NCBI RefSeq assembly: GCF_003865345.1
Contig: NZ_RMVE01000001.1
Span: 682,001 to 746,000 of the forward strand
Reading direction: 5' to 3'
Length of the DNA stretch: 64,000 nucleotides
DNA from: Nonlabens xiamenensis
GTDB taxonomy: Bacteria; Bacteroidota; Bacteroidia; Flavobacteriales; Flavobacteriaceae
Shown in pieces: positions 1 to 64,000 of the stretch. The number at the start of each line of letters is the position of its first letter. Position 1 is the first letter of the stretch. Made by a program: the position numbers and the translations under genes. Below the pieces are notes generated by a model. It ran no database searches. It was not told the DNA's origin and worked only from the letters and a program-made list of their open reading frames with translations.

Positions 1-1
1 C

Positions 2-2725
2 AAACGGGTACAAGGAATCTCTGGACAGGTCAAGTTTGATGGCGAGCAAACAGATTCCTACGTGGGAGCAGCTGGAGCCCTGGTGCGAGGGACTTTTAAT
101 ATCTCCAGATTTACGGGTCAGGAAGGGAATCAAGGACCGTATAAATTGACGGGCCAGAACGGCGAACTTTTCATTTTGGTGGTTTCGGGAAGTGAACGGG
201 TCTATGTCAATGGGGTTCCGCTCATTCGAGGAGAAAACGCTGATTATATTATTGATTACAACGCTGGTGAAGTAAGATTCAACCCCACATATCCCATTAC
301 TAGCGAGATGCGTATATCTATCGAATACCAGTATAGCGAGCGGAATTTTACAAGATTTATTGGTTATGGAAATGCTGGATTTGCCTCCCAAAAGCTACAA
401 GTAGATACCTACGTCTATACTGAAACCGATGCCAAAAATCAACCCCTCCAACAAAACCTCTCTGAGGAACAAGTGACTATTCTTGCAGAAGCTGGCGATG
501 ATCCAGAATTGGCCATAGCACCCAGTGCCATTTCTGCCGACTTTTCTGAAAATCAGATTCTTTATCGCCGTCAATTTGTTGCTGGACGGGAAGTTTTTAT
601 TTTTTCCCAAGATCCAGATGAACAGTTGTTTAGTGTGAGGTTTAGTTTTGTGGGAGAAGGCAACGGTGATTATCAACTGGTCAATGATCAAGCGATCGCC
701 AATATCTATGAATACGTATCGCCAGTAAATGGCGTTCCTCAAGGGAATTACGCGCCAGTCATACAGTTGTTTACACCTGAAATACTTACCATCGCTGGTG
801 CTAAGGCCCAATACCAACCTACGAATTCTACCCGATTATTTACTGAATTGGCCGCCAGTAATAAGGATCTCAACAAATTCTCAGAATTGGATGATGGAGA
901 TAATAAAGGAGCTGCAGTTAAATTAGCTGTAGAGCAAAATCTACTGAAGAAAGACTCTCTAAAATCCCTCACTGTGCGCTTGAATACAGATTACATTCAA
1001 AGCGAATTCAGAAACGTAGAACGTGTGTACAACATTGAATTCAATAGGGATTGGAACCTAGAATCCACCGTTGGAGATCAATGGTTTACTACTGCTGGTG
1101 TAAAATATCAAAACGATACGATTCTCGCTGCGGCTTATGAGTTTGAACACTTAGAGTTTAGTGACCGATACACAGGCAACAGGCATAATTTTACTACTTC
1201 TTATGATAGGAATGGATGGTTGGCACGCTTTCGCGGAAGCGCACTTACTACCAATTCTGATGTTCAGGAATCAGATTTTTTAAGAATGCAAGCCGATGTG
1301 CTGAAGCGCATTGCCAAGTATTATGCTGGCTTGCGTGTAGAAGGTGAAGATAACCAGCAGCGACTAAAGCCTACAGAGGAACTTACACCACTTTCTCAGC
1401 GCTTTTTAGGCTATGAAGTCTATGCTGGTAGAGGTGACACCACCAGCACTTATGTTGAGATAGGCTATCGGCATCGGGTCAATGACAGTTTGAGAGACAA
1501 CCGTTTAGCACGTGTCAATAATTCTAATAATTATTATGTAAAAGCTCAACCCATTAAAACAGACAATAGTCAGCTAAGGGTGTATGCCAATTACAGGCGT
1601 CTTGAGGATATGATTGGAGATCGGCCGGATGAGGTAAGTCTGAATTCCAGATTGCAATACCAACATAAATTTTTTGATAAAAAGTTGTTATGGAACACTA
1701 CCTACGAGACCAACAGTGCCAGTATTCCAAGGCAGGATTTTACCTACGTGGCGGTCAACCCTGGTCAGGGAAGCTTTACCTGGATCGATTATAATAATGA
1801 CGGTATCCAAGACCTCAACGAATTTGAACAGGCGCAATTTCAAGATCAGGCTAGTTTTGTTAGGGTGCTGCTACCCAATCAGATATTCTTGCCTACCCAC
1901 CAAAATAAATTTTCCCAAACCTTGACCTTAAATCCTATCGGATGGTCTGATCAACAGGGGCTTAAAAAGTTGTTTTCTCAATTTTATAACCAGACCAGTT
2001 ACCTCATTGATCGCATGCTACCACGGGAAGGAGAAAATTTTGATCTCAATCCGTTTAATGAAAGCGATGATCAACTGGGTTTAAATCTCAGTTTCAGAAA
2101 CAGTTTGTTCTTTAATCGAGGCAAGCAAAACTACACCACCAATTATACCTATTTAAGCAGTGCCACAGAAAATCTGTTAAGTATTGGCAGTCTGGCCGCC
2201 GAAATAGAGAGTCACCAGCTCAGTTTCTTGCATAAAATAGCCAATTCATGGCTAATCACGCTCAACGGACAAGCTGGATTTAACTCCAGCAAAAGCGAGA
2301 ATTTCCCCAACCGTAATTTTAAGATTCAGGAATCACTTTTCAAACCCCAGATCTCCTATCTGTTTGATCAAAGCAATAGATTAGAGGTTTTCTATGAGTT
2401 GCAGCAAAAAAGGAATGAAATAGGTGATGTTGCCGACCTCCAACAACAGAATTTGGGTCTGGTTTGGGCATTTAATAAGGCACAACAATATGCGATCAAT
2501 GGAGAGCTGAGATACGTGCGCAATGATTTTGAAGGCCAAGCCTTTTCACCTGTAGGTTTCCAAATGTTAGAAGGATTGCAACCAGGCACGAACTTTACCT
2601 GGTCTCTGCTTTTGCAAAAGAAGATTACCAATTTTCTGGATTTGAACCTCAGTTACAACGGAAGAGATAGTGAGACCGCACCTACTGTCCATACCGGGAG
2701 CGTCCAGCTAAAAGCTTACTTCTAG
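2..2725 (+). CDS. Large surface/outer-membrane beta-barrel-like protein, 5'-truncated by window edge
   Basis: The frame is open from the first bases of the window, so the true start lies upstream; the first internal GTG (62) is not a credible start. About 907 residues are visible. The N-terminal visible part has a beta-sandwich-like segment (YVNGVPLIRG..DYIIDYNAGEVRF) of the kind found in large Bacteroidota surface proteins such as the SprA type. The rest alternates aromatic and polar residues (long beta-strands) and ends in Phe (KAYF), typical of outer-membrane barrels. A DxNxDGxxDxxEF calcium-binding-like loop lies near residue 600. The gene overlaps the convergent M23 peptidase gene by 4 bp. 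I do not recognise a named family; an outer-membrane location is inferred. A one-mismatch copy of the window's palindrome at 1226-1241 encodes RFRGS. Confidence 0.7.
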   Translation, partial: KRVQGISGQVKFDGEQTDSYVGAAGALVRGTFNISRFTGQEGNQGPYKLTGQNGELFILVVSGSERVYVNGVPLIRGENADYIIDYNAGEVRFNPTYPITSEMRISIEYQYSERNFTRFIGYGNAGFASQKLQVDTYVYTETDAKNQPLQQNLSEEQVTILAEAGDDPELAIAPSAISADFSENQILYRRQFVAGREVFIFSQDPDEQLFSVRFSFVGEGNGDYQLVNDQAIANIYEYVSPVNGVPQGNYAPVIQLFTPEILTIAGAKAQYQPTNSTRLFTELAASNKDLNKFSELDDGDNKGAAVKLAVEQNLLKKDSLKSLTVRLNTDYIQSEFRNVERVYNIEFNRDWNLESTVGDQWFTTAGVKYQNDTILAAAYEFEHLEFSDRYTGNRHNFTTSYDRNGWLARFRGSALTTNSDVQESDFLRMQADVLKRIAKYYAGLRVEGEDNQQRLKPTEELTPLSQRFLGYEVYAGRGDTTSTYVEIGYRHRVNDSLRDNRLARVNNSNNYYVKAQPIKTDNSQLRVYANYRRLEDMIGDRPDEVSLNSRLQYQHKFFDKKLLWNTTYETNSASIPRQDFTYVAVNPGQGSFTWIDYNNDGIQDLNEFEQAQFQDQASFVRVLLPNQIFLPTHQNKFSQTLTLNPIGWSDQQGLKKLFSQFYNQTSYLIDRMLPREGENFDLNPFNESDDQLGLNLSFRNSLFFNRGKQNYTTNYTYLSSATENLLSIGSLAAEIESHQLSFLHKIANSWLITLNGQAGFNSSKSENFPNRNFKIQESLFKPQISYLFDQSNRLEVFYELQQKRNEIGDVADLQQQNLGLVWAFNKAQQYAINGELRYVRNDFEGQAFSPVGFQMLEGLQPGTNFTWSLLLQKKITNFLDLNLSYNGRDSETAPTVHTGSVQLKAYF
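1226..1241. repeat. One-mismatch palindrome copy in the first gene
   Basis: CGCTTTCGCGGAAGCG, encoding RFRGS. Confidence 0.6.
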
Positions 2726-3852
2726 AATTCTTTCAAAATAGATTTATGGGCAAATCCAGTTTTTCCTAAACTACTGCGTACATGGTACCAATTACCGCTG
2801 CTTCCTAGTATGCTGACTTTTGATTGCTTTAAATCTTGTAGGATTTGACTAGCAGCATCCGGAGATTGACGTAGGTTGGCAGAAAAACCAGTGGCTGCCG
2901 GATCTTCCAGCCATGGTAGCGGTGGGGAAGAATCTGGAAGAGATGGTTGCCAGATATAGGGTTTCGGATCTACTGCCTTGCCATCTTGATAGATTCCAAA
3001 ATGTAAATGCGGCGCTGTGGTTCTGGCATTTCCTGTATTGCCTACAAATCCGATCGTGTCACCCTTTATCACTTGATCACCGTGCTTCACATTCCAATCG
3101 TTGAGGTGTGCATAGTATTGTGCCAGGCCGATTTTTGTATCTCTGATCCAGATTTGTTTGCCACCTAAGCCACGATTTCTTATCGATGTCACCCTACCGT
3201 TTGAAACGGCAACTACCGGATGGCCCCTGGAGGCAAAAAGGTCATTTCCTTCATGGGACCTGGAACCTCCGTCTCTTGATGCGCCCCAAAAAGACTTGAT
3301 GGAAGCGTTAGTTTTTCTTACCAGAGGAAACCCATAGTAGGCTTTTTTCTGCACCATCAGCTGTGCTTGCGATGTTACCCCTAATTGTGCTTGTAAAATA
3401 AGTCTCGGCGAGCTGCTGGCATGGGTGAAGTAGTTCAGCTCCAGACCGTTTTCTGTGATTTCGGCTTCTTCAAGCCAATTTTGTTTTTCGTCGTAAATTT
3501 CAAGTATCCAAGGTAAAGGTACCCCATCATCTGCTTTTAATTTGACCGACAGGATTTCGCCTTGAGCGATTTTTACCATATAACCTGAGGTAAATGCATT
3601 GGAAGAATCAGTGATCACCTGCTCGTAAAATGGCTTGTCAAGAATGATTTCGTCTTGTAGTGCTATTTCAAGCTTTTGATTCCAACGCTGCAGTATTTCG
3701 GGCTGCTTTTTTAGACTGCGCACATAGACTTCCCTTCTAGTGGGTTGAAGTAGAACATCTAAGAACTGCGGTTGATAGAAGTAGATATACGTAGCTAGGG
3801 AGAAGAGCAATAGCAGTATGAGCCATCCCCAATACCTTTTCAACCCTGCCAT
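2722..3852 (-). CDS. Membrane-anchored M23 family metallopeptidase with C-terminal SH3b domain
   Basis: 376 residues. An N-terminal membrane anchor (about residues 8-26) is followed by a beta-rich region, then an M23 (LytM-type) zinc peptidase domain at about 190-300. Its metal ligands are visible as H200-x3-D204 (SHEGND) and the HLHFG motif (H282/H284). Residues from about 312 form an SH3b-like domain (NLRQSPDAAS..., GNWYHVRSS, GFAHKS). M23 enzymes cut peptide bridges in peptidoglycan or act as envelope factors; the anchor places this one in the periplasm, attached to the inner membrane. Both key motifs are intact, so it is probably catalytic. It lies 11 bp downstream of the TlpA-like gene on the same strand and probably shares its transcript. 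Confidence 0.9.
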   Translation of the reverse strand: MAGLKRYWGWLILLLLFSLATYIYFYQPQFLDVLLQPTRREVYVRSLKKQPEILQRWNQKLEIALQDEIILDKPFYEQVITDSSNAFTSGYMVKIAQGEILSVKLKADDGVPLPWILEIYDEKQNWLEEAEITENGLELNYFTHASSSPRLILQAQLGVTSQAQLMVQKKAYYGFPLVRKTNASIKSFWGASRDGGSRSHEGNDLFASRGHPVVAVSNGRVTSIRNRGLGGKQIWIRDTKIGLAQYYAHLNDWNVKHGDQVIKGDTIGFVGNTGNARTTAPHLHFGIYQDGKAVDPKPYIWQPSLPDSSPPLPWLEDPAATGFSANLRQSPDAASQILQDLKQSKVSILGSSGNWYHVRSSLGKTGFAHKSILKEF

Positions 3853-3863
3853 TTATTTTTGAA

Positions 3864-4406
3864 TTATAAGGAAAGAAAGGCGTCCAGGGTGGTCGTTAGA
3901 CCCGGATTGCTGGGGCGTGGTGCATTGTCGTCCACTAGCCTTCCATTTTGATCAAATAACATATATCTGGGGATGGAGTTCACATTGTTATCCTGAAATA
4001 ACCGGGCTTTTGGATAGTTATGGGCCAAAAAACTGTTTTCAGTAATATCAAACTGTTGGGCAGCGTTTTTCCACATTTTCTCCTTGGTATCGATGGAAAT
4101 GAATAAAAAGACCACGTCTTTGCCTTTGTAACTCTCCTGAAGTCGGTCTGAAAAAGGCATCATAGCTTTACAGGGACCGCACCAGCTTGCCCAGATGTCT
4201 AGGTAGATGACTTTCCCTTTATGTTGGGCGAGGACCTGATCTAGCGAACTATAATCGTCGTTCAAGTCGGTGAGGTGAATGGTGTCATTACTGGAGGTAT
4301 CTGCTTGCTCCAATGTGATGCGTTCAGGGGCTTGAGCCTTCTCTTTTAGTTTTTCATTGCAGGAAATCATAAGTAAACTACAGATGAAAAAAATCATTTT
4401 GTTCAT
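3864..4406 (-). CDS. TlpA-like thioredoxin-fold lipoprotein
   Basis: 180 residues. The N-terminus is a lipoprotein signal with lipobox LMIS-C16. A thioredoxin fold follows, with active site WASWCGPCKAMMPF and the conserved cis-Pro region (SIPRYMLFD). Proteins of this family are envelope thiol-disulfide reductases; the lipobox predicts a lipidated protein facing the periplasm. The gene starts 12 bp downstream of radA on the same strand. The specific substrate (cytochrome maturation, peroxide defence, or other) cannot be read from sequence. Confidence 0.9.
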   Translation of the reverse strand: MNKMIFFICSLLMISCNEKLKEKAQAPERITLEQADTSSNDTIHLTDLNDDYSSLDQVLAQHKGKVIYLDIWASWCGPCKAMMPFSDRLQESYKGKDVVFLFISIDTKEKMWKNAAQQFDITENSFLAHNYPKARLFQDNNVNSIPRYMLFDQNGRLVDDNAPRPSNPGLTTTLDAFLSL

Positions 4407-4418
4407 AGCATTTTTATT

Positions 4419-5789
4419 TTACGAAAATAAATATTTGACCAATTCTTCAATTTTTGAAAACGCCAGAATCTCGGTGCCTTTATTTTTAAAGTTTTGGCTG
4501 GCTGGCGCGATAAAAATCTTTTCAAAGCCTAGTTTGGATACTTCGTTGACCCGTTGTTCCATTCTGCTTACGGGACGTATCTCACCGCCCAGTCCAACCT
4601 CTGCACTGAAACAGTGTTGAGATGAGATTTCTAAATCAAAATTAGAAGATAGAATGGCTGCCACAACGGCGAGGTCGATGGCAGGATCGTCTACGGTAAT
4701 ACCGCCAGTGATATTTAAAAAAACATCCTTTTGTCCCAGTTTAAAGCCAGCTCTTTTTTCCAACACAGCCAGTATCATATTGAGTCTTTTCAAATTGTAT
4801 CCTGTGGCACTGCGCTGCGGTGTACCGTAAACTGCTGTAGAAACCAGGGCTTGTACTTCTATCATCAATGGACGCATACCTTCCATGGTAGCGGCAATTG
4901 CTGTACCACTCAATGGATTCCCTCGTTGGGAAATCAATATTTCGCTTGGGTTGACTACCTCTCGCAAACCATGACCTAACATTTCATAGATGCCAATCTC
5001 GTGGGTACTCCCAAATCTGTTTTTTAGCGCCCTTAATATTCGGTAGGTGTGATTGCGATCACCTTCAAATTGTAGAACGGTGTCTACCATATGTTCCAAA
5101 ATCTTTGGACCCGCGATATGCCCATCTTTGGTAATGTGACCGATCAACAGCACTGGGGTTGCAGTTTCTTTGGCAAATTTGATAAGTTCGCTGGTACACT
5201 CCCTAATTTGGGATACACTTCCTGGGGAGCTCTCAATATGGTCCGTCTGTAAGGTTTGGATAGAATCTATAATGACCACATCGGGCTCCACTTCTCCAAT
5301 CTGCCTAAAAATGTTTTGCGTTTTGGTCTCAGTAAGGATGTAGCAATCCTTAACCTCCTTTTTAATTCGGTCCGCGCGCATCTTAATTTGCTGTGCACTT
5401 TCCTCTCCAGACACATAGAGTGTTTTAAACGGAAGGTTGAGGCACACCTGTAATAGCAGGGTTGATTTTCCTATGCCAGGTTCACCTCCTAATAAACTCA
5501 CGGATCCGGGAACCAGACCACCGCCCAATACCCGATTAAATTCTGTATTTGTAGTATCCAGTCTGGGGTTCTCGCGCGCATCGATTTGAGAGATCAATTG
5601 TGGGGTTGGGGTACGCTTTCGCGAAAGCGTAGACTCCTTACTGCCTTGATCCCAGGAGGCTTTGTCCTGTTTTTGAACCACCTCCTCCACCAATGTATTC
5701 CATTCTTTACAAGAGGAGCACTGTCCCTGCCATTTGGCATGTTGAGCGCCGCAATTCTGGCAGAACCAGGTGGTTTTTGTTTTGGCCAT
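4419..5789 (-). CDS. radA: DNA repair protein RadA
   Basis: 456 residues, normal for RadA. It has an N-terminal four-Cys zinc finger (CQNCGAQHAKWQGQCSSC), a RecA-like ATPase with Walker A GGEPGIGKSTLL, the RadA signature KNRFGST, and a C-terminal Lon-like domain (VFLNITGGI..DPAIDLAVVAA..GEIRPVSRME). RadA is a DNA helicase that drives branch migration during recombination. The ATG overlaps the stop of the upstream esterase-like gene by one base (TAATG), so the two are probably translationally coupled. Residues 55-59 (LSRKR), in the linker between zinc finger and ATPase, are encoded by a perfect copy of the window's palindrome (5614-5629, symmetric out to 5612-5631). Confidence 0.97.
   Translation of the reverse strand: MAKTKTTWFCQNCGAQHAKWQGQCSSCKEWNTLVEEVVQKQDKASWDQGSKESTLSRKRTPTPQLISQIDARENPRLDTTNTEFNRVLGGGLVPGSVSLLGGEPGIGKSTLLLQVCLNLPFKTLYVSGEESAQQIKMRADRIKKEVKDCYILTETKTQNIFRQIGEVEPDVVIIDSIQTLQTDHIESSPGSVSQIRECTSELIKFAKETATPVLLIGHITKDGHIAGPKILEHMVDTVLQFEGDRNHTYRILRALKNRFGSTHEIGIYEMLGHGLREVVNPSEILISQRGNPLSGTAIAATMEGMRPLMIEVQALVSTAVYGTPQRSATGYNLKRLNMILAVLEKRAGFKLGQKDVFLNITGGITVDDPAIDLAVVAAILSSNFDLEISSQHCFSAEVGLGGEIRPVSRMEQRVNEVSKLGFEKIFIAPASQNFKNKGTEILAFSKIEELVKYLFS
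5612..5631. repeat. Palindrome copy with 20 bp perfect symmetry, in radA
   Basis: The 16-bp core at 5614-5629 has two further symmetric bases on each side. It encodes LSRKR in the zinc-finger/ATPase linker. Confidence 0.9.
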
Positions 5790-6958
5790 TAATCTTTTTC
5801 CTGAAGCAATTCTACTTTATCCAATACGTCATCTTTGGTAATCCCTACTGCGGGCTCCAGAGCATAAGCCGCATTAAAGGCCTTGACAGCTCTGCTATTG
5901 CGTCCTAAACCTTCATACCCCAAACCTTCTACATAACGACCGTATAACAAGTCTGGATACTCCTTGTGGGCCATATCGCCTATGTCGATGAGTTGTTCCC
6001 AGTCTTCTTTGGCAGCAACATAATCTGCGATGGTGACTAAATCCACCAGTCTCAATTTCATCTCCACACCATAGACCTCTCTGATGTAATCATATTTGCT
6101 CTGGATGCGGTCAATAACGCTGACCATATCCTTGGTTTTTTCCTTGCCTTTAAATTTTTCTTCTTCAGCCAGATCTTCTTTCATCAACACATCTTCATCG
6201 ATCAATTGATATTCTTTAAAGATAAAATCCAAGCCTCTGGGAATGGCTTGTCCGGCCACAGAATATTTATTGGTATCCGTAAGGGCGTCGTGTTTGACGT
6301 GTACCTTGTTATTGGTCTGGAACAGTGAATCAGCCTGGCTGTCCATCATATCTTTGACAATGGCATCGCGCTTGGCCGTAGCTACATAAAAGAATTGGTG
6401 CTGATCGAGTTCTCCCAATTTGTTGACCAGGTTATTTTGAATGAGTTCGGAGTATTGTGGTTCGATCTGGATAAACGCATCGATTTTTACATCCTTGCGC
6501 ATCAAATAGTAGCTGGCGAGATTGGCGGTGATATCTTTACCTACAATAACGGTAAATGGCGCAGTGCGAAATTCCTCCTCCATCGTTGCTTTAATTTCCA
6601 TCAAAAAGCCCATGAATTTACCAGCTTGTTCAGTAGGGAGGCCTTTGTTGAAATCAATGGCTGTCTCGTCCCATCGACTTTCACGCTGATTGATCCCGAC
6701 TACCAGCGCTTCTGGCATTTGATCCCAATAGCTCAAGTAGTCAACCATCCCAGCAACTGGTTCAAATAGATAATCTCCATCCAGAACGATAATGAGCGGG
6801 TACGTTTTTTCTACATTTTTTGAATAATTGCGAGGTTTGAGAATTTTGACATTGCGTTCAGAACCCAGTATTTCACTGGGAAAACTGCGGTACATGGCTT
6901 GACCTGATGTCAGGGCCACGCAAAAAAACAGGCTGGCCAGTAGGAATAAGCTTTTCAT
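5789..6958 (-). CDS. Secreted esterase-like alpha/beta-hydrolase with TPR-like tail, nucleophile Ser replaced
   Basis: 389 residues with a signal peptide (MKSLFLLASLFFCVALTSGQA). The body looks like the esterase D/enterobactin-esterase fold (YPLIIVLDGDYLFEP, VVGINQRESRWDET). Where the GxSxG nucleophile elbow should be, the sequence reads VGKDITAN, with Asp in place of Ser. The C-terminal 90 residues resemble TPR repeats (LLYGRYVEGLGYEGLGRNSRAVKAFNAAYALEP). It is therefore either a non-catalytic relative or an enzyme using Asp, which some alpha/beta-hydrolases do. It overlaps radA by one base. The substrate is unknown. Confidence 0.75.
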   Translation of the reverse strand: MKSLFLLASLFFCVALTSGQAMYRSFPSEILGSERNVKILKPRNYSKNVEKTYPLIIVLDGDYLFEPVAGMVDYLSYWDQMPEALVVGINQRESRWDETAIDFNKGLPTEQAGKFMGFLMEIKATMEEEFRTAPFTVIVGKDITANLASYYLMRKDVKIDAFIQIEPQYSELIQNNLVNKLGELDQHQFFYVATAKRDAIVKDMMDSQADSLFQTNNKVHVKHDALTDTNKYSVAGQAIPRGLDFIFKEYQLIDEDVLMKEDLAEEEKFKGKEKTKDMVSVIDRIQSKYDYIREVYGVEMKLRLVDLVTIADYVAAKEDWEQLIDIGDMAHKEYPDLLYGRYVEGLGYEGLGRNSRAVKAFNAAYALEPAVGITKDDVLDKVELLQEKD

Positions 6959-7052
6959 GATTTGGTTTTATGCAGCGGAATTTACAATTATTTCGTCATT
7001 TCCGGTAACAGAAGGAAAATCAACAGCCTTTGAATCCCTAACTATTTGATGT

Positions 7053-8036
7053 TTATCGATGGCGGGTGGTCTGTTGAAATGATAACAACACAAAAGACAA
7101 TAGCCCATACACAAGCACCAACAATGTTTGAGAGATCCAAAGTATCCAACCAAAGGAAGTCCCTAGTGTTTCGGGTACATTAAAAAACAATAAAACTGCA
7201 GCGATGAATAAAGGATAAGCTCCAAAACCGCCGTTGGTAAAAGCTACCGCAAAGCTACCAGCTACAAAGGCACACAAAATGGCGGGTATTGCTATCGAGG
7301 AAGTTCCAGGAAGGGCAAATGTGCTGATGTAGAACATCAATACGTACATTCCCCAAATAAATAGTGTATGACCTAAATAGGCCCATTTTTGTTGCATGGT
7401 CCATATGGTGAAAAAGCCGTCCTGTATACCTCTCAAAAATCCCTTGATTTTCCCCATAAGATTTAAGTATCTGAGTAGGATAATCAGAATGGACAAAATA
7501 ACCAGGGCTACCACACCGTAAATCAATAATTGTTGGGTATCCGCTTTCGCGAAAGCGTCACTCAACAAGCCCCAGAAAAACTGTATAATTTCATCCCCGG
7601 CCATAGAAATCGCTGTCACACTGATGATCAACAGGATGATCAAATCCAATACCCGCTCTGCGATGATGGTCCCAATAGCTTTGTCAAATGCAATACCACT
7701 GTGACGATTAACGATAGCAGCTCTTGAAATCTCACCACTTCTGGGAATAAATATATTCATAGCATACCCTACACCGATGGCCATGATATTGGTGATCAAT
7801 TTAGGAGTTTTTCCTAGTCCGTCTAGCATATAATTCCATCGCCAAGCCCTGGAAAGATGACTGGCAAGAGCTATCAACATAGATAGTAATACCCAACGAT
7901 AGTCTGCCATTTTGATGTAAGTGTAGATATCGTTGCGCTGATCATCTGTAAATTGATGATAAGAATAATAGATGAGGAATACCCCAAGAGAAAGTGGGAG
8001 TAGGATTTTGAGTAATTTGAAGATCTTATTTTTCAC
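7053..8036 (-). CDS. Flippase-like integral membrane protein (lysylphosphatidylglycerol synthase TM / AglD-YbhN family)
   Basis: 327 residues with about eight hydrophobic helices and the family features SHLSRAWRWNYML, IFIPRSGEISRAAIVNR and TIIAERVLDLIILL. The family includes the membrane half of MprF and proteins thought to move lipid-linked precursors; the substrate here is not identifiable. It starts 3 bp downstream of panD, so the two are probably cotranscribed. A perfect palindrome copy at 7542-7557 encodes AFAKA in the loop LSDAFAKADTQQ between two helices. Confidence 0.85.
   Translation of the reverse strand: MKNKIFKLLKILLPLSLGVFLIYYSYHQFTDDQRNDIYTYIKMADYRWVLLSMLIALASHLSRAWRWNYMLDGLGKTPKLITNIMAIGVGYAMNIFIPRSGEISRAAIVNRHSGIAFDKAIGTIIAERVLDLIILLIISVTAISMAGDEIIQFFWGLLSDAFAKADTQQLLIYGVVALVILSILIILLRYLNLMGKIKGFLRGIQDGFFTIWTMQQKWAYLGHTLFIWGMYVLMFYISTFALPGTSSIAIPAILCAFVAGSFAVAFTNGGFGAYPLFIAAVLLFFNVPETLGTSFGWILWISQTLLVLVYGLLSFVLLSFQQTTRHR
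7542..7557. repeat. Palindrome copy in flippase-like gene
   Basis: Perfect 16-mer, encoding AFAKA on the minus strand. Confidence 0.9.
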
Positions 8037-8039
8037 CTC

Positions 8040-8390
8040 TTAGGAAAGGCTGTTATCTTCTTCATTAGGAAAAAGAAGGGTGGGTTTGAAGTTCCGTGCC
8101 TCTTCCATGGTCATTTGAGCATAGCAGATCAAGATAAGAACATCTCCTGGCGCTACCAATCTGGCTGCAGCACCATTCAAGGTGATTTCCCCACTACCAC
8201 GAGGTCCAGGAATGGCGTAGGTTTCAAGACGCGCACCATTGTTATTATTAACGATTTGCACCTTTTCTCCTTCCACTATATTGGCACCATCCATCAAATC
8301 TTCATCAATAGTGATACTGCCTATATAATTAAGATCGGCGCCAGTGACTTTGACGCGATGGATCTTGGATTTTACGACTGTAATTAACAT
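8040..8390 (-). CDS. panD: Aspartate 1-decarboxylase
   Basis: 116 residues from the ATG at 8390. PanD makes beta-alanine from aspartate for pantothenate/CoA. It is produced as a proenzyme cleaved between Gly24 and Ser25 to form a pyruvoyl cofactor, and here the site is Y-I-G24-S25, the same numbering as in E. coli. The motif [17 protein letters not shown] and the later NGAAARL..GD are diagnostic. An in-frame start 15 bp upstream (8405) is rejected because a perfect -7 box (8395-8402) lies between the two, giving an almost leaderless mRNA. It is near panC, as in many Bacteroidota. Confidence 0.96.
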
Positions 8391-8394
8391 GCTG

Positions 8395-8402
8395 CAAAGA
8401 TA
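8395..8402 (-). promoter_or_regulatory. -7 promoter box of panD
   Basis: TATCTTTG on the minus strand matches the Bacteroidota -7 consensus TAnnTTTG. It ends only 4 nt before the panD ATG, so the transcript would be leaderless or nearly so. Confidence 0.6.
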
Positions 8403-8466
8403 CAATTTAGTCGATAAACCGTCTTGACCGATTTAAAATTTCACCGAAGGTGCAAAGTCATGTAAG

Positions 8467-9336
8467 TTAGTTTGATGACTGCTGTTTTGAAAGCGGGATA
8501 TTATCGATCAGCCTGACGCCTTCCAAGTGGGCTACTACAAATAGTCTGTAGGAAGCATTTGGTGATGTTGAACTTGCAGGTTGTAGCGTGCTTTCGTCTG
8601 CAATAACAGCGTATTCCAGGTCCAGATTGGGCTGTTCATTGTAAAGCTCTTTAACCATTTCCAGGGTTGAGGTAATATTATTTGCCCGGAAGTGATCGGC
8701 CGCGATACGTAAAGATTTGTAAATAAAGCCAGCTTCCTTTCTCGCGGCAACAGTAAGACGTTCATTGCGAGAACTCATCGCCAGACCGTGTGTTTCACGC
8801 TCTATTGGACATCCCACAATCTCGATATTTTGCGGGAGTTGATCGACTAATTTTCTGATAATCTGTAATTGTTGAAAATCCTTCTCGCCGAAAAAGGCCT
8901 TGTCAGGCCGTATCACATTAAAGAAAAATTCCAATATCGTACCCACGCCGTCAAAGTGTCCTGGTCTGTTTGCGCCTTCCATCACCAGATCCAGACCATC
9001 GAAGTCATATTTTTTGGCCTCCGGTCGCTGACCATATACGTCTTCCACGTTAGGGTGGTAAATAATTAAGCTTTGGTCGTTAAAGTGTTGTTGAAGCAGT
9101 TGAACATCAGCGTCTAAATCCCTCGGATATTTTTCTAAATCTTGCTTATTGTCAAATTGGGTTGGATTGACGAAAATAGAAACTACGAGATGGGAGCAGT
9201 GCTCCAGGGCGGTTCTCATGAGGGACAAGTGGCCTTGATGCAGAGCACCCATGGTAGGAACAAATCCCAAGCTAAATTCAGGGTGAATATGCTCATTCAG
9301 ATATGCAGTAAGCGATGTATGGGATGTAAACCTCAT
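8467..9336 (-). CDS. panC: Pantothenate synthetase
   Basis: 289 residues from the ATG at 9336. PanC joins pantoate and beta-alanine with ATP. The nucleotidyl-transferase signatures are present: FVPTMGALHQGHLSL near the N-terminus, FFGEKDFQQLQII in the middle, and MSSRNERL (KMSKS equivalent). A longer reading from 9384 is possible, but a perfect minus-strand -7 box (9362-9369) lies inside it, and MRFTSHTSLTAYL is the usual length. panD lies 76 bp downstream on the same strand. The divergent half-glycogen-synthase gene is a typical Bacteroidota neighbour. Confidence 0.97.
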   Translation of the reverse strand: MRFTSHTSLTAYLNEHIHPEFSLGFVPTMGALHQGHLSLMRTALEHCSHLVVSIFVNPTQFDNKQDLEKYPRDLDADVQLLQQHFNDQSLIIYHPNVEDVYGQRPEAKKYDFDGLDLVMEGANRPGHFDGVGTILEFFFNVIRPDKAFFGEKDFQQLQIIRKLVDQLPQNIEIVGCPIERETHGLAMSSRNERLTVAARKEAGFIYKSLRIAADHFRANNITSTLEMVKELYNEQPNLDLEYAVIADESTLQPASSTSPNASYRLFVVAHLEGVRLIDNIPLSKQQSSN

Positions 9337-9361
9337 GTTATTATCCGTTAAAAACAGCCTA

Positions 9362-9369
9362 CAAACATA
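9362..9369 (-). promoter_or_regulatory. -7 promoter box of panC
   Basis: TATGTTTG on the minus strand fits TAnnTTTG and lies 25 nt upstream of the chosen panC start. Confidence 0.6.
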
Positions 9370-9400
9370 CGGTTTACCTAACAAAGTGCAAGAAATTGCT

Positions 9401-9408
9401 TATTTTTG
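9401..9408 (+). promoter_or_regulatory. -7 promoter box of the glycogen-synthase-like gene
   Basis: TATTTTTG on the plus strand, followed by C, is a perfect TAnnTTTG match 36 nt before the ATG at 9445. It is divergent from the panC promoter. Confidence 0.6.
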
Positions 9409-9444
9409 CACCTTGCTAAAAGTTAGGCAACTATAATTCGATTT

Positions 9445-10269
9445 ATGAAGGAAAAAAGAGTCCTATACGTATCCTCAGAAGTAATACCTTATCTACCCGA
9501 AACTGAAGCATCCTCGATGTCTTATTTTGCTCCCAAAATGGTCAATGATCGCGGTGGACAAATTAGAATTTTTATGCCCAGGTTTGGAAATATTAATGAA
9601 AGACGGCACCAACTTCATGAGGTGATTCGTTTGAGCGGTATGAACCTCATCATTAATGATCTGGATATGCCTTTGATTATTAAGGTGGCTTCTATTCCTA
9701 AGGAGCGTATGCAGGTTTATTTCATAGATAACGAGGATTATTTTAAACGAAAAGCCACATTGACCGATGAGGATGGCAATCTCTTTGAGGACAATGATGA
9801 ACGTGCTATCTTCTTTGCCAAAGGTGTGATTGAGACCGTCAAAAAGTTAAATTGGGCTCCAGATATCATTCATGTACACGGCTGGTTAGCATCGCTACTG
9901 CCATTGTATCTTAAAAACTACTACGGTAGTGACCCGCTTTTTGAAGATAGTAAAATTGTGACTTCCATTTATAATCAATCCTTTGAAGGCTCGTTATCTG
10001 AAGACATGATAGAGAAATTGCAGTTTGATGCATTGGATGAAGGTGTACTGGAACATTTCAAAGAGCCTACTTACAACAACCTAATGATGAGCGCGGTAAA
10101 GTATAGTGATGCCATCATTAAAGGTTCAGAAGAATTGGATAGCACCATTGAAAACTATATTGACAAACAGGAGAAGCCTGTTCTAAAATACTATCCCCCC
10201 GAAGAGTTTGCTGATGCCTATGAAGAATTTTATCTCGACAAGGTATTGAACGAAAAAGAAGAAGCTTAG
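9445..10269 (+). CDS. Half-size glycogen/starch-synthase-like protein (GT5 N-terminal domain only)
   Basis: 274 residues, against about 480 for a full glycogen synthase. It has the GT5 N-terminal Rossmann domain (RVLYVSSEVIPYL...SSMSYFAPKMVNDRGGQIRIFMPRFGNINERR, DIIHVHGWLASLLPLYLK, SKIVTSIYNQSFEG). The C-terminal ADP-glucose-binding GT-B domain is absent; instead the protein ends in an acidic tail. The usual KxGGL motif of glycogen synthase is replaced by ETEASSM. A glycogen-polymerising role is therefore doubtful. It is probably cotranscribed with the DUF4270 gene 4 bp downstream. Confidence 0.8.
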   Translation: MKEKRVLYVSSEVIPYLPETEASSMSYFAPKMVNDRGGQIRIFMPRFGNINERRHQLHEVIRLSGMNLIINDLDMPLIIKVASIPKERMQVYFIDNEDYFKRKATLTDEDGNLFEDNDERAIFFAKGVIETVKKLNWAPDIIHVHGWLASLLPLYLKNYYGSDPLFEDSKIVTSIYNQSFEGSLSEDMIEKLQFDALDEGVLEHFKEPTYNNLMMSAVKYSDAIIKGSEELDSTIENYIDKQEKPVLKYYPPEEFADAYEEFYLDKVLNEKEEA

Positions 10270-10273
10270 AAAA

Positions 10274-11893
10274 ATGAAAAAATGTATTTGGAATGTCATG
10301 ATTTTTATCATGGCGATCACGGGATTGGTGTCCTGTGACAATGAGTTGACACCATTGGGAGAGGACTTTCTTGGTGTTGACCCAGATGGCGTGATTCAAG
10401 AAATTAGTTATGATGTCAAGGCTTATTCTGTAAGCGTAGGCCCTGTACAAACCAACACTTTTGATTCATACCCTCTGGGAATATATGCTGATCCCGTATA
10501 TGGTAATTCTACCTATGACTTTGTTGTACAATTGAATTCTCAATTAAATAATCCACAAATTCCAGAAGGTTCTACATTGACGGAGGTCAGACTTGAAATC
10601 CCTTATTTTTCAAGAGCAGTAGGAAGAGAGGGTGAGGCGACTATATACGAGTTGGATTCCCTCTATGGCAATCAGCCAATCGATATAAACGTTTATAGGA
10701 ACAATTATTTTCTAACCTCCCTTGACGCTCAGGACCTGTCCCAAAGAGCAGTGTATTATTCAGATTTTGAAAGCGAAATCAATGCTATCCGAGGAGATGT
10801 AGTGCTTTCTATTGACAATTTTATTCCGAGTGAAGATGAGATTGTTGTTGAGGAGATCGATCCAACTACTAATGAAACTACCGTTGTCGAGCGTAAAACG
10901 CCAAGATTAATTGCAAACATTTCTCTGGAAACTTGGAAAGATCTGTTTTTTATTACGGATGTCGACGGAGACATCACTGGCGTAAGGCCTGAACTTGCTA
11001 ATAACAATTCATTCCAAGACTATTTTAGAGGCTTATACTTTAATGTGGAGTCAGCGGGTACCAGCAATGGAAATTTGGTACATCTTGACCTCAGGAATGG
11101 TTTTATAGACTTTGTGATTGCTATTCCAGACGTGAATGATGTTGATAACGACCAGGATACATCAGAAACAATCGACTCCAATTTTAGATTTAATTTTTCT
11201 GGTAATATAGCAGGTTTCATTCAAAATGATTTTGATGCCTCTATTGCTAATGCCATCCAGGAGTCCAATAATGCACAGTCAACTGATGAAGGTGCCGAAA
11301 ACCTCTATTTGAAAGGTGGTCCAGGGAGCCTGGCGGTGTTGGAATTATTTGGTCAAGCTACCACAGACACGCAGCCTGAGGCTCCTGAACTTTCAGATCT
11401 AATTGAAAATAATTGGTTGATCAACGAGGCATCTATTGAATTTTATGTCAACCAAGATCTCGTAAACGCAGGTACAACTGAACCCAATCGTATTCTTATT
11501 TATAATTATGAGAATAATAGATTGTTGGCAGATTATGACCTGTCACAAAATAGAGCTGGTTTAGCGTCCAATCTTAGACATTTGGGCCCCTTACAACGTA
11601 TAGATGATGAAGATGATACCACTGCAGGTGTCAAGTATAAAATTACCATTACCCAACACTTGAATAATATTATTCGAGGATTTACTGATAATGATCGATT
11701 GGCTATTGTGGTTTCGCAAGACGTCTCTCTCATTGGAAATGTAGAAGTTAAACAAGGTAATCCCGACCTTGAATTGATACCAGAATCTACCGCGATATCC
11801 CATGAAGGAACAATACTTCATGGTAGTAACGCAACGGATATGACACTGCGTCCTAGATTGAAGGTATTCTACTCAGAAACCCAAGGGAACTAA
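10274..11893 (+). CDS. DUF4270 family lipoprotein
   Basis: 539 residues. The lipoprotein signal ends TGLVS-C21, followed by the family-typical opening DNELTPLGEDFLG and beta-rich sequence throughout (TLTEVRLEIPYFSR, WLINEASIEFYVNQDLV, NRILIYNYENNRLLADY, LRPRLKVFYSE). DUF4270 proteins are Bacteroidota surface or periplasmic lipoproteins of unknown function. The gene sits between the GT5-like gene and glmS with spacings of 4 and 14 bp, so all three probably form one transcript, which hints at an envelope-polysaccharide or amino-sugar context. Confidence 0.85.
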   Translation: MKKCIWNVMIFIMAITGLVSCDNELTPLGEDFLGVDPDGVIQEISYDVKAYSVSVGPVQTNTFDSYPLGIYADPVYGNSTYDFVVQLNSQLNNPQIPEGSTLTEVRLEIPYFSRAVGREGEATIYELDSLYGNQPIDINVYRNNYFLTSLDAQDLSQRAVYYSDFESEINAIRGDVVLSIDNFIPSEDEIVVEEIDPTTNETTVVERKTPRLIANISLETWKDLFFITDVDGDITGVRPELANNNSFQDYFRGLYFNVESAGTSNGNLVHLDLRNGFIDFVIAIPDVNDVDNDQDTSETIDSNFRFNFSGNIAGFIQNDFDASIANAIQESNNAQSTDEGAENLYLKGGPGSLAVLELFGQATTDTQPEAPELSDLIENNWLINEASIEFYVNQDLVNAGTTEPNRILIYNYENNRLLADYDLSQNRAGLASNLRHLGPLQRIDDEDDTTAGVKYKITITQHLNNIIRGFTDNDRLAIVVSQDVSLIGNVEVKQGNPDLELIPESTAISHEGTILHGSNATDMTLRPRLKVFYSETQGN

Positions 11894-11907
11894 TTTAATC
11901 GAATTTT

Positions 11908-13755
11908 ATGTGTGGAATTGTTGGATATATAGGTCAGCGAGATGCATACCCTATAGTTTTAAACGGATTGAAGCGATTGGAATATCGCGGATACGACAGC
12001 GCGGGAATCGCGATTTATGATGGGAACGAACTCAAGTTCTCTAAAACCAAGGGAAAAGTATCTGACCTTGAGGAAAAATTGGAATCAGAGATTTCCTCTC
12101 ATGGAAATATAGCCATTGGACATACCCGATGGGCCACACATGGTGTTCCAAATGACGTTAATTCACACCCACATTTTTCCAACACCGGGGACTTGGTGAT
12201 TATCCACAACGGTATTATTGAGAATTACGAGCCTCTGCGTCAGGAACTGACTAATCGTGGTTACACCTTTACTTCAGATACAGATACAGAAGTACTTGTG
12301 AACCTAATCGAGGATGTAAAGAAAAAAGAAAAGGTCAAGTTGGGGAAGGCCGTTCAAATTGCCTTGAACCAAACTATTGGTGCTTATGCCATAGCGGTAT
12401 TTGATCGTAACAAACCTAACGAGATAGTTGTTGCCAGACTAGGATCGCCATTGGCTATTGGCGTAGGAGAAAACGAATTTTTTATCGCCAGTGATGCAAG
12501 TCCGTTTCTGGAATTTACCAAAAATGCGATCTATTTGGAAGACGGAGAAATGGCTGTAGTGCGCACGCATAAAGACATGAAGATTCGTAAAATCCACGAT
12601 GACTCTTTAGTAGACCCTTACGTCCAGGAGCTTCAGATGAATCTGGAGCAAATTGAAAAAGGCGGTTATGAGCATTTTATGCTCAAAGAAATCTATGAGC
12701 AACCTCACGCCATTAAAGATACTTTCAGAGGACGCATGTTGGTTGATAAAGGTATAATCAAGATGGCCGGTATCGATGAGCATATCGATAAATTTATCAA
12801 TGCCAAGCGAATTCTGATTGTGGCTTGTGGTACCAGTTGGCATGCCGGGTTGGTAGCCGAGTATATTTTTGAAGAATTGGCCCGAGTTCCAGTAGAAGTA
12901 GAGTACGCCTCTGAATTTCGCTACAGGAACCCTGTCATCAATAAAGATGATGTCCTTATCGCTATCTCTCAAAGTGGCGAGACGGCAGATACCATGGCAG
13001 CTATAAAATTGGCCAAAGAGCAAGGTGCTTTTGTCTTTGGTGTTTGTAATGTGGTTGGTAGTTCGATCTCCAGAGAGGCTCATGCAGGAGCTTATACCCA
13101 TGCAGGACCGGAAATTGGCGTGGCTTCAACCAAGGCATTTACGACACAAATTACAGTACTTACTTTGATTGCGCTTCAATTGGCCAAAAGAAAAGGGAAG
13201 ATATCCACGAGCCAATTACATACTTACCTCCAAGCCCTTGACGCCATCCCGGGTAAAGTGGAGCAGACCTTGAAATCCAACGATCATATTGAAAAAGTAG
13301 CGGCCATTTACAAGGACGCCAAGAACTGTCTGTATCTGGGTCGTGGATTCAATTTCCCGGTAGCCCTAGAAGGTGCCTTAAAACTTAAGGAAATTAGCTA
13401 CATCCATGCTGAAGGTTATCCGGCTGCAGAAATGAAACATGGACCTATCGCCTTGATCGATGAAGAAATGCCGGTAATTGTAATCGCTACCAGAAAAGGT
13501 CACTACGAAAAGGTGGTAAGCAATATTCAGGAAATCAAATCCAGAAGCGGTAAGATCATCGGTATCGTTACTGAGGGTGATGTGGATGTGCGCAATTTGG
13601 CGGATCACGTGATCGAGGTGCCAGATACCATCGAATTCCTGACGCCACTGCTCACGACTATTCCGTTGCAGTTACTCTCCTATCAAATCGCAGTGATGTT
13701 AGGTAAAAATGTGGACCAGCCACGTAACCTGGCTAAAAGTGTTACCGTAGAGTAA
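11908..13755 (+). CDS. glmS: Glutamine--fructose-6-phosphate aminotransferase (isomerizing)
   Basis: 615 residues, the usual length. The N-terminal class II glutaminase domain starts MCGIVGYIG with catalytic Cys2 (after Met removal) and continues RLEYRGYDSAGIA and HTRWATHG. Two SIS sugar-isomerase domains follow at about 290-420 (VACGTSWHAG, AISQSGETADT, VGSSISREA) and 460-600 (YLGRGFNFPVALEGALKLKE, AAEMKHGPIALI), ending in the canonical NLAKSVTVE. It makes glucosamine-6-phosphate, the entry point to peptidoglycan and LPS amino sugars. A strong terminator follows at 13781. Confidence 0.98.
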   Translation: MCGIVGYIGQRDAYPIVLNGLKRLEYRGYDSAGIAIYDGNELKFSKTKGKVSDLEEKLESEISSHGNIAIGHTRWATHGVPNDVNSHPHFSNTGDLVIIHNGIIENYEPLRQELTNRGYTFTSDTDTEVLVNLIEDVKKKEKVKLGKAVQIALNQTIGAYAIAVFDRNKPNEIVVARLGSPLAIGVGENEFFIASDASPFLEFTKNAIYLEDGEMAVVRTHKDMKIRKIHDDSLVDPYVQELQMNLEQIEKGGYEHFMLKEIYEQPHAIKDTFRGRMLVDKGIIKMAGIDEHIDKFINAKRILIVACGTSWHAGLVAEYIFEELARVPVEVEYASEFRYRNPVINKDDVLIAISQSGETADTMAAIKLAKEQGAFVFGVCNVVGSSISREAHAGAYTHAGPEIGVASTKAFTTQITVLTLIALQLAKRKGKISTSQLHTYLQALDAIPGKVEQTLKSNDHIEKVAAIYKDAKNCLYLGRGFNFPVALEGALKLKEISYIHAEGYPAAEMKHGPIALIDEEMPVIVIATRKGHYEKVVSNIQEIKSRSGKIIGIVTEGDVDVRNLADHVIEVPDTIEFLTPLLTTIPLQLLSYQIAVMLGKNVDQPRNLAKSVTVE

Positions 13756-13780
13756 TCTACTGTCATCATTCCATAAAAAA

Positions 13781-13806
13781 ACGCCCTTTTAAAGGGCGCT
13801 TTTTTA
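13781..13806 (+). terminator. Rho-independent terminator after glmS
   Basis: Stem CGCCCTTT/AAAGGGCG is followed by a T-run, with an A-run on the left side. It closes the GT5-DUF4270-glmS unit. Confidence 0.85.
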
Positions 13807-13971
13807 TTTGTCGGAATTTGACTGAGTGGATAGAAGGGCTGGCAGTTCCCAATTTTTCCCAAATATGTTGGTGTTGCTGTTAAGCTGTAGTTAAACGTGG
13901 TAAGTAAGGAGCGCAGGCCTATACTAAACTTCCATATCAGACGTAGTCTATAATTCAAAAAAATCCCTATT

Positions 13972-14565
13972 ATGAAAAAAGTAAAAATTTTGGGTATCGC
14001 TCTATTTGCAGCGGCCCTATTCGTTGGAAATTCTAGTTTTGCCCAGGATGGCAAAATGAAAGATGAGAAAATGAAGGAGAAAACCGTCATGGTGGGCGGC
14101 GCGGCTATGTGCCCTTCCAAAAACATCGCTGAAAATGCCTCACAATCTGCTGATCATACCACCTTAGTAGCTGCTGTAAAAGCTGCTGGATTGGTCGATA
14201 CACTGGCCGGCGAAGGTCCATTTACGGTATTTGCCCCAACCAATGCAGCTTTTGATGCCTTGCCAGAGGGAACCGTAGCCTCTTTGTTAGAACCAGAAAA
14301 TAAGGAACAGCTGGCAGGTATTTTAACCTACCATGTCGTTGCTGGCAATTACTCGGCCAAAGATGTAAAAAAATTGGTGACAGCTAATAATAATAAAGCC
14401 ATTGTCCCTACAGTAAGTGGGAGTACGATCACCTTGTCCATGGATGATGGAAAAGTTTATGTGACGGATACCAGTGGTAATACCGCTCAGGTTATTATTG
14501 CCGACGTTGATCAATCCAATGGTGTGATTCACGTAGTCGATGGCGTGCTTCTACCTAAAGGTTAA
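13972..14565 (+). CDS. Secreted fasciclin (FAS1) domain protein
   Basis: 197 residues. The signal peptide is MKKVKILGIALFAAALFVGNSSFAQ. A short Lys/Met/Glu-rich spacer precedes a single FAS1 domain at about 55-197, with the conserved elements HTTLVAAVKAAGLVDTL, GPFTVFAPTNAAFDALPEGTV, ILTYHVVAGNY and NGVIHVVDGVLLP. FAS1 domains are adhesion or ligand-binding modules, common as secreted proteins in marine Flavobacteria. The gene stands alone between two terminators. No clean TAnnTTTG box was found upstream. Confidence 0.93.
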   Translation: MKKVKILGIALFAAALFVGNSSFAQDGKMKDEKMKEKTVMVGGAAMCPSKNIAENASQSADHTTLVAAVKAAGLVDTLAGEGPFTVFAPTNAAFDALPEGTVASLLEPENKEQLAGILTYHVVAGNYSAKDVKKLVTANNNKAIVPTVSGSTITLSMDDGKVYVTDTSGNTAQVIIADVDQSNGVIHVVDGVLLPKG

Positions 14566-14585
14566 TTTATCCCTCTACAATCAGA

Positions 14586-14616
14586 AACCCCAAGATGTTG
14601 ATTCTTGGGGTTTTTT
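14586..14616 (+). terminator. Rho-independent terminator after the FAS1 gene
   Basis: A 10-bp stem AACCCCAAGA/TCTTGGGGTT with a 7-nt loop is followed by a T-run. Convergent with the dioxygenase gene, whose stop is at 14642. Confidence 0.85.
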
Positions 14617-14641
14617 ATTGGTGCATACTTTAGAGAAAAAC

Positions 14642-15175
14642 TTATGCCGTAAAGCGTTCATCTGCCTCCATTATTTCCCCACAATTGTCGCAGGTGCGCA
14701 ATTCTTTTGAGCCATAGAATTCTTTGAATCTGGGGAGAAAATCCTTTTCTATATCCTCTAGTACAAAAAAAGTTTCATGTAACTTATGGTTGCAGTTATC
14801 GCAATACCATAACAATCCATCTACGGCACCGGCATCCAACCGCTTACGTTCAATCACCAATCCAATGGAGTTTTCATGGCGTACTGGAGAATGCGGAATT
14901 TTGGCTGGGTGCAGATACATATCACCTGGTCCTAGTTTCATCGTGCGTTTTTGGCCTTCATCCTGTACATGGACTTCAATCTGGCCTTCAATCTGATAAA
15001 ATAATTCTTCCGTTTCATTGTAGTGATAATCTTTTCTGGCATTGGGTCCAGCAACAATCATAACAATATAGTCACCTGCATCACGGTAAAGATTTTTGTT
15101 GCCCACGGGTGGCTTTAATAAATCTCGATTTTCCTCGATCCATTGGTGCAGATTGAATGGGGCTTGAATAGGCAT
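14642..15175 (-). CDS. nbaC: 3-hydroxyanthranilate 3,4-dioxygenase
   Basis: 177 residues, a cupin dioxygenase that opens the ring of 3-hydroxyanthranilate in the kynurenine route from tryptophan to quinolinate and NAD. The iron site is visible as H51-x5-E57 (YHYNETEELFYQ) and a later His (PAKIPHSPVRH). The C-terminal rubredoxin-like metal site typical of bacterial enzymes has two CDNC motifs (WYCDNCNH and RTCDNCGE). A perfect -7 box lies 25 nt upstream. No other kynurenine-pathway gene is in the window. Confidence 0.95.
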   Translation of the reverse strand: MPIQAPFNLHQWIEENRDLLKPPVGNKNLYRDAGDYIVMIVAGPNARKDYHYNETEELFYQIEGQIEVHVQDEGQKRTMKLGPGDMYLHPAKIPHSPVRHENSIGLVIERKRLDAGAVDGLLWYCDNCNHKLHETFFVLEDIEKDFLPRFKEFYGSKELRTCDNCGEIMEADERFTA

Positions 15176-15200
15176 GACTTTGGTTTAGGTTTAAAGATAG

Positions 15201-15208
15201 CAAATTTA
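15201..15208 (-). promoter_or_regulatory. -7 promoter box of the 3-hydroxyanthranilate dioxygenase gene
   Basis: TAAATTTG on the minus strand fits TAnnTTTG, 25 nt before the ATG. Confidence 0.55.
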
Positions 15209-15223
15209 GCAAGGGTACGTTGC

Positions 15224-16186
15224 CTATTGATCCAATGACTTTTTGATTTCCTGCATCAATTGGTCTCCTCCTGAGGACAGAATGTGTGCAGATTGCGCTT
15301 TCGCGAAAGCGATAAGATCAGCTTCCTCCTGTAAGTTATTCCAAGCCATTCTTTCCTGAACATCTAAACGTTTCTTTCCGTCAAGACTGAGCAAACATCC
15401 CTTAAAATGAAGTTGACCAGCCTCTACTTGTGCCAGAGCTCCAATGGGGGCCGTGCATCCGCCCTCTAGCTCTCTTAGAAATATGCGCTCGATGTTGACA
15501 CAGGTTTCGGTGGTTTGATCGTTTAAGGGCTTTAATGCTTCCAGTAAATCTGTATGTTTTCCCATGGCCGCCACCATCATTGCGCCTTGGGCAGGAGCCG
15601 GAATAAAACTATCGAGGTCGGCGGATTCAAATCCGTAGGTTGATTTGAGCTGACCCAGTAGTCCAATACGATCCAGCCCTGCTTTGGCAAAGATCGCTGC
15701 ATGCCAGTCCTGATTCTTGTGTAATTTAGACAAGCGCGTATTGACATTACCGCGCAGATCAACCACCTTATGATGCGAATACATATGAAGCCATTGAGAT
15801 TTACGCCTTAAACTACCAGTGGCAATGGTGATGGAGTCATCTGGGTTAAAACCTTTTTTATACACCAAAAGATCCTTGTGAGACGCCCGAGTGAGAATCG
15901 CTGCCTGCACCATTCCTTTAGGCAATCGTGTAGGGACATCCTTGAGACTGTGAACGGCGATATCTATTTCCCCTTTGATCAAGGCAAGGTCCAGGGTTTT
16001 AGTAAAAATACCAGTAATACCCATTTCATATAATGGCTCGTCCAGGTTGAGATCGCCTTGTGATTTGACCGGATGTAGTTGAGTAGGCTGACCTAGAGCC
16101 TCCAATTGTGCCTGCACAGTTTTTGCTTGCCACATGGCGAGTTCGCTATCACGTGTGCCTATTCTGATAATTTTTTCCAATGCCAT
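15224..16186 (-). CDS. hemC: Porphobilinogen deaminase (hydroxymethylbilane synthase)
   Basis: 320 residues. It polymerises four porphobilinogen units into hydroxymethylbilane on a dipyrromethane cofactor attached to Cys, here in the motif EGGCTAPIGA. Other signatures are IRIGTRDSELAMWQA, VHSLKDVPTRLP and LRGNVNTRLSKL. It follows orf185 by 7 bp and hemA beyond that, in a hemA-orf-hemC operon. A perfect palindrome copy (15296-15311) encodes AFAKA near the C-terminus (DLIAFAKAQSAHIL), where hemC proteins vary. Confidence 0.97.
   Translation of the reverse strand: MALEKIIRIGTRDSELAMWQAKTVQAQLEALGQPTQLHPVKSQGDLNLDEPLYEMGITGIFTKTLDLALIKGEIDIAVHSLKDVPTRLPKGMVQAAILTRASHKDLLVYKKGFNPDDSITIATGSLRRKSQWLHMYSHHKVVDLRGNVNTRLSKLHKNQDWHAAIFAKAGLDRIGLLGQLKSTYGFESADLDSFIPAPAQGAMMVAAMGKHTDLLEALKPLNDQTTETCVNIERIFLRELEGGCTAPIGALAQVEAGQLHFKGCLLSLDGKKRLDVQERMAWNNLQEEADLIAFAKAQSAHILSSGGDQLMQEIKKSLDQ
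15296..15311. repeat. Palindrome copy in hemC
   Basis: Perfect 16-mer, encoding AFAKA on the minus strand. Confidence 0.9.
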
Positions 16187-16193
16187 AGAATCT

Positions 16194-16751
16194 TTACAAC
16201 AATTTTAAAAGCACGCCTTCTCGCTGCCTTAAAAGCAGCCAAGAAATGCCCAAAATAATGAGAGAGACAAAGGTAATGTAAAGGAAACTCACCAATTGTC
16301 CTATTACCATCAGCGGCTCAAACCATATGAAATCCTGACTTATATAATCCCGGTGGAAAGAGCTTATCGTGATCGTCATAACCTCCATCCAATAATTACA
16401 AGACATAAAAAGTGCAATAACTCCCAAAACAACAGGTTTTCTTCCCCATATAGGTTGAAACAAAATTAGCGGACTCAACAATCGCAAAACGAGTAGCGAG
16501 ATGTTGATTACAGCATATTCACCGAACAGGTGTTGGTGGGCGACCCAATCCTGACCTTGAGCCACTTGAATTCCGATATAGATCCAGTGCAGCGTAAAGC
16601 TGATGATGAGCAGTAGTCTGAAAATCTCAATGCTTTGTTTTCTCAATTCGGCCTGGCGTATGGTCAAGGCTAAAAAAAATAGTAAAATAAATGCACCAGG
16701 TTGTACAAATAATTGAAAAAGGTAATAAACGCTGGTTTCCAAAAAGTTCAT
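16194..16751 (-). CDS. Unrecognised five-helix membrane protein between hemA and hemC
   Basis: 185 residues with about five hydrophobic segments (near residues 10-27, 43-62, 77-96, 103-120 and 147-172), joined by short polar loops rich in Arg, Gln and Trp. I recognise no family motif. It is 8 bp downstream of hemA and 7 bp upstream of hemC, so it is almost certainly cotranscribed with both. By context it may act in tetrapyrrole synthesis or in a membrane step linked to it, but nothing in the sequence demonstrates this. Confidence 0.7.
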   Translation of the reverse strand: MNFLETSVYYLFQLFVQPGAFILLFFLALTIRQAELRKQSIEIFRLLLIISFTLHWIYIGIQVAQGQDWVAHQHLFGEYAVINISLLVLRLLSPLILFQPIWGRKPVVLGVIALFMSCNYWMEVMTITISSFHRDYISQDFIWFEPLMVIGQLVSFLYITFVSLIILGISWLLLRQREGVLLKLL

Positions 16752-16759
16752 GTCAAGGC

Positions 16760-18013
16760 TTAGGAAGCAAGATCTTCCAATTTAAAAACCCTGTTTAGTA
16801 AATTGATAGCTTCATCAGTATTGACCTCTTCGTCCCTGAGGTGGTTGGCAAAATGACCTGCAATTTTTTGAATAATCTTGTCGGCAATCAAATCTGCTTG
16901 CTGCTGGTCAAAATTTTCAATTTTGGTACGGTTGCTCTTGATCTCGGCCTCCTTGATGGTAGCTAGTTTAGTTTTTAAAGCATGCATGGTAGGTGCAAAA
17001 CTCCTGGATTCTTGCCATTTTTTAAAGTCGGCTTGTATAGTACTAATAATGTGCTGTGCTTGAGGGATAAAATTTTCCCGATTCTGCAAAGTGCGATTGG
17101 TAATGTTGGACAGCTCATCCAGATGCACCAAGCTTACATTGTCCAGTTGGAGCACATCTTCATGGACGTTTTTGGGAATGGACAGGTCCAAAATTAGTAA
17201 AGGTCTGCTGGTGTGAATCAGGTCCTTTGAAATAGTTGGATTCTGGGCTCCAGTAGCAACAATTAAGATATCGGATTGTGCAATTTGTTCCTCCAGCTCA
17301 GCATAGTCCTTAACGACCAGATCAAACTTACCTGCCACACGTTCTGCCTTGTCCTTGGTACGATTGATCAAGGTGATTTTTTTATTCTCGGTGTGCTTGA
17401 TCAGGTTTTCACAAGTGTTGCGACCTATTTTCCCTGTGCCAAATAACAAGATGTTTTGATGTGTTCCCGGCCTGAAGTTTTCTAAAATGTACTGCACACT
17501 GGCAAAACTTACTGAGGTGGCACCACTACTAAGATCGGTTTCAGTTTTGATACGTTTGCTGGCTTGGATCACCGCATTGATCAATCTTTCCATATAGGGA
17601 TTGATCAATTGGTATTTTTTTGATTTTTTAAAGGCCAACTTCAACTGTCCGATGATTTCAAAATCCCCCAAAATCTGACTGTCCAACCCTGTACCTACCT
17701 GAAATAAATGGTCATTGGCCTTATCATTTTTATAGACGTAGGCAATTTTTTCAAATTCCTCCACCGTACCGTGCGAATGCTCACAAAGAAGTTTGATCAG
17801 TTGGAATGGGTGTTGCGCAAATCCGTATAATTCGGTGCGATTACAAGTAGAGATAACCGCTAGAGAAGGTATTCCCTCGCTGCGGGCTTGTTTCAATACT
17901 TTATCCGTAGCAGCTGGGCTCAAAGAGAATGCACCGCGCATCTCGGCATCTGCCTTGCGGTAACTCACTCCGATAGCATAAAAAGAAAAAGGTCTTCCGG
18001 CTACTGCCCCCAT
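16760..18013 (-). CDS. hemA: Glutamyl-tRNA reductase
   Basis: 417 residues. It reduces glutamyl-tRNA to glutamate-1-semialdehyde, the first committed step of C5 haem synthesis. The catalytic Cys is in AVISTCNRTELYG. The NADPH-binding motif is NILLFGTGKIGRNTCENL, and the C-terminal dimerisation domain is alpha-helical. A perfect -7 box lies 22 nt upstream of the ATG (18036-18043). It is first in the hemA-orf185-hemC operon and diverges from an AraC-type regulator that could control it. Confidence 0.97.
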   Translation of the reverse strand: MGAVAGRPFSFYAIGVSYRKADAEMRGAFSLSPAATDKVLKQARSEGIPSLAVISTCNRTELYGFAQHPFQLIKLLCEHSHGTVEEFEKIAYVYKNDKANDHLFQVGTGLDSQILGDFEIIGQLKLAFKKSKKYQLINPYMERLINAVIQASKRIKTETDLSSGATSVSFASVQYILENFRPGTHQNILLFGTGKIGRNTCENLIKHTENKKITLINRTKDKAERVAGKFDLVVKDYAELEEQIAQSDILIVATGAQNPTISKDLIHTSRPLLILDLSIPKNVHEDVLQLDNVSLVHLDELSNITNRTLQNRENFIPQAQHIISTIQADFKKWQESRSFAPTMHALKTKLATIKEAEIKSNRTKIENFDQQQADLIADKIIQKIAGHFANHLRDEEVNTDEAINLLNRVFKLEDLAS

Positions 18014-18035
18014 ATGGTCTTTACGTACGATCCTG

Positions 18036-18043
18036 CAAAATTA
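18036..18043 (-). promoter_or_regulatory. -7 promoter box of the hemA operon
   Basis: TAATTTTG on the minus strand fits TAnnTTTG, with about a 17-nt leader to the hemA ATG. Confidence 0.55.
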
Positions 18044-18098
18044 ACAGAGGTTCAAGTTTAAAAATAACGCTAGAGGTTCGTTTTTCGTCGCTATACGT

Positions 18099-18106
18099 TA
18101 CATTTG
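18099..18106 (+). promoter_or_regulatory. -7 promoter box of the AraC-type regulator
   Basis: TACATTTG is a perfect TAnnTTTG match. It would give a leader of about 90 nt that contains the degenerate palindrome copy at 18148-18163. Confidence 0.5.
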
Positions 18107-18147
18107 TCTCATCTGACTGTATTATAGCTCATTATTGCTAGGGATGA

Positions 18148-18163
18148 CGCTTGCGCGAAAGCA
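18148..18163. repeat. Degenerate palindrome copy upstream of the AraC-type gene
   Basis: CGCTTGCGCGAAAGCA differs from the 16-mer at two positions. It is intergenic. Confidence 0.55.
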
Positions 18164-18203
18164 GATCCTCTATTATTTAGAGTCGTTTTAAATAAGTAAC
18201 CTT

Positions 18204-19073
18204 ATGGAAAATATCGCTAAAGGTGCCGCCGAAGTCACCATCATTGAAGATGGATTTCATGTCATCAGAATTAAAAATGAAGGCAAGGAACCCATCCCTT
18301 TTTTACATGAAATTGACAGCAGTTTTCTTCAATTTCATTTTTGTCTCAAAGGATTAGTACAATTAGCCTTTAATGAGGGAAGCTACAAATTGGACTTGCG
18401 CGAACAAAATAGTTATTTGCTTTACAATCCATCCAGGGATTTACCTATCGATCTCCAATTGGCGCCGGGCTCGTGGTTCATCTCTTTGCTTGTTTCCATC
18501 AAGAAATTTCATTCACTTTTTTCGCCAGACGCTCAGCACGTGAGTTTTCTCAGTCCAGAAAATAAAGACAAGAAATATTATGTCGATGGCAAAATCTCTC
18601 CGTCGATGGCCGTAGCTCTGCACCAACTGATGAATTATAATCTGAACGATACCATCAAGCAGCTCTATTTTAAAGGTAAATCCTATGAGTTATTGTCCCT
18701 GTATTTTAATACAGAGGAAGCCAATGTGGATGCTTGCCCATTTTTGGCCGATGAGGAGAACATGAGAAAAATTAAACACGCCAAGGAAATCATTATTGAA
18801 CGCATGACGGATCTGCCGTCACTGAACGACCTGGCTCTTGAAATCGGATTGTCACTTAAAAAATTAAAGGAAGGATTTAAAGAAGTTTACGGAGATACCG
18901 TTTACGGATTTGCCCTGGATCACAAGATGGATTATGCTCGGCAGCTCCTGGATAGTGGCCAACACAATGTAAACGAGGTGGGCTTAAAAGTAGGATACAG
19001 CACCGCAAGCCATTTTATCAGCGCTTTTAAGAAAAAGTACGGTACTACCCCAAAAAAGTATATCTCCAATTAG
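18204..19073 (+). CDS. AraC/XylS family transcriptional regulator
   Basis: 289 residues. An N-terminal, probably cupin-like ligand domain (about 1-165) is followed by a C-terminal pair of helix-turn-helix motifs (about 195-289: LNDLALEIGLSLKKLKEGFKEVYG and VNEVGLKVGYSTASHFISAFKKKYGTTPKKY). The second helix-turn-helix ends with the AraC signature. The gene diverges from hemA with 190 bp between the starts. By position it may regulate haem synthesis or iron supply; the ligand is unknown. Confidence 0.92.
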   Translation: MENIAKGAAEVTIIEDGFHVIRIKNEGKEPIPFLHEIDSSFLQFHFCLKGLVQLAFNEGSYKLDLREQNSYLLYNPSRDLPIDLQLAPGSWFISLLVSIKKFHSLFSPDAQHVSFLSPENKDKKYYVDGKISPSMAVALHQLMNYNLNDTIKQLYFKGKSYELLSLYFNTEEANVDACPFLADEENMRKIKHAKEIIIERMTDLPSLNDLALEIGLSLKKLKEGFKEVYGDTVYGFALDHKMDYARQLLDSGQHNVNEVGLKVGYSTASHFISAFKKKYGTTPKKYISN

Positions 19074-19114
19074 GTGAGGTTGAAGGTCTGATTAATTTCC
19101 AATAAAGTTTTATT

Positions 19115-19130
19115 TTTAGTCTTGTCTAAA
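19115..19130. promoter_or_regulatory. Candidate DtxR/MntR operator
   Basis: TTTAGtcttgtCTAAA is a perfect 5-bp inverted repeat with a 6-bp spacer, 42 nt upstream of the DtxR-family regulator's ATG. It resembles metal-regulator boxes of the MntR/DtxR type (TTTAG-N6-CTAAA), suggesting autoregulation of the metal-uptake operon. The match was made by eye. Confidence 0.45.
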
Positions 19131-19172
19131 TATTATTTTACAAGAATCAAATAAAAGATTTACCTTTACCGT

Positions 19173-19829
19173 ATGCATTCGGTATCTGAAGAAAATTATA
19201 TCAAAACCATTTATCACCTGCAAGAGGGGAGTGCGTTGGTTTCTACCAATGAGATCGCAACACGCATGAATACCAAGGCTTCATCTGTGACGGATATGTT
19301 AAAGAAGCTGGCCGATAAAAATCTGGCCGAGTATATTCCATACCGTGGTGCCAGACTGACAGAGAACGGATGGACCTGCGCGGTACAGATCATTAGGAAA
19401 CACCGTTTGTGGGAGGTGTTTCTGGTACAGAAACTCAATTTTGCCTGGGATGAAGTGCATGATGTGGCCGAACAACTGGAACACATTCAATCCCGTAAAC
19501 TCATTAATGAACTGGACAAATTACTGGGTTATCCAAAGCGCGATCCCCATGGTGATCCCATTCCAGACCAGCACGGTAATTTTGAAAAAACACACAAGAC
19601 TCTCGTATCACAGCTGAATAAGGGCGATCGTGGTACCCTGGTGGGAGTAATGGATAGTTCCAGTCAATTCCTCAAATATTTGGATAAGCACCAGATACAA
19701 TTAGGAACAAGTATTCAAATATTGGATCGTGAGGAATTTGATCAGTCTTTTTCTATTCAAGCTAACGACAAAACACTGCAAATATCTGAACAGATCGCAG
19801 ATAACCTTTATCTAAAACTACAGGAATGA
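19173..19829 (+). CDS. Metal-dependent transcriptional regulator, DtxR/MntR family
   Basis: 218 residues. The N-terminal winged helix (SEENYIKTIYHL..TNEIATRMNTKASSVTDMLKKLADKNLAEYIPYRGARLTENG) precedes the metal-binding and dimerisation domain (IIRKHRLWEVFLVQKL..DEVHDVAEQLEHIQS) and a C-terminal SH3-like FeoA domain. The family represses Mn or Fe uptake when metal is plentiful. Its stop overlaps the next gene by 4 bp (ATGA), and the rest of the operon encodes an ABC metal importer. Which metal (Mn, Fe or Zn) cannot be told from sequence. Confidence 0.95.
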   Translation: MHSVSEENYIKTIYHLQEGSALVSTNEIATRMNTKASSVTDMLKKLADKNLAEYIPYRGARLTENGWTCAVQIIRKHRLWEVFLVQKLNFAWDEVHDVAEQLEHIQSRKLINELDKLLGYPKRDPHGDPIPDQHGNFEKTHKTLVSQLNKGDRGTLVGVMDSSSQFLKYLDKHQIQLGTSIQILDREEFDQSFSIQANDKTLQISEQIADNLYLKLQE

Positions 19830-20617
19830 AAAAACATGTACTCTTTACATTGATACTGCTTACCAGTATGATCCTCTGTGCCCAAAACGAATCAACGGAT
19901 ATCGGCCCGCTGGTGACTGACCGACCAGATGCTACAGAATCCCCTAGTCTGGTAAGAAAAGGATTCTTACAGATTGAAACTGGAGGATTTTATACGGAAA
20001 GTGGAGATGATGATTTTAAAGTAAAGGAAACTACCTATAATACGACTTTGCTACGCTACGGATTACTTGATAATATGGAGTTACGAATTGGCTTAGACTA
20101 TCGCTCAACAGCTTTTGAAGCTGATGGAAATGAAATCGGCGAAGATCTAAACGGCACTTCTCCATTGCTATTAGGTGCCAAGATCGGTATAGCGGATGGT
20201 GACGGCTGGAGCCCCAAAATTGCCCTACTTGGACACCTTACCATGCCGTTTAGTGCCAGTTCAGATTACAAACCTGAACAGACGGGCATGGACTTCAGGT
20301 TCTCTTTTGACCACACGATCAACGACAAATCTGGTATTGCTTATAACATCGGAGCCAGGTTAGGGCCTGATAATCCCGAACTGGCCTATTTGTACACCTT
20401 GGCTTATGGTTATGACCTGACCAAAACCATTGGCTTTTATGTGGAGTTATACGGCGATTTTCCAGAAGATAGTAGTGCCAATCATTTGTGGGATGCTGGA
20501 TTCACTTATTTGGCTACCGATGATTTGCAGTTTGACCTCACCTTTGGCTCTGGAATCACAGAAGGTCAAAACTTGTTATTGAGTGCTGGGTTGAGTTACA
20601 GAATTCGCAAGAATTAA
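19826..20617 (+). CDS. Putative outer-membrane transporter (PF13557-like) in metal-uptake operon
   Basis: 263 residues with a signal peptide (cut near LCAQNE). TDRPDATESPSLVRKGFLQIETG is typical of the family labelled 'putative MetA-pathway of phenol degradation', and the rest has the alternating pattern of a beta-barrel. It is translationally coupled to the DtxR-family gene (4-bp overlap) and precedes the ABC importer. Passage of metal or metallophore through the outer membrane is inferred from this position; the family name should not be read as a function. Confidence 0.75.
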   Translation: MKKHVLFTLILLTSMILCAQNESTDIGPLVTDRPDATESPSLVRKGFLQIETGGFYTESGDDDFKVKETTYNTTLLRYGLLDNMELRIGLDYRSTAFEADGNEIGEDLNGTSPLLLGAKIGIADGDGWSPKIALLGHLTMPFSASSDYKPEQTGMDFRFSFDHTINDKSGIAYNIGARLGPDNPELAYLYTLAYGYDLTKTIGFYVELYGDFPEDSSANHLWDAGFTYLATDDLQFDLTFGSGITEGQNLLLSAGLSYRIRKN

Positions 20618-20640
20618 AGAATTATCTGATGTGGTCATAT

Positions 20641-20656
20641 CGCTTTCGCGAAAGCG
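20641..20656. repeat. Palindrome copy, intergenic, inside a larger inverted repeat
   Basis: Perfect 16-bp CGCTTTCGCGAAAGCG in the gap before the metal-binding lipoprotein gene. It is flanked by an 8-bp inverted repeat, ATCTGATG (20624-20631) and CATCAGAT (20670-20677). Confidence 0.9.
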
Positions 20657-20720
20657 AACTTCTATCAAGCATCAGATGAGATCAACGCTCTCAATTCAAA
20701 TGAATATTAAATATGTAGAT

Positions 20721-21641
20721 ATGAAAAGACTATGGATGGTGTTAAGCTTATCCCTGCTTTTGGGCGCTTGTGCCGACAATACCAAAAAAGAAGGTTTACC
20801 GGAGCATCTTTCTGTTGTGACTACGACTACCATGATCACAGATATGGTTGAGCAGATCGGTGGTGATGCTATTGAAGTCCAAGGCTTGATGGGCAGTGGG
20901 GTCGATCCTCACCTGTACAAGGCCAGCGAAGGAGACGTGACCAAACTCTACAATGCAGACTTAATTATTTATAACGGGTTGCACCTGGAGGGTAAGTTGG
21001 TAGAGGTTTTTGAAAAAATGAACGAGCAGGGTAAAAAAACCTTGGCAATCAGTGATGCACTGGATCAAAGCACGCTGATAGGGAGTGATTATTTTGCCAG
21101 CAGTTATGATCCGCATATCTGGTTTGAGATTGATTATTGGACCCAAATGACTTCCTATGTCACTGAAGAATTGAAGAAAATAGCACCGAAGCATGCAGAA
21201 ACTTTTGAATCCAATAGCCAGAATTACCTGAAGCAGATCAACGCTTTAAAAACTGAACTCACAGCATCGATTGGTCAGTTGCCTGAAAACCGTCGAATAC
21301 TGGTCACTGCCCACGATGCCTTTAATTATTTCGGTCGCAGTTTTGGCTTTCAGGTAGTGGGGCTGCAAGGACTGTCAACAGCTACAGAAGCTGGGGTGCA
21401 AGACGTCCAACGCATGACTCAATTTATTATTGACAATAAGATTAATGCAATTTTTGTAGAAAGCAGTGTGCCTAGACGCACAGTAGAAGCCTTGCAGGCT
21501 GCGGTCAAAGCCCAGGGACACGAGGTCGCAATTGGTGGCGAACTCTTCAGCGACGCGTTGGGTAGTGCCGGTACTCCCGAAGGGACTTATGTTGGAATGT
21601 ATAAACATAATGTGGAAACCATTGTTAAAGCCCTTAAATGA
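20721..21641 (+). CDS. Metal ABC transporter substrate-binding lipoprotein (ZnuA/TroA type)
   Basis: 306 residues from the ATG at 20721, where a proper lipoprotein signal begins (lipobox LLGA-C17). An upstream in-frame start at 20631 would add 30 residues encoded partly by the palindrome and is rejected. Cluster A-I features: metal-ligand candidates [25 protein letters not shown] and [14 protein letters not shown], and C-terminal [18 protein letters not shown] [13 protein letters not shown]. It captures Mn, Zn or Fe in the periplasm. It overlaps the ATPase gene by 4 bp. Confidence 0.93.
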
Positions 21642-22378
21642 TGTCTGAAAAAATCGCCGTTGCCGTAGATGACCTGACCGTCGCCTATAATTACAAACCT
21701 GTTTTATGGGACATCGATCTTTCTATACCTGAAGGTGTGCTGATGGCGATTGTCGGGCCTAATGGAGCTGGTAAATCCACTTTGATCAAATCCATTTTGG
21801 GAATTATCGATCCGATTGCTGGCTCAGTAAAAATTTATGGTAAACCCTATAGCAAACAACGGGACCAAGTAGCTTATGTACCGCAGAAGGGTAGTGTAGA
21901 CTGGGATTTTCCAACAACCGCGCTGGATGTGGTAATGATGGGTACCTATGGTGCACTGGGTTGGATCAAACGACCTGGAAGCAAGCAGAAAAAACAATCC
22001 CTGGAGGCACTTGAAAAAGTGGGTATGCTGGCCTTCAAAAACAGACAGATCAGCCAGCTTTCAGGTGGCCAACAACAACGTATTTTTCTGGCCAGGGCGC
22101 TGGTGCAAAATGCCGCAATCTATTTTATGGACGAGCCTTTTCAAGGGGTGGATGCGACTACTGAAATTGCCATCATCAATATCTTGAAAGAGTTGCGCAA
22201 AGCCGGTAAAACGGTCATTGTGGTTCACCATGATCTTCAAACTGTTCCAGAATATTTTGATTGGGTAACCTTTTTAAATGTCAAACATATCGCCACCGGT
22301 CCTGTCAAAGATATTTTCAATGATGACAATCTGACTAAAACCTATGGTATCAATTATAAAGTAGCAGTGCAACAGTAA
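21638..22378 (+). CDS. Metal ABC transporter ATP-binding protein
   Basis: 246 residues. Walker [11 protein letters not shown], signature [15 protein letters not shown], Walker [10 protein letters not shown], and the switch His (VIVVHHDL) are all intact. It energises import through the two downstream permeases. ATGATG at 21638 gives two possible starts three bases apart; the first overlaps the lipoprotein stop. Confidence 0.96.
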
Positions 22379-22402
22379 CTTCTCTAGAATAAGACTCCCA
22401 GT

Positions 22403-23515
22403 ATGGAACTTACAGACTTCTTTACCAATTATACTTTGCGCACCATCACCTTGGGAACAGCGGTCTTGGGTGCTATATGTGGTATGTTAGGTAGCTTTGC
22501 TGTGTTGCGTAAACAGAGTCTGCTGGGAGATGCCATTTCTCACGCTGCATTGCCAGGTATCGCTATTGCATTTTTGATTACTAGCGCCAAAGATTCCAAT
22601 ATTTTATTGCTGGGCGCTTTGGTCAGTGGACTTATTGGTGTTTTCTGGATCAGAGGGATCATCACAAAAACTCATTTAAAAACGGATACCGCATTAGGCT
22701 TGATCCTCAGCCTTTTTTTTGGGTTCGGTATGTTGCTGCTGACTTACATCCAAAAACAACCCAATGCCAACCAGGCCGGATTGGATAAATATCTTTTTGG
22801 TCAGGCTGCGACTTTGGTCGAGAGCGACGTACGGCTGATGCTGATTGTGACAGGAATTAGCCTTATCATACTTTTGTTGTTTTGGAAGGAGTTTAAGTTG
22901 CTCTTATTTGATAAGAATTATGCCTTGACCTTGGGTTTTAATACCCGATTTATTGATGGATTGATCAGTTTTTTAATTGTGCTGGCAATTGTCATCGGTC
23001 TGCAAACCGTGGGCGTTGTGTTGATGAGTGCCATGTTGCTTGCACCAGCCGCAGCGGCTAGACAGTGGACCAATAGTTTAGGAGTTATGGTTGGGCTAGC
23101 TGCCATTTTTGGCGCATGCTCTGGCGTATTTGGAACTGCTATTAGTGCAAGTCAGCCCGGCTTATCCACAGGTCCAGTAATTGTCTTGGTCGCTGCCGTT
23201 TTTGTTACCGTATCATTTATTTTCTCTCCAGAACGAGGTATCTTATTTAAACAACTGCGGTTGATACGGAATCGGCGGGAGCTGGAACTTAAAAAGACAC
23301 TTTATTTCATGTACGATATCGTTCGTAAACATGAAGATGTTTCCCGACCACATGCCATACGGATTTTGAACAATTTTCAGGGGTTCACTAAAAATACCTT
23401 GTCGCAATTGGCCGAAAAAGATTGGATAACCATTCAAGGCCAGAATTGGTCCATGACCTCCACAGGTTTTGAGACTGCGGCCAACTTGTACAATAAAAAT
23501 CTACCCGAGCCATGA
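22403..23515 (+). CDS. Metal ABC transporter permease with C-terminal winged-helix-like domain
   Basis: 370 residues. About eight transmembrane helices (residues about 10-280) carry ABC-3 family features (RKQSLLGDAISHAALPGIAIAF, GLILSLFFGFGMLLL, TVGVVLMSAMLLAPAAAARQW). A normal ABC-3 permease ends near 280. Here about 80 extra residues form a soluble domain (LELKKTLYFMYDIVRKHE..ATRP-like SRPHAIRILNNFQGFTKNTLSQLAEKDWITI..WSMTSTGFETAANLY) resembling a DtxR-type winged helix. Permease-DtxR fusions are known in chlamydial YtgCR; whether this domain binds DNA is untested. It overlaps the next gene by 4 bp. Confidence 0.9.
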   Translation: MELTDFFTNYTLRTITLGTAVLGAICGMLGSFAVLRKQSLLGDAISHAALPGIAIAFLITSAKDSNILLLGALVSGLIGVFWIRGIITKTHLKTDTALGLILSLFFGFGMLLLTYIQKQPNANQAGLDKYLFGQAATLVESDVRLMLIVTGISLIILLLFWKEFKLLLFDKNYALTLGFNTRFIDGLISFLIVLAIVIGLQTVGVVLMSAMLLAPAAAARQWTNSLGVMVGLAAIFGACSGVFGTAISASQPGLSTGPVIVLVAAVFVTVSFIFSPERGILFKQLRLIRNRRELELKKTLYFMYDIVRKHEDVSRPHAIRILNNFQGFTKNTLSQLAEKDWITIQGQNWSMTSTGFETAANLYNKNLPEP

Positions 23516-24669
23516 ATCCGATGCTGGAAATACAATTGATTGCAGCAGTAACAGCTGCCGCTTGTGCCGTTCCTGGGGTGTTTTTGGTACTGCGTAAAAT
23601 GGCCTTGATCAGTGATGCTATAAGTCACTCCATTCTTCCGGGAATCGTGATCGGATTTTTTATTACCCATGATTTGGCTTCACCCTGGTTGATCATATTG
23701 GCTGCATTCAGCGGTATCATAACGGTGGTGCTGGTCGAAATGATTCAAAAAACAGGCTTGGTCAAAGAGGATACCGCCATAGGATTGGTATTTCCAGCCT
23801 TGTTTAGTATCGGTGTGATCCTGATTGCCCAGAATGCCAATGATGTTCACTTGGATGTAGATGCGGTACTTTTAGGCGATCTGGCCTTTGCTCCATTTGA
23901 TCGTTGGATGGTAGACGGCAGTGACTGGGGACCTAAAGGATTATGGATCATCTCAATCATTTTATTGATCTCTCTAGCATTGCTGGTTGCATTTTACAAA
24001 GAATTAAAGCTTAGCACTTTCGACCTCGGGCTATCCAGCGCTCTGGGGTTTTCTCCAGTATTGATACATTACGGATTGATGAGTGTTGCATCCGTGACCA
24101 CTGTTGCTGCCTTTGACGCCGTGGGAGCCATTCTGGTGGTGGCGTTAATGATCGCTCCCGCAGCCACAGCGTATTTGCTCACGGTCGACCTCAAGCGCAT
24201 GTTGTTGTTGTCTGTCTTATTTGGTATAGCTAGTGCCATCGGCGGCTATTGGATGGCTAGATTACTGGACGCTTCTATTTCCGGATCAATTACTACCGTT
24301 TTAGGCTTGTTGTTCTTGACCGTATATCTTCTAGCGCCCAATAAAGGTTTGATTGCGGTATTATTCAGGCAAAGTCGACAGCGAATAGAAGTCTCACTAC
24401 TCACTTTTTTATTACACCTAAACAACCATGACAGCCTAGAAGAAAGACGTGTAGCCCATCTTCAGGAACATATCAATTGGCATAGGGTTCGTGCCAATTC
24501 TGTATTGGATCTGGCCGTCAAAAACAATATGATCATTATCGAGGATGAGGTGGTTTCCCTTACTGATAAAGGATTGGAATTTACGGAGCGCGCCCTGGAT
24601 TATATCATGACCAATAAAGATGAAAAAATCGAGGACATGAAAGATGATTTCTTCTTGTTCAGGGGTTGA
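23512..24669 (+). CDS. Second metal ABC transporter permease with C-terminal winged-helix-like domain
   Basis: 385 residues and coupled to the first permease by a 4-bp overlap. ABC-3 features: RKMALISDAISHSILPGIVIGF, GLVFPALFSIGVILI, AFDAVGAILVVALMIAPAATAYLL. About 95 residues after the last helix again form a soluble tail (LLTFLLHLNNHD..RVRANSVLDLAVKNNMIIIEDEVVSLTDKGLEFTERAL) that reads like a winged helix (helix, helix, short beta-wing with LTDKG). The tail ends in an acidic segment. The two permeases probably form a heterodimer. No clear terminator was seen after it. Confidence 0.9.
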   Translation: MNPMLEIQLIAAVTAAACAVPGVFLVLRKMALISDAISHSILPGIVIGFFITHDLASPWLIILAAFSGIITVVLVEMIQKTGLVKEDTAIGLVFPALFSIGVILIAQNANDVHLDVDAVLLGDLAFAPFDRWMVDGSDWGPKGLWIISIILLISLALLVAFYKELKLSTFDLGLSSALGFSPVLIHYGLMSVASVTTVAAFDAVGAILVVALMIAPAATAYLLTVDLKRMLLLSVLFGIASAIGGYWMARLLDASISGSITTVLGLLFLTVYLLAPNKGLIAVLFRQSRQRIEVSLLTFLLHLNNHDSLEERRVAHLQEHINWHRVRANSVLDLAVKNNMIIIEDEVVSLTDKGLEFTERALDYIMTNKDEKIEDMKDDFFLFRG

Positions 24670-24757
24670 TGACAAGAAATCCATAAAGTCTTTCCGCCTA
24701 TCATCTTTAAGGTGTTGACATCATAAAGTCGTAATAGCCTACATAGCGATTTTCTTC

Positions 24758-25525
24758 CTAAAATTGAGGCTTGCGTTTTTCTAAAAATGCTGAGGTGCCT
24801 TCCTGGAAGTCGGTCGTACCAAAGCAAGCACCAAAACAATCAATTTCGGCTCGATACCCATCAACACCCACTGCAAAACCAGCATTTATCGCATCAATGG
24901 CGGCAGCTAAGGCCATGGGACTATTTTTGATGATTTTTTGGGCTAACTGGATACAGGTAGGTAGCAATTCTTCTTGTGTGACCACATGATTGACCAGTCC
25001 AATCTCGTGAGCCCTGCCAGCATTGATCATACCGGCCGTCATGATCATCTCCATGGCGCGACCTTTACCGACCAGTTGTGGAAGGCGCTGGGTCCCGCCA
25101 TATCCAGGAATTACTCCTAGGGAAACCTCGGGAAGACCCATTCTGGCATCGCCACTGGCTACTCTGAAATGTGCTGCCATCGCCAGTTCAAGACCGCCAC
25201 CCAACGCAAAACCGTTGACAGCCGCAATCACAGGTTTGGAGCAAGCTTCTACTTTGTCAAAAAGATCATGCTGTCCTTTGGCAGCTAGTTCTTTTCCTTG
25301 TTCTGGAGTAAAATCAGCAAATTCCTTGATGTCTGCACCAGCTACAAAAGCTTTTTCTCCGGCACCGGTCAAAATGATTACCCGAGTATCCTCATCGTCC
25401 TCTGCTTGATCTATTGCCTGACTCAATTCGCTGATGGTTTGCTTGTTGAGTGCATTGAGTTTATCTGGGCGGTTGATCGTAATAGTAGTGATTTCGTTTT
25501 CGGTAGATACAAGAATATTGCTCAT
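24758..25525 (-). CDS. Enoyl-CoA hydratase/isomerase (crotonase) family protein
   Basis: 255 residues. Crotonase fold with the oxyanion-hole segments (EKAFVAGADIKEF, GFALGGGLELAMA). Both catalytic glutamates are in place (GGGLELAMA and GLPEVSLGVIPGYGGTQRL), so hydratase activity is likely. It acts in fatty-acid or branched-chain amino-acid breakdown; the exact substrate is not readable. A perfect -7 box lies 25 nt upstream. Confidence 0.92.
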   Translation of the reverse strand: MSNILVSTENEITTITINRPDKLNALNKQTISELSQAIDQAEDDEDTRVIILTGAGEKAFVAGADIKEFADFTPEQGKELAAKGQHDLFDKVEACSKPVIAAVNGFALGGGLELAMAAHFRVASGDARMGLPEVSLGVIPGYGGTQRLPQLVGKGRAMEMIMTAGMINAGRAHEIGLVNHVVTQEELLPTCIQLAQKIIKNSPMALAAAIDAINAGFAVGVDGYRAEIDCFGACFGTTDFQEGTSAFLEKRKPQF

Positions 25526-25550
25526 GTGTTTGATGATTTTGGCTTTTACA

Positions 25551-25558
25551 CAAAAATA
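25551..25558 (-). promoter_or_regulatory. -7 promoter box of the crotonase gene
   Basis: TATTTTTG on the minus strand fits TAnnTTTG, 25 nt before the ATG. Confidence 0.55.
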
Positions 25559-25597
25559 ACGGAATCCCTGTAAAGAAGTATGATTCCAAGAGGCTTT

Positions 25598-26287
25598 TCA
25601 GATGGAAACGGCCATGGTGGCAATGGAGACCTTGATGTCGGGATTGCGATGAAGTTCTTTGGCGCAAAGCGAAAGCGTGGTGCCTGTGGTGATCACATCG
25701 TCGACTAAGAGTACATGGGTGCCAGAGGGCAGCTGTTCCATCAGCTGGTAGGGTGATTGGGTCTCGTCACTGCGTTCGGTTTGTCCTAATTTGGCTTGTT
25801 TAGTGGTATTGCGGGTTTTGGAAAGAACGCTTTCGCGAAAGCGAGCTCCCAATCCCTGCGCTAACTCTCTGCCAAACCCATTTACCTGATTATAGCCGCG
25901 TTGCCGCAGTCGTTTGGGATGCACAGGCACGGGCACAACTAAATCAATATCCGAGTAAACTGCCTCATCCCGTAATGCCGAAGCCATCCATTTTCCCAAG
26001 AAGTTGCTAATTTGTTCCTGGTTTTGGTATTTGAGCTGATGAATCAGGGATTGTACCACGCCTATTTTTTCATAATACAACAAGCTGCTTGCACATTGTA
26101 TAGGTACACGTGCAAAAAATAAATCTTTAACTTTGTTGTCCTGGTGATCCAAAGGAAGGGCTACGGGTAACTGACCTCGACAGGCGGTGCAGAGCAGATA
26201 CTCTCCATCTACGAGTGGAATCTGACACCCTAGACAGACCTCTGGATAGAGTAAATGAAGAAAGTCGGATATCCAGCCCAGAACCAA
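25598..26287 (-). CDS. ComF family phosphoribosyltransferase-like protein
   Basis: 229 residues. A Cys-rich N-terminus (CLGCQIPL...LLCTAC) precedes a PRTase domain with PRPP loop VLLVDDVITTGTTL and the family motif RGYNQVNGFGREL. ComF proteins are linked to DNA uptake in competent bacteria, though most are of unproven function. The start is TTG at 26287; a stop codon lies five codons upstream and there is no ATG or GTG before the zinc motif. A perfect palindrome copy (25828-25843) encodes RFRES in the variable segment after GLG. Confidence 0.9.
   Translation of the reverse strand: MVLGWISDFLHLLYPEVCLGCQIPLVDGEYLLCTACRGQLPVALPLDHQDNKVKDLFFARVPIQCASSLLYYEKIGVVQSLIHQLKYQNQEQISNFLGKWMASALRDEAVYSDIDLVVPVPVHPKRLRQRGYNQVNGFGRELAQGLGARFRESVLSKTRNTTKQAKLGQTERSDETQSPYQLMEQLPSGTHVLLVDDVITTGTTLSLCAKELHRNPDIKVSIATMAVSI
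25828..25843. repeat. Palindrome copy in comF
   Basis: Perfect 16-mer, encoding RFRES on the minus strand. Confidence 0.9.
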
Positions 26288-26328
26288 ATAATTTAAGAAT
26301 TAAACGTTATAAAGATAAAACACCCGTT

Positions 26329-27210
26329 ATGGCAAGACAAACTGACAATCGTATTCTCAAGGTCCTGGCCGGCCTTTTTTTGGTAGGTCTAATAGGACTG
26401 GCTATTTGGAGCTATAACACTTATCAGGAAAATGAAGCCATTAAAACCCAGCTCGCTGATGAAAAGGCGCAGATCCAGGAGGAGCTGGAAAATATATCGG
26501 CAGAGTACGATGCTGAAATTGAAAAAGGGAACATTCTCAGTGCGGATCTGGCATTTGCCAAGGACAGGATTGAGCGACTGGTGGACAGCGTGAGTAACCT
26601 GAAGTCTGATGTTCGGGTATTGGCGCGTTTGCGCAGCGAATTGAGCAATATCAGGAAGGAGCGCAAGGCCCTTCAGGACCGGGTGGCATTGCTTGAAATG
26701 GACAATGAAAACTTAGTACGTGTCAATGACAGCACCGTGGCCGTGCTCAATGAGCAATTGATACGAGGAAGGGATATGGACAGTACCATTACCCGTTTGA
26801 ATGATAACATCACTGAGGCACGGACATTGATTCCGACGAACTTTAGTTCTAAAGGGTTGATTATAAGGAGTTCCGGAAAGCAGATTGAAAATGATCGTGC
26901 CAGACGGGTCGACGATATACAGGTATGTTTTACGGTTCCTCAAAATCCGTTAGCTATTAAAGGTGTCAATACCTACTATCTTCAGGTGATCAATCCTGAC
27001 AACAATGTGCTGGGATTGAATGCGACCGAGCAGTTTGACGGGCAGGAATTGAAATATTCAAAGGTGGTCAACTTTAATTATGAAGGTCAGGAATTGGATA
27101 TTTGCGAATTGGTCAACGCAGCCGAGGATGATATTATCTCTGGTCGTTATCGCTTCAATCTTTTTGATGGTCCGAATCTGATCAGTAGTGGAGAGATGAA
27201 TTTGCGATAA
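26329..27210 (+). CDS. Membrane-anchored coiled-coil protein of unknown function
   Basis: 293 residues from the ATG at 26329; a reading from 26215 overlaps comF and is rejected. A short basic N-terminus and one transmembrane helix (about 10-30, LKVLAGLFLVGLIGLAIWSY) lead into a long coiled coil (about 35-150, heptads rich in Glu, Leu and Arg). A beta-rich C-terminal domain of about 120 residues follows (DIQVCFTVPQNPLAIKGVNTYYLQVINPDNNVLG). The topology suggests the coil and C-terminal domain are periplasmic. I do not recognise a characterised family. It is divergent from comF. Confidence 0.75.
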   Translation: MARQTDNRILKVLAGLFLVGLIGLAIWSYNTYQENEAIKTQLADEKAQIQEELENISAEYDAEIEKGNILSADLAFAKDRIERLVDSVSNLKSDVRVLARLRSELSNIRKERKALQDRVALLEMDNENLVRVNDSTVAVLNEQLIRGRDMDSTITRLNDNITEARTLIPTNFSSKGLIIRSSGKQIENDRARRVDDIQVCFTVPQNPLAIKGVNTYYLQVINPDNNVLGLNATEQFDGQELKYSKVVNFNYEGQELDICELVNAAEDDIISGRYRFNLFDGPNLISSGEMNLR

Positions 27211-27512
27211 TCTTCATCGGATATACTACAAAAATCATTTATCTATACATCCAAGTTGGCAAAGTCGCTCTTTAGATCATTTCTCTGGTTGTCAATTCAT
27301 CTGTTTTTTATCGGTTTGTTGACAGTCGTCACCCAGATCGGTTGATTTTGATCAATCCAATCCTTGCCTTCAACCAAGATACTGGCAGTATAATTGTACA
27401 AAATTCGCTTTCATGGATGCCATGCCGTGCGACACGATGACCATATTCACTTCCAGGTCACTCCACGCTAGCCTGCCTACAACAGACAGGAACTGGGTTT
27501 GGATTTTTTACT
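27211..27512. other. Gene-free stretch before the glycosyltransferase
   Basis: No credible reading frame on either strand and no clear terminator or operator. A weak GCCTGCC..GACAGG inverted repeat lies near 27470-27490. It may be decayed sequence. Confidence 0.4.
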
Positions 27513-27520
27513 TAGGTTTG
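27513..27520 (+). promoter_or_regulatory. -7 promoter box of the glycosyltransferase pair
   Basis: TAGGTTTG fits TAnnTTTG and lies 17 nt before the ATG at 27538. It lies inside a longer possible reading frame (from TTG 27499) and so argues against that start. Confidence 0.55.
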
Positions 27521-27537
27521 CTTATTCCAATTCACCT

Positions 27538-28281
27538 ATGATCCATCGGCACAAAATAATTGTCGTCCTCCCAGCCTATAACGCTGGACGGACGTTAGAG
27601 AACACCTATAAAGAGATTCCTTTTGATATTGTGGATGATGTCATCTTGGTTGACGACTTCAGTACAGATAACACGAGTACTCTGGCAAGGGAATTAGGTA
27701 TTGAGCATGTCATTAGGCATGACGGCAACAAAGGCTATGGAGCCAATCAAAAAAGCTGTTATCGCAAAGCACTATCCTTAGGCGCTGACATTATTATCAT
27801 GTTGCATCCGGACTATCAATACACCCCAAAGCTGATCCATTCCATGGCTTTTTTGATTGCCAACGATGTTTATCCCGTGGTGTTGGGTTCCCGTATTTTA
27901 GGTAAGGGTGCCCTAAAAGGAGGTATGCCTTATTACAAGTATATCGCTAATAGATTTCTGACCTTGGTACAAAATATATTGATGGATCAAAAGCTAGCTG
28001 AATACCATACTGGTTATCGCGCGTTTTCTAAAGAAGTATTTGAAAAAATCAATTGGAAAAACAATTCGGATGATTTTGTTTTTGACAACCAGATGCTCGC
28101 ACAGATTTGCATGGCAGATATTGAAATTGCTGAGATCACCTGCCCTACAAAATACTTTGAGGAGGCTTCATCCATTAATTTTGCCAGAAGCACTACGTAT
28201 GGATTGGGCGTTTTGAAAACCTCTATACAATATTTCCTGCACCGTAAATTAGGGGTCAAATCTTCGCTTTTTAAACAATAG
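27538..28281 (+). CDS. Glycosyltransferase family 2 (polyprenyl-phosphate sugar synthase-like)
   Basis: 247 residues. GT-A fold with IIVVLPAYNAGRTLENTYKEIP, VDDFSTDNTS, GNKGYGANQKSCYRKAL and the metal-binding MLHPDYQYTPKLI in place of the usual DADxQ. The tail HTGYRAFSKEVFEKI is typical of dolichol/undecaprenyl-phosphate-mannose or -glucose synthases. No transmembrane helices are seen. It would charge a lipid carrier used by an integral-membrane transferase, and such a protein is encoded 2 bp downstream. Confidence 0.88.
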   Translation: MIHRHKIIVVLPAYNAGRTLENTYKEIPFDIVDDVILVDDFSTDNTSTLARELGIEHVIRHDGNKGYGANQKSCYRKALSLGADIIIMLHPDYQYTPKLIHSMAFLIANDVYPVVLGSRILGKGALKGGMPYYKYIANRFLTLVQNILMDQKLAEYHTGYRAFSKEVFEKINWKNNSDDFVFDNQMLAQICMADIEIAEITCPTKYFEEASSINFARSTTYGLGVLKTSIQYFLHRKLGVKSSLFKQ

Positions 28282-28283
28282 GA

Positions 28284-29708
28284 ATGCAGGCACACAAATA
28301 TATCCAACCCCTTTTGTTTGTGATAGCCATTCTTTCGGTAATGGTGATCTATATTTTGTCTTTGAATCACCAATTTTTTTGGGACACCATACAATTGGGA
28401 TCTCTACATGCGACGCATTTTTATCAGAATAATTTTGCCGACTGGCTCTTGCCCAACAGAATTGATAGTGGTCATATTCCCGCATTCGGTTGGTATATTG
28501 CTTTTTGGTGGAAGCTGTTTGATCGATCACTATTAACCAGTCATTTGGCAATGTTGCCTTTTGTAGTCGGGATATTGTGGCAATCCCATGTTTTAGTAAA
28601 ACATTTTTTCCAAGAGGTCAATCCAGGGATCGTGTATTTTCTATTGGTTCTAGATACTGCATTGCTTAGTCAGATGAGTCTGGTGAGTCCTGATGTGCCA
28701 TTGGTTTTCTTTTTTCTAATAGCTTTTAATGCTATACTGAGTAATAAAAAAATAGTATTGGCTTGTGCCATATTCCTACTTTTTTTGACAAGCATGAGGG
28801 GAATGATGGTCAGTTTATTGTTGTTGTTTATTGATGTTGCGCTTCATATCCAAAGGGATAGAGGTTTTAAAAAAATACGGGTGCAGTTGTTCAATCGCAG
28901 CCTGATTTATCTACCTGCCTTATTGCTTTTTTTAGTTTTTAATTATTATCATTTCAAGCAAACCGGTTGGGTGGGGTTCCATAGTGATTCGCCTTGGGCC
29001 AGTTCATTTAAAACTGTTGGAGTCACAGGAATATTGCGTAATGTGGTGATATACATCTGGAGACTATTGGATTTTGGGAGAGTATTGGGCTGTATACTTT
29101 TTGTTGCTTCCTCAATTTTACTTTTTAAAAAAATCAAGTCGGATTACCATGGTCGCATACTATTGATATCTGCATTGATTTTTCTTTTCTTGTTCCCATT
29201 GAATTTAATTTGGGCAAGCGGTTTGATCGGTCACCGTTATGTTCTCCCGGTCAATATATTGATTACCTTGTCTACTGCCTATTTTATAAATCTTGCGGGA
29301 ATTAAACGCCAACTTAAAAATCTAATTTTTGGTGTATGGGCAATTGTACTTATCTCTGGTAATTTCTGGGTTTATCCAGACCTTATCGCCCAGGGATGGG
29401 ATAGTAGTCTGGCCCATTGGCCTTATTACAGTTTACAGAAGAAAAGTCTAGACTTTCTTGAAGACCAGAAAATTGAATTTTCCCAAGTGGAGACCTTTTT
29501 CCCGAGCCACGGATATCAGGATGATTTTTTTCTCGATGGAGATCTGCGTTTAATTGATGGTTTTGAAGGGAACAAAGGCTATGTGATTTACTCTAATATC
29601 AATAATATCACTGATGAGCAATATGCTTTGTTGCATTCTGAAGCCTATACGCTTATGCAGACTTATAAGAGCTCTGGGATTTTTGTCAAGATTTTTCGCA
29701 AACAATAA
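28284..29708 (+). CDS. Multi-pass membrane protein, GT39/ArnT-like glycosyltransferase candidate
   Basis: 474 residues with about ten hydrophobic helices. After the first helix there is a periplasmic-loop-like segment FFWDTIQLGSLHATHFYQNNF, and a few acidic residues lie near the start, as in GT-C enzymes that use lipid-linked sugars. The C-terminal 100 residues are soluble. Family membership is inferred from topology and from pairing with the GT2 enzyme just upstream (2-bp gap), which would make its lipid-linked donor. It could instead be an unrelated O-antigen-type membrane protein. Confidence 0.7.
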   Translation: MQAHKYIQPLLFVIAILSVMVIYILSLNHQFFWDTIQLGSLHATHFYQNNFADWLLPNRIDSGHIPAFGWYIAFWWKLFDRSLLTSHLAMLPFVVGILWQSHVLVKHFFQEVNPGIVYFLLVLDTALLSQMSLVSPDVPLVFFFLIAFNAILSNKKIVLACAIFLLFLTSMRGMMVSLLLLFIDVALHIQRDRGFKKIRVQLFNRSLIYLPALLLFLVFNYYHFKQTGWVGFHSDSPWASSFKTVGVTGILRNVVIYIWRLLDFGRVLGCILFVASSILLFKKIKSDYHGRILLISALIFLFLFPLNLIWASGLIGHRYVLPVNILITLSTAYFINLAGIKRQLKNLIFGVWAIVLISGNFWVYPDLIAQGWDSSLAHWPYYSLQKKSLDFLEDQKIEFSQVETFFPSHGYQDDFFLDGDLRLIDGFEGNKGYVIYSNINNITDEQYALLHSEAYTLMQTYKSSGIFVKIFRKQ

Positions 29709-29788
29709 ATCTCAACCGTCGGCGGAATTATAGAAAAGTCGTCCTTGATTGAAAAGATATAAGCAACTTACTAATGTGCAATATGCTT

Positions 29789-30802
29789 TTATCGGCCTTG
29801 GCTTACAAGATCCAGATGCTTACTATTTGAAGCCGATTTACGGTAAACCCCAAACACATAATCAGAAGGATAAGTCTCTAAATAAAGATCTTCCAAAGCA
29901 AAAAGGTCTTGCAACAACGGTATAGTTTCAGGATTTTCTTCCGTAAAATGATGTGCGATGTCTTTAAGAATGTTGATCACCAGATTACCGCCAAAAGGCC
30001 GTTCCTCTAAGGTTTCATACTGATCGTGTAAAGCTGGAATAATGCTACTGGAATCCACACACTCTGAGGGGTCTGCCATGATCATCCTTAATGTACCGCT
30101 ACCATAAAATTTGTTTTTGGTCACTCCCGAACTCTTCCTTTTTCTGAACTTTTTAGGAATCAGTCGTAATCCCTTATTGATCCAATTCTTTTGATGAGAA
30201 GGAAACTGCAGTCGATTCGGTCCCACGTATTCGTTGATGACCAATAATCCATCAGCCCGCAGAATGCGGCCAACAATCGAATCGAGCAATGCTGGGATGT
30301 CCTTAAAATGGTGAAGTGAGGCGTGAAAAAACACCATATCAAAACTCTTCTCTGGTAGATCCAGATCATAAATGTTTTCACATAGGAAATTCATCTGGGC
30401 CAGATGCCGATCATCTATTTGACTTTTGGCCTCGTCCAATCTGTCCTGAACAATATCTACACAAGTGATTTGGTCAAAAACGCCAGTCGTGGCCAGTAGA
30501 AGTTCGTGCGCACAATTTCCCGACCCAAAGGATATCATCTTCAAGCCCTTTTTACCCGATAAGTACTTTTCAACCAAGTATGCTTCGTATTCTTTATGAG
30601 GATCGCCAGTGATCATTTGGTTCCAGCGTTGATTTACTTGTGGAATATTCCAGGCATTGGAAGATCTGGCAGCTGAATTGTCGAAGGCACTGCGGGTGCG
30701 ATCAAGACCTTTGAAATTGAATTTGGATAAGATAAAACCCAAACCGCGCTGTCTTAGCTTTCCGTAAACATCGATAATGTCGTCGAGTGTGAGTAGCGCC
30801 AC
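29789..30802 (-). CDS. Class I SAM-dependent methyltransferase
   Basis: 337 residues. The SAM-binding motif I is KMISFGSGNCAHELLL, followed by ITCVDIVQDRLDEA (motif II acidic) and FDMVFFHASLHHF (motif post-I/III). Both termini have extensions beyond the core. The start is GTG at 30802, with a perfect -7 box 11 nt upstream. The substrate is not predictable; the neighbouring glycosyltransferases make a glycan or lipid target possible. It diverges from glyS. Confidence 0.85.
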   Translation of the reverse strand: MALLTLDDIIDVYGKLRQRGLGFILSKFNFKGLDRTRSAFDNSAARSSNAWNIPQVNQRWNQMITGDPHKEYEAYLVEKYLSGKKGLKMISFGSGNCAHELLLATTGVFDQITCVDIVQDRLDEAKSQIDDRHLAQMNFLCENIYDLDLPEKSFDMVFFHASLHHFKDIPALLDSIVGRILRADGLLVINEYVGPNRLQFPSHQKNWINKGLRLIPKKFRKRKSSGVTKNKFYGSGTLRMIMADPSECVDSSSIIPALHDQYETLEERPFGGNLVINILKDIAHHFTEENPETIPLLQDLFALEDLYLETYPSDYVFGVYRKSASNSKHLDLVSQGR

Positions 30803-30813
30803 GCAGTTTTTGT

Positions 30814-30821
30814 CAAAGATA
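30814..30821 (-). promoter_or_regulatory. -7 promoter box of the methyltransferase gene
   Basis: TATCTTTG on the minus strand fits TAnnTTTG and lies 11 nt before the GTG start. Confidence 0.5.
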
Positions 30822-30840
30822 GGGAGGATGGGTATAATAT

Positions 30841-30856
30841 CGCTTTCGCGAAAGCG
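30841..30856. repeat. Palindrome copy, intergenic between divergent methyltransferase and glyS
   Basis: Perfect 16-bp CGCTTTCGCGAAAGCG between two divergent promoters. A weak flanking inverted repeat (GGGTATAA / TTATATCC, one mismatch) surrounds it. Confidence 0.9.
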
Positions 30857-30896
30857 AAATAACTTATATCCAGTACGTCTATTACTTCCCTTTTTC

Positions 30897-30904
30897 TATT
30901 TTTG
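30897..30904 (+). promoter_or_regulatory. -7 promoter box of glyS
   Basis: TATTTTTG followed by C fits TAnnTTTG and ends 5 nt before the ATG at 30910, implying a leaderless or very short leader transcript. Confidence 0.6.
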
Positions 30905-30909
30905 CAGCT

Positions 30910-32454
30910 ATGGCAAACAATGATCAAGACCAATTCAAAAAAGTACTCTCCCATGCAAAAGAGTACGGATATGTTTTTCAATCCAGCGAAATCTACGACG
31001 GGCTGCAAGCTGTGTATGATTACGGGCAAAATGGGGCCGAACTAAAAAAGAATATTCGTGAGTACTGGTGGCAGGCAATGACCCAGCTTAACCAAGACAT
31101 TGTAGGGATTGATGCAGCTATATTTATGCATCCTACAACCTGGAAAGCTTCTGGTCACGTCGATGCTTTTAATGACCCACTGATCGATAACAAGGATTCA
31201 AAAAAACGCTATCGCGCCGATGTGCTGGTGGAAGATTATTGTGAAAAACACCTGCAAAAAGCCCAAAAGGAAATCGACAAAGCCGCCAAACGTTTTGGAG
31301 AAGATTTTGATCCAGAAATGTATAAAACCACCAACCCTCGTGTGGTCGGTTATATGAAAAAAGCCACAGAGCCAACCGCCAGACTGGCCGAGTTACTGGA
31401 TAAAGAAGACCTTGCTGGTGTCAAAGCCTTGATCGAAGAATTAGGCATAGCCGACCCAGATACGGGTTCTAAAAACTGGACCGATGTACGCCAGTTCAAT
31501 CTGATGTTTGGTACAAAGATTGGCGCCAGTGCAGATACAGCCACTGATCTCTATTTAAGGCCAGAGACTGCCCAGGGGATTTTTGTCAATTTCCTTAATG
31601 TTCAGAAAACTGGGCGTATGAAAATTCCGTTTGGGATCGCCCAAACCGGGAAAGCTTTCAGAAATGAGATCGTTGCCCGTCAGTTCATTTTCCGCCAGCG
31701 CGAATTTGAACAAATGGAGATGCAATATTTTGTGAAGCCAGGAACAGAACTAGAGTGGTTTGAGGTTTGGAAGGAAAAGCGCATGGCATGGCACCGGTCA
31801 TTGGGGATGGGCGATGAAAATTATCGCTTCCACGATCATGAAAAACTGGCCCACTATGCCAATGCTGCTACTGATATCGAATTCAATTTTCCATTCGGCT
31901 TTAAAGAACTGGAAGGGATTCATTCACGTACAGACTTTGACCTGAAAGCACATGAAGAGTATAGCGGTAAGAAACTACAATTCTTTGACCACGAAGAAAA
32001 TAAGAGTTATGTGCCCTATGTATTGGAGACCTCTATAGGGCTCGATCGTATGTTTCTGGCTGTATTTTCCAATGCTTTACAAGACGAAACTCTTGAAGAT
32101 GGCAGTGAGCGTACCGTATTAAAAATTCCCGCTGTGCTTGCTCCGGTTAAAGCCGCCATCTTGCCATTGGTGAAAAAGGATGGATTACCAGAAATCGCCG
32201 ATGAGATTATCAACGAACTCAAATGGTCCATGAAGGTGCAATATGATGAAAAGGATGCGATAGGTCGTCGTTACCGCAGGCAGGATGCCAATGGTACACC
32301 TTATTGTATTACGGTAGATCACGATACCAAAGAGGATCATGCGGTGACCGTCAGGGATCGTGACAGCATGACTCAGGAAAGGATAGCTATCAAGGATCTG
32401 AAATCTTATTTGGAGCAACGTGTGTCGATGAGCGAGTGGTTAAAAAAGATTTGA
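30910..32454 (+). CDS. glyS: Glycyl-tRNA synthetase (dimeric, single-chain type)
   Basis: 514 residues. Class II aminoacyl-tRNA synthetase of the alpha2 type used by Bacteroidota. Motif 2 is visible as PFGIAQTGKAFRNEI..FRQREFEQMEMQYF, preceded by LRPETAQGIFVNF; motif 3 region is YVLETSIGLDRMFLAVF; and the C-terminal anticodon-binding domain begins near ILKIPAVLAPVKAAILPL. It charges tRNA-Gly. All core motifs are intact. Confidence 0.97.
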   Translation: MANNDQDQFKKVLSHAKEYGYVFQSSEIYDGLQAVYDYGQNGAELKKNIREYWWQAMTQLNQDIVGIDAAIFMHPTTWKASGHVDAFNDPLIDNKDSKKRYRADVLVEDYCEKHLQKAQKEIDKAAKRFGEDFDPEMYKTTNPRVVGYMKKATEPTARLAELLDKEDLAGVKALIEELGIADPDTGSKNWTDVRQFNLMFGTKIGASADTATDLYLRPETAQGIFVNFLNVQKTGRMKIPFGIAQTGKAFRNEIVARQFIFRQREFEQMEMQYFVKPGTELEWFEVWKEKRMAWHRSLGMGDENYRFHDHEKLAHYANAATDIEFNFPFGFKELEGIHSRTDFDLKAHEEYSGKKLQFFDHEENKSYVPYVLETSIGLDRMFLAVFSNALQDETLEDGSERTVLKIPAVLAPVKAAILPLVKKDGLPEIADEIINELKWSMKVQYDEKDAIGRRYRRQDANGTPYCITVDHDTKEDHAVTVRDRDSMTQERIAIKDLKSYLEQRVSMSEWLKKI

Positions 32455-32520
32455 TACCACCTTTGATATAGCCAAAGTTATTCAATTATCCTTGCCGGTA
32501 GGGAAGGTCAGGGTCTTATG

Positions 32521-33180
32521 CTATACCGTTACCGCTTTGTTCAAATAATCGCGAAAGGGCTTCATTTCCAAATAAACGTCCACACAACGTTGTTTGAAAT
32601 CTTCTTGGCACACCTCTCTTTGGGTTACATCATGACGCACAGCAAAGGTTTTTTGCCTGAGTAGTTGGATGTGCTCATGATCTTGGGAGTAGTTTTTTGG
32701 CGCTGTTTTAAGGCTATCTCCATCATCGACGATGTCAAAGGTGTCCGTGAAAGATTTCCTGTTGATGATCTTCTTGTACTCCTCGCCGTTGTAGTCGATG
32801 GCATCACGGATAGAATCTAACAACTTTTTTTTGGGCTTATAGAATCCGCCAGCAATAAAGGACTCCTCTGTTCCCAGATGTATGTAAAAATCACCTTGTT
32901 TACCATTTTCATTCAGGTCCATTCCTGCGCCAAAATGATCTTTATACACAGGTTTATCCGGATGAAACATTAAATTATTATTGATTCGATTGATTGCCTT
33001 GCGCCCTTCAATGGATACGTAGTCTGGGTCTGCTTTACCCAACTCTACATCCAATTCATTTAACCAAGAAATATACCAGTCTCTAACCTCGTGATAGCGT
33101 TTCCTATGCTCGTCCATCCACTCTTTGGAATTGTTTTTTTGTAGGTCACGTAAAAAATCATAGAGTTGGTAAAAGCTCAT
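32521..33180 (-). CDS. DUF2461 family protein
   Basis: 219 residues from the ATG at 33180 (SFYQLYDFLRDLQKNNSKEWMDEHRKRYHEVRDWY). The family signatures are the N-terminal FL..L..NNxxxW motif and INRINNNLMFHPDKPVYKDHFGAGMD. Function is unknown. An in-frame upstream start (33237) would add 19 residues encoded by the palindrome and its flank and is rejected as leader sequence. Confidence 0.9.
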   Translation of the reverse strand: MSFYQLYDFLRDLQKNNSKEWMDEHRKRYHEVRDWYISWLNELDVELGKADPDYVSIEGRKAINRINNNLMFHPDKPVYKDHFGAGMDLNENGKQGDFYIHLGTEESFIAGGFYKPKKKLLDSIRDAIDYNGEEYKKIINRKSFTDTFDIVDDGDSLKTAPKNYSQDHEHIQLLRQKTFAVRHDVTQREVCQEDFKQRCVDVYLEMKPFRDYLNKAVTV

Positions 33181-33206
33181 AACACAAGTTTGCTTGAAGG
33201 TATTCC

Positions 33207-33220
33207 GCTTTCGCGAAAGC
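33207..33220. repeat. Palindrome copy upstream of the DUF2461 gene
   Basis: 14-bp core GCTTTCGCGAAAGC (left C extends it to 15 of 16), 27 nt upstream of the DUF2461 start in the intergenic region. Confidence 0.85.
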
Positions 33221-33319
33221 AATAAGGTCTTTAACAAATTTTAATAATTATTGGCAAAAATGTAAGAATGCTGTGTATGAAACTAAAATATCTTTACCCA
33301 AATATTTAAATTAACCATT

Positions 33320-33538
33320 ATGAAAAAAGTAGTATTGAGCGTTGTCATGTTGTTTTTGGCCGCCACAGCCTTTACTTCCTGTAGAGAGACTGAAAAAGAG
33401 ACCAAAACCATTGTTAGAGAAGTGGAAACTGAGGCTGAAGAGACTGAAGGTGCTTTGGAAAGAGCTGCCAAGAAGGCGGATCAAGAAATCAATGAGGAGA
33501 TCAACGAGGAAATTGAAAATATTGGTGACGATAACTAA
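33320..33538 (+). CDS. Small acidic lipoprotein (72 aa)
   Basis: A 72-residue protein with a clear lipoprotein signal (MKKVVLSVVMLFLAATAFTS-C). The mature part is almost all Glu, Lys, Thr and Asp, with a probable helix (ETEGALERAAKKADQEINEEINEEIENI). A strong terminator follows. It resembles the next gene (33724), with the same signal design and an S-C-R-[ED]-x-x-K-E start to the mature chain, so the two may be paralogues. Function is unknown. Confidence 0.8.
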   Translation: MKKVVLSVVMLFLAATAFTSCRETEKETKTIVREVETEAEETEGALERAAKKADQEINEEINEEIENIGDDN

Positions 33539-33560
33539 GTCGGCCATTGATCATAACAAA

Positions 33561-33586
33561 AATGCCGCCCTTGGGCGGCATTTTTT
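33561..33586 (+). terminator. Rho-independent terminator after the 72-aa lipoprotein gene
   Basis: Stem AATGCCGCCC/GGGCGGCATT with a TT loop is followed by a T-run. Confidence 0.9.
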
Positions 33587-33677
33587 ATGTTAGTCCAAAC
33601 TGTTTTTAATCCTTGTTTTGGTGACCAAATTGTTTGTGGGTTGGTTAAAGTGACGGAAAAGTTTATATTTAGAAAAA

Positions 33678-33696
33678 CTGTGGTAGGTTACCACAG
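33678..33696 (+). promoter_or_regulatory. Perfect inverted repeat in the leader of the 55-aa lipoprotein gene
   Basis: CTGTGGTA ggt TACCACAG is an 8-bp perfect stem with a 3-nt spacer. It sits after a near-consensus -7 box (TATATTTA, 33664-33671) and 27 nt before the ATG. It could be an operator for a dimeric repressor or an RNA hairpin in the 5' leader. Confidence 0.5.
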
Positions 33697-33723
33697 GGAT
33701 ATGTCGTACCAAAAACTACACCT

Positions 33724-33891
33724 ATGAAAAAACTCATTTACCTCGCTTTGGCTTTATTTTTTGCTGCTCCTGTCATGACCAGCTGTCGTGATCAAAAGGA
33801 AGTAGAAGTTGAAACCCTGGATGAGGATGCCAATGACAGCACTGACGATGAAAGTTATGACACCAATCCGACAGAGAATGATCCGGATTGA
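33724..33891 (+). CDS. Small acidic lipoprotein (55 aa)
   Basis: A 55-residue protein starting MKKLIYLALALFFAAPVMTS-C, a good lipoprotein signal. The mature part is very acidic (RDQKEVEVETLDEDANDSTDDESYDTNPTENDPD). Its layout matches the 72-aa lipoprotein 186 bp upstream. A bidirectional terminator follows. It was found by reading the gap between the two terminators. Function is unknown; small acidic lipoproteins of this kind can be stress-induced surface or periplasmic proteins, but nothing here proves that. Confidence 0.75.
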   Translation: MKKLIYLALALFFAAPVMTSCRDQKEVEVETLDEDANDSTDDESYDTNPTENDPD

Positions 33892-33916
33892 TTTTTATAA
33901 TAACTACAAAAGAATG

Positions 33917-33945
33917 AAGGAGCTTCTTTAAGAAGCTCCTTTTTT
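33917..33945. terminator. Bidirectional terminator between the 55-aa lipoprotein gene and the S24 repressor gene
   Basis: Stem AAGGAGCTTCTT/AAGAAGCTCCTT is followed by a T-run on the plus strand. The repressor's stop codon (33928-33930) lies within the hairpin. Confidence 0.85.
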
Positions 33946-34701
33946 GATATTGGCTATTTCTGCGCGTAAACTGTCCAGCCCTTGTTTTAAAGTAATCATG
34001 GCTTCTTCTCCTTGGTGTACATCCAAATCAAAGCTCAATTTAGAATTCACTTCCCAAAGTTCTTTGATGTCGGCAACGGGTTGCTCGATCACGGGATAGT
34101 CCCGATTCAGGGAGATCAGATGAACCTCTTGGGGCGATGTGGTCTTGCGCAATTTTTTCACCAGTACACTATCGCTGGTCACCACGACGTGGATGCGGTT
34201 GTCATTGGCCATTCGCAGGCTCTCTACCGCGCGTCCCATTACCCATTCCTGGGGCAGGAGTACAGGTAGCATGCTATCTCCTTTGACTTGAAAAGCCCGG
34301 TAACTCCCCTCTTTATATTGGGGTAGTGGGATATGGAAGGCTGGTAAGTCGTTGTACCAATCGGTGTCCTGTACATTGCTGGCATATCCAGCACTGGCTT
34401 TGATGGGTACCATGATCATGTTTTCACGCTCCTGACTGTCCATGGTGATAATTTTGGGCGAGGTGTCGGCACTGGTTTCCAAATATTTATTGTAGCTATT
34501 GCCATAAAGCCACAGCGGATTCACCCGCCACTGGCGCAGCAACTCGGTCACGATACGGCCAGTGATCTTTTTTTTGCCTCGTTCAATATCTGCCGTGGAG
34601 CTGCCGGCATCCAGCAACGCTGCAAATTCACTTTGGGTTTTTCCCAGGTCCTCCCTTACTTGTTTGAACCGCCTTGCCTCTGTAGGTATCTCTTGTGCCA
34701 T
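33928..34701 (-). CDS. XRE-family repressor with S24 (LexA-like) self-cleavage domain
   Basis: 257 residues. An N-terminal helix-turn-helix (about 10-60: RFKQVREDLGKTQSEFAALLDAGSSTADIERGKKKIT) is joined to a C-terminal S24 domain (about 95-215). The LexA-type features are a candidate cleavage site Ala104-Gly105 (KASAGYAS), nucleophile Ser143 (KGDSMLPVLL) and Lys182/183 (VTSDSVLVKKL). A C-terminal helix of about 40 residues follows. Such proteins repress damage-induced genes until RecA filaments trigger self-cleavage. It diverges from the SRAP gene over a region with four inverted-repeat operators. Its promoter places the start point close to the ATG, so autoregulation is likely. Confidence 0.93.
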   Translation of the reverse strand: MAQEIPTEARRFKQVREDLGKTQSEFAALLDAGSSTADIERGKKKITGRIVTELLRQWRVNPLWLYGNSYNKYLETSADTSPKIITMDSQERENMIMVPIKASAGYASNVQDTDWYNDLPAFHIPLPQYKEGSYRAFQVKGDSMLPVLLPQEWVMGRAVESLRMANDNRIHVVVTSDSVLVKKLRKTTSPQEVHLISLNRDYPVIEQPVADIKELWEVNSKLSFDLDVHQGEEAMITLKQGLDSLRAEIANIKKGAS

Positions 34702-34705
34702 AAGG

Positions 34706-34735
34706 CAAATATAGCTTTTTTAGGAATATTTCCAA
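34706..34735 (-). promoter_or_regulatory. Promoter of the S24 repressor gene (-33 and -7)
   Basis: The minus strand carries a -33 TTG (34733-34735), a 19-bp spacer and a perfect -7 TATATTTG (34706-34713) that ends 4 nt before the ATG. Operator 1 (34723-34733) lies in the spacer and touches the -33 element, so bound repressor would block its own promoter. Confidence 0.7.
34723..34733. promoter_or_regulatory. Operator 1, GGAAnnnTTCC
   Basis: GGAATATTTCC, inside the repressor's own promoter. Confidence 0.7.
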
Positions 34736-34745
34736 TTTTAACAGT

Positions 34746-34756
34746 GGAATATTTCC
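34746..34756. promoter_or_regulatory. Operator 2, GGAAnnnTTCC
   Basis: GGAATATTTCC, 23 bp from operator 1 (start to start), upstream of the SRAP -7 box in the -33 region. Confidence 0.7.
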
Positions 34757-34764
34757 ATCAAATA

Positions 34765-34775
34765 GGAATAATTCC
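34765..34775. promoter_or_regulatory. Operator 3, GGAAnnnTTCC
   Basis: GGAATAATTCC, 19 bp from operator 2, directly before the SRAP -7 box. Confidence 0.65.
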
Positions 34776-34776
34776 A

Positions 34777-34784
34777 TATATTTG
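34777..34784 (+). promoter_or_regulatory. -7 promoter box of the SRAP gene
   Basis: TATATTTG is a perfect TAnnTTTG match lying between operators 3 and 4. A leader of about 44 nt runs to the ATG at 34834. Confidence 0.65.
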
Positions 34785-34807
34785 AAACCGTCAACCGGAA
34801 ATATCTT

Positions 34808-34818
34808 GGAATATTTCC
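34808..34818. promoter_or_regulatory. Operator 4, GGAAnnnTTCC
   Basis: GGAATATTTCC in the SRAP leader, 16 bp before the ATG. A half-site GGAAATAT lies just upstream (34797). Confidence 0.65.
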
Positions 34819-34833
34819 ATAAAACCGAAGATT

Positions 34834-35661
34834 ATGTGTGGAAGAGCATCCGTCATTACCCCAGAAGCTTTATTGGAAGAGCGTTTTAATGCTGCTTTCG
34901 CGAAAGGGGTGCACCTGGAGGAAAACGTTAACATCAGTGCTGGTAACCGCATACCCGTAATCACAAGTAGGCACCCGCACCACATACAAATGTTTAGTTT
35001 GGGGTTTACGCCTTACTGGGCGCACAAGCAAACCTATATGATCAATGCTCGTAGCGAGGGCAGTCTGAATCCTGAAAATGATCCGTTATATGATGGTAAT
35101 AAGGGGATTTTTAGCAAGCCTATGTTTCGTCACGCGATTCGCTCGCAGCGTTGTTTAGTGTTGGTTGATGCCTTTATAGAAGGACCCAAGAATGAAAAGC
35201 TCAACAAGCCTTACCTGATCTATCCCAATCGGGACCGCGGGCCTTTTGCGCTGGCTGGTATACACGATACTTGGAAACATCCGCTCACGGGAGCATTGCA
35301 CCATACAGTTGCGATTATCACTACTGCAGCAAATCGGCTTACACAGCGCATAGGTCACCACAGGGCGCCGGTGGTTTTAACCAGGGAGCAGGAAGAGCAG
35401 TGGTTGGATGCGGATTTGGACCAAGCGAGTCTGTCTAAGATCATGCGTCCCTTTGATGCCAAAGGTTTTAATGCTTATCCGATTTCCCCTAAAATCAAAA
35501 ACCCTGAGGCCAATGGACTGGAATTGCTCAAGCCAGTAGGGGACAAGATATTTAAGGATTATGATCGCTGTCTTTACGAACGTCTCAAATATGCCGAAGA
35601 AGACGAGTATGTCATCAGGGAAGAACGTCTGGTAGAAGGTGACCAATTCGTACTCTTTTAA
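34834..35661 (+). CDS. SOS response-associated peptidase (SRAP; HMCES/YedK family)
   Basis: 275 residues. SRAP proteins cross-link through Cys2 to abasic sites in single-stranded DNA and protect them during replication. Cys2 (MCGRAS) is present, as are the other active-site positions: Asn71 and Glu75 in INARSEGS, Glu116 in VDAFIEGPK, and His175/176 in RIGHHRAPVVL. It is the first gene on the plus side of the repressor-operator region. Residues 21-25 (AFAKG) come from a near-perfect copy of the window's palindrome (34894-34907, last base differs). Confidence 0.95.
   Translation: MCGRASVITPEALLEERFNAAFAKGVHLEENVNISAGNRIPVITSRHPHHIQMFSLGFTPYWAHKQTYMINARSEGSLNPENDPLYDGNKGIFSKPMFRHAIRSQRCLVLVDAFIEGPKNEKLNKPYLIYPNRDRGPFALAGIHDTWKHPLTGALHHTVAIITTAANRLTQRIGHHRAPVVLTREQEEQWLDADLDQASLSKIMRPFDAKGFNAYPISPKIKNPEANGLELLKPVGDKIFKDYDRCLYERLKYAEEDEYVIREERLVEGDQFVLF
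34894..34907. repeat. Near-perfect palindrome copy in the SRAP gene
   Basis: GCTTTCGCGAAAG followed by G instead of C; the 12-bp core at 34895-34906 is symmetric. It encodes AFAKG. Confidence 0.75.
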
Positions 35662-35683
35662 TTCAGTTGTCAGACCATCACTA

Positions 35684-35980
35684 ATGATTCAAGAAATGCA
35701 TATGGAACATATTAAAAAGGAGCTGGTGTTACGCGTAGAGCAACTGGTTTCTTATCAAAGAAAGCAAAAGGCTGATCATTTGGGTAATACATCTGCCCCC
35801 AGAACCTGGTCTGATAAGATTGCCGAAACCGAGGAACTTGTACAACGGGTATACCACACCTTGTACGATATACTGCAGCAACAGGGAGTCTGTTTTGGAA
35901 ATCACAGGGAGGTAGAAGGCTTTGTCAGTTTAATGGAACCTACCCTGCACGATCTGGTGATCAGAAACATGGACGATTAA
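35684..35980 (+). CDS. Unrecognised small helical protein in the SOS island
   Basis: 98 residues if started at 35684; in-frame ATGs at 35696 and 35702 are alternatives, and a reading from 35639 overlapping SRAP is less likely. It is largely alpha-helical (MEHIKKELVLRVEQLVSYQRKQKADHLG and TEELVQRVYHTLYDILQQQGVCF), with one Cys. I know no family for it. It lies 22 bp after the SRAP gene and before a terminator, so it is probably cotranscribed with SRAP and under the same repressor. Confidence 0.6.
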   Translation: MIQEMHMEHIKKELVLRVEQLVSYQRKQKADHLGNTSAPRTWSDKIAETEELVQRVYHTLYDILQQQGVCFGNHREVEGFVSLMEPTLHDLVIRNMDD

Positions 35981-36021
35981 TGGACTAGACTTCCACTTTC
36001 TTCCATTACATGTGCTACCGA

Positions 36022-36052
36022 CCTCACAGAAATAAATTCTGTGGGGTTTTTT
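36022..36052 (+). terminator. Rho-independent terminator between the 98-aa gene and dinB
   Basis: A 10-bp stem CCTCACAGAA/TTCTGTGGGG with a 5-nt loop is followed by a run of six T. It splits the SOS island into an SRAP transcript and a dinB-to-DUF4130 transcript, unless read-through occurs. Confidence 0.85.
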
Positions 36053-36104
36053 GACCGCCTATATTAAGCTTTTGGGTATCAATACAGCTATTGCAACAAC
36101 AATC

Positions 36105-37322
36105 ATGAGCGATAAACAAATCATACATCTGGACCTTGACACCTTCTACGTCTCCGTAGAACGCAAGATGGATTCCCGCCTCAACAACAAGCCCTTATTG
36201 GTAGGAGGAACCAGTGATCGCGGCGTGGTGGCAGCCTGTAGCTATGAGACCCGTGGTTACGGCGTACACAGCGGGATGTCAATGAAACTGGCCCGTCAGC
36301 TTTGTCCAGAAGCTGTTGTCATAAGGGGCAATGCAGGTACCTACTCCAAATACTCTGACGAGGTGACCGAAATCATCAAAGAAGAGGTACCTCTTTTTGA
36401 AAAATCAAGCATTGACGAGTTCTATGCAGACCTTTCGGGAATGGACCGTTTTTACGGATGCTATAAGCTGGCCACCGAAGTGCGTAAAAAAGTGATCAGA
36501 GAAACCGGGTTGCCCATTTCTTTTGGGCTTTCTATCAACAAAGTGGTTTCAAAAATCGCTACCGGAGAAGCCAAGCCTAACAGTCAGCTGATGATCAATT
36601 ACGGCGAGGAAAAGGGTTTTATGGCACCTCTTTCTATCAGAAAAATTCCGCAGGTAGGTGATAAAACCTATCAGACCTTACGACACCTGGGAGTCAAACG
36701 TATACGCACCATTCAGGAAATGCCAGAAGAGATGTTGGTCAACGTACTAGGAAAAAATGGAAGTATGATCTGGCGTAGGGCACAAGGAGTGGACAACCGA
36801 CCGGTTATCGCCTTCAATGAGCGCAAGTCTATCAGTACTGAACGCACCTTTGATCGTGATACTATAGATGTCAAAAAGCTTAAATCCATATTGGTAGCCA
36901 TGACCGAAAACCTGGCGTTTCAATTGCGTCGTGGCGATAAGCTTACCGGATGTATCAGCGTTAAGATCAAATATTCTGATTTTAATACCTATTCAAAACA
37001 GATTCGTATTCCCTACTGCAGCGCCGATCATATCCTGATCCCCAAGATTCTGGAAATTTTTGAAAGACTTTATAACCGCCGACTACTCATCAGGCTGATC
37101 GGGATACGTTTTTCCCATATTGTAGGTGGCCACTACCAGATCAATCTTTTTGACGACAATGAAAAAGATCTCAACCTATACAACGCACTTGATCGTATCA
37201 GGGAAAAATATGGGGATCGCATGGTGGTGCGTGCAGCAGGAATGGAGGCCAAAACTATAGGTAGGATGCTCAACCCTTTCAACGGATTACCTCCTGTTGT
37301 ACTCGCTCATCGCAAACAATAA
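36105..37322 (+). CDS. dinB: DNA polymerase IV (Y-family, DinB)
   Basis: 405 residues from the ATG at 36105. Y-family signatures: IIHLDLDTFYVSVERK with the first catalytic Asp, YETRGYGVHSGMSMKLA, and EKSSIDEFYADLS with the SxDE catalytic pair. The thumb HhH region (IRKIPQVGDKTYQTLRHLGVKRI) and a little-finger domain (STERTFDRDTIDVKKLK..AFQLRRGDKLTGCISVKIKYSDF) follow. It performs translesion synthesis. The C-terminus has no clear clamp-binding motif (the QINLFDDN segment near residue 345 is a candidate). No operator of the GGAAnnnTTCC type was found upstream. Confidence 0.95.
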   Translation: MSDKQIIHLDLDTFYVSVERKMDSRLNNKPLLVGGTSDRGVVAACSYETRGYGVHSGMSMKLARQLCPEAVVIRGNAGTYSKYSDEVTEIIKEEVPLFEKSSIDEFYADLSGMDRFYGCYKLATEVRKKVIRETGLPISFGLSINKVVSKIATGEAKPNSQLMINYGEEKGFMAPLSIRKIPQVGDKTYQTLRHLGVKRIRTIQEMPEEMLVNVLGKNGSMIWRRAQGVDNRPVIAFNERKSISTERTFDRDTIDVKKLKSILVAMTENLAFQLRRGDKLTGCISVKIKYSDFNTYSKQIRIPYCSADHILIPKILEIFERLYNRRLLIRLIGIRFSHIVGGHYQINLFDDNEKDLNLYNALDRIREKYGDRMVVRAAGMEAKTIGRMLNPFNGLPPVVLAHRKQ

Positions 37323-37356
37323 AACTGACCACAACACCCATCAAAACAAAAGACAA

Positions 37357-40300
37357 GTGTACTTGAACAACCACACATATTACTCTTTGAGATACGGTAC
37401 TTTTAGCGAAAAGGAGCTGATCGACCTCCTTAGGGAGAACGAGGTGGAGGTGCCAGTACTTACTGATATCAACAACACCAGTGCCTGTCTCAATTTTGTC
37501 AGGTTGTGTAATAAAGAGAACCGCCCTGCGGTAGTCGGTATTGACTTTAGGAACGATCACCAGCAACTCTACGTGGGCATCGCCAAAAACAACGATGGAT
37601 TTCACGAACTCAACGCGTTTTTGTCCTATTACCTGGAGCGCAAACTTCCGTTTCCAGAGCAGGCCCCTATTTTTAAAAATGCTTTTATCATCTATCCGCT
37701 GAATCGGGTACTTGAATTAGAAATGTCTCGCTTTCGCGAAAGCGAATTCATAGGTGTATCCGTCGCTGCCCTACGCCGACTTCCTTTTACCCGCTATGCT
37801 GCAATGGAGGACCGACTGGTAGTCATGCAAACCGTGAGTTTTAGGAATAAAAAGGACTTCAACACCCATCGTTTGCTGCGTTGTATCGATTTGAATATTT
37901 TATTGAGTCAGTTGCCAGAATCTCAACAAGGACATCCAGAGGATAGAATGCTTCCGATGCGTGAGCTTAGGGCTGCTTTTGCCGATTTTCCTAATATCCT
38001 GCGCAATACCCAACGTATGCTGGAAAAATGTCATATCGACTTTCAATACGATAAATCACAACCCAACGCCAATCAGAAGACCTATCACCGCAATCAGCCT
38101 GACAACCAGCAGGCAGACGAGACACTGCTCAGGCAGCTTGCCCAAGAAGGAATTCCATTGCGTTATGGGACTTCCAATCCAGATATTGAAACCAGGGTAC
38201 AAAAGGAAATAACCACTGTACTGAACAAAGGTTTTGTGGCTTATTTCCTGATCAACTGGGAGATTTGTCGCTATGCGCGGGAACGAGGTTACTTTTATGT
38301 AGGTCGCGGTAGTGGAGCCAATAGTATACTGGCTTACTTGCTCCAGATCACCGAGGTGGATCCTATTGAACTGGATCTGTATTTTGAACGCTTTATCAAC
38401 GATTACCGGACGAGTCCGCCGGATTTTGATCTCGATTTTTCATGGGACGATCGGGAGGATATGACCCGCTTTATCTTTGATCGTTTTGAACATGTGGCCC
38501 TGCTGGCGACCTATAATACTTTTCAGTACCGGGCTGTTATACGTGAACTGGGAAAGGTATTTGGTTTACCCAAATCGGATATAGACCTTTTGACGACGGG
38601 AAATTTCCAGCAGCAACAACTGGATCACATGCACCGGCTTGTTTTGCGCTATAGTTTATGGATCAAGGACATGCCCAATTATGTCAGCATTCATGCCGGC
38701 GGGATTCTTATCACTGAGCGGCCTATACATTATTACAGCGCAACCAGCCTGCCGCCTAAAGGCTACCGTACCGTGCAGTTTGACATGCACATTGCCGAGG
38801 ATGCTGGGATCCACAAATTTGATATCCTGGCTCAGCGAGGTTTGGGTAAAATACGCGACACCATCGACATCATTAAATACAACCAGCCCGATGCTTCTGT
38901 GGCAGACGTGCGATTGGATACCAAAAAATTCATGCAGGATCCTGAGATCAACCAGATGCTTTCTAGGGAAGGTTGTATAGGATGTTTTTATATAGAGTCA
39001 CCGGCGATGCGCATGTTGCTCAGTAAACTGGCGACCGATGATTATATAGGTCTGGTAGCTGCCAGTTCGGTCATCCGGCCAGGAGTGGCGCAAAGCGGAA
39101 TGATGCGGGAGTTTATCCTGCGTACCCGTTTTCCTATGAAAAGAGCAGAGGCACATCCTATTCTCAACGCAATTATGCCAGAAACCTATGGTATTATGGT
39201 ATATCAAGAAGACGTCATCAAGGTGGCCCATCACTATGCCAAATTGGATCTGGCAGAAGCGGATGTTTTAAGGCGTGGTATGAGTGGCAAATACCGATCC
39301 AGGGAAGAATTTAAAAAAGTAGAACAAAAGTACTTTCAAAACTGTGAGCGCCTAGGCTATGATCCTGCCGATTACACAGAGATATGGAACCAGATCAAGA
39401 GTTTTGCTGGTTATGCTTTTGCCAAAGGACACTCTGCTTCCTATGCCGTAGAGAGCTACCAAAGCCTTTACCTGAAACGCTACTTCCCACTGGAATACAT
39501 GACGGCCACGCTAAACAACGGTGGCGGATTCTACCGGCCCGAGCTTTATGTTCACGAAGCCAAAATGTGTGGAGCCCGTATTGAAGCACCCTGTATCAAT
39601 CATAGTGATATTGCCAATGTGATCAAAGGCACTACCATTTATTTAGGCTATAGTTACCTCAAAGAGCTCGAGCGAAAAACCATGGTAAGGATTGTGGAAG
39701 CGCGTTTAAGAGAGGGTATTTTTAAATCCCTGGAAGATTTTATCAATAGAGTCCCTATCAGTATAGAACAGTTGTCCCTGCTTATCCGGATCAATGCCTT
39801 TAGATTTACTGAACAGGACCGCTACGAACTTCTATGGCAAGCACATTTTAAACTGGATAGGTCTCCCAAGAAGTATATTCAGAACAAGCTTTTTATTCCC
39901 GAATACAGAGCCGCCAAAATTCCCCAACTACGTACCACAGCACAAGAATTGGCTTTTGAGCAGATCGAATTGTTGGGCTTTCCGCTTTGCTCGCATTTTG
40001 AATTGTTGGCCTCACTACCCACCAACAATAATGGTCGTGATGAAATGAAGGCCCACAAAGGAAAAATGATGCTGATTTATGGTTATGTGGTCAACATTAA
40101 GACGACCCATACCTCAAAAGGGAAACGCATGCAGTTTGGAACTTTTTTGGATCGTAAGGGATATTTCTTTGATACGGTCATGTTCCCTCCGGTAGCTGCA
40201 CGCATCCATTTTCGCGGAAGCGGTATCTACAAAATATACGGAAAGGTCGTGGAGGAATTTGATTTTTACTCCATCGAGGTTCAGGATCTTGAAAAGGCAG

Positions 40301-40485
40301 ACTATATACAAGACCCGAGATATGCCGAGGCAAATCCGCAGACAATGCAGCGACTGGAAAAACAAGCCAGCCTAAGGGACCGAAGAATGGGAAATGGAAA
40401 CGGATATCGCAAGCCAGAATTACCCCATGAACGCCATGAAATCCATCAACCCGGTGGAGGAAGAAAGTCGAGTAAGCCAGTATAA
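37357..40485 (+). CDS. DnaE-type DNA polymerase III alpha subunit, error-prone (DnaE2-like) candidate
   Basis: 1042 residues from GTG 37357, where a canonical PHP-type start begins (YLNNHTYYSLRYGTFSEKELIDLL); TTG 37297 would add 20 residues overlapping dinB. Order: PHP domain (about 1-200), C-family polymerase core with YVGRGSGANSILAYLL and the catalytic Asp motif PPDFDLDFSWDDR, HhH region, and an OB-fold (about 865-980). The PHP metal ligands appear largely lost (Asn or Tyr where His is usual). Length and neighbours match the second, mutagenic DnaE of SOS cassettes. A perfect palindrome copy (37729-37744) encodes RFRES in the PHP region. Confidence 0.93.
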   Translation: MYLNNHTYYSLRYGTFSEKELIDLLRENEVEVPVLTDINNTSACLNFVRLCNKENRPAVVGIDFRNDHQQLYVGIAKNNDGFHELNAFLSYYLERKLPFPEQAPIFKNAFIIYPLNRVLELEMSRFRESEFIGVSVAALRRLPFTRYAAMEDRLVVMQTVSFRNKKDFNTHRLLRCIDLNILLSQLPESQQGHPEDRMLPMRELRAAFADFPNILRNTQRMLEKCHIDFQYDKSQPNANQKTYHRNQPDNQQADETLLRQLAQEGIPLRYGTSNPDIETRVQKEITTVLNKGFVAYFLINWEICRYARERGYFYVGRGSGANSILAYLLQITEVDPIELDLYFERFINDYRTSPPDFDLDFSWDDREDMTRFIFDRFEHVALLATYNTFQYRAVIRELGKVFGLPKSDIDLLTTGNFQQQQLDHMHRLVLRYSLWIKDMPNYVSIHAGGILITERPIHYYSATSLPPKGYRTVQFDMHIAEDAGIHKFDILAQRGLGKIRDTIDIIKYNQPDASVADVRLDTKKFMQDPEINQMLSREGCIGCFYIESPAMRMLLSKLATDDYIGLVAASSVIRPGVAQSGMMREFILRTRFPMKRAEAHPILNAIMPETYGIMVYQEDVIKVAHHYAKLDLAEADVLRRGMSGKYRSREEFKKVEQKYFQNCERLGYDPADYTEIWNQIKSFAGYAFAKGHSASYAVESYQSLYLKRYFPLEYMTATLNNGGGFYRPELYVHEAKMCGARIEAPCINHSDIANVIKGTTIYLGYSYLKELERKTMVRIVEARLREGIFKSLEDFINRVPISIEQLSLLIRINAFRFTEQDRYELLWQAHFKLDRSPKKYIQNKLFIPEYRAAKIPQLRTTAQELAFEQIELLGFPLCSHFELLASLPTNNNGRDEMKAHKGKMMLIYGYVVNIKTTHTSKGKRMQFGTFLDRKGYFFDTVMFPPVAARIHFRGSGIYKIYGKVVEEFDFYSIEVQDLEKADYIQDPRYAEANPQTMQRLEKQASLRDRRMGNGNGYRKPELPHERHEIHQPGGGRKSSKPV
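37729..37744. repeat. Palindrome copy in the dnaE-type gene
   Basis: Perfect 16-mer, encoding RFRES on the plus strand. Confidence 0.9.
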
Positions 40486-40519
40486 GCTACTTGAAAATGG
40501 CCCATCTAAAACAAGAAAA

Positions 40520-41782
40520 ATGAACTACGAAAGAATAAAGGAAAAATTAGAAATCCTCGCCGATGCAGCCAAATACGACGTGAGTTGTAGCAGTAGCGGA
40601 AGCACGAGAAAAAATAAGAACAAGGGACTGGGAGATTCCAGTGGTATGGGCATTTGCCACAGTTATACTGAAGATGGCCGTTGCGTCTCACTACTCAAGA
40701 TCTTGCTTACTAACGTATGTATTTTTGACTGTGCCTATTGTGTGACCAGAAAATCAAACGATATCAAACGGGCGGCATTTACCGTACAGGAGGTGGTGGA
40801 TCTAACCATTAATTTTTACCGGCGGAATTATATAGAGGGGCTGTTTTTGAGTTCTGGAATATTCAAGAGCCCTGATGCCACGATGGAACGATTGATTAGA
40901 GTGGCCAAAAAACTGCGGGAAGAGGAAAACTTTAACGGCTATATTCACCTTAAATCCATTCCGGGAGCCAGTGACGAACTCATGCAAGAAGCAGGGAGAT
41001 ATGCAGACCGGCTGTCGGTTAATATTGAAATTCCAACCAAGGAAGGTTTAAAGCTTTTGGCGCCAGATAAGGATCATAAGGATTTTATCAAGCCCATGAA
41101 GGCTGTACAACAGTCTATCAAACAATACCAATCAGAAAAAAAGTTGATTAAAAGCACTCCGGTATATGCGCCCGCAGGACAAAGTACCCAGATGATCGTG
41201 GGAGCTACCGGAGAAACAGATAAAGATGTGATGTACAGCGCCCATTACTTCTATAACAAATTTCAGATGAAGCGAGTGTATTATTCAGGTTATATACCAG
41301 TAGCTGATGATTCCCGACTGCCCGCACTAGGTACTGAGGTTCCCATGATGCGCGAAAACCGCTTGTACCAAACCGATTGGTTGTTGAGGTTCTATGGTTT
41401 TGATGTACGCGAAATACTGAATGACCAGCACCAAAATCTAGATATGGATATTGATCCCAAGCTCTCGTGGGCCTTACGTCACCTGGATCAATTTCCAGTG
41501 GATGTTAATCGGGCAGATAAACGCATGTTGGCCAGAGTGCCTGGTATAGGAATGAAATCTGTACACAAAATTATCCAGGCGCGACGCTATAGAAAATTGA
41601 ATTGGGAACACTTAAGAGCGATAGGTATTTCTCTCAATCGTTCCAGGTATTTTATCACATGTGATTCCCGAATTTTTGAAAGCAGGGATCTCACTGGAGC
41701 ACAGATCAAACAGCAAATTATGATCAACTCCACCAGTAAATACCACAATAATTTCAGCAACCAGTTGAGTCTTTTTGCATGA
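40520..41782 (+). CDS. Putative DNA modification/repair radical SAM protein (TIGR03916-like)
   Basis: 420 residues from the ATG at 40520, 34 bp after the polymerase; the reading from 40394 overlaps it and is rejected. The radical SAM cluster is C67-x3-C71-x2-C74 (CIFDCAYC). Further Cys residues near the start (C23, C46, C55) may bind a second cluster or metal. The C-terminal 80 residues hold a helix-hairpin-helix (VNRADKRMLARVPGIGMKSVHKIIQARRYRKL), a DNA-binding motif. The family is usually paired with the DUF4130 protein that follows here, sometimes fused to a uracil-DNA glycosylase. The chemistry is not known to me. Confidence 0.9.
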   Translation: MNYERIKEKLEILADAAKYDVSCSSSGSTRKNKNKGLGDSSGMGICHSYTEDGRCVSLLKILLTNVCIFDCAYCVTRKSNDIKRAAFTVQEVVDLTINFYRRNYIEGLFLSSGIFKSPDATMERLIRVAKKLREEENFNGYIHLKSIPGASDELMQEAGRYADRLSVNIEIPTKEGLKLLAPDKDHKDFIKPMKAVQQSIKQYQSEKKLIKSTPVYAPAGQSTQMIVGATGETDKDVMYSAHYFYNKFQMKRVYYSGYIPVADDSRLPALGTEVPMMRENRLYQTDWLLRFYGFDVREILNDQHQNLDMDIDPKLSWALRHLDQFPVDVNRADKRMLARVPGIGMKSVHKIIQARRYRKLNWEHLRAIGISLNRSRYFITCDSRIFESRDLTGAQIKQQIMINSTSKYHNNFSNQLSLFA

Positions 41783-42582
41783 CAACAACGCTATTATACG
41801 ACGGTAGTTTTAACGGTTTGATGACGGCTATTTTTATGATTTATGATCATAAAATCAAATGGCCCATCATTGCGCCTGCCTCCCGAGAGCAGCAAAACCT
41901 GTTTGAAGGCAATCAAGAGGTGATTACTGATGTTGAAAAGGCCCAGCGCGTATGGAAAGGTTTTAAAACCTTGAGTGGTCATCGGGACGCTCACCAGGTA
42001 TATTGCGCTTTTTTGAGTGAGATTATCGGTGTTGAAAATACTATTTTTGATTACCTCAAGATGACATTTAGCCACCAGCGCTCTCCCAGTGGTGACTACG
42101 CCAATCCTACCGTATTGAAAATTTCCCAGGCGGCCAAAATGGTGGGCAGGGAAAAGCATCGCATGGAAGCCTTTGTACGCTTTCACCTGATTGAAGAAGA
42201 TGTTTATTATGCTAACGTGGAACCTGACTTTAATGTATTACCATTAATCGCCAAACATTTTAAAAATCGATATGCAGATCAGAAATGGATTATTTATGAT
42301 CTCAAAAGGGATTTTGGAATCAGTTATGACCTGGAAAGCGTCCATGAAGTACAGATCGATTTTAGAAATCCGCGTGGACAACGAGGTATTTTAAATACCA
42401 CTGTTCCCGATCAGTCCGAAGCACTCGTAGAGTCGGGAAGCTTTCGCGAAAGCGAGATTCAATATCGTGATTTGTGGAACCAATACTTTAAAAGTACCAA
42501 TATAAAGTCCAGAAAGAACATGCGTTTGCACGTCCAGCACGTGCCCAGAAGATATTGGAAATACCTGAGTGAAAAGGTCTGA
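41779..42582 (+). CDS. DUF4130/TIGR03915 putative DNA metabolism protein
   Basis: 267 residues. The start overlaps the radical SAM stop as ATGA. The family signature is clear: YDGSFNGLMTAIFMIYD near the N-terminus, then VWKGFKTLSG, KISQAAKMVGREKHRMEAFVRFHLIEEDVYYANVEPDFNVLPLIAKHFKNRYADQKWIIYDLKRDFGISYDL. Homologues are often fused to a uracil-DNA glycosylase domain, which is absent here. It probably works with the radical SAM protein on damaged DNA. A palindrome copy (42440-42453) encodes FRES near the C-terminus. Confidence 0.9.
   Translation: MTTTLLYDGSFNGLMTAIFMIYDHKIKWPIIAPASREQQNLFEGNQEVITDVEKAQRVWKGFKTLSGHRDAHQVYCAFLSEIIGVENTIFDYLKMTFSHQRSPSGDYANPTVLKISQAAKMVGREKHRMEAFVRFHLIEEDVYYANVEPDFNVLPLIAKHFKNRYADQKWIIYDLKRDFGISYDLESVHEVQIDFRNPRGQRGILNTTVPDQSEALVESGSFRESEIQYRDLWNQYFKSTNIKSRKNMRLHVQHVPRRYWKYLSEKV
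42440..42453. repeat. Palindrome copy in the DUF4130 gene
   Basis: Perfect 14-bp core, encoding FRES on the plus strand. Confidence 0.88.
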
Positions 42583-42666
42583 AGCACCATCGCAGAATAT
42601 ACAATTCGGAAGGTAGCCTCAGCATTGCTTAGTGCGTCTATCCAAAAGCTTTACTCCTCTGGCTAT

Positions 42667-45384
42667 TTACTGGGTTTTGGTCGTGTCCTGTTCAGTACTT
42701 TTCCTACCAAGCAATCCACGTATGAGTCCGCCAGCAGTTTCTTTTAACTTGTCTTCGGCTTCTTTGTTTGGATCTTTGGTGGTATTGATACGGGTGCTGT
42801 CCTTGGTAGTAGTTCGGGTACTATCTGCATTCCCTCTTATCCGGTCTTTGATTCCATCCAGCGGATTATTACCTTGGATGATGTCATCAATGGCTCCTCC
42901 CAAGGCATCTTCTCCTTTGTCTTTGAGTCGTTGTTTTTGAATTTCCACGATTTGTGCGGTGAGGTTTTTGACGGCTGTATCCAGATTCACATTGATTTTA
43001 GGGGTCTGGAAAGATCCTCCAAAACTAACAGGTACTGGAACAGTGATGTTCTCGATATCTTTGGCCTCCAGTTTGGACAGTAAGTTAGCACCTTCTTTAC
43101 CAAAATATCTGGCTGGAACATCGAGATTAAGCGTATAGTCCATTTCATTAGTCAGCGAGTGTCTTCCACTCGCAGTTGCTTTGATACCCTTGATATTAAA
43201 GTCAAAGGGTTGTACCTGAACGGCCCCATCTTTAAAATCTAATTTTGTTGTGATTTCAGAAAGATCCCATTTATCAAGGTCTATGAAGCTTAACTTTTCG
43301 TCTAGTTTACCTAGCAAAGGATTGTTTTCTGCATTGATATCTTTAGTGAGAATTTTGGCAAAAGCGTCTCCTACCAAGGTATTCAAGATTGGAGATAGTT
43401 CCTGGTCCAGCGAACCATTTAGCGTGATGTCCGTATTAATTTTACCGTTGAGCGCACTGATGATCGGCACAAAGTTTTTGAACATATCAAAACCATCAAA
43501 GGATTGTGCGATATCCAGGTTTTTCATATCCAGGGCCATGTTGAATGTGGGAGTGGTCCCTTTGGTACTTACGCTACCATTAACACCTATGGATCCGTCA
43601 AAGATATTGGTCATGGTATTGTTTAGGGTAAGGGTTTCATCTCTAACGGTGGCAACACCGCTCACATTTTTTAGAGTCAATCCGTCATAATACACTGTTC
43701 CTGCCTGAAAATCTAATGTGGCGTCTAAAAACGCAGGTATTTGAATGGCCTCCTCAGTTTGTGCACCAGTAGAAGTCTGCGTGGTGCTATTGGCTTTTTG
43801 TGCTGGTGATACTTCTGTCTGAGTCATAAAATCGGCCGTATCAAAGCTGTTGGATTGGAGATTGAAGACTCCTTTAAGATCTTGGTCTTGTATCATAAAA
43901 CCAATCAGGTTGTCAATGGTTCCATTGACTTGCAAGTCGGTATTACCAGTTCGGGCGCTAAAATCCTTTAATTTAATTCTAGCCGTACTTAGATCAAGAT
44001 TTGCTTGTTGGATATTTAAAGGTTTGGTCAAGGCTTCGCCCATGTAAACAAAATCAGTCAGACTGGCGGTACCTTTTGTGTTGATCCGATCATACCGCTG
44101 TTTTTCTATACTTTCCATATCAAATTGTGCCGCGATATCTAGCGCCATCTGTCCATTCAAATCAGTATTTTCTGGCAGTGGAAAGGCTTGTTTTAAATTG
44201 TTGAAGTCCAGATTACCTTTTGCAATGAGATCAACGTTCATATTGGTCGTAAGATTTGTGATCATGGCACTTCCACTCAATCGATCTCCACCTATGTTGA
44301 ACGAAGTCTGTGCAATGTCCAGAAAGGTATCATCCACATTTCCGGTCTCATTTTTAAGACGCGCATCTATATTAATATTGGTGACTTTTTGAGGTAAGTC
44401 TGGATATTTAAAAGAGGCATTATTAGAGCTTATTTGGATATCCATTTTAGGAATACGATTGTCATCTACTTCCCCTTTGATCATACCCTGTACGATAAAT
44501 TCCCCAGTAGTTGTGATACCTTCCATATTTTGGCGATAAGTTTCTGGAATAAGCGCAAAGAAATTCGAAAAATCTGATGAAGGTGTATCAAAGCTCAAAT
44601 CGACCATGGTGTAATCTTCCTCAAGGTCTACAAATCCGTCCAATCCTAATTCCAGATCGTTTACAAATGCTTGGTTCTCCTGGAAGGTATATTTCTGGTT
44701 CTCCAGGTCCATGAGAATATCGGCTTCCAGTCTAACTTTTTGTCCAGATAAATATTCGATGTCATCTAAGCTGTATAAAACCAAGGCTTCAGTATAAGTA
44801 TCCAGGGTGCTCGTAGCCAGTGAAAAATCGCCATTTCCTGAGTGATTCAATCCGCTGAGCACCAATTTGTTTTTAGAGGATTTGTCGTGGTAGGTTAATT
44901 CTGAATTGTTGAATTCATAATGTTTCAGGTCAAAACTAAAGCCTGCAGTGCTGCTGGTATCTGCGACGGCAGTGTTGGGACTTTCTTTGGTAATCTCCCA
45001 ATTGGCTCTTCCCTCTTCATTCACATAAAGCCTGGATACTGCCTCATTGACGATGAGTTCGTTGATATGAATAGGGTCGCTGGCATTGTTAAATAAATCT
45101 CCGATGGGTAGGTCCAATTTAACTTCCTTTCCGTAAAATAAGGTGTCTCCTTGAAAAGGGGCGTTATTAATGATGGACAGATCATCAATAGACAATCTCG
45201 CATCGGGAAAAGCGCGAAATAGACTCAGATCAACTTCGGCAAAATCGATCTGCGCATCCATGGAGGCATTCAATTTATTCTTAATAATCTCTGCAATTTG
45301 ATCTTGAAGGAAAAATGGGGCGGCAATGATCAGAACGACCAAGGTCAGGAGTAGAACTCCCAATATTTTAAATAGCTTTTTCAT
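42667..45384 (-). CDS. AsmA-like envelope protein
   Basis: 905 residues. An N-terminal membrane anchor (ILGVLLLTLVVLIIAAPFFL) is followed by the AsmA N-terminal signature (LNASMDAQIDFAEVDLSLFRAFPDARLSIDDLSI) and repeated beta-strand segments typical of a long lipid-transfer-like groove (the TamB/AsmA superfamily). The C-terminal 60 residues are charged and disordered, with Thr-rich repeats (TRTTTKDSTRINTTKD). It is predicted to sit in the inner membrane and span the periplasm, in outer-membrane lipid homeostasis. It follows the queuosine transporter gene by 27 bp. Confidence 0.9.
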   Translation of the reverse strand: MKKLFKILGVLLLTLVVLIIAAPFFLQDQIAEIIKNKLNASMDAQIDFAEVDLSLFRAFPDARLSIDDLSIINNAPFQGDTLFYGKEVKLDLPIGDLFNNASDPIHINELIVNEAVSRLYVNEEGRANWEITKESPNTAVADTSSTAGFSFDLKHYEFNNSELTYHDKSSKNKLVLSGLNHSGNGDFSLATSTLDTYTEALVLYSLDDIEYLSGQKVRLEADILMDLENQKYTFQENQAFVNDLELGLDGFVDLEEDYTMVDLSFDTPSSDFSNFFALIPETYRQNMEGITTTGEFIVQGMIKGEVDDNRIPKMDIQISSNNASFKYPDLPQKVTNINIDARLKNETGNVDDTFLDIAQTSFNIGGDRLSGSAMITNLTTNMNVDLIAKGNLDFNNLKQAFPLPENTDLNGQMALDIAAQFDMESIEKQRYDRINTKGTASLTDFVYMGEALTKPLNIQQANLDLSTARIKLKDFSARTGNTDLQVNGTIDNLIGFMIQDQDLKGVFNLQSNSFDTADFMTQTEVSPAQKANSTTQTSTGAQTEEAIQIPAFLDATLDFQAGTVYYDGLTLKNVSGVATVRDETLTLNNTMTNIFDGSIGVNGSVSTKGTTPTFNMALDMKNLDIAQSFDGFDMFKNFVPIISALNGKINTDITLNGSLDQELSPILNTLVGDAFAKILTKDINAENNPLLGKLDEKLSFIDLDKWDLSEITTKLDFKDGAVQVQPFDFNIKGIKATASGRHSLTNEMDYTLNLDVPARYFGKEGANLLSKLEAKDIENITVPVPVSFGGSFQTPKINVNLDTAVKNLTAQIVEIQKQRLKDKGEDALGGAIDDIIQGNNPLDGIKDRIRGNADSTRTTTKDSTRINTTKDPNKEAEDKLKETAGGLIRGLLGRKSTEQDTTKTQ

Positions 45385-45394
45385 AATTTGATTT

Positions 45395-45408
45395 CCTGAA
45401 ATTTCAGG
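45395..45408. repeat. 14-bp palindrome between yhhQ and the AsmA-like gene
   Basis: CCTGAAATTTCAGG is perfectly symmetric with no spacer. It lies in the 27-bp gap between the two genes. It could be a DNA-binding site or an RNA hairpin; no T-run follows in either direction. Confidence 0.4.
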
Positions 45409-45411
45409 GAT

Positions 45412-46110
45412 TTAATCGATCTTAATTTCTTCTCCGGTTTTAAGTTTGAAAAGCCTGCGGAACAGGTAAACTCCAGCGTACAACAGTGGCGTGTCTACCA
45501 GAGCCACTAGGACTTTGAATAAAAATCCAGCCCCCAATAGTGGCCAGAATTGACTCCAACTTAAAATACCGTTGAAACATAACAATAATAGTACGCTGCA
45601 TGTGTCAACAAACTGTGAAAAAACGGTGCTGAAATTATTACGCACCCAAAGCATTTTTCCTTGGGTCACCTTTTTCCAAAAATGATATATCTGTATATCC
45701 AGAAATTGAGCAAATAAATAAGCCGCCATACTAGCAATAACAGCAATGGTGGTAGCGCCAAATACCTTGTTGAAAGTGAGGTCGTCGATGGGACTAGTAG
45801 CGATGGCTGGCGCTGCGTCTGCTACAGCAATAATAACCAGGCTAAAAACAGAGGCAAAGATTCCGGCCAGAACAAGGTCATTAGCTTTGCGTCGTCCATA
45901 AATCTCGCTGACCAAATCAGTGATCAAGAAGGTAATCGGGTAGGGCAACAATCCCACTGATATTTCAAAATTAAACCATCCCATGGGGTTCCAGTAAAAG
46001 AACTTTTGGAAGATGAGGTTAGAGACGACAAGCGAACAAATAAACAAGGCGGCCAGCACCAAATAAATACGATGCGCCAGGCGTAGGTCGGTTCCCTGAA
46101 GTTGCTTCAT
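45412..46110 (-). CDS. Queuosine precursor transporter (VUT/YhhQ family)
   Basis: 232 residues with about six transmembrane helices. The family signature PYPITFLITDLVSEIYGRRKANDLVLAG is intact, and the segment FWKKVTQGKMLWVRNNFSTVFSQFVDTCSVL is the conserved second half. YhhQ proteins import preQ0/preQ1 for making the modified tRNA base queuosine. The closest -7 box (46119-46126) is 8 nt before the ATG. Confidence 0.93.
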   Translation of the reverse strand: MKQLQGTDLRLAHRIYLVLAALFICSLVVSNLIFQKFFYWNPMGWFNFEISVGLLPYPITFLITDLVSEIYGRRKANDLVLAGIFASVFSLVIIAVADAAPAIATSPIDDLTFNKVFGATTIAVIASMAAYLFAQFLDIQIYHFWKKVTQGKMLWVRNNFSTVFSQFVDTCSVLLLLCFNGILSWSQFWPLLGAGFLFKVLVALVDTPLLYAGVYLFRRLFKLKTGEEIKID

Positions 46111-46118
46111 AATTATAC

Positions 46119-46126
46119 CAAAAGTA
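46119..46126 (-). promoter_or_regulatory. -7 promoter box of the queuosine precursor transporter gene
   Basis: TACTTTTG on the minus strand fits TAnnTTTG, 8 nt before the ATG, implying a very short leader. Confidence 0.45.
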
Positions 46127-46174
46127 CTTCAAGAGTCTGCCTTTATTCCTTAATTTGCTGCAAAAATTAAAGCC

Positions 46175-47317
46175 ATCTCTTCTTTTTCTAATCACAAGAT
46201 ATTCATTGCTTTAGGGAGCAATCTGGGCAATAGGGAAGCGCATTTGATCCGGGCGACACTCTTGATTGAACAACGCCTGGGTTTGATCATTGCTGCGGGC
46301 AGTGTGTACGAGGTGCCAGCATTGGGCTTTGATGGTGCAAGTTTTTTAAACACTGCTATCTTGGTCCATACCTCAAAAACTGCTAGAGAATCTCTTGACA
46401 TTTTACAGGAGATCGAGCGTGAGATGGGGCGACTTCCCAAAAAAGGTGATAGCTACGAGGATCGATCAATTGATTTGGATATTCTATTGTACGACCAGCA
46501 GGTGATTCAAGAGTCGGATTTATGCATTCCTCATCCGCATTTACAGGATAGAAATTTTGTGATGCAGCCTTTAGTGGACATTGCTTATGACGTCCAGCAT
46601 CCAGTTTTGGGTGCAACCATGGTAGAACTGGCTAGCGCACTACAACCATTGGAAACGACGGTGGCATTGGAAATTCCGCTTTCGCGAAAGCGATACCCCA
46701 TCCATCAATTGAATTTCATCGCCATTGAAGGAAATATTGGCTCCGGAAAGACCAGCCTGACCCATAAAATTGCTGCAGACTTCAATGCCAAGCAAGTACT
46801 GGAACGCTTTGCAGACAACCCTTTCCTACCATTATTTTATGAGGACAAGGAGCGTTATTCTTTTCCATTGGAGATGTCTTTTCTGGCCGACAGGTACCAG
46901 CAGCTCAGTGATGATGTGGCCCAACAAGACCTTTTTAAGGAGTTTACCGTGGCCGATTATTACGTCATTAAGTCTTTGATTTTTTCAAAAATCACCTTGG
47001 ACGATGAGGAATATGCTTTATACAAAAGACTGTTCAATATGATGTACAAAGAGTTGGTTAAACCTGACTTGTACGTTTATCTCTATCAGACAGAAGAGCG
47101 TTTACTGCAAAACATCAAAACAAGAGGCAGAGAATACGAGCAAAATATTCAGGCCAGTTATTTGTCCCAGATACAGCAAGGCTATGCAGAATTCATACGT
47201 TCACAAAGAGAATTGAATGTCAAAGTGATCGATGTGACCGATCTGGATTTTGTGCACCGCCAGGAGGATTACCTGAAGCTACTCCAGGCCATCGTGGAGA
47301 AGACAACTGATGAATAA
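46175..47317 (+). CDS. FolK-deoxynucleoside kinase fusion with no canonical start codon
   Basis: Two enzymes in one chain. The N-terminal part is 6-hydroxymethyl-7,8-dihydropterin pyrophosphokinase (HKIFIALGSNLGNREAHL, RSIDLDILLYDQQ, PHPHLQDRNFVMQPLVDI), a folate enzyme. The C-terminal part is a deoxynucleoside kinase (FIAIEGNIGSGKTSL P-loop, RFADNPFLPLFYED, TRGREYEQNIQ). The joint (IPLSRKRYPIHQ) is encoded by a perfect palindrome copy (46677-46692). The frame is open from 46154 and has no ATG, GTG or TTG before the essential GSNLGNRE. The first TTG is at 46244, inside the FolK domain. ATC at 46175 (then SSFSNHKIFIALG) or ATT at 46166 are the best candidates. The start coordinate is therefore tentative. 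Confidence 0.8.
   Translation: MSSFSNHKIFIALGSNLGNREAHLIRATLLIEQRLGLIIAAGSVYEVPALGFDGASFLNTAILVHTSKTARESLDILQEIEREMGRLPKKGDSYEDRSIDLDILLYDQQVIQESDLCIPHPHLQDRNFVMQPLVDIAYDVQHPVLGATMVELASALQPLETTVALEIPLSRKRYPIHQLNFIAIEGNIGSGKTSLTHKIAADFNAKQVLERFADNPFLPLFYEDKERYSFPLEMSFLADRYQQLSDDVAQQDLFKEFTVADYYVIKSLIFSKITLDDEEYALYKRLFNMMYKELVKPDLYVYLYQTEERLLQNIKTRGREYEQNIQASYLSQIQQGYAEFIRSQRELNVKVIDVTDLDFVHRQEDYLKLLQAIVEKTTDE
46677..46692. repeat. Palindrome copy at the FolK/kinase joint
   Basis: Perfect 16-mer, encoding LSRKR between the two domains. Confidence 0.9.
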
Positions 47318-47413
47318 ACTTGAATATTTCAGCTTAAACTTCGGACAAGGCTTACACAGGCGGTAGAATTGTCAGTTTTCTGTCCTACATTTAGGGATTC
47401 CTAATTTCTAGAC

Positions 47414-48700
47414 ATGAAAAATCTATTCATCCTCCTCTTTTTTGCAAGCATTCAACTGGGGCAATCCCAAACCAATGTATCAACTCCCACTTTTATCCAT
47501 GCAGGACACTTATTGGACTCAGAAAATGGAAAATGGCAGGATGAGGTGACCATTAAGATCAATGGAAAAAGAATTACGGAAGTGCGACAAGGCTATCAGC
47601 CAATTCCGCAGGATGTCAAATATTTTGATTTAAAAGATCACTGGGTGATGCCTGGATTTACCGATATGCATGTACATATGGAAACTGAATACAATCCACA
47701 TGCTTATATTCAGAAATATGTGGATGATCCCGCTGATATCGCTTATGATTCGGTTCAATACGCAGAAACAACTTTAATGTGTGGATTTACAACCGTAAGA
47801 GATCTGGGCGGTAGCGGAATCAATATTTCATTGCGGGATGCCATCAATAAAGGCAAGGTGCCCGGGCCTCGTATTTTTACAGCGGGAAAGTCTATTGCTA
47901 CAACAGGTGGCCATGCAGACCCTACCAATGGGGGAAATAAAATAATGATGGGCGATCCAGGTCCAAGAGAAGGCGTGGCCAACGGTACCGATGAGGCGCG
48001 CGAGGCGGTGCGACACCGTTATAAAAATGGGGCAGACTGTATAAAAATTACAGCAACAGGCGGTGTTTTGAGCGTAGCCAAAAATGGCAGTAACCCTCAA
48101 TTTACCATTGAAGAGATTGAGGCGATTACAAGCACCGCTGCAGACTACGGTTTTCACGTAGCGGCACATGCACATGGCGACGAAGGGATGAGACGGGCCG
48201 TTGAGGGAGGCGTGACTACCATTGAACATGGTACCTATATGAGCGAATCCACCATGGACCTGATGATCAAAAAGAACTGTTATCTTGTACCTACCATTAC
48301 CGCTGGAAAAGAAGTGGCATTGAAAGCCGAGGAAGAGGGCTTTTATCCAGAAATAGTCGTTCCAAAAGCCAAAGCGGTTGGTCCGCAAATACAAGGAACT
48401 TTTGCTCGTGCCTACAAGAGAGGTGTTCCCATTGTATTTGGGACCGATGCAGGTGTCTTTGCCCACGGGAAAAATGCCAAGGAGTTCGGCTATATGGTCG
48501 AGGCTGGGATGCCCGTGATGGAAGCCCTGCAAAGCGCCACCATAACACCAGCCAAAATTTTAAAGATGGAGGAACAGTTGGGACAAGTCAAGCCTGGATT
48601 TTTTGCCGACATTGTTGCGGTGACTGAAAATCCAGAAAAAAATGTAGCCATTCTTGAACGAGTGGACTTTGTGATGAAAGAAGGTCAACGCTACAAATAG
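47414..48700 (+). CDS. Secreted metal-dependent amidohydrolase family protein
   Basis: 428 residues with a signal peptide (MKNLFILLFFASIQLGQS). Amidohydrolase-superfamily barrel with the HxH metal motif (GFTDMHVHMETEY), a candidate carbamylated Lys (DCIKITATGGVLS), a His (HAHGDEGMRRA), a further His (TTIEHGTYM) and the final Asp (IVFGTDAGVFAHG). The pattern matches imidazolonepropionase-like/Xaa-Pro dipeptidase-type enzymes common in marine Bacteroidota. It is periplasmic or exported. The substrate is not predictable. Confidence 0.92.
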   Translation: MKNLFILLFFASIQLGQSQTNVSTPTFIHAGHLLDSENGKWQDEVTIKINGKRITEVRQGYQPIPQDVKYFDLKDHWVMPGFTDMHVHMETEYNPHAYIQKYVDDPADIAYDSVQYAETTLMCGFTTVRDLGGSGINISLRDAINKGKVPGPRIFTAGKSIATTGGHADPTNGGNKIMMGDPGPREGVANGTDEAREAVRHRYKNGADCIKITATGGVLSVAKNGSNPQFTIEEIEAITSTAADYGFHVAAHAHGDEGMRRAVEGGVTTIEHGTYMSESTMDLMIKKNCYLVPTITAGKEVALKAEEEGFYPEIVVPKAKAVGPQIQGTFARAYKRGVPIVFGTDAGVFAHGKNAKEFGYMVEAGMPVMEALQSATITPAKILKMEEQLGQVKPGFFADIVAVTENPEKNVAILERVDFVMKEGQRYK

Positions 48701-48795
48701 AAGTGATTCGTTAAGCTTAAAGAAGATAGATAAGATTATTGGAGTGTTAACCAGGATCGTCCTGTTGAGTGTTCTTTCATCAAATTCCAATACCT

Positions 48796-48803
48796 TATTT
48801 TTG
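48796..48803 (+). promoter_or_regulatory. -7 promoter box of the PfkB kinase gene
   Basis: TATTTTTG followed by C fits TAnnTTTG, 16 nt before the ATG at 48820. It lies inside the longer possible reading from 48769 and argues against it. Confidence 0.6.
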
Positions 48804-48819
48804 CAAAAAAAAATATTTC

Positions 48820-49743
48820 ATGAGCAAATTAGTTGTGGTAGGTACGGTAGCTTTTGACGCCATCGAAACTCCATTCGGCAAAACCGACAAAATTCTGGGT
48901 GGTGCCGCTACCTTTATTGGTCTTAGCGCTTCACATTTTAATACCGAGGTTGGATTGGTAAGTGTTGTTGGTGGAGACTTCCCGCAGGAATACCTGGATA
49001 TGTTGAAAAACAGAGGGATGAATGTTGAAGGAATTGAGGTGGTAAAGGATGGGAAAACTTTCTTTTGGTCAGGCAAATACCACAACGATATGAACTCCAG
49101 AGATACACTGGCTACTGAACTTAACGTTCTTGCGGATTTTAATCCAGTAGTTCCAGATTCCTTTAAAGATGCCGAAGTCGTGATGTTGGGTAACCTGCAT
49201 CCTGCAGTTCAATTAGGTGTGATCGAACAGACGCCAGATGCTAAGTTGATCATTCTAGACACGATGAATTTCTGGATGGATTCGGCGTTGGATTTGTTAC
49301 ACGAGGTCATTGCCAAGGTAGATGTGATTACCATTAATGACGAGGAAGCCAGACAGCTTTCTGGTGAATATTCCCTAGTGAATGCAGCACGCAAGATCCA
49401 TGAAATGGGTCCTACTTATGTTGTGATCAAAAAAGGAGAGCACGGTGCCCTGTTATTTCACGGAGAGGACATCTTCTTTGCTCCAGCTTTACCGCTGGAA
49501 GAAGTTTTTGACCCTACCGGTGCAGGAGACACTTTTGCTGGTGGATTTGCTGGATTTATGGCCGCGAGCGGAGATTACAGTTTTGAAAACATGAAACGCG
49601 CGATTATCTACGGATCTAATTTTGCTTCTTTCTGTGTCGAAAAATTTGGAACCGAACGCATGCAAAGCATAACCAACAAGGAAATCGAGGAACGGCTGGA
49701 GCAGTTTAAGGCCCTCACAAAATTTGAATTAAAAACCACATAA
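48820..49743 (+). CDS. PfkB family sugar/nucleoside kinase
   Basis: 307 residues from the ATG at 48820. PfkB signature 1 is recognisable (KILGGAATFIGLSASHFNTEVGLVSVVGGD) and signature 2 is clear (FDPTGAGDTFAGGFAGFM), containing the catalytic Asp. IDTMNFWMDSALDLL marks a ribokinase/adenosine-kinase-like member. The substrate is unknown. It lies directly upstream of a PurF-like gene, separated by a terminator, which hints at a nucleoside role. Confidence 0.92.
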   Translation: MSKLVVVGTVAFDAIETPFGKTDKILGGAATFIGLSASHFNTEVGLVSVVGGDFPQEYLDMLKNRGMNVEGIEVVKDGKTFFWSGKYHNDMNSRDTLATELNVLADFNPVVPDSFKDAEVVMLGNLHPAVQLGVIEQTPDAKLIILDTMNFWMDSALDLLHEVIAKVDVITINDEEARQLSGEYSLVNAARKIHEMGPTYVVIKKGEHGALLFHGEDIFFAPALPLEEVFDPTGAGDTFAGGFAGFMAASGDYSFENMKRAIIYGSNFASFCVEKFGTERMQSITNKEIEERLEQFKALTKFELKTT

Positions 49744-49753
49744 ATACCATCAC

Positions 49754-49785
49754 AAAAGCCTCAGGAATTCTTGGGGCTTTTTTAT
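49754..49785 (+). terminator. Terminator after the PfkB gene, merging into the PurF-like promoter
   Basis: Stem AAAGCCTCAGG/CTTGGGGCTTT (with G-U pairs), a 4-nt loop and a T-run. The last T of the run (49783) begins the -7 box of the next gene. Confidence 0.75.
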
Positions 49786-49790
49786 TTTTG
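49783..49790 (+). promoter_or_regulatory. -7 promoter box of the PurF-like gene
   Basis: TATTTTTG fits TAnnTTTG, 19 nt before the ATG at 49810, and shares its first base with the preceding terminator's T-run. Confidence 0.55.
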
Positions 49791-49809
49791 AACTCATACG
49801 ATAGCCCCC

Positions 49810-51708
49810 ATGAGCGACCAGTTAAAACACGAGTGCGGTATTGCACTCATCCGCCTTCTCAAACCTTTAGATTACTATAAGGAAAAGTACGGGACGGCCT
49901 ACTACGGCATCAATAAGATGTATTTGATGATGGAAAAGCAACACAACCGCGGCCAGGACGGAGCGGGCTTTGCCAGTATCAAATTAGATGTCAAACCTGG
50001 TCAACGTTATATCTCCCGCGTGCGCAGTAATGCAGCTCAACCGATTCAAGACATTTTTGCTCAAATTAACGAGCGTATCAATTCAGAATTGGCTGCACAA
50101 CCTTCAATCAAAGATGATATTCAGGCCCAAAAAGCACAGATACCTTATATAGGTGAATTGCTCATGGGTCACGTGCGCTATGGAACTTTTGGAAAAAACA
50201 GCATTGAATCTGTACATCCATTCTTGCGACAAAACAACTGGATGCACCGTAACCTGATCATGGCTGGAAATTTCAACATGACCAATGTGTTCAAATTATT
50301 CAACAAATTGGTCGAGTTGGGGCAACATCCCAAAGACATGGCAGACACTGTGACGGTCATGGAAAAGGTTGGACATTTTCAGGATCGTCAGGTCAGTAAG
50401 CTCTATAAGAAATTTAAATCCCAAGGTCTGACTAAAATTGAGGCCAGTCCTAAGATTGCCGAACAGTTGGATGTAGCCAAAGTATTGAGAAAAAGTGCCA
50501 AGGATTGGGATGGTGGTTATGCCATGGGTGGTTTGATGGGTCATGGTGACGCCTTTTTATTGCGGGACCCTGCTGGGATCAGACCGGCCTATTATTACCA
50601 GGATGATGAGGTGGTGGTAGTAGCTAGTGAACGCCCAGTAATTCAGACAGCTTTTGATGCGGCCTTTGATGAAGTCAAGGAGTTGGATCCGGGCAAGGCC
50701 ATCATCATCAAAAAGAACGGTAAAGTTTCCCTGGAGCAGATCGTCAAGCCACTCGAGCGAAAAGCCTGTTCGTTTGAACGCATCTATTTCTCACGTGGTA
50801 GTGATGCTGAGATTTATCAGGAACGCAAGATGCTGGGAAAACTATTGTTTCCAGATATCATGGAAGCTATCGATCACGATATTGACAATACAGTTTTCTC
50901 CTATATTCCCAACACGGCAGAAACTTCATTTTACGGCATGGTAGAAGAAGGTCATGCGGTTTTAAATCAGCAGAAAAGAGACTACATTATCGCTGGTGAA
51001 GGTAAGCTCACGGCAGAGGAGGTTGACCGTACGCTTTCGCGAAAGCTGAGAACTGAAAAAATTGCCATTAAGGATGCTAAGCTACGCACCTTTATAACGG
51101 AAGATTCTTCTCGGGACGACCTTGTAGCCCATGTTTATGATGTCACTTATGGTGTGGTAAAACCAGAAGACCACCTGGTGATTATTGATGATTCAATCGT
51201 GAGAGGGACCACACTCAAAAAATCCATCTTAAAAATGATGGACCGACTGAGGCCAAAGAAAATTGTTGTAGTGTCCAGTGCTCCACAAATACGTTATCCG
51301 GATTGCTATGGAATTGACATGGCAAGATTAGAAGGGTTGGTAGCCTTTAGGGCTGCGTTGGAACTGCACAAAGACCGCGGAACCTACGATATTGTAGAAG
51401 AAATCTACCACAAATGTAAATTACAGACAGAGTACGAAGATGAAAATGTGGTCAATCATGTCAAGGAATTGTATGATCCCTTTACAGACCAAGAAATTTC
51501 AGATAAAATCGGGGAATTACTGTCAGACGAAGACCTGAATGCTGAAGTCAAAATCATTTATCAGACGGTGGAGAACTTACACCAAGCTTGTCCCAAAAAT
51601 ATGGGAGACTGGTATTTTACCGGGAATTATCCTACTGATGGAGGCAATCGAGTGGTAAATCGCGCTTACATTAATTTCTACGAAGGCAATGATGAGCGTG
51701 CGTATTGA
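49810..51708 (+). CDS. Long PurF-like amidophosphoribosyltransferase
   Basis: 632 residues, about 120 longer than a standard PurF. The class II glutaminase domain has the nucleophile Cys in HECGIALIRLL after an eight-residue leader, and MEKQHNRGQDGAGFAS and GHVRYGTFGKNS. The usual NGN is changed (MAGNFNMTN). The PRTase domain has the PRPP loop LVIIDDSIVRGTTLKKS, and KIVVVSSAPQIRYPDCYGIDM follows. Insertions lie within the N-terminal domain and at the C-terminus. It may catalyse the first purine step or be a divergent paralogue. A palindrome copy (51033-51046) encodes LSRKL. Confidence 0.85.
   Translation: MSDQLKHECGIALIRLLKPLDYYKEKYGTAYYGINKMYLMMEKQHNRGQDGAGFASIKLDVKPGQRYISRVRSNAAQPIQDIFAQINERINSELAAQPSIKDDIQAQKAQIPYIGELLMGHVRYGTFGKNSIESVHPFLRQNNWMHRNLIMAGNFNMTNVFKLFNKLVELGQHPKDMADTVTVMEKVGHFQDRQVSKLYKKFKSQGLTKIEASPKIAEQLDVAKVLRKSAKDWDGGYAMGGLMGHGDAFLLRDPAGIRPAYYYQDDEVVVVASERPVIQTAFDAAFDEVKELDPGKAIIIKKNGKVSLEQIVKPLERKACSFERIYFSRGSDAEIYQERKMLGKLLFPDIMEAIDHDIDNTVFSYIPNTAETSFYGMVEEGHAVLNQQKRDYIIAGEGKLTAEEVDRTLSRKLRTEKIAIKDAKLRTFITEDSSRDDLVAHVYDVTYGVVKPEDHLVIIDDSIVRGTTLKKSILKMMDRLRPKKIVVVSSAPQIRYPDCYGIDMARLEGLVAFRAALELHKDRGTYDIVEEIYHKCKLQTEYEDENVVNHVKELYDPFTDQEISDKIGELLSDEDLNAEVKIIYQTVENLHQACPKNMGDWYFTGNYPTDGGNRVVNRAYINFYEGNDERAY
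51033..51046. repeat. Palindrome copy in the PurF-like gene
   Basis: Perfect 14-bp core, encoding LSRKL. Confidence 0.88.
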
Positions 51709-51754
51709 TCAAACCGCTCACTGACAATTTCACAACTTGAATCTATAAATTAAA

Positions 51755-51784
51755 AAAGCCTTGATCTAGCTGGATCAAGGCTTT
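51755..51784. terminator. Bidirectional terminator between the PurF-like gene and superoxide dismutase
   Basis: Stem AAAGCCTTGATC/GATCAAGGCTTT with a 5-nt loop, and T-rich tails on both strands. Confidence 0.85.
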
Positions 51785-51839
51785 CTGCTGTCTAAGTCGA
51801 GCCTTGGGTGTTAAAACCTAAAGCTCAGCTCAAAAAAAA

Positions 51840-52448
51840 TTATTTTCCTTCGGCAAATCTTCTGGAAACTTCTTCCCAATTGATCAATTTAAAAAAGGCT
51901 TCTACATAATCAGGGCGCTTGTTTTGGTAGTTGAGATAATAAGCGTGTTCCCATACGTCAATTCCTAAAATTGGTGTTCCACCACAGCCTACTCCTGGCA
52001 TGAGCGGATTGTCTTGGTTAGGCGTTCCACATACATCCAGTTTTCCTCCTTCATGAACACAAAGCCAAGCCCATCCTGATCCGAATTGACCTTTGGCTGC
52101 TTCAGCAAATTTGTTTTTAAATGATTCAAAAGATTCAAAAGACGCGTTGATGGCATCGGCCAGTTCACCTGATGGATTTCCACCACCATTTGGAGACATT
52201 ACCGTCCAAAACAAACTGTGGTTATAGAATCCACCACCGTTGTTTCTTACGGCTTTATTATCCATGTCCAAATGGCTTAGGATATTCTCAATGGTTTTAC
52301 CTTCATTGTCGGTACCTTTGATGGCATCGTTCAACTTATTGGTATAACCTTGATGGTGTTTTCCATGATGGATTTCCATGGTTCTGGCATCTATATGTGG
52401 CTCTAGCGCATCGTGCGCATAGGGTAAGTTTGGTAATTCAAAAGACAT
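51840..52448 (-). CDS. Superoxide dismutase, Fe/Mn family
   Basis: 202 residues. It removes superoxide. Metal ligands are visible: His in [12 protein letters not shown], His in [10 protein letters not shown], and Asp/His in [18 protein letters not shown]. FeMn-SOD signature DVWEHAYY is intact. No signal peptide, so it is cytoplasmic. Whether it uses Fe or Mn cannot be told by eye. Confidence 0.97.
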
Positions 52449-52623
52449 AATGGTCGTTTTTATTGGTTCTACATAATTGAGCCTTAAAATTAAGTGTTAA
52501 GGGTTGACTGTTAAAATTTAGCCTGTTATTTTATCCTTAAAGAATTTCAGCGAGAAAAACAGCTGATTTAGGTTAATATGCTTCAGTTTTTACAACTTCT
52601 GCTCATTAGCTCTTAGGTATGCT

Positions 52624-52631
52624 TATATTTG
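52624..52631 (+). promoter_or_regulatory. -7 promoter box immediately before the AddA-like gene
   Basis: TATATTTG fits TAnnTTTG and ends 3 nt before the ATG at 52635, implying a leaderless transcript. No good -33 element was seen, so a chance match is possible. Confidence 0.4.
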
Positions 52632-52634
52632 GGC

Positions 52635-55600
52635 ATGACCCATTTGTCGACTACTTTTTATAGTGCCAGTGCTGGCTCCGGTAAAACTTATACGCTGGCA
52701 CGAGATTATTTGAGTTTACTATTCCAGCATCCCGGTTCCCGTGCTTACCGTCAGATTTTGGCCGTAACCTTTACCAATAAAGCTGTCCAGGAAATGAAGG
52801 AGCGAATTCTGGAATACCTTCTAGAATTTACCCGTCCAGAGCCTGCCACGAAAGTCTTGGGTATCAAAACTCATATCCAGGAGCTGACGCAGTTGGATGA
52901 TCGCGCCTTTAGAAATAAAGCCCAGCATATTCATGATCGACTGCTTCACGACTATTCTGCATTTGATATTGTGACCATCGATGCTTTTAATCATCGCATC
53001 TTGCGCACCTTCTCCAAGGATATTGATTTGCCAGCCAATTTTGAGGTGGAGATGGATTTCAAGCGTTTGGTGTCCAAAGCGATCCATCAATTACTTTCCA
53101 GGGCGGGCCAGGAGCCAGAGTTGACCAAATTTTTAGTGGAGTTCTCTCTAGGGAAGATTGATGAGGGCCGGAGTTGGGATATCGAATACGATCTACACGA
53201 TATCGCTGAGTTGATTCCTAAAGAAAATCACTTTGCCTATCTCAAGCAACTCAAAGATAAAAAGATGGAAGATTTTGTACGCTTTCGCGAAAGCGTACAG
53301 CAGAAAATCATAAAAGCACGGGTCGAGCTTGAAGAAATGGCTGGTAAAATTGTGGGACAAATTGATCAGAATGGACTACAGGCAGAGGATTTTTTCTACA
53401 AAGCTGATCGCTGCTACAAATTAATCATGCATTCTGCCCAAGGTAAATTTGACTTGGATCCAACCAAAGGTTATATCGCTGGAATGGCTGATGCAAGTCT
53501 ATATAACAAATCGGCCAGTCCAGAAGCGCAGGATAGCATTGAAGCTCTACGACCAGCCCTGGTAGAACTCGCTGAACTGTATACAAGTAATTTTGGCCAG
53601 GTAGCCTTTTACAAGAATATTCTCAAGCACTTAACTCCATTGTCTTTGTTGAATGAGCTCATGCTGGAGATTGAAAAGATCAAGGAGGCAGAACAAATTG
53701 TGCCCATCTACGAATTTAATGCTCTTCTTTCAGAGCAAATCAGGGACGAGCCCGCACCTTTTATATATGAACGGCTAGGGGAACGATATACGCACTTTTT
53801 TATTGACGAATTTCAAGATACGAGCAAGTTGCAGTGGAGCAATATGCAACCGCTGATAGCAAATGCATTACAACAGGAACGCGACTCTGGGCAACGAGGG
53901 AGCCTGATGTTAGTGGGGGACGCCAAACAGTCCATTTACCGATGGAGAGGAGGGGATGCAGATCAATTCTTAGACCTGTTGGCCGGTGATTATCTGTTTG
54001 AAATGCCCAAACTCAATAAAAGTCTGGAAGCCAACTGGCGTAGCTTTGATCAAATCATTGAGTTTAATAATGAATTTTTTGATTTTTACGGTCAGCATTT
54101 GAATCACGAGGTCTACAAAGGATTGTACGCTGATTTTCTCAAGCAAGAAACCAGAAACAAGCCAGGAGGTTATATACAAATTGATTTTTTGGACAAAGAC
54201 CAAGCGGCAATTCACGAGATAGAGGACGAAGAGATGGATAGTCCTTACCCTGTTCATGTGATGCGGCAGGTAGAACAAGCCCTGGCCAGCGGATTTAATC
54301 CTGGCGATATTTGTGTTTTAGTGCGTACCAATAAACAAGGACATGCCATTGCCCAATATCTGGTATCACAACACATGCCTGTGGTTTCTGGAGACAGTCT
54401 CCTGGTCCATGCCTCTGCCAAAGTGCAGTTACTGGTCCATTTTATGCGTATGCTACAGACGCCCGATCAAAAAGCTCCGAGATTCGATTTTTTACTGGCT
54501 TATGCCAAAGTATTTGATGTGGATCATTTGAATCAATTTATTTCCCTGTATATGGAGCAGGATTGGAGATCATTTTGTGAGTCCTTCCCGACACAGGAAG
54601 AGGTATTGTTGGATTCCGCTTTCGCAAAAGCGCCATTATTCCAAGCCACTGAATCTGTTGCCGCGGCGCTTGGATTGTTTGGAGAACCAGATACTAGGCT
54701 ACAGGCCTTTTTGGAGTTTGTATTTGAATATTCCAGAGGTTATGAAGTAAGTTTGTCCGGCTTTTTGGAACATTGGGGACTCAAGCAGGAAAATTTAAGT
54801 GTTCCAGCCAGCGCCGATGTCGATGCGGTACAGATCATGACTATTCATAAAAGTAAAGGGTTGGAATTCCCAGTAGTCATCGTTCCTCATTGTGATACTC
54901 AAATTGACGATATAAGGAAAGCCATGGCATGGGTGCCTGTAGACCCAAATAATCATGAGGGTTTTGAAAACGTATACATCGCTCTCAACAAAACCAATTT
55001 GCTTTATCCAGATCCTGCACCTGCCGTCTATCAGCAGGAATTATCCAAAGCTCAAATGGACCATATCAATACGCTCTATGTGGCCTTTACCAGAGCTAGG
55101 GAACAGCTGTTCATCAGTGCCATTGACAAAGAAATTAAAGGTGATAGCCGTAATTATAGCCAGTTGTTAAAACAGTTTGTCGAGCAGGTGAGCTGGGAAG
55201 AAGTTCAACATGAAGGTTGGGTTTCGATAAGGCAGGGATTCTCGCAGCGGAAAAGCGAGCCATCGCCTGGCGATCAAATTCAACAAATGGAAAAGTATGA
55301 AGTGAATATTGATCCAGAAAGAATTGCCATTTCCACACGCAAAGGTAGTCTATGGGCTTCTGGTGCAATTGAGTCTATTAATAAAGGTAACCTGCTTCAC
55401 GAATACCTAGCCAAGGTCAAGTACGATGTTAACCTCGATCAAGTAAGCTCGCAGGTCAATCGCGATACGTCGTTATTAGAGGCAGAGCGAGAATCTCTGA
55501 TCGATAAGATGGGTAAAGTAGTCAACCATCCAGCGATCGCTCAGTTTTTTAAAGCTGAATATACTGTTATTAACGAGTATCCGATCTTATTGCCAAACGG

Positions 55601-55796
55601 TAAGCGGCTGATCCCTGATCGTTTGGTGATCAAGGATGACCAAGTAGTCATTATGGACTACAAAACTGGAGCGCTGGATGATCGTCATAAAACGCAGGTG
55701 GATGGCTATGCCCAACAGTTGGCCTTGATGGGTTGGCGGGTAACAGGTAAGATATTGGTCTATACCGATCAAATGGAAATCGTTAAATGGTCTTGA
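52635..55796 (+). CDS. AddA-like UvrD-family helicase/exonuclease
   Basis: 1053 residues from ATG 52635. SF1A helicase motifs: Walker A SASAGSGKTYTLARDYL, motif Ia LAVTFTNKAVQEMKERI, motif II HFFIDEFQDTSKLQW, motif III VGDAKQSIYRWRGGD, motif V VQIMTIHKSKGLEFPVV and motif VI TLYVAFTRAREQLFIS. The C-terminus has a PD-(D/E)XK nuclease (EYPILLPNGKRLIPDRLVIKDDQVVIMDYKTG). It processes double-strand breaks for recombination, as AddA of an AddAB pair; no addB is seen in the window. It carries two palindrome copies: 53276-53299 (24 bp, RFRES) and a one-mismatch copy at 54617-54632 (AFAKA). Confidence 0.92.
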   Translation: MTHLSTTFYSASAGSGKTYTLARDYLSLLFQHPGSRAYRQILAVTFTNKAVQEMKERILEYLLEFTRPEPATKVLGIKTHIQELTQLDDRAFRNKAQHIHDRLLHDYSAFDIVTIDAFNHRILRTFSKDIDLPANFEVEMDFKRLVSKAIHQLLSRAGQEPELTKFLVEFSLGKIDEGRSWDIEYDLHDIAELIPKENHFAYLKQLKDKKMEDFVRFRESVQQKIIKARVELEEMAGKIVGQIDQNGLQAEDFFYKADRCYKLIMHSAQGKFDLDPTKGYIAGMADASLYNKSASPEAQDSIEALRPALVELAELYTSNFGQVAFYKNILKHLTPLSLLNELMLEIEKIKEAEQIVPIYEFNALLSEQIRDEPAPFIYERLGERYTHFFIDEFQDTSKLQWSNMQPLIANALQQERDSGQRGSLMLVGDAKQSIYRWRGGDADQFLDLLAGDYLFEMPKLNKSLEANWRSFDQIIEFNNEFFDFYGQHLNHEVYKGLYADFLKQETRNKPGGYIQIDFLDKDQAAIHEIEDEEMDSPYPVHVMRQVEQALASGFNPGDICVLVRTNKQGHAIAQYLVSQHMPVVSGDSLLVHASAKVQLLVHFMRMLQTPDQKAPRFDFLLAYAKVFDVDHLNQFISLYMEQDWRSFCESFPTQEEVLLDSAFAKAPLFQATESVAAALGLFGEPDTRLQAFLEFVFEYSRGYEVSLSGFLEHWGLKQENLSVPASADVDAVQIMTIHKSKGLEFPVVIVPHCDTQIDDIRKAMAWVPVDPNNHEGFENVYIALNKTNLLYPDPAPAVYQQELSKAQMDHINTLYVAFTRAREQLFISAIDKEIKGDSRNYSQLLKQFVEQVSWEEVQHEGWVSIRQGFSQRKSEPSPGDQIQQMEKYEVNIDPERIAISTRKGSLWASGAIESINKGNLLHEYLAKVKYDVNLDQVSSQVNRDTSLLEAERESLIDKMGKVVNHPAIAQFFKAEYTVINEYPILLPNGKRLIPDRLVIKDDQVVIMDYKTGALDDRHKTQVDGYAQQLALMGWRVTGKILVYTDQMEIVKWS
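53276..53299. repeat. Palindrome copy extended to 24 bp perfect symmetry, in the AddA-like gene
   Basis: The 16-bp core (53280-53295) has four further symmetric bases on each side. It encodes VRFRESVQ in a linker of the helicase. Confidence 0.9.
54617..54632. repeat. One-mismatch palindrome copy in the AddA-like gene
   Basis: CGCTTTCGCAAAAGCG, encoding AFAKA in DSAFAKAPLFQ; the second copy within this gene. Confidence 0.6.
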
Positions 55797-55814
55797 CTTC
55801 CTAAATCTACCCGT

Positions 55815-55822
55815 TACCTTTG
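55815..55822 (+). promoter_or_regulatory. -7 promoter box of kbl
   Basis: TACCTTTG fits TAnnTTTG, 19 nt before the ATG. Confidence 0.6.
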
Positions 55823-55841
55823 TAAAAATCAAAGCATAAAT

Positions 55842-57035
55842 ATGTACGGAGCTATCAAAGAACATCTTCAAAAAGAGCTGGCTGAAATAAAGGAAGCTGG
55901 CCTTTATAAAAAGGAAAGAGTAATTACTTCTCCTCAGGATGCGGTCATCAAGTTGGAGGACGGCAGTGAGGTGATCAACTTTTGCGCCAATAATTATTTG
56001 GGATTGTCTTCTCATCCAGAAGTCATTCAAGCTGCCAAAGACACGTTAGATTCACATGGTTTTGGAATGAGTTCGGTGAGGTTCATTTGTGGAACCCAAG
56101 ATATTCACAAAGAATTGGAACGCAAGTTGGCCGAATTTTATGGCTGTGAGGATACCATACTATATGCGGCTTGTTTTGATGCCAATGGCGGAGTGTTTGA
56201 ACCACTGCTAACTAAAGAGGATGCCATCATTTCTGATTCGCTCAATCACGCCTCTATCATTGATGGAGTCAGGTTATGTAAGGCAGGCAGATATAGGTAT
56301 GCAAACGGAGATATGGCCGACCTAGAAGCACAACTCAAACAAGCAAATGAGGATGGTGCGAGATTCAAGATTATCGTTACTGATGGTGTTTTCTCCATGG
56401 ATGGATTATTAGCTCCATTGGATGAGATTTGTGATCTTGCCGATAAATATGATGCGATGGTCATGGTAGATGAGTGTCATGCAGCTGGCTTTTTGGGGGG
56501 CACTGGTCGAGGAACCCTTGAGGCAAAAGGAGTTTTAGGTCGTGTAGATATTGTCACAGGAACTTTGGGTAAAGCCTTGGGGGGTGCCATGGGAGGTTAT
56601 ACTTGTGCGAGTAAAGAGGTCATCGATTTGTTACGACAACGTTCCAGACCCTATCTGTTTAGCAATTCTTTGGCACCTTCTATTGTAGGTGCGTCGATAA
56701 AAGCTTTGGATTTAATCGATAAAAGCACAGACTTAATTGAAAAAGTTCAATCCAATACAAGTTATTTTAAAGAGAAGATGCTAGCCTTGGGATTTGATAT
56801 CGTTGATGGTGATAGTGCTATTGTTCCTGTAATGCTATATGACGCCAAGTTATCCCAGAAAATGGCCGATCAACTCTTAGAGGAAGGTATTTACGTTATA
56901 GGCTTCTTTTATCCTGTCGTGCCAAAAGAGAAAGCTCGTATCAGGGTCCAATTGAGTGCCGCTCACGACATAAAACATTTAGAAAAAGCGATTTTAGCCT
57001 TTGAAAAAGTTGGAAAAAGGTTAGGAGTTATCTAA
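55842..57035 (+). CDS. kbl: Glycine C-acetyltransferase (2-amino-3-ketobutyrate CoA ligase)
   Basis: 397 residues, normal length. PLP-dependent alpha-oxoamine synthase with [64 protein letters not shown], and the PLP Lys in [15 protein letters not shown]. It splits 2-amino-3-ketobutyrate into glycine and acetyl-CoA in threonine breakdown. Its partner threonine dehydrogenase is not in the window. Confidence 0.96.
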
Positions 57036-57094
57036 AATTAACAAGGAATAAACATTTTTAAGTCAATTTTTGCAGAAATTTATTTAAAGCATAC

Positions 57095-57124
57095 TTGTCA
57101 GTGAACGTGAAGGGTGTAATTTTG
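57095..57124 (+). promoter_or_regulatory. Promoter of the OmpA-like gene (-33 and -7)
   Basis: TTG (57095-57097), a 19-bp spacer and TAATTTTG (57117-57124) followed by C form a complete Bacteroidota promoter, 27 nt before the ATG. Confidence 0.7.
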
Positions 57125-57151
57125 CGTCGTTGATTTTAAATACTTCCAACA

Positions 57152-58516
57152 ATGAAAAACATAACTAAACTAATAGTCGCTGGTGCTATATTTCTTTCTG
57201 CCAGTTTGAGCTTTGCTCAAAATGAAAACAACCCTTGGGCCGTAACAATCGGTGTTAATGCCATTGATCTTTACCCAGTCGGGGAGCCAGATCAAGGCTT
57301 AGGCGAATACTTTGACGAATTTTTTAATGTAGACCATTATAATCTTCTTGCTGCACCTAGCAGATTCGAAGTTGGGTACTACGTTGGCGACGGAATCGTT
57401 GCTTCTGGTAACTTTTCTATCAATCAAATAGATCAAGTAGGTGATACTTCTATCGATGATATTTCTTATTACGCTCTAGGTGGTGGATTGAAATACAACA
57501 TTAATGAGTTGTGGAACTCCCAAAGCGTCTTTAGTCCTTATTTGGGCGTAGGTGGATCCTACCAATGGTTAGATGATGAAGGTTTCGGTACGTTTAATGG
57601 AACTTTCGGATTTGATGTATTGATTACAGAAAATATCGCTGCAAACGTCGGTACAACTTACAAACATGCCTTTGAGGATGCAAATCCAAAACACTGGCAA
57701 CATACTGTAGGTTTGAAATTGCTCTGGGGAGCTACAGACACTGATGGAGACGGGATTATCGATAAAAACGATAAATGTCCAGAAACACCAGGAAAAGAAG
57801 AGTTTATGGGATGTCCAGATTCTGATGATGATGGAATTCAGGATTCTCAAGATGATTGTCCTTATGCTGCTGGAACTCCAGAGAACAATGGATGTCCTGA
57901 TACAGATGGTGACGGTGTGTTAGACAAGGATGATAAATGTCCAGAAGTTGCCGGGAAAGCTGAATTAATGGGTTGTCCTGACGGTGATAATGATGGTGTA
58001 GCTGATGGAGACGATGAGTGTCCAACGGTTGCTGGTCTAGCCAAATTTAATGGATGTCCTGACACAGATGGTGACGGGATCCAAGATTCTGAGGACGAGT
58101 GTCCAAATGAAGCTGGTATAGCCGAATTGAACGGTTGTCCAAGACCTGCTCTTCCACCACAGGAGGTTCAAGCTCAATTGAATGAATATGCAAGAACTAT
58201 CTTGTTCGATACTGGAAAAGCTACGATCAAAGCTGAGTCTGCTCAAACTTTGGCTGACATCACTGCGATCTTGAATAAATACCCAGAGGCTAAATTCTCT
58301 ATTGATGGTCATACCGACAGTGTTGGTAGTGCACGTTATAATGAGAGATTGTCTGACGACAGAGCCCTTTCGGTTAAAACTTACTTGGTTGAAAACGGTA
58401 TCAATGAATTCCGTTTGAGTTCGCAAGGTTACGGAGAAAGCAAGCCAGTTGCAGATAACAGTACCGCTGCTGGTAGAGCGCAAAACCGTCGTGTTGAGAT
58501 CAACTTGGTAAAATAA
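57152..58516 (+). CDS. OmpA-family outer-membrane protein with thrombospondin type 3 repeats
   Basis: 454 residues with a signal peptide (MKNITKLIVAGAIFLSASLSFAQ). An eight-strand-barrel-like N-terminal half (about 25-195) is followed by five TSP3-type calcium-binding repeats (about 196-330; DxDGDGIxDxxDxCP..xxGCP). A peptidoglycan-binding OmpA domain (about 340-454) contains ILFDTGKATIKAES, FSIDGHTDSVGSARYNERLSDDRA and GRAQNRRVEINL. It links the outer membrane to peptidoglycan. Its full promoter and strong terminator suggest a highly expressed single gene. Confidence 0.95.
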   Translation: MKNITKLIVAGAIFLSASLSFAQNENNPWAVTIGVNAIDLYPVGEPDQGLGEYFDEFFNVDHYNLLAAPSRFEVGYYVGDGIVASGNFSINQIDQVGDTSIDDISYYALGGGLKYNINELWNSQSVFSPYLGVGGSYQWLDDEGFGTFNGTFGFDVLITENIAANVGTTYKHAFEDANPKHWQHTVGLKLLWGATDTDGDGIIDKNDKCPETPGKEEFMGCPDSDDDGIQDSQDDCPYAAGTPENNGCPDTDGDGVLDKDDKCPEVAGKAELMGCPDGDNDGVADGDDECPTVAGLAKFNGCPDTDGDGIQDSEDECPNEAGIAELNGCPRPALPPQEVQAQLNEYARTILFDTGKATIKAESAQTLADITAILNKYPEAKFSIDGHTDSVGSARYNERLSDDRALSVKTYLVENGINEFRLSSQGYGESKPVADNSTAAGRAQNRRVEINLVK

Positions 58517-58555
58517 TTTCAAGTTTTCTCCTCATCTTAAGAGGAAATAAATATA

Positions 58556-58587
58556 AACGCCATCCCATTCGGATGGCGTTTTTTTAT
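58556..58587 (+). terminator. Rho-independent terminator after the OmpA-like gene
   Basis: Stem AACGCCATCC/GGATGGCGTT with a 5-nt loop is followed by a run of seven T. Confidence 0.9.
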
Positions 58588-59041
58588 TCCCATTTTTCGA
58601 GGAGAACCACTGCTCAGTTGGAAATGTTTATTAAATGATCTCTTTGACTAGAGATGGGATGTTATTGCCATAGGTAGATCCGGTCCTATTATCCTTTCTT
58701 CTGCCCCATCTTTATGTATCCAGTGCCTTCTTTCAGGAAATTCAGTTGTGTTTTTCATTTACTTCTCTTTTATCTTAGAAAATCTTAATGAAAAAGATTA
58801 TCCGGCAACAATGTAGGGTTTAAAGGAGCGTATTTAATTGTTCAACCCTATGTCGCTGAGTCTGATTGGTTATATATACAGGGATTTCTATGATTGATCA
58901 AAAAATAAATTGCGTCCTTAGGTGATAGCACCTTATTACTGTTTAGAATGTGGAGGCTATTTGAGCTTGGTGTGGTCTATTACGATCTCACTATCCTTGG
59001 TAAACTTGAAGGTAGAGAACGAACCGAACAATATTGGAAAT
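58588..59041. other. Gene-free stretch of about 450 bp
   Basis: No convincing reading frame on either strand, and no recognisable RNA gene or repeat. It lies between two strong terminators, so it may be untranscribed or hold a small RNA that I cannot recognise. Confidence 0.4.
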
Positions 59042-59076
59042 AAAAAAGCCATTGCAAATGCTGCAATGGCTTTTTG
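59042..59076. terminator. Bidirectional terminator downstream of the TonB-receptor/DUF5689 operon
   Basis: Stem AAAAAGCCATTGCA/TGCAATGGCTTTTT around a short loop, with A- and T-runs on both sides. It serves the minus-strand operon ending at 59116. Confidence 0.85.
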
Positions 59077-59115
59077 ATATAAATGACAAGAATAGTCCCG
59101 TCGTATATGAATGAC

Positions 59116-60522
59116 CTAGTTGCTGGTCAAAGAAATGTTGTCCAACTCGTAAGTTCCATCAGTTCCAGCATCACCACTTCCTTCATATCGGAAAGCAATA
59201 TGTCCTGTACCAACAGCACAGTCAAGCGATACATTTCCTGAAAAAACCCAGTTCCCGAAATTCTCATTATCGCTAACGATGGTTGCATCTGCTAATGGTT
59301 GCCATGTAGCACCAGGGATATTTGCCTGCGTACCATCCCAATCATCGGAATATAGTACTTGCATACTGGAACCATCGGCAAAACTATTTGAAGTTTCGAA
59401 AGAGAAGACTTCACCAGTTTGGGCGTCAAAATCAAATTCCGGAGTGACCAACCAAGCAATCGTGCTGGCATCACCAGATCTGAAGGATCCACAATTCACA
59501 CTTTTTCCTAAAGACGCATTAGTCCCGCCAGCTGTATAAACTTCCCATGTTTCAGTTCCAGCCTCTTGAAAATTAGTCCATCCAGCTGGCATAGCAGCAG
59601 ATCCAGTAGATTGGGTCTCAAAATTTTCATTAAGAATGACATTGGCTCCAGGTCCTGCAGCTGTTCCACAAGAAAATGGTGTGAGGTCACAACGATTCGG
59701 GTCATCCAACATTACATTTTGAGGACCGTTAACGCTAACAATATAATAATCGTCAAAAAAGTCTCTGGTCAATATAGCATCAATATTTCCTTTTCCTTCT
59801 GGAAGGTCTAAGGCTTTAAAGTCAGCAAATGTACTGGTAGAGAATATTGCAGGTGTTCCAAATGCATCGTTACAGCTTTTAATCGCTCGTTCACCATCAA
59901 ACTGGTCTTCTGCCTCGGCAGCATAACTCTTTTCTAAATCTTCCGTTACAAATTGTACATTTTGTAAGCGAATCCAGGTCAATTCGTGGTCCTCAGAGAA
60001 TTCATTAAAGGCCAAAACAGTAGGAACAATGTCAGCTGTTTCAGGGCTTCTGGTAATGATTTCATTCTCTCTGCTGGCTTGGATACGCTCAATGCTATTT
60101 CCAGAACCTATACCCAAAGTCAGCACACCATTTTCTGTACCTGCGCTCAAACCATCCAATTTTACAAAGATCTTTCTTCCGAAATCATATCTAGTAAATA
60201 AAGGATTCACATCGATAGAAATGACCAGACCTATTGTAGGGTTTTCGGGTTTATCTTGGATGATCAATTCTTTGAACCAGTTTCCACCTTCATCACTGGA
60301 GATAACGTATCCAGAAACGTACTCATTGGTGGTTTCAAAGGTGACAATATCTTCGTTGCTTTGCGCCAAACGTCCAGCAACCGTGCTAAGTTCTACGACG
60401 TTCCCGTCGATACTTACCTCCTGAGGTTCCGTAAATGGAACGGCAAAGTCGTCGTCTTCCACACAGGAGAAAGTGGCTGCCGCCAAAAACGCCAATGCGA
60501 TGAGTTTGTTAATCGTTTTCAT
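59116..60522 (-). CDS. DUF5689 family lipoprotein
   Basis: 468 residues from the ATG at 60522, where a lipoprotein signal begins (AAATFS-C). An in-frame start 33 bp upstream lacks a usable signal. The N-terminal half carries DUF5689 features (FETTNEYVSGYVISSDEGGNWFKELIIQDKPENPTIGLVISID). The C-terminal 170 residues look like a jelly-roll/MAM-like carbohydrate- or ligand-binding domain (AGWTNFQEAGTETWEVYTAGG..GSFRSGDASTIAWLVTPEFDF). It follows the TonB receptor by 40 bp and is probably its cell-surface partner lipoprotein. Confidence 0.88.
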   Translation of the reverse strand: MKTINKLIALAFLAAATFSCVEDDDFAVPFTEPQEVSIDGNVVELSTVAGRLAQSNEDIVTFETTNEYVSGYVISSDEGGNWFKELIIQDKPENPTIGLVISIDVNPLFTRYDFGRKIFVKLDGLSAGTENGVLTLGIGSGNSIERIQASRENEIITRSPETADIVPTVLAFNEFSEDHELTWIRLQNVQFVTEDLEKSYAAEAEDQFDGERAIKSCNDAFGTPAIFSTSTFADFKALDLPEGKGNIDAILTRDFFDDYYIVSVNGPQNVMLDDPNRCDLTPFSCGTAAGPGANVILNENFETQSTGSAAMPAGWTNFQEAGTETWEVYTAGGTNASLGKSVNCGSFRSGDASTIAWLVTPEFDFDAQTGEVFSFETSNSFADGSSMQVLYSDDWDGTQANIPGATWQPLADATIVSDNENFGNWVFSGNVSLDCAVGTGHIAFRYEGSGDAGTDGTYELDNISLTSN

Positions 60523-60562
60523 ATTGCTATTGTTATTTGTGCTTAATTTAATCATTTATTGT

Positions 60563-63424
60563 TTAGAATCTTAGGTAGAAGTTGAGGTAATAAGTACGAC
60601 CGTTTCCGTAGAAATAACGTGGGGCAAATATCTCAATCGGATTGTTACGGTCTTCCAGCAAGCTGGTATAGTTACCATTTCTTCCCTGCTCAAATCCTCC
60701 AGTGCGATATTCTGTGTCAAAAACGTTGTTGATGGTGGCAAAAAAACCTACGTACTTGTCTCCGATTTTCCATGATTTTCCACCGACCAGATTCACCAAA
60801 TCATAGCTTCCGAATTTTTCTTGTCTTAATAATTCCCGAGCCACATTCTCATCATAACCTACGATAGGTTGGCCATCTAGATCTAGAGCGAATCCTTCAG
60901 ACCTCGGTAGCGGTGCCACATCAACATAGGCGTTGCTGAAGAAGTTGGCTGTAGCGCCGATCCACCAGTAGTCTGGATCGCGGTATTCAAAACCTATCTG
61001 CATCGCTTTTTCTGGCCCACCGGCCACGTGATAATCCTTCAAATTCGTTGTACCATCCCCAAAAGTAACACCGTTCTCGTTCTCTTCAGTTGTAAAGTCA
61101 TCAGAATACAACGCAAAATTTGGATTGTTGGTATAGACGCTTTGTCCTATAGATCCAGCCGCTTTCAATTTAATCGTTGGTGTCGCCTGAACTTCCAATC
61201 CAAATTCCATCCCAATGTTACGTCGATCGATATTACTAACCACTTCCTGTACAAAGGCATTTCCTTCTACGTTGGAATCCAATCCTGAGATCCTTTGGCT
61301 GAAGTAGAAACTAATGTCAGTACTGTTTTCAAATTTGCTGTAATATCCAGTAAGACGAGCCTTTACGATAGGACTCTTAAAGATATAACTGGCATCTGTA
61401 CTGTAAATCGTTTGAGACTCAAGTCCAGGAACGGTTTGATTGTTCTGTCTGGCATTTACGAATGAGCTTCTGATGGTAGGTGCTTGAGTAAAATAAGCTC
61501 CATTGATATCAAGGAAAGTCTTACCGCTTACTTTATAAGTAGCTCCGGCCTTTACACCGTAATTGGTAAAGTCCAGCTTTTCCCCTAACCCAAACGAGTT
61601 TTCGGCAAAGTTTCCGTTTCTATATTTTCCGTCCCTTTGGTAAGTAGTTCTGGAAAGATTGAGGGCCGTATAGAAATCTACCTTTTTGGTCTTCACCTGC
61701 GCCTGCACAAATCCTTCCACTTCATCAGCAAAAATATCGTAGTTGTACTTGTAACGGTCTCCCTCTCCTACGATACGATTCATATTATTCAAGTCAGATT
61801 GAGCGGCTTGGTCCTGGGTGATGTCTGAAGTCTCCTGTGCAAAGAAATCTACATCCAGATAACCAGTTCCACCTAGTAGGTCATCAATGCGCGCATAGTT
61901 TTCGCTGGTAAGTTTTCTATAGGAAACCCCACCGTTAAATAAAATGTTGTCTGTGAGATCAGCACTGATGATGGTGTTGGCCATCAATAAATCATCGTCA
62001 ATTCGATCTTCCTGAATCACATAAATAGAGTTACCGCCATTTTGTGTAGAAAGTCTATTGGCTTCGTACAAGGATGCCCAATCCAACTGACCATCAGCCT
62101 GAAATTCCTGTTGTGCTAAATAAGCATTCATAAAGTCAATAGGTTCCTGACCATTCCTCAAGAAATAGCTGGGTAAGTTTTGGTAATAGTCAGGATTCGG
62201 ATTTCTCGCTCCACCTATATAAGCATTCTGTCCATCAGGAGTAGTGACCAATCGAGTTCCACCGTTATCAATACGGGTGTTCCCGATTTTTCCAAATTGG
62301 TACCCGACGTTGGTGTTGACACGTAGCTTGTCATTTACTGTCCAGTAGTGGTTGAGCATAAAGATGGGCTCAACAATTTCCCTGATACGGCTATTTCTAA
62401 CCGCACCGTCTTGGTTACCCCAGTATGGGTTGTAACGCAATCCCTTTAGGTCACGTATTTCCTGGGTCATCGGTGCACGACGACCCCTTCTGTTGGGAGT
62501 ATACATTCCCGTAAAGTTAAGGGAGTGTGCATCGCTGAATTTTTTCTCTACCGAAAGCGCCAAGGAATTGGCATCATACAACGTACCTTCACTAAATCCT
62601 TCATCACCTGCACGTCTAGAAGCAAGAATGGCATATGACCATCCGTTGTTCAACAGACCACTGCGATGCGATACCATAAATCTACCTTCATAGGAACGAT
62701 CTGCAACAGCCACACTGATTTGGGTTCCTTCACGTTGCTGTGAAGCGCGCATATCTATACTCTGAACACCACCTAAACCACCGAAAGTATTTTCAGCTGG
62801 AGAGAGCCCCATGGTAAAGGTCTGGTTGCGCTGTAAATCATTCACTCCACCCCAGTTGCTCCATTGTGGGCGACCAGAAAAAAGTTTATTCATACGCAGT
62901 CCATTGATTAACACGTCACCATCTTCACTGTTCAAACCTCTGGGTCTAAAGAAAGTGGCCGAAAAATCAAAAGCAGCTGCCCTTAAGAATTGGTCTCTTG
63001 AGGCCTGTAGCAGTCCAGAAATATTATTGGCCGCATTCTCATCTTCAGCCAGGTCATTTTCTGTCAAAGAAATCACCCCCACGGATTGTTGCTCGTTGAT
63101 GTTGTCTGATTCCAAATATAGCGGATCAATATTGACAACATTAGTGGTGCTAATGACCACCGGAATTGTTTTGGTCAAATAATTGTTGAAAGAAACACGG
63201 ATTTTTTGATTGCCTTCAGTCAGGTCCTGATCAAAGGTAAAATATCCGTTGGCGTCAGTAGTAGCGGTGTATGGAGTGCCCACTAACTCAATGAGTACGC
63301 CTGGTATGGGTTCTTCACTGGTCTCGTCAATGACTCTTCCCTTTAGCAGCTCCTGTGCCATTCCCAAACTGGCAAATAGCATGAACATACCAAAGAAAAT
63401 CCTGTCCATTTTTTTAATCATCAT
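60563..63424 (-). CDS. TonB-dependent outer-membrane receptor with carboxypeptidase-regulatory domain
   Basis: 953 residues. Signal peptide (FFGMFMLFASLGMAQ), then a carboxypeptidase-regulatory-like domain (LKGRVIDETSEEPIPGVLIELVGTPYTATTDANGYFTF), then a plug (about 110-230; RAAAFDFSATFFRPRGLNSEDGDVLINGLRMNKLF) and a 22-strand barrel ending in aromatic residues (LNFYLRF). ATGs at 63424, 63421 and 63409 are possible starts. It imports a substrate across the outer membrane with TonB energy. The divergent nuclease/phosphatase gene suggests a nucleic-acid- or phosphoester-derived substrate, but that is inference. Confidence 0.92.
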   Translation of the reverse strand: MMIKKMDRIFFGMFMLFASLGMAQELLKGRVIDETSEEPIPGVLIELVGTPYTATTDANGYFTFDQDLTEGNQKIRVSFNNYLTKTIPVVISTTNVVNIDPLYLESDNINEQQSVGVISLTENDLAEDENAANNISGLLQASRDQFLRAAAFDFSATFFRPRGLNSEDGDVLINGLRMNKLFSGRPQWSNWGGVNDLQRNQTFTMGLSPAENTFGGLGGVQSIDMRASQQREGTQISVAVADRSYEGRFMVSHRSGLLNNGWSYAILASRRAGDEGFSEGTLYDANSLALSVEKKFSDAHSLNFTGMYTPNRRGRRAPMTQEIRDLKGLRYNPYWGNQDGAVRNSRIREIVEPIFMLNHYWTVNDKLRVNTNVGYQFGKIGNTRIDNGGTRLVTTPDGQNAYIGGARNPNPDYYQNLPSYFLRNGQEPIDFMNAYLAQQEFQADGQLDWASLYEANRLSTQNGGNSIYVIQEDRIDDDLLMANTIISADLTDNILFNGGVSYRKLTSENYARIDDLLGGTGYLDVDFFAQETSDITQDQAAQSDLNNMNRIVGEGDRYKYNYDIFADEVEGFVQAQVKTKKVDFYTALNLSRTTYQRDGKYRNGNFAENSFGLGEKLDFTNYGVKAGATYKVSGKTFLDINGAYFTQAPTIRSSFVNARQNNQTVPGLESQTIYSTDASYIFKSPIVKARLTGYYSKFENSTDISFYFSQRISGLDSNVEGNAFVQEVVSNIDRRNIGMEFGLEVQATPTIKLKAAGSIGQSVYTNNPNFALYSDDFTTEENENGVTFGDGTTNLKDYHVAGGPEKAMQIGFEYRDPDYWWIGATANFFSNAYVDVAPLPRSEGFALDLDGQPIVGYDENVARELLRQEKFGSYDLVNLVGGKSWKIGDKYVGFFATINNVFDTEYRTGGFEQGRNGNYTSLLEDRNNPIEIFAPRYFYGNGRTYYLNFYLRF

Positions 63425-63458
63425 TTGTTAATATTAAGATTTCGTTATGAAAAGCGCG

Positions 63459-63466
63459 CAAAACTA
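63459..63466 (-). promoter_or_regulatory. -7 promoter box of the TonB-receptor/DUF5689 operon
   Basis: TAGTTTTG on the minus strand fits TAnnTTTG, about 34 nt before the receptor's first ATG. Confidence 0.55.
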
Positions 63467-63486
63467 CGATATTCTTATCAGTTGAT

Positions 63487-63494
63487 TACCTTTG
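63487..63494 (+). promoter_or_regulatory. -7 promoter box of the endonuclease/phosphatase gene
   Basis: TACCTTTG fits TAnnTTTG. It and the opposite -7 box are each next to a GCGCGC/GGCGCGC tract. Confidence 0.55.
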
Positions 63495-63549
63495 GCGCGC
63501 AAATTGTAACAGAGTTTACAAAAACATAACTTAAGAGAGTTAAAACAAC

Positions 63550-64000
63550 ATGTATAAAAACCTATTATTCAGTGTGTTGGCGGTTATCGCTTTCGCGAAA
63601 GCGGCACATGCACAGTCATCGGGACAAGCCAAACAATACAAAGTCAAGACAGTAGCTTTCTACAATCTTGAGAATCTTTTTGACATAGAGGATGATACAT
63701 CGATTAACGACGAAGCCAGTCCGATCATGGAAATGGCCGAAGGTGTCAGAGCCTCTGTATATGAGAAAAAGCTCACCAATATGGCCCGAGTAATCAGAAA
63801 GATCGGTGCTGCCAAAGCGCAAACTGCTCCTGCTTTGGTCGGAGTCTGTGAGATTGAAAACAGAAAAGTGCTGGAGGACCTTATTAATCATCCACTGCTG
63901 AGAGAGTTTGACTACGGTATTGTACATTACGATTCTCCTGACCGCAGGGGTATTGACACTGGCCTGCTTTATAAAAAGGCAGATTTCAAAGTGTTAAACA
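63550..64000 (+). CDS. Secreted endonuclease/exonuclease/phosphatase family protein, cut by window end
   Basis: About 150 residues are visible; the gene continues past the window. The signal peptide is MYKNLLFSVLAVIAFAKAAHAQ, and its C-terminal part (AFAKA) is encoded by a perfect palindrome copy (63588-63603). The family signature follows: VKTVAFYNLENLFDIEDD, APALVGVCEIENRKVLEDL and DYGIVHYDSPDRRGIDTGLLY. These enzymes cut nucleic acids or phosphodiesters; export implies a role in scavenging phosphate or nucleotides outside the cell. It diverges from the TonB receptor operon, which often accompanies it in Flavobacteria. Confidence 0.92.
   Translation, partial: MYKNLLFSVLAVIAFAKAAHAQSSGQAKQYKVKTVAFYNLENLFDIEDDTSINDEASPIMEMAEGVRASVYEKKLTNMARVIRKIGAAKAQTAPALVGVCEIENRKVLEDLINHPLLREFDYGIVHYDSPDRRGIDTGLLYKKADFKVLN
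63588..63603. repeat. Palindrome copy in a signal-peptide coding region
   Basis: Perfect 16-mer, encoding AFAKA at the end of the endonuclease/phosphatase signal peptide. Confidence 0.9.

Follow-up and report, generated by a model that had tools for sequence, protein, structure and literature searches.

Genes and intergenic gaps of the Nonlabens chromosome are interspersed with a short, perfect palindrome, and the locus studied here, a 64-kb stretch of DNA (the window), raises the question of what keeps this sequence intact or spreads it.

Abundance and placement of the palindrome

The window contains 13 exact copies of the 14-mer GCTTTCGCGAAAGC, 10 of which extend to the perfect 16-mer CGCTTTCGCGAAAGCG, in agreement with the preliminary description, compared with none in 100 dinucleotide shuffles. 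A scan with the 16-mer allowing up to 3 mismatches gave 18 matches (0.10 expected), i.e. the 10 perfect copies, 3 copies with an intact 14-mer core, and 5 near copies; the four near copies reported before were found again at 1226, 18148, 34893, and 54617, and a fifth, weak one was added at 40207. Genome-wide, GCTTTCGCGAAAGC occurs 553 times in 3.68 Mb, whereas the reversed control is absent, and 22 Nonlabens congeners contain 288–857 copies each. The genus assignment is based on a rhodopsin that matches, with full identity, a Nonlabens marinus protein of solved structure. In 400 kb of the same contig, the sites with 0, 1, 2, 3, and 4 mismatches numbered 48, 23, 8, 3, and 16, compared with control means of 0, 0, 0.06, 1.1, and 12 (largest values 0, 0, 2, 16, and 83) obtained with about 200 palindromes whose half-sites had been shuffled. 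The count is thus far above expectation, as had been claimed, given the zero of the reversed control and the near-zero values of the shuffled palindromes at 0–1 mismatches. Among Nonlabens genomes, the ratio of perfect to one-mismatch copies was 48:23, 33:28, 73:15, and 89:27, and the density was one site per 3.4–6.6 kb. No description of the palindrome was found, among the matches listed, in the open-access literature on the sequence itself or on palindromes, uptake sequences, and competence in Nonlabens, Dokdonia, or Flavobacteriaceae.

Along the window, the first site is a one-mismatch copy (CGCTTTCGCGGAAGCG; 1226..1241) in the gene at 62-2725 (+), and the identical variant stands at the orthologous place in genomes G005, G007, G010, and G014. 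Perfect copies follow in radA (5614..5629; gene 4419-5789, −), within a linker of variable length, and in a gene for an LPG_synthase_TM-family membrane protein (7542..7557; 7053-8036, −); the former is perfect in 18 of 20 congeners, and the latter was mapped in 18 of 20, never with more than 2 mismatches, and is perfect in 11. The places of the next three copies were unaligned in the 20 congener regions: a perfect copy in the porphobilinogen deaminase gene hemC (15296..15311; 15224-16186, −), an intergenic near copy with 2 mismatches (18148..18163), and a perfect copy at the 5' end of a ZnuA-family gene (20641..20656; 20631-21641, +). Two more perfect copies lie in a ComF-like gene (25828..25843; 25598-26287, −; comF model match below cut-off) and in an intergenic gap (30841..30856), followed by a copy with an exact 14-mer core and 1 outer mismatch in a DUF2461 gene (33206..33221; 32521-33237, −) and by a near copy with 2 mismatches in the SRAP gene (34893..34908; 34834-35661, +), the G005 ortholog of which is 6 mismatches away from the 16-mer.

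The gene of a second DnaE-family polymerase (37297-40485, +) holds a perfect copy at 37729..37744 and the weak near copy, with 3 mismatches, at 40207..40222. Copies with an exact core and 1 outer mismatch are present in a DUF4130 gene (42439..42454; 41779-42582, +) and in a PurF-like gene (51032..51047; 49810-51708, +; purF model match below cut-off), where G005 has the identical variant, and between them a perfect copy, also perfect in G005, lies in an HPPK-deoxynucleoside kinase fusion gene (46677..46692; 46244-47317, +). The UvrD-family helicase gene (52629-55796, +), which we take to encode AddA, has a perfect copy at 53280..53295 and a one-mismatch copy at 54617..54632, the latter matched in G005 by a different one-mismatch variant. 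The last perfect copy (63588..63603), read as AFAKA, belongs to an ORF on the + strand that begins at 63550 and continues past the end of the window; it lies within the signal-peptide region there, as placed by the preliminary description, and the G005 ortholog is split beside the dyad by 21 extra bases.

Only the sites at 18148 and 30841 are outside ORFs in the window, and within the ORFs all three frames are used (LSRKR, AFAKA, and RFRES), as first noticed. In the Nonlabens genomes 28% to 44% of sites are outside called genes, values that are approximate, the ORF calls being based on a simple length criterion. Tandem, convergent, and divergent gaps are alike in density (0.73, 0.69, and 0.74 sites per kb), and a promoter or terminator role was rejected on this basis.

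Conservation, symmetry, and distribution of the sites

Copies occur at matching orthologous positions in species that are only ~70% identical. In the comparison of two such species, G000 and G005, 13 of 26 aligned sites were unchanged, compared with 7 of 934 neighbouring 16-mers, and 30 of 31 aligned copies in G000 and 23 of 27 in G005 were free of gaps; because only sites inside blastn alignments were included (31 of 79 in G000 and 27 of 67 in G005), the comparison favours conserved places. The polymerase-gene copy at 37729 is perfect in 7 of 8 Nonlabens genomes, has 1 mismatch in the eighth, and is absent at this place from all 16 other genomes compared; it was gained without a change in length, and this sole cleanly traced gain is a substitution. 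The outgroup RadA does not have LSRKR at the position of the palindrome, the RadA linker is longer in some genera than in others, and the G580 linker has a copy with one mismatch that is read in a different frame. The view that protein-level conservation does not account for the palindrome is borne out for the two proteins compared, RadA and the second DnaE, since their outgroup forms lack the encoded residues. That the palindrome stays unchanged at old positions while nearby DNA drifts suggests an undescribed self-recognition or chromosome signal.

The conserved unit is larger than the core, consisting of the 16-bp perfect palindrome and a dyad-symmetric, C-poor, T-rich flank of ~30 bp on each side; on each strand, the flank 5' of the core is GT-rich. 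Pairing between flanks over 16 positions gave z values of 0.2 overall, −1.7 for coding, and 1.9 for non-coding sites. The absence of overall within-site covariation argues that a sequence in duplex DNA is recognised rather than a hairpin, and a hairpin or RNA element was rejected overall, the non-coding sites alone giving the weak z of 1.9. The palindrome and its symmetric flank imply a sequence-specific, dyad-symmetric recognition event, in line with the DNA-binding protein proposed earlier.

Spacing is more even than random in four Nonlabens genomes (CV 0.47–0.73), with 1–2 intervals shorter than a quarter of the mean compared with 11–22 expected, and two sites are rarely less than 1 kb apart. 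As yardsticks, uptake signal sequences (USS) in Haemophilus phage HP1 gave a CV of 0.51, from this one phage with 17 sites, and Chi in E. coli a CV of 1.03. Neither an ori-ter trend in density nor a ter gap was visible in 20 samples from each of two single-contig genomes. Eleven site-free stretches of 11–34 kb were found and five were checked for content; one of 20 kb reads by eye as NRPS genes and one of 34 kb carries defence genes. The idea that long gaps always represent acquired DNA failed, as two of the five hold core genes (arginine biosynthesis and SUF), so that recent acquisition does not explain every gap.

Among 474 genus labels sampled, two genera beyond Nonlabens (Flavobacteriaceae) are dense in the motif, g58 and g273, and one of the three motif-bearing genera has an intermediate count. 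A polymerase tree rejects Nonlabens, g58, and g273 as one clade (p = 0.015), in a test that was run after the tree had been seen, on a group defined by motif content, and with 24 of 29 genomes, the other five having given the main DnaE only; the RadA tree was built without G144 and, among congeners, without G011 and G013. No comparable short repeat was found in small samples (17–20 kb) of 7 motif-poor genomes. The palindrome is also carried by a metal-resistance island and by phages, some with integrases; the virus contigs were chosen for carrying the 16-mer, so that their site density is biased upward. The Nonlabens phages P12024S and P12024L have no copy in 71 kb; they carry genes for recombination proteins, ERF and YqaJ-like.

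Candidate functions

The best explanation, which we put forward tentatively, is that the palindrome may be a genome-wide self-recognition signal with the mode of action of the DNA uptake sequences known from Neisseriaceae (DUS) and Pasteurellaceae (USS). A putative surface or periplasmic DNA-binding factor of Nonlabens and the two other genera would prefer DNA with the dyad-symmetric site, and Nonlabens, presumed to be competent, would take up and recombine site-bearing alleles into its chromosome more often than site-less ones. Molecular drive would then let sites build up where the encoded protein permits them, and they would remain perfect, a second site closer than about one transferred fragment would not be favoured, and temperate phages and integrative elements resident in the chromosome would collect sites too.

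Uptake sequences occur as lineage dialects and, like the palindrome, they are present in hundreds of exact, evenly spaced copies within and between genes and are carried by a temperate host phage, HP1, which holds 17 USS compared with 0.17 expected. The DUS ratio of perfect to one-mismatch copies (1892:815) is bracketed by those of the palindrome, both profiles being sharp. Also in favour are the share of sites outside called genes and the likeness of the gap classes, the copies in integrase-bearing phages as against none in P12024S and P12024L, the lack of sites in the NRPS and defence-gene stretches, and the G580 copy in the RadA linker with its different frame. Karlin et al. found uptake sequences to be significantly evenly spaced (as reported in PMC1939737), PMC2397512 states that one DUS suffices, that a nearby second one adds nothing, and that spacing matches the size of conversion fragments, and Riemerella columbina, a flavobacterium, is described in PMC7965970 as preferring its own DNA in transformation.

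Other features set the palindrome apart. Its core is longer than that of DUS and USS and its host is a member of the Bacteroidota, in which we know of no candidate uptake receptor; ComEC does not separate the genomes, being present in all 23, motif-bearing and motif-free alike. Perfect palindromes are more commonly the targets of dimeric proteins inside the cell. The described DUS and USS, as given in PMC1939737, have a non-palindromic core, in contrast to the perfect 16-bp palindrome found here, and they are denser (~1 per 1–1.5 kb, versus 1 per 3.4–6.6 kb). The same paper considers that a compaction signal ought to be more evenly spaced than uptake sequences are, which counts against an uptake function, as do the core genes in two of the five site-free stretches checked.

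Less probable, in our view, is that a dimeric intracellular protein needs anchors every few kilobases, for nucleoid architecture or for the control of supercoiling or segregation, with selection at each site keeping it perfect and resident phages and islands carrying sites to fit the host chromosome. The perfect twofold symmetry with its symmetric flank, the signs of duplex recognition, and the even spacing with no visible density trend in the two single-contig genomes are all consistent with such a protein. Yet hundreds of weak sites would each need to be under selection, stretches of 11–34 kb do without them, and to our knowledge no architecture protein of bacteria has a comparable set of sites. 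Sites of Noc and ParB (NBS and parS) are likewise 14–16 bp palindromes with TTT...AAA arms, but they number tens rather than the hundreds found here, where moreover no ter gap was seen. One ParB match was found in 7 of 8 Nonlabens genomes, G379, and G580; the eighth, G015, has an additional match in a frame of 616 aa, of a kind that motif-poor genomes contain too. Noc/ParB sites were rejected, as the 8 Nonlabens genomes searched have no Noc-like second ParB in common and none is shared by the motif-rich genomes.

The remaining candidates, as well as the Noc-like and hairpin readings, fit worse than an uptake signal or a chromosomal protein. It is improbable that the palindrome is a Chi-like recombination signal. 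Such a signal would regulate an exonuclease of the AddAB type and bring RecA onto the GT-rich strand that lies 5' of the core; being palindromic, it would act in both directions. The density is close to that of Chi in E. coli (44 in 200 kb), each strand has its GT-rich flank 5' of the core, and the window includes the UvrD/AddA-like gene. Nevertheless, Chi in E. coli is randomly spaced, and the even spacing of the palindrome disfavours a Chi-like site; Chi is also short and asymmetric, as opposed to 16 strictly kept and perfectly symmetric bases, and the palindrome is found in 3 genera only although AddAB is widespread. Both Chi and the palindrome are present in some phages and missing from others, the integrase-bearing phages having the palindrome and P12024S and P12024L not. 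In favour of a Chi-like site, P12024S and P12024L, with their recombination genes, recall the lambdoid phages with a recombinase and a RecBCD inhibitor, which lack Chi according to PMC3784561.

We consider very improbable a methylation-linked palindrome of the HIP1 type, in which an orphan methyltransferase would read the core and a repair bias would enrich the site. Sixteen bp exceeds the usual length of a methyltransferase target. HIP1 of cyanobacteria (GCGATCGC), the nearest iterated palindrome, is tied to methyltransferases and, as described in PMC4390886, it is likewise highly iterated within and between genes, limited to a lineage, and debated in function. HIP1, however, is 8 bp long, is far denser (5,648 copies of its 10-base form in Synechocystis), and contains methyltransferase sites, whereas TCGCGA counts give no signal of core methylation here. 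Outside the palindrome, TCGCGA was observed 22, 25, 25, and 47 times in Nonlabens compared with Markov expectations of 29, 26, 22, and 57, with no signal of avoidance; counts so near expectation make 6-bp methylation unlikely as a driver and do not support TCGCGA, suggested earlier as a methylation target, as the functional unit.

The very small mobile palindrome also proposed earlier, with transposition or gene conversion as its means of spread, is scarcely tenable: the numerous near-identical copies across many genes, the 4 of 27 aligned G005 copies that face gaps in G000, and the variable RadA linker would fit it, but the alignments, with positions kept between species ~70% identical, mostly gap-free copies, and a polymerase-gene site that arose without length change, largely refute it as the main cause, and spacing is even. 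REP and Rickettsia palindromic elements, which are inserted mobile or hairpin elements, are dispersed in a similar way, whereas the copies here are mostly gap-free and have flanks that are unpaired overall.

Implications

Returning to uptake, a fuller picture, in which we place slightly less trust, would be that of a palindromic, orientation-free Bacteroidota uptake signal, with a dimeric receptor reading the 16-bp core and ~30-bp flanks, transformation driving an evenly spaced array of 500–850 copies, the system having arisen in or been passed on to two distinct lineages of flavobacteria, and the mark being collected by temperate phages and integrative elements as well. The uptake sequences described in the literature cited here belong to two proteobacterial families. 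If true, a palindromic signal in Bacteroidota would test what such a signal requires and whether drive alone builds arrays; if the sites are instead bound inside the cell, they would be the binding sites of a putative protein, very densely placed and strictly maintained. The three genera, one of them intermediate in count, provide a natural time series, and the choice between uptake and chromosome is directly testable in these harmless marine bacteria.

Abundance and distribution of the palindrome

The preliminary description counted 13 exact copies of the 14-mer GCTTTCGCGAAAGC in the window; all 13 were recovered, and 100 shuffles gave 0. With up to 3 mismatches, the full 16-mer CGCTTTCGCGAAAGCG occurs at 18 places in the window, 10 of them perfect (expected 0.10), and the in-gene palindromes translate as LSRKR, AFAKA, and RFRES, as expected from the claim that they are read in several frames. 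The excess holds genome-wide, with 553 copies in 3.68 Mb. The 22 other Nonlabens genomes contain 288–857 copies each, and the reversed control was 0 in each.

Outside Nonlabens, the motif is rare. In order-, family-, and phylum-level samples, which overlap one another and all include Nonlabens, we found any copy in 32 of 395 genomes, the 16-mer in 48 of 397, and the 14-mer in 24 of 392, respectively. Among 474 genus labels, only Nonlabens, g58 (genome G379; 857 14-mers, 630 16-mers), and g273 (genome G580; 153 16-mers) are dense, and the next-highest counts are 11–16 (genomes G458, G669, and G355). The count of G580 is intermediate, and 120 kb of its DNA (L144, L158-L162) holds 12 copies with 2–3 mismatches vs 12 perfect or one-mismatch copies; given this larger share of diverged copies, it is as if the array were under construction or in decay.

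As a separate feature of the genus, 6 of the 23 Nonlabens genomes (G022, G019, G020, G008, G004, and G009) carry three rhodopsin genes each, chloride- and sodium-pump types included; the window's own genome gave no rhodopsin match. Over 271 residues, the chloride-pump rhodopsin of G019 matches PDB 5fjg, the pump of Nonlabens marinus S1-08, at 100% identity, which identifies the genus as Nonlabens. A chloride-pump rhodopsin from this strain is described in PMC4999514.

Conservation and origin of the copies

The palindrome is real, old, evenly spaced, and kept at the DNA level. Between the window's genome (G000) and genome G005, 13 of the 26 aligned sites with at most 1 mismatch in G000 are identical over all 16 bases vs 7 of the 934 16-base windows next to them in these alignments (mean identity 0.69), in agreement with the DNA-level maintenance originally proposed. 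Aligned copies are gap-free in 30 of 31 cases on the G000 side and 23 of 27 on the G005 side. In radA, 18 of 20 congeners share a perfect copy with variable flanks. A second DnaE-family polymerase (~1,060 aa, window 37297-40485) also contains a perfect palindrome; a 1,456-aa DnaE frame lies elsewhere on the same contig (C5:810583-812649). The copy in the second polymerase gene is perfect in 7 of 8 Nonlabens, with one mismatch in the eighth, and was found at that place in 0 of 16 other genomes. The sister-placed genome G691 encodes QFQPNE there with no gap; therefore, the palindrome was gained by substitution at this place. For the radA copy a substitution-only origin does not follow, since linker length varies between genera and LSRKR is absent from the outgroup RadA proteins. 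In G580 this linker also carries a copy, with one mismatch and in another frame, which can be read as an independent gain.

The polymerase tree, whose rows cover 24 of 29 genomes, places G379 and G580 together in a clade (support 100/100); Nonlabens groups with the motif-poor G691 (99/98), and a constraint uniting all motif-rich rows was rejected (AU p 0.0146). The RadA tree also splits Nonlabens from G379/G580. This pattern would follow from two separate origins of the array, from transfer of the recognising factor, or from loss in other lineages.

In four genomes, 121 of 336 sites (20/71, 19/61, 39/88, and 43/116) lie outside called ORFs, which make up 86–92% of the DNA; the 215 coding sites are distributed over frames 2, 1, and 0 as 123, 47, and 45. 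Site density per kb is 0.73, 0.69, and 0.74 in tandem, convergent, and divergent gaps, and 0.21 overall. Eleven long site-free stretches were listed, and among five examined, three are accessory and two contain core genes. The accessory three are NRPS-like genes (read by eye) in G002, a SusC/SusD-type locus in G000, and, in G005, 34 kb with AIPR, Z1, C5-methylase, and group II intron protein genes.

Site architecture, spacing, and mobile DNA

A 400-kb part of the home contig contains 48, 23, 8, 3, and 16 sites at 0, 1, 2, 3, and 4 mismatches, vs means of 0, 0, 0.06, 1.1, and 12 for control palindromes with shuffled half-sites. Flank bias outside the 16-mer is mirror-symmetric on both sides (336 sites; 366 in a second set) and similar for coding and non-coding sites: the 5′ flank of each strand shows T at outward positions 3, 6, 9, and 12, depletion of C, and GT-richness to ~30 bp. 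Within single sites, left and right flanks show no pairing beyond composition (1826 matches vs 1819 expected over 16 positions, z 0.2; coding −1.7, non-coding 1.9), which makes the palindrome look like a duplex recognition site rather than a hairpin.

Palindrome sites show mutual repulsion. The 14-mer interval CVs are 0.59 (G000), 0.73 (G005), 0.47 (G002), 0.52 (G020), and 0.51 (G379, 21 sites), and those intervals that are shorter than one quarter of the mean amount to 1/63, 2/48, 2/64, 1/87, and 1/19, respectively, vs 14, 10.6, 17, 22, and 4.3 by simulation. Count variance is below the mean in 20 evenly placed 20-kb samples each of G002 (mean 4.4, variance 3.1) and G020 (5.8, 2.7), and no density trend along the chromosome is visible in these samples. 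The exclusion zone is rarely broken; in one such case, in G002 (L103:11362-11484), two copies lie 109 bp apart, one in an ORF end and the other just past it. E. coli Chi, a recombination signal, is randomly spaced (CV 1.03, 44 sites in 200 kb), whereas the palindrome is evenly spaced, as is the uptake sequence USS in the temperate Haemophilus phage HP1 (17 sites, ~100-fold above expectation, CV 0.51, 0/16 intervals under one quarter of the mean).

The 16-mer is present in 41 stretches of IMG/VR contigs with inferred hosts, and several of these stretches encode clear phage proteins (portal, major head, tape measure, terminase, tail sheath). Neighbouring copies (≤2 mismatches) are 0.8–8.7 kb apart (median 4.3 kb; 29 intervals, near-duplicate contigs included). 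A tyrosine integrase is encoded in 9 of 27 palindrome-bearing virus records, a set that includes many fragments. In the Nonlabens phages P12024S and P12024L, whose annotations include ERF and YqaJ-like recombination proteins, there is no match at ≤3 mismatches.

Twelve of the 16 copies in G355 fall within a 60-kb stretch (contig 3, 30–90 kb; L152-L154) that contains a copper/heavy-metal resistance island. The island has genes for P-type ATPases, for RND pumps, for a multicopper oxidase, and for an MmeI-like restriction-methylation protein. Island-like copy spacings (933 and/or ~2446 bp) recur in G137, G484, G505, G691, G383, and others; these matches across flavobacterial genera suggest that palindrome-bearing metal-resistance DNA travels between genera. 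Some of the copies have a 616-aa ParB-domain frame nearby.

A second small palindrome, CTGCCTGCCGGCAGGCAGG with variants, sits within ~1 base of the dyad of split 16-mers, three in 400 kb of G005 (L063 near 386-426, L077 near 15125-15165, and L078 near 6486-6526) and one in G379 (L182 near 1352-1400); one G005 split copy is the ortholog of window 63588. Also present outside the 16-mer in G580 and G355, it looks like a small element targeting the 16-mer palindrome.

Possible roles of the palindrome

PMC1939737 gives uptake sequences as evenly spaced, citing Karlin et al., and as not palindromes; its author judges them less even than a compaction signal ought to be. According to other papers, a single DUS is sufficient and DUS spacing corresponds to conversion tracts (PMC2397512), USS lie ~1,000 bp apart (PMC7811141), and Chi is enriched in lambdoid phages without recombinases and missing from those with a recombinase and inhibitor (PMC3784561). 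PMC7965970 reports a preference of Riemerella columbina for DNA of its own kind; the frequent words that its authors found were all A- and T-rich. Described DUS/USS sequences are asymmetric, and for this reason we do not class the palindromic Nonlabens word, a candidate uptake signal, with that family.

A dimeric chromosome protein binding the palindrome is the one serious rival to an uptake role. A candidate DNA uptake signal for self-recognition explains most of the observations; we place it slightly short of an even chance because the site is palindromic and a receptor is missing. As an uptake signal, sites would accumulate without site-by-site selection, their placement governed by tolerance only. 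Uptake would also account for the exclusion zone, for palindromes in integrase-bearing phages, and for their absence from P12024S/L and some accessory loci.
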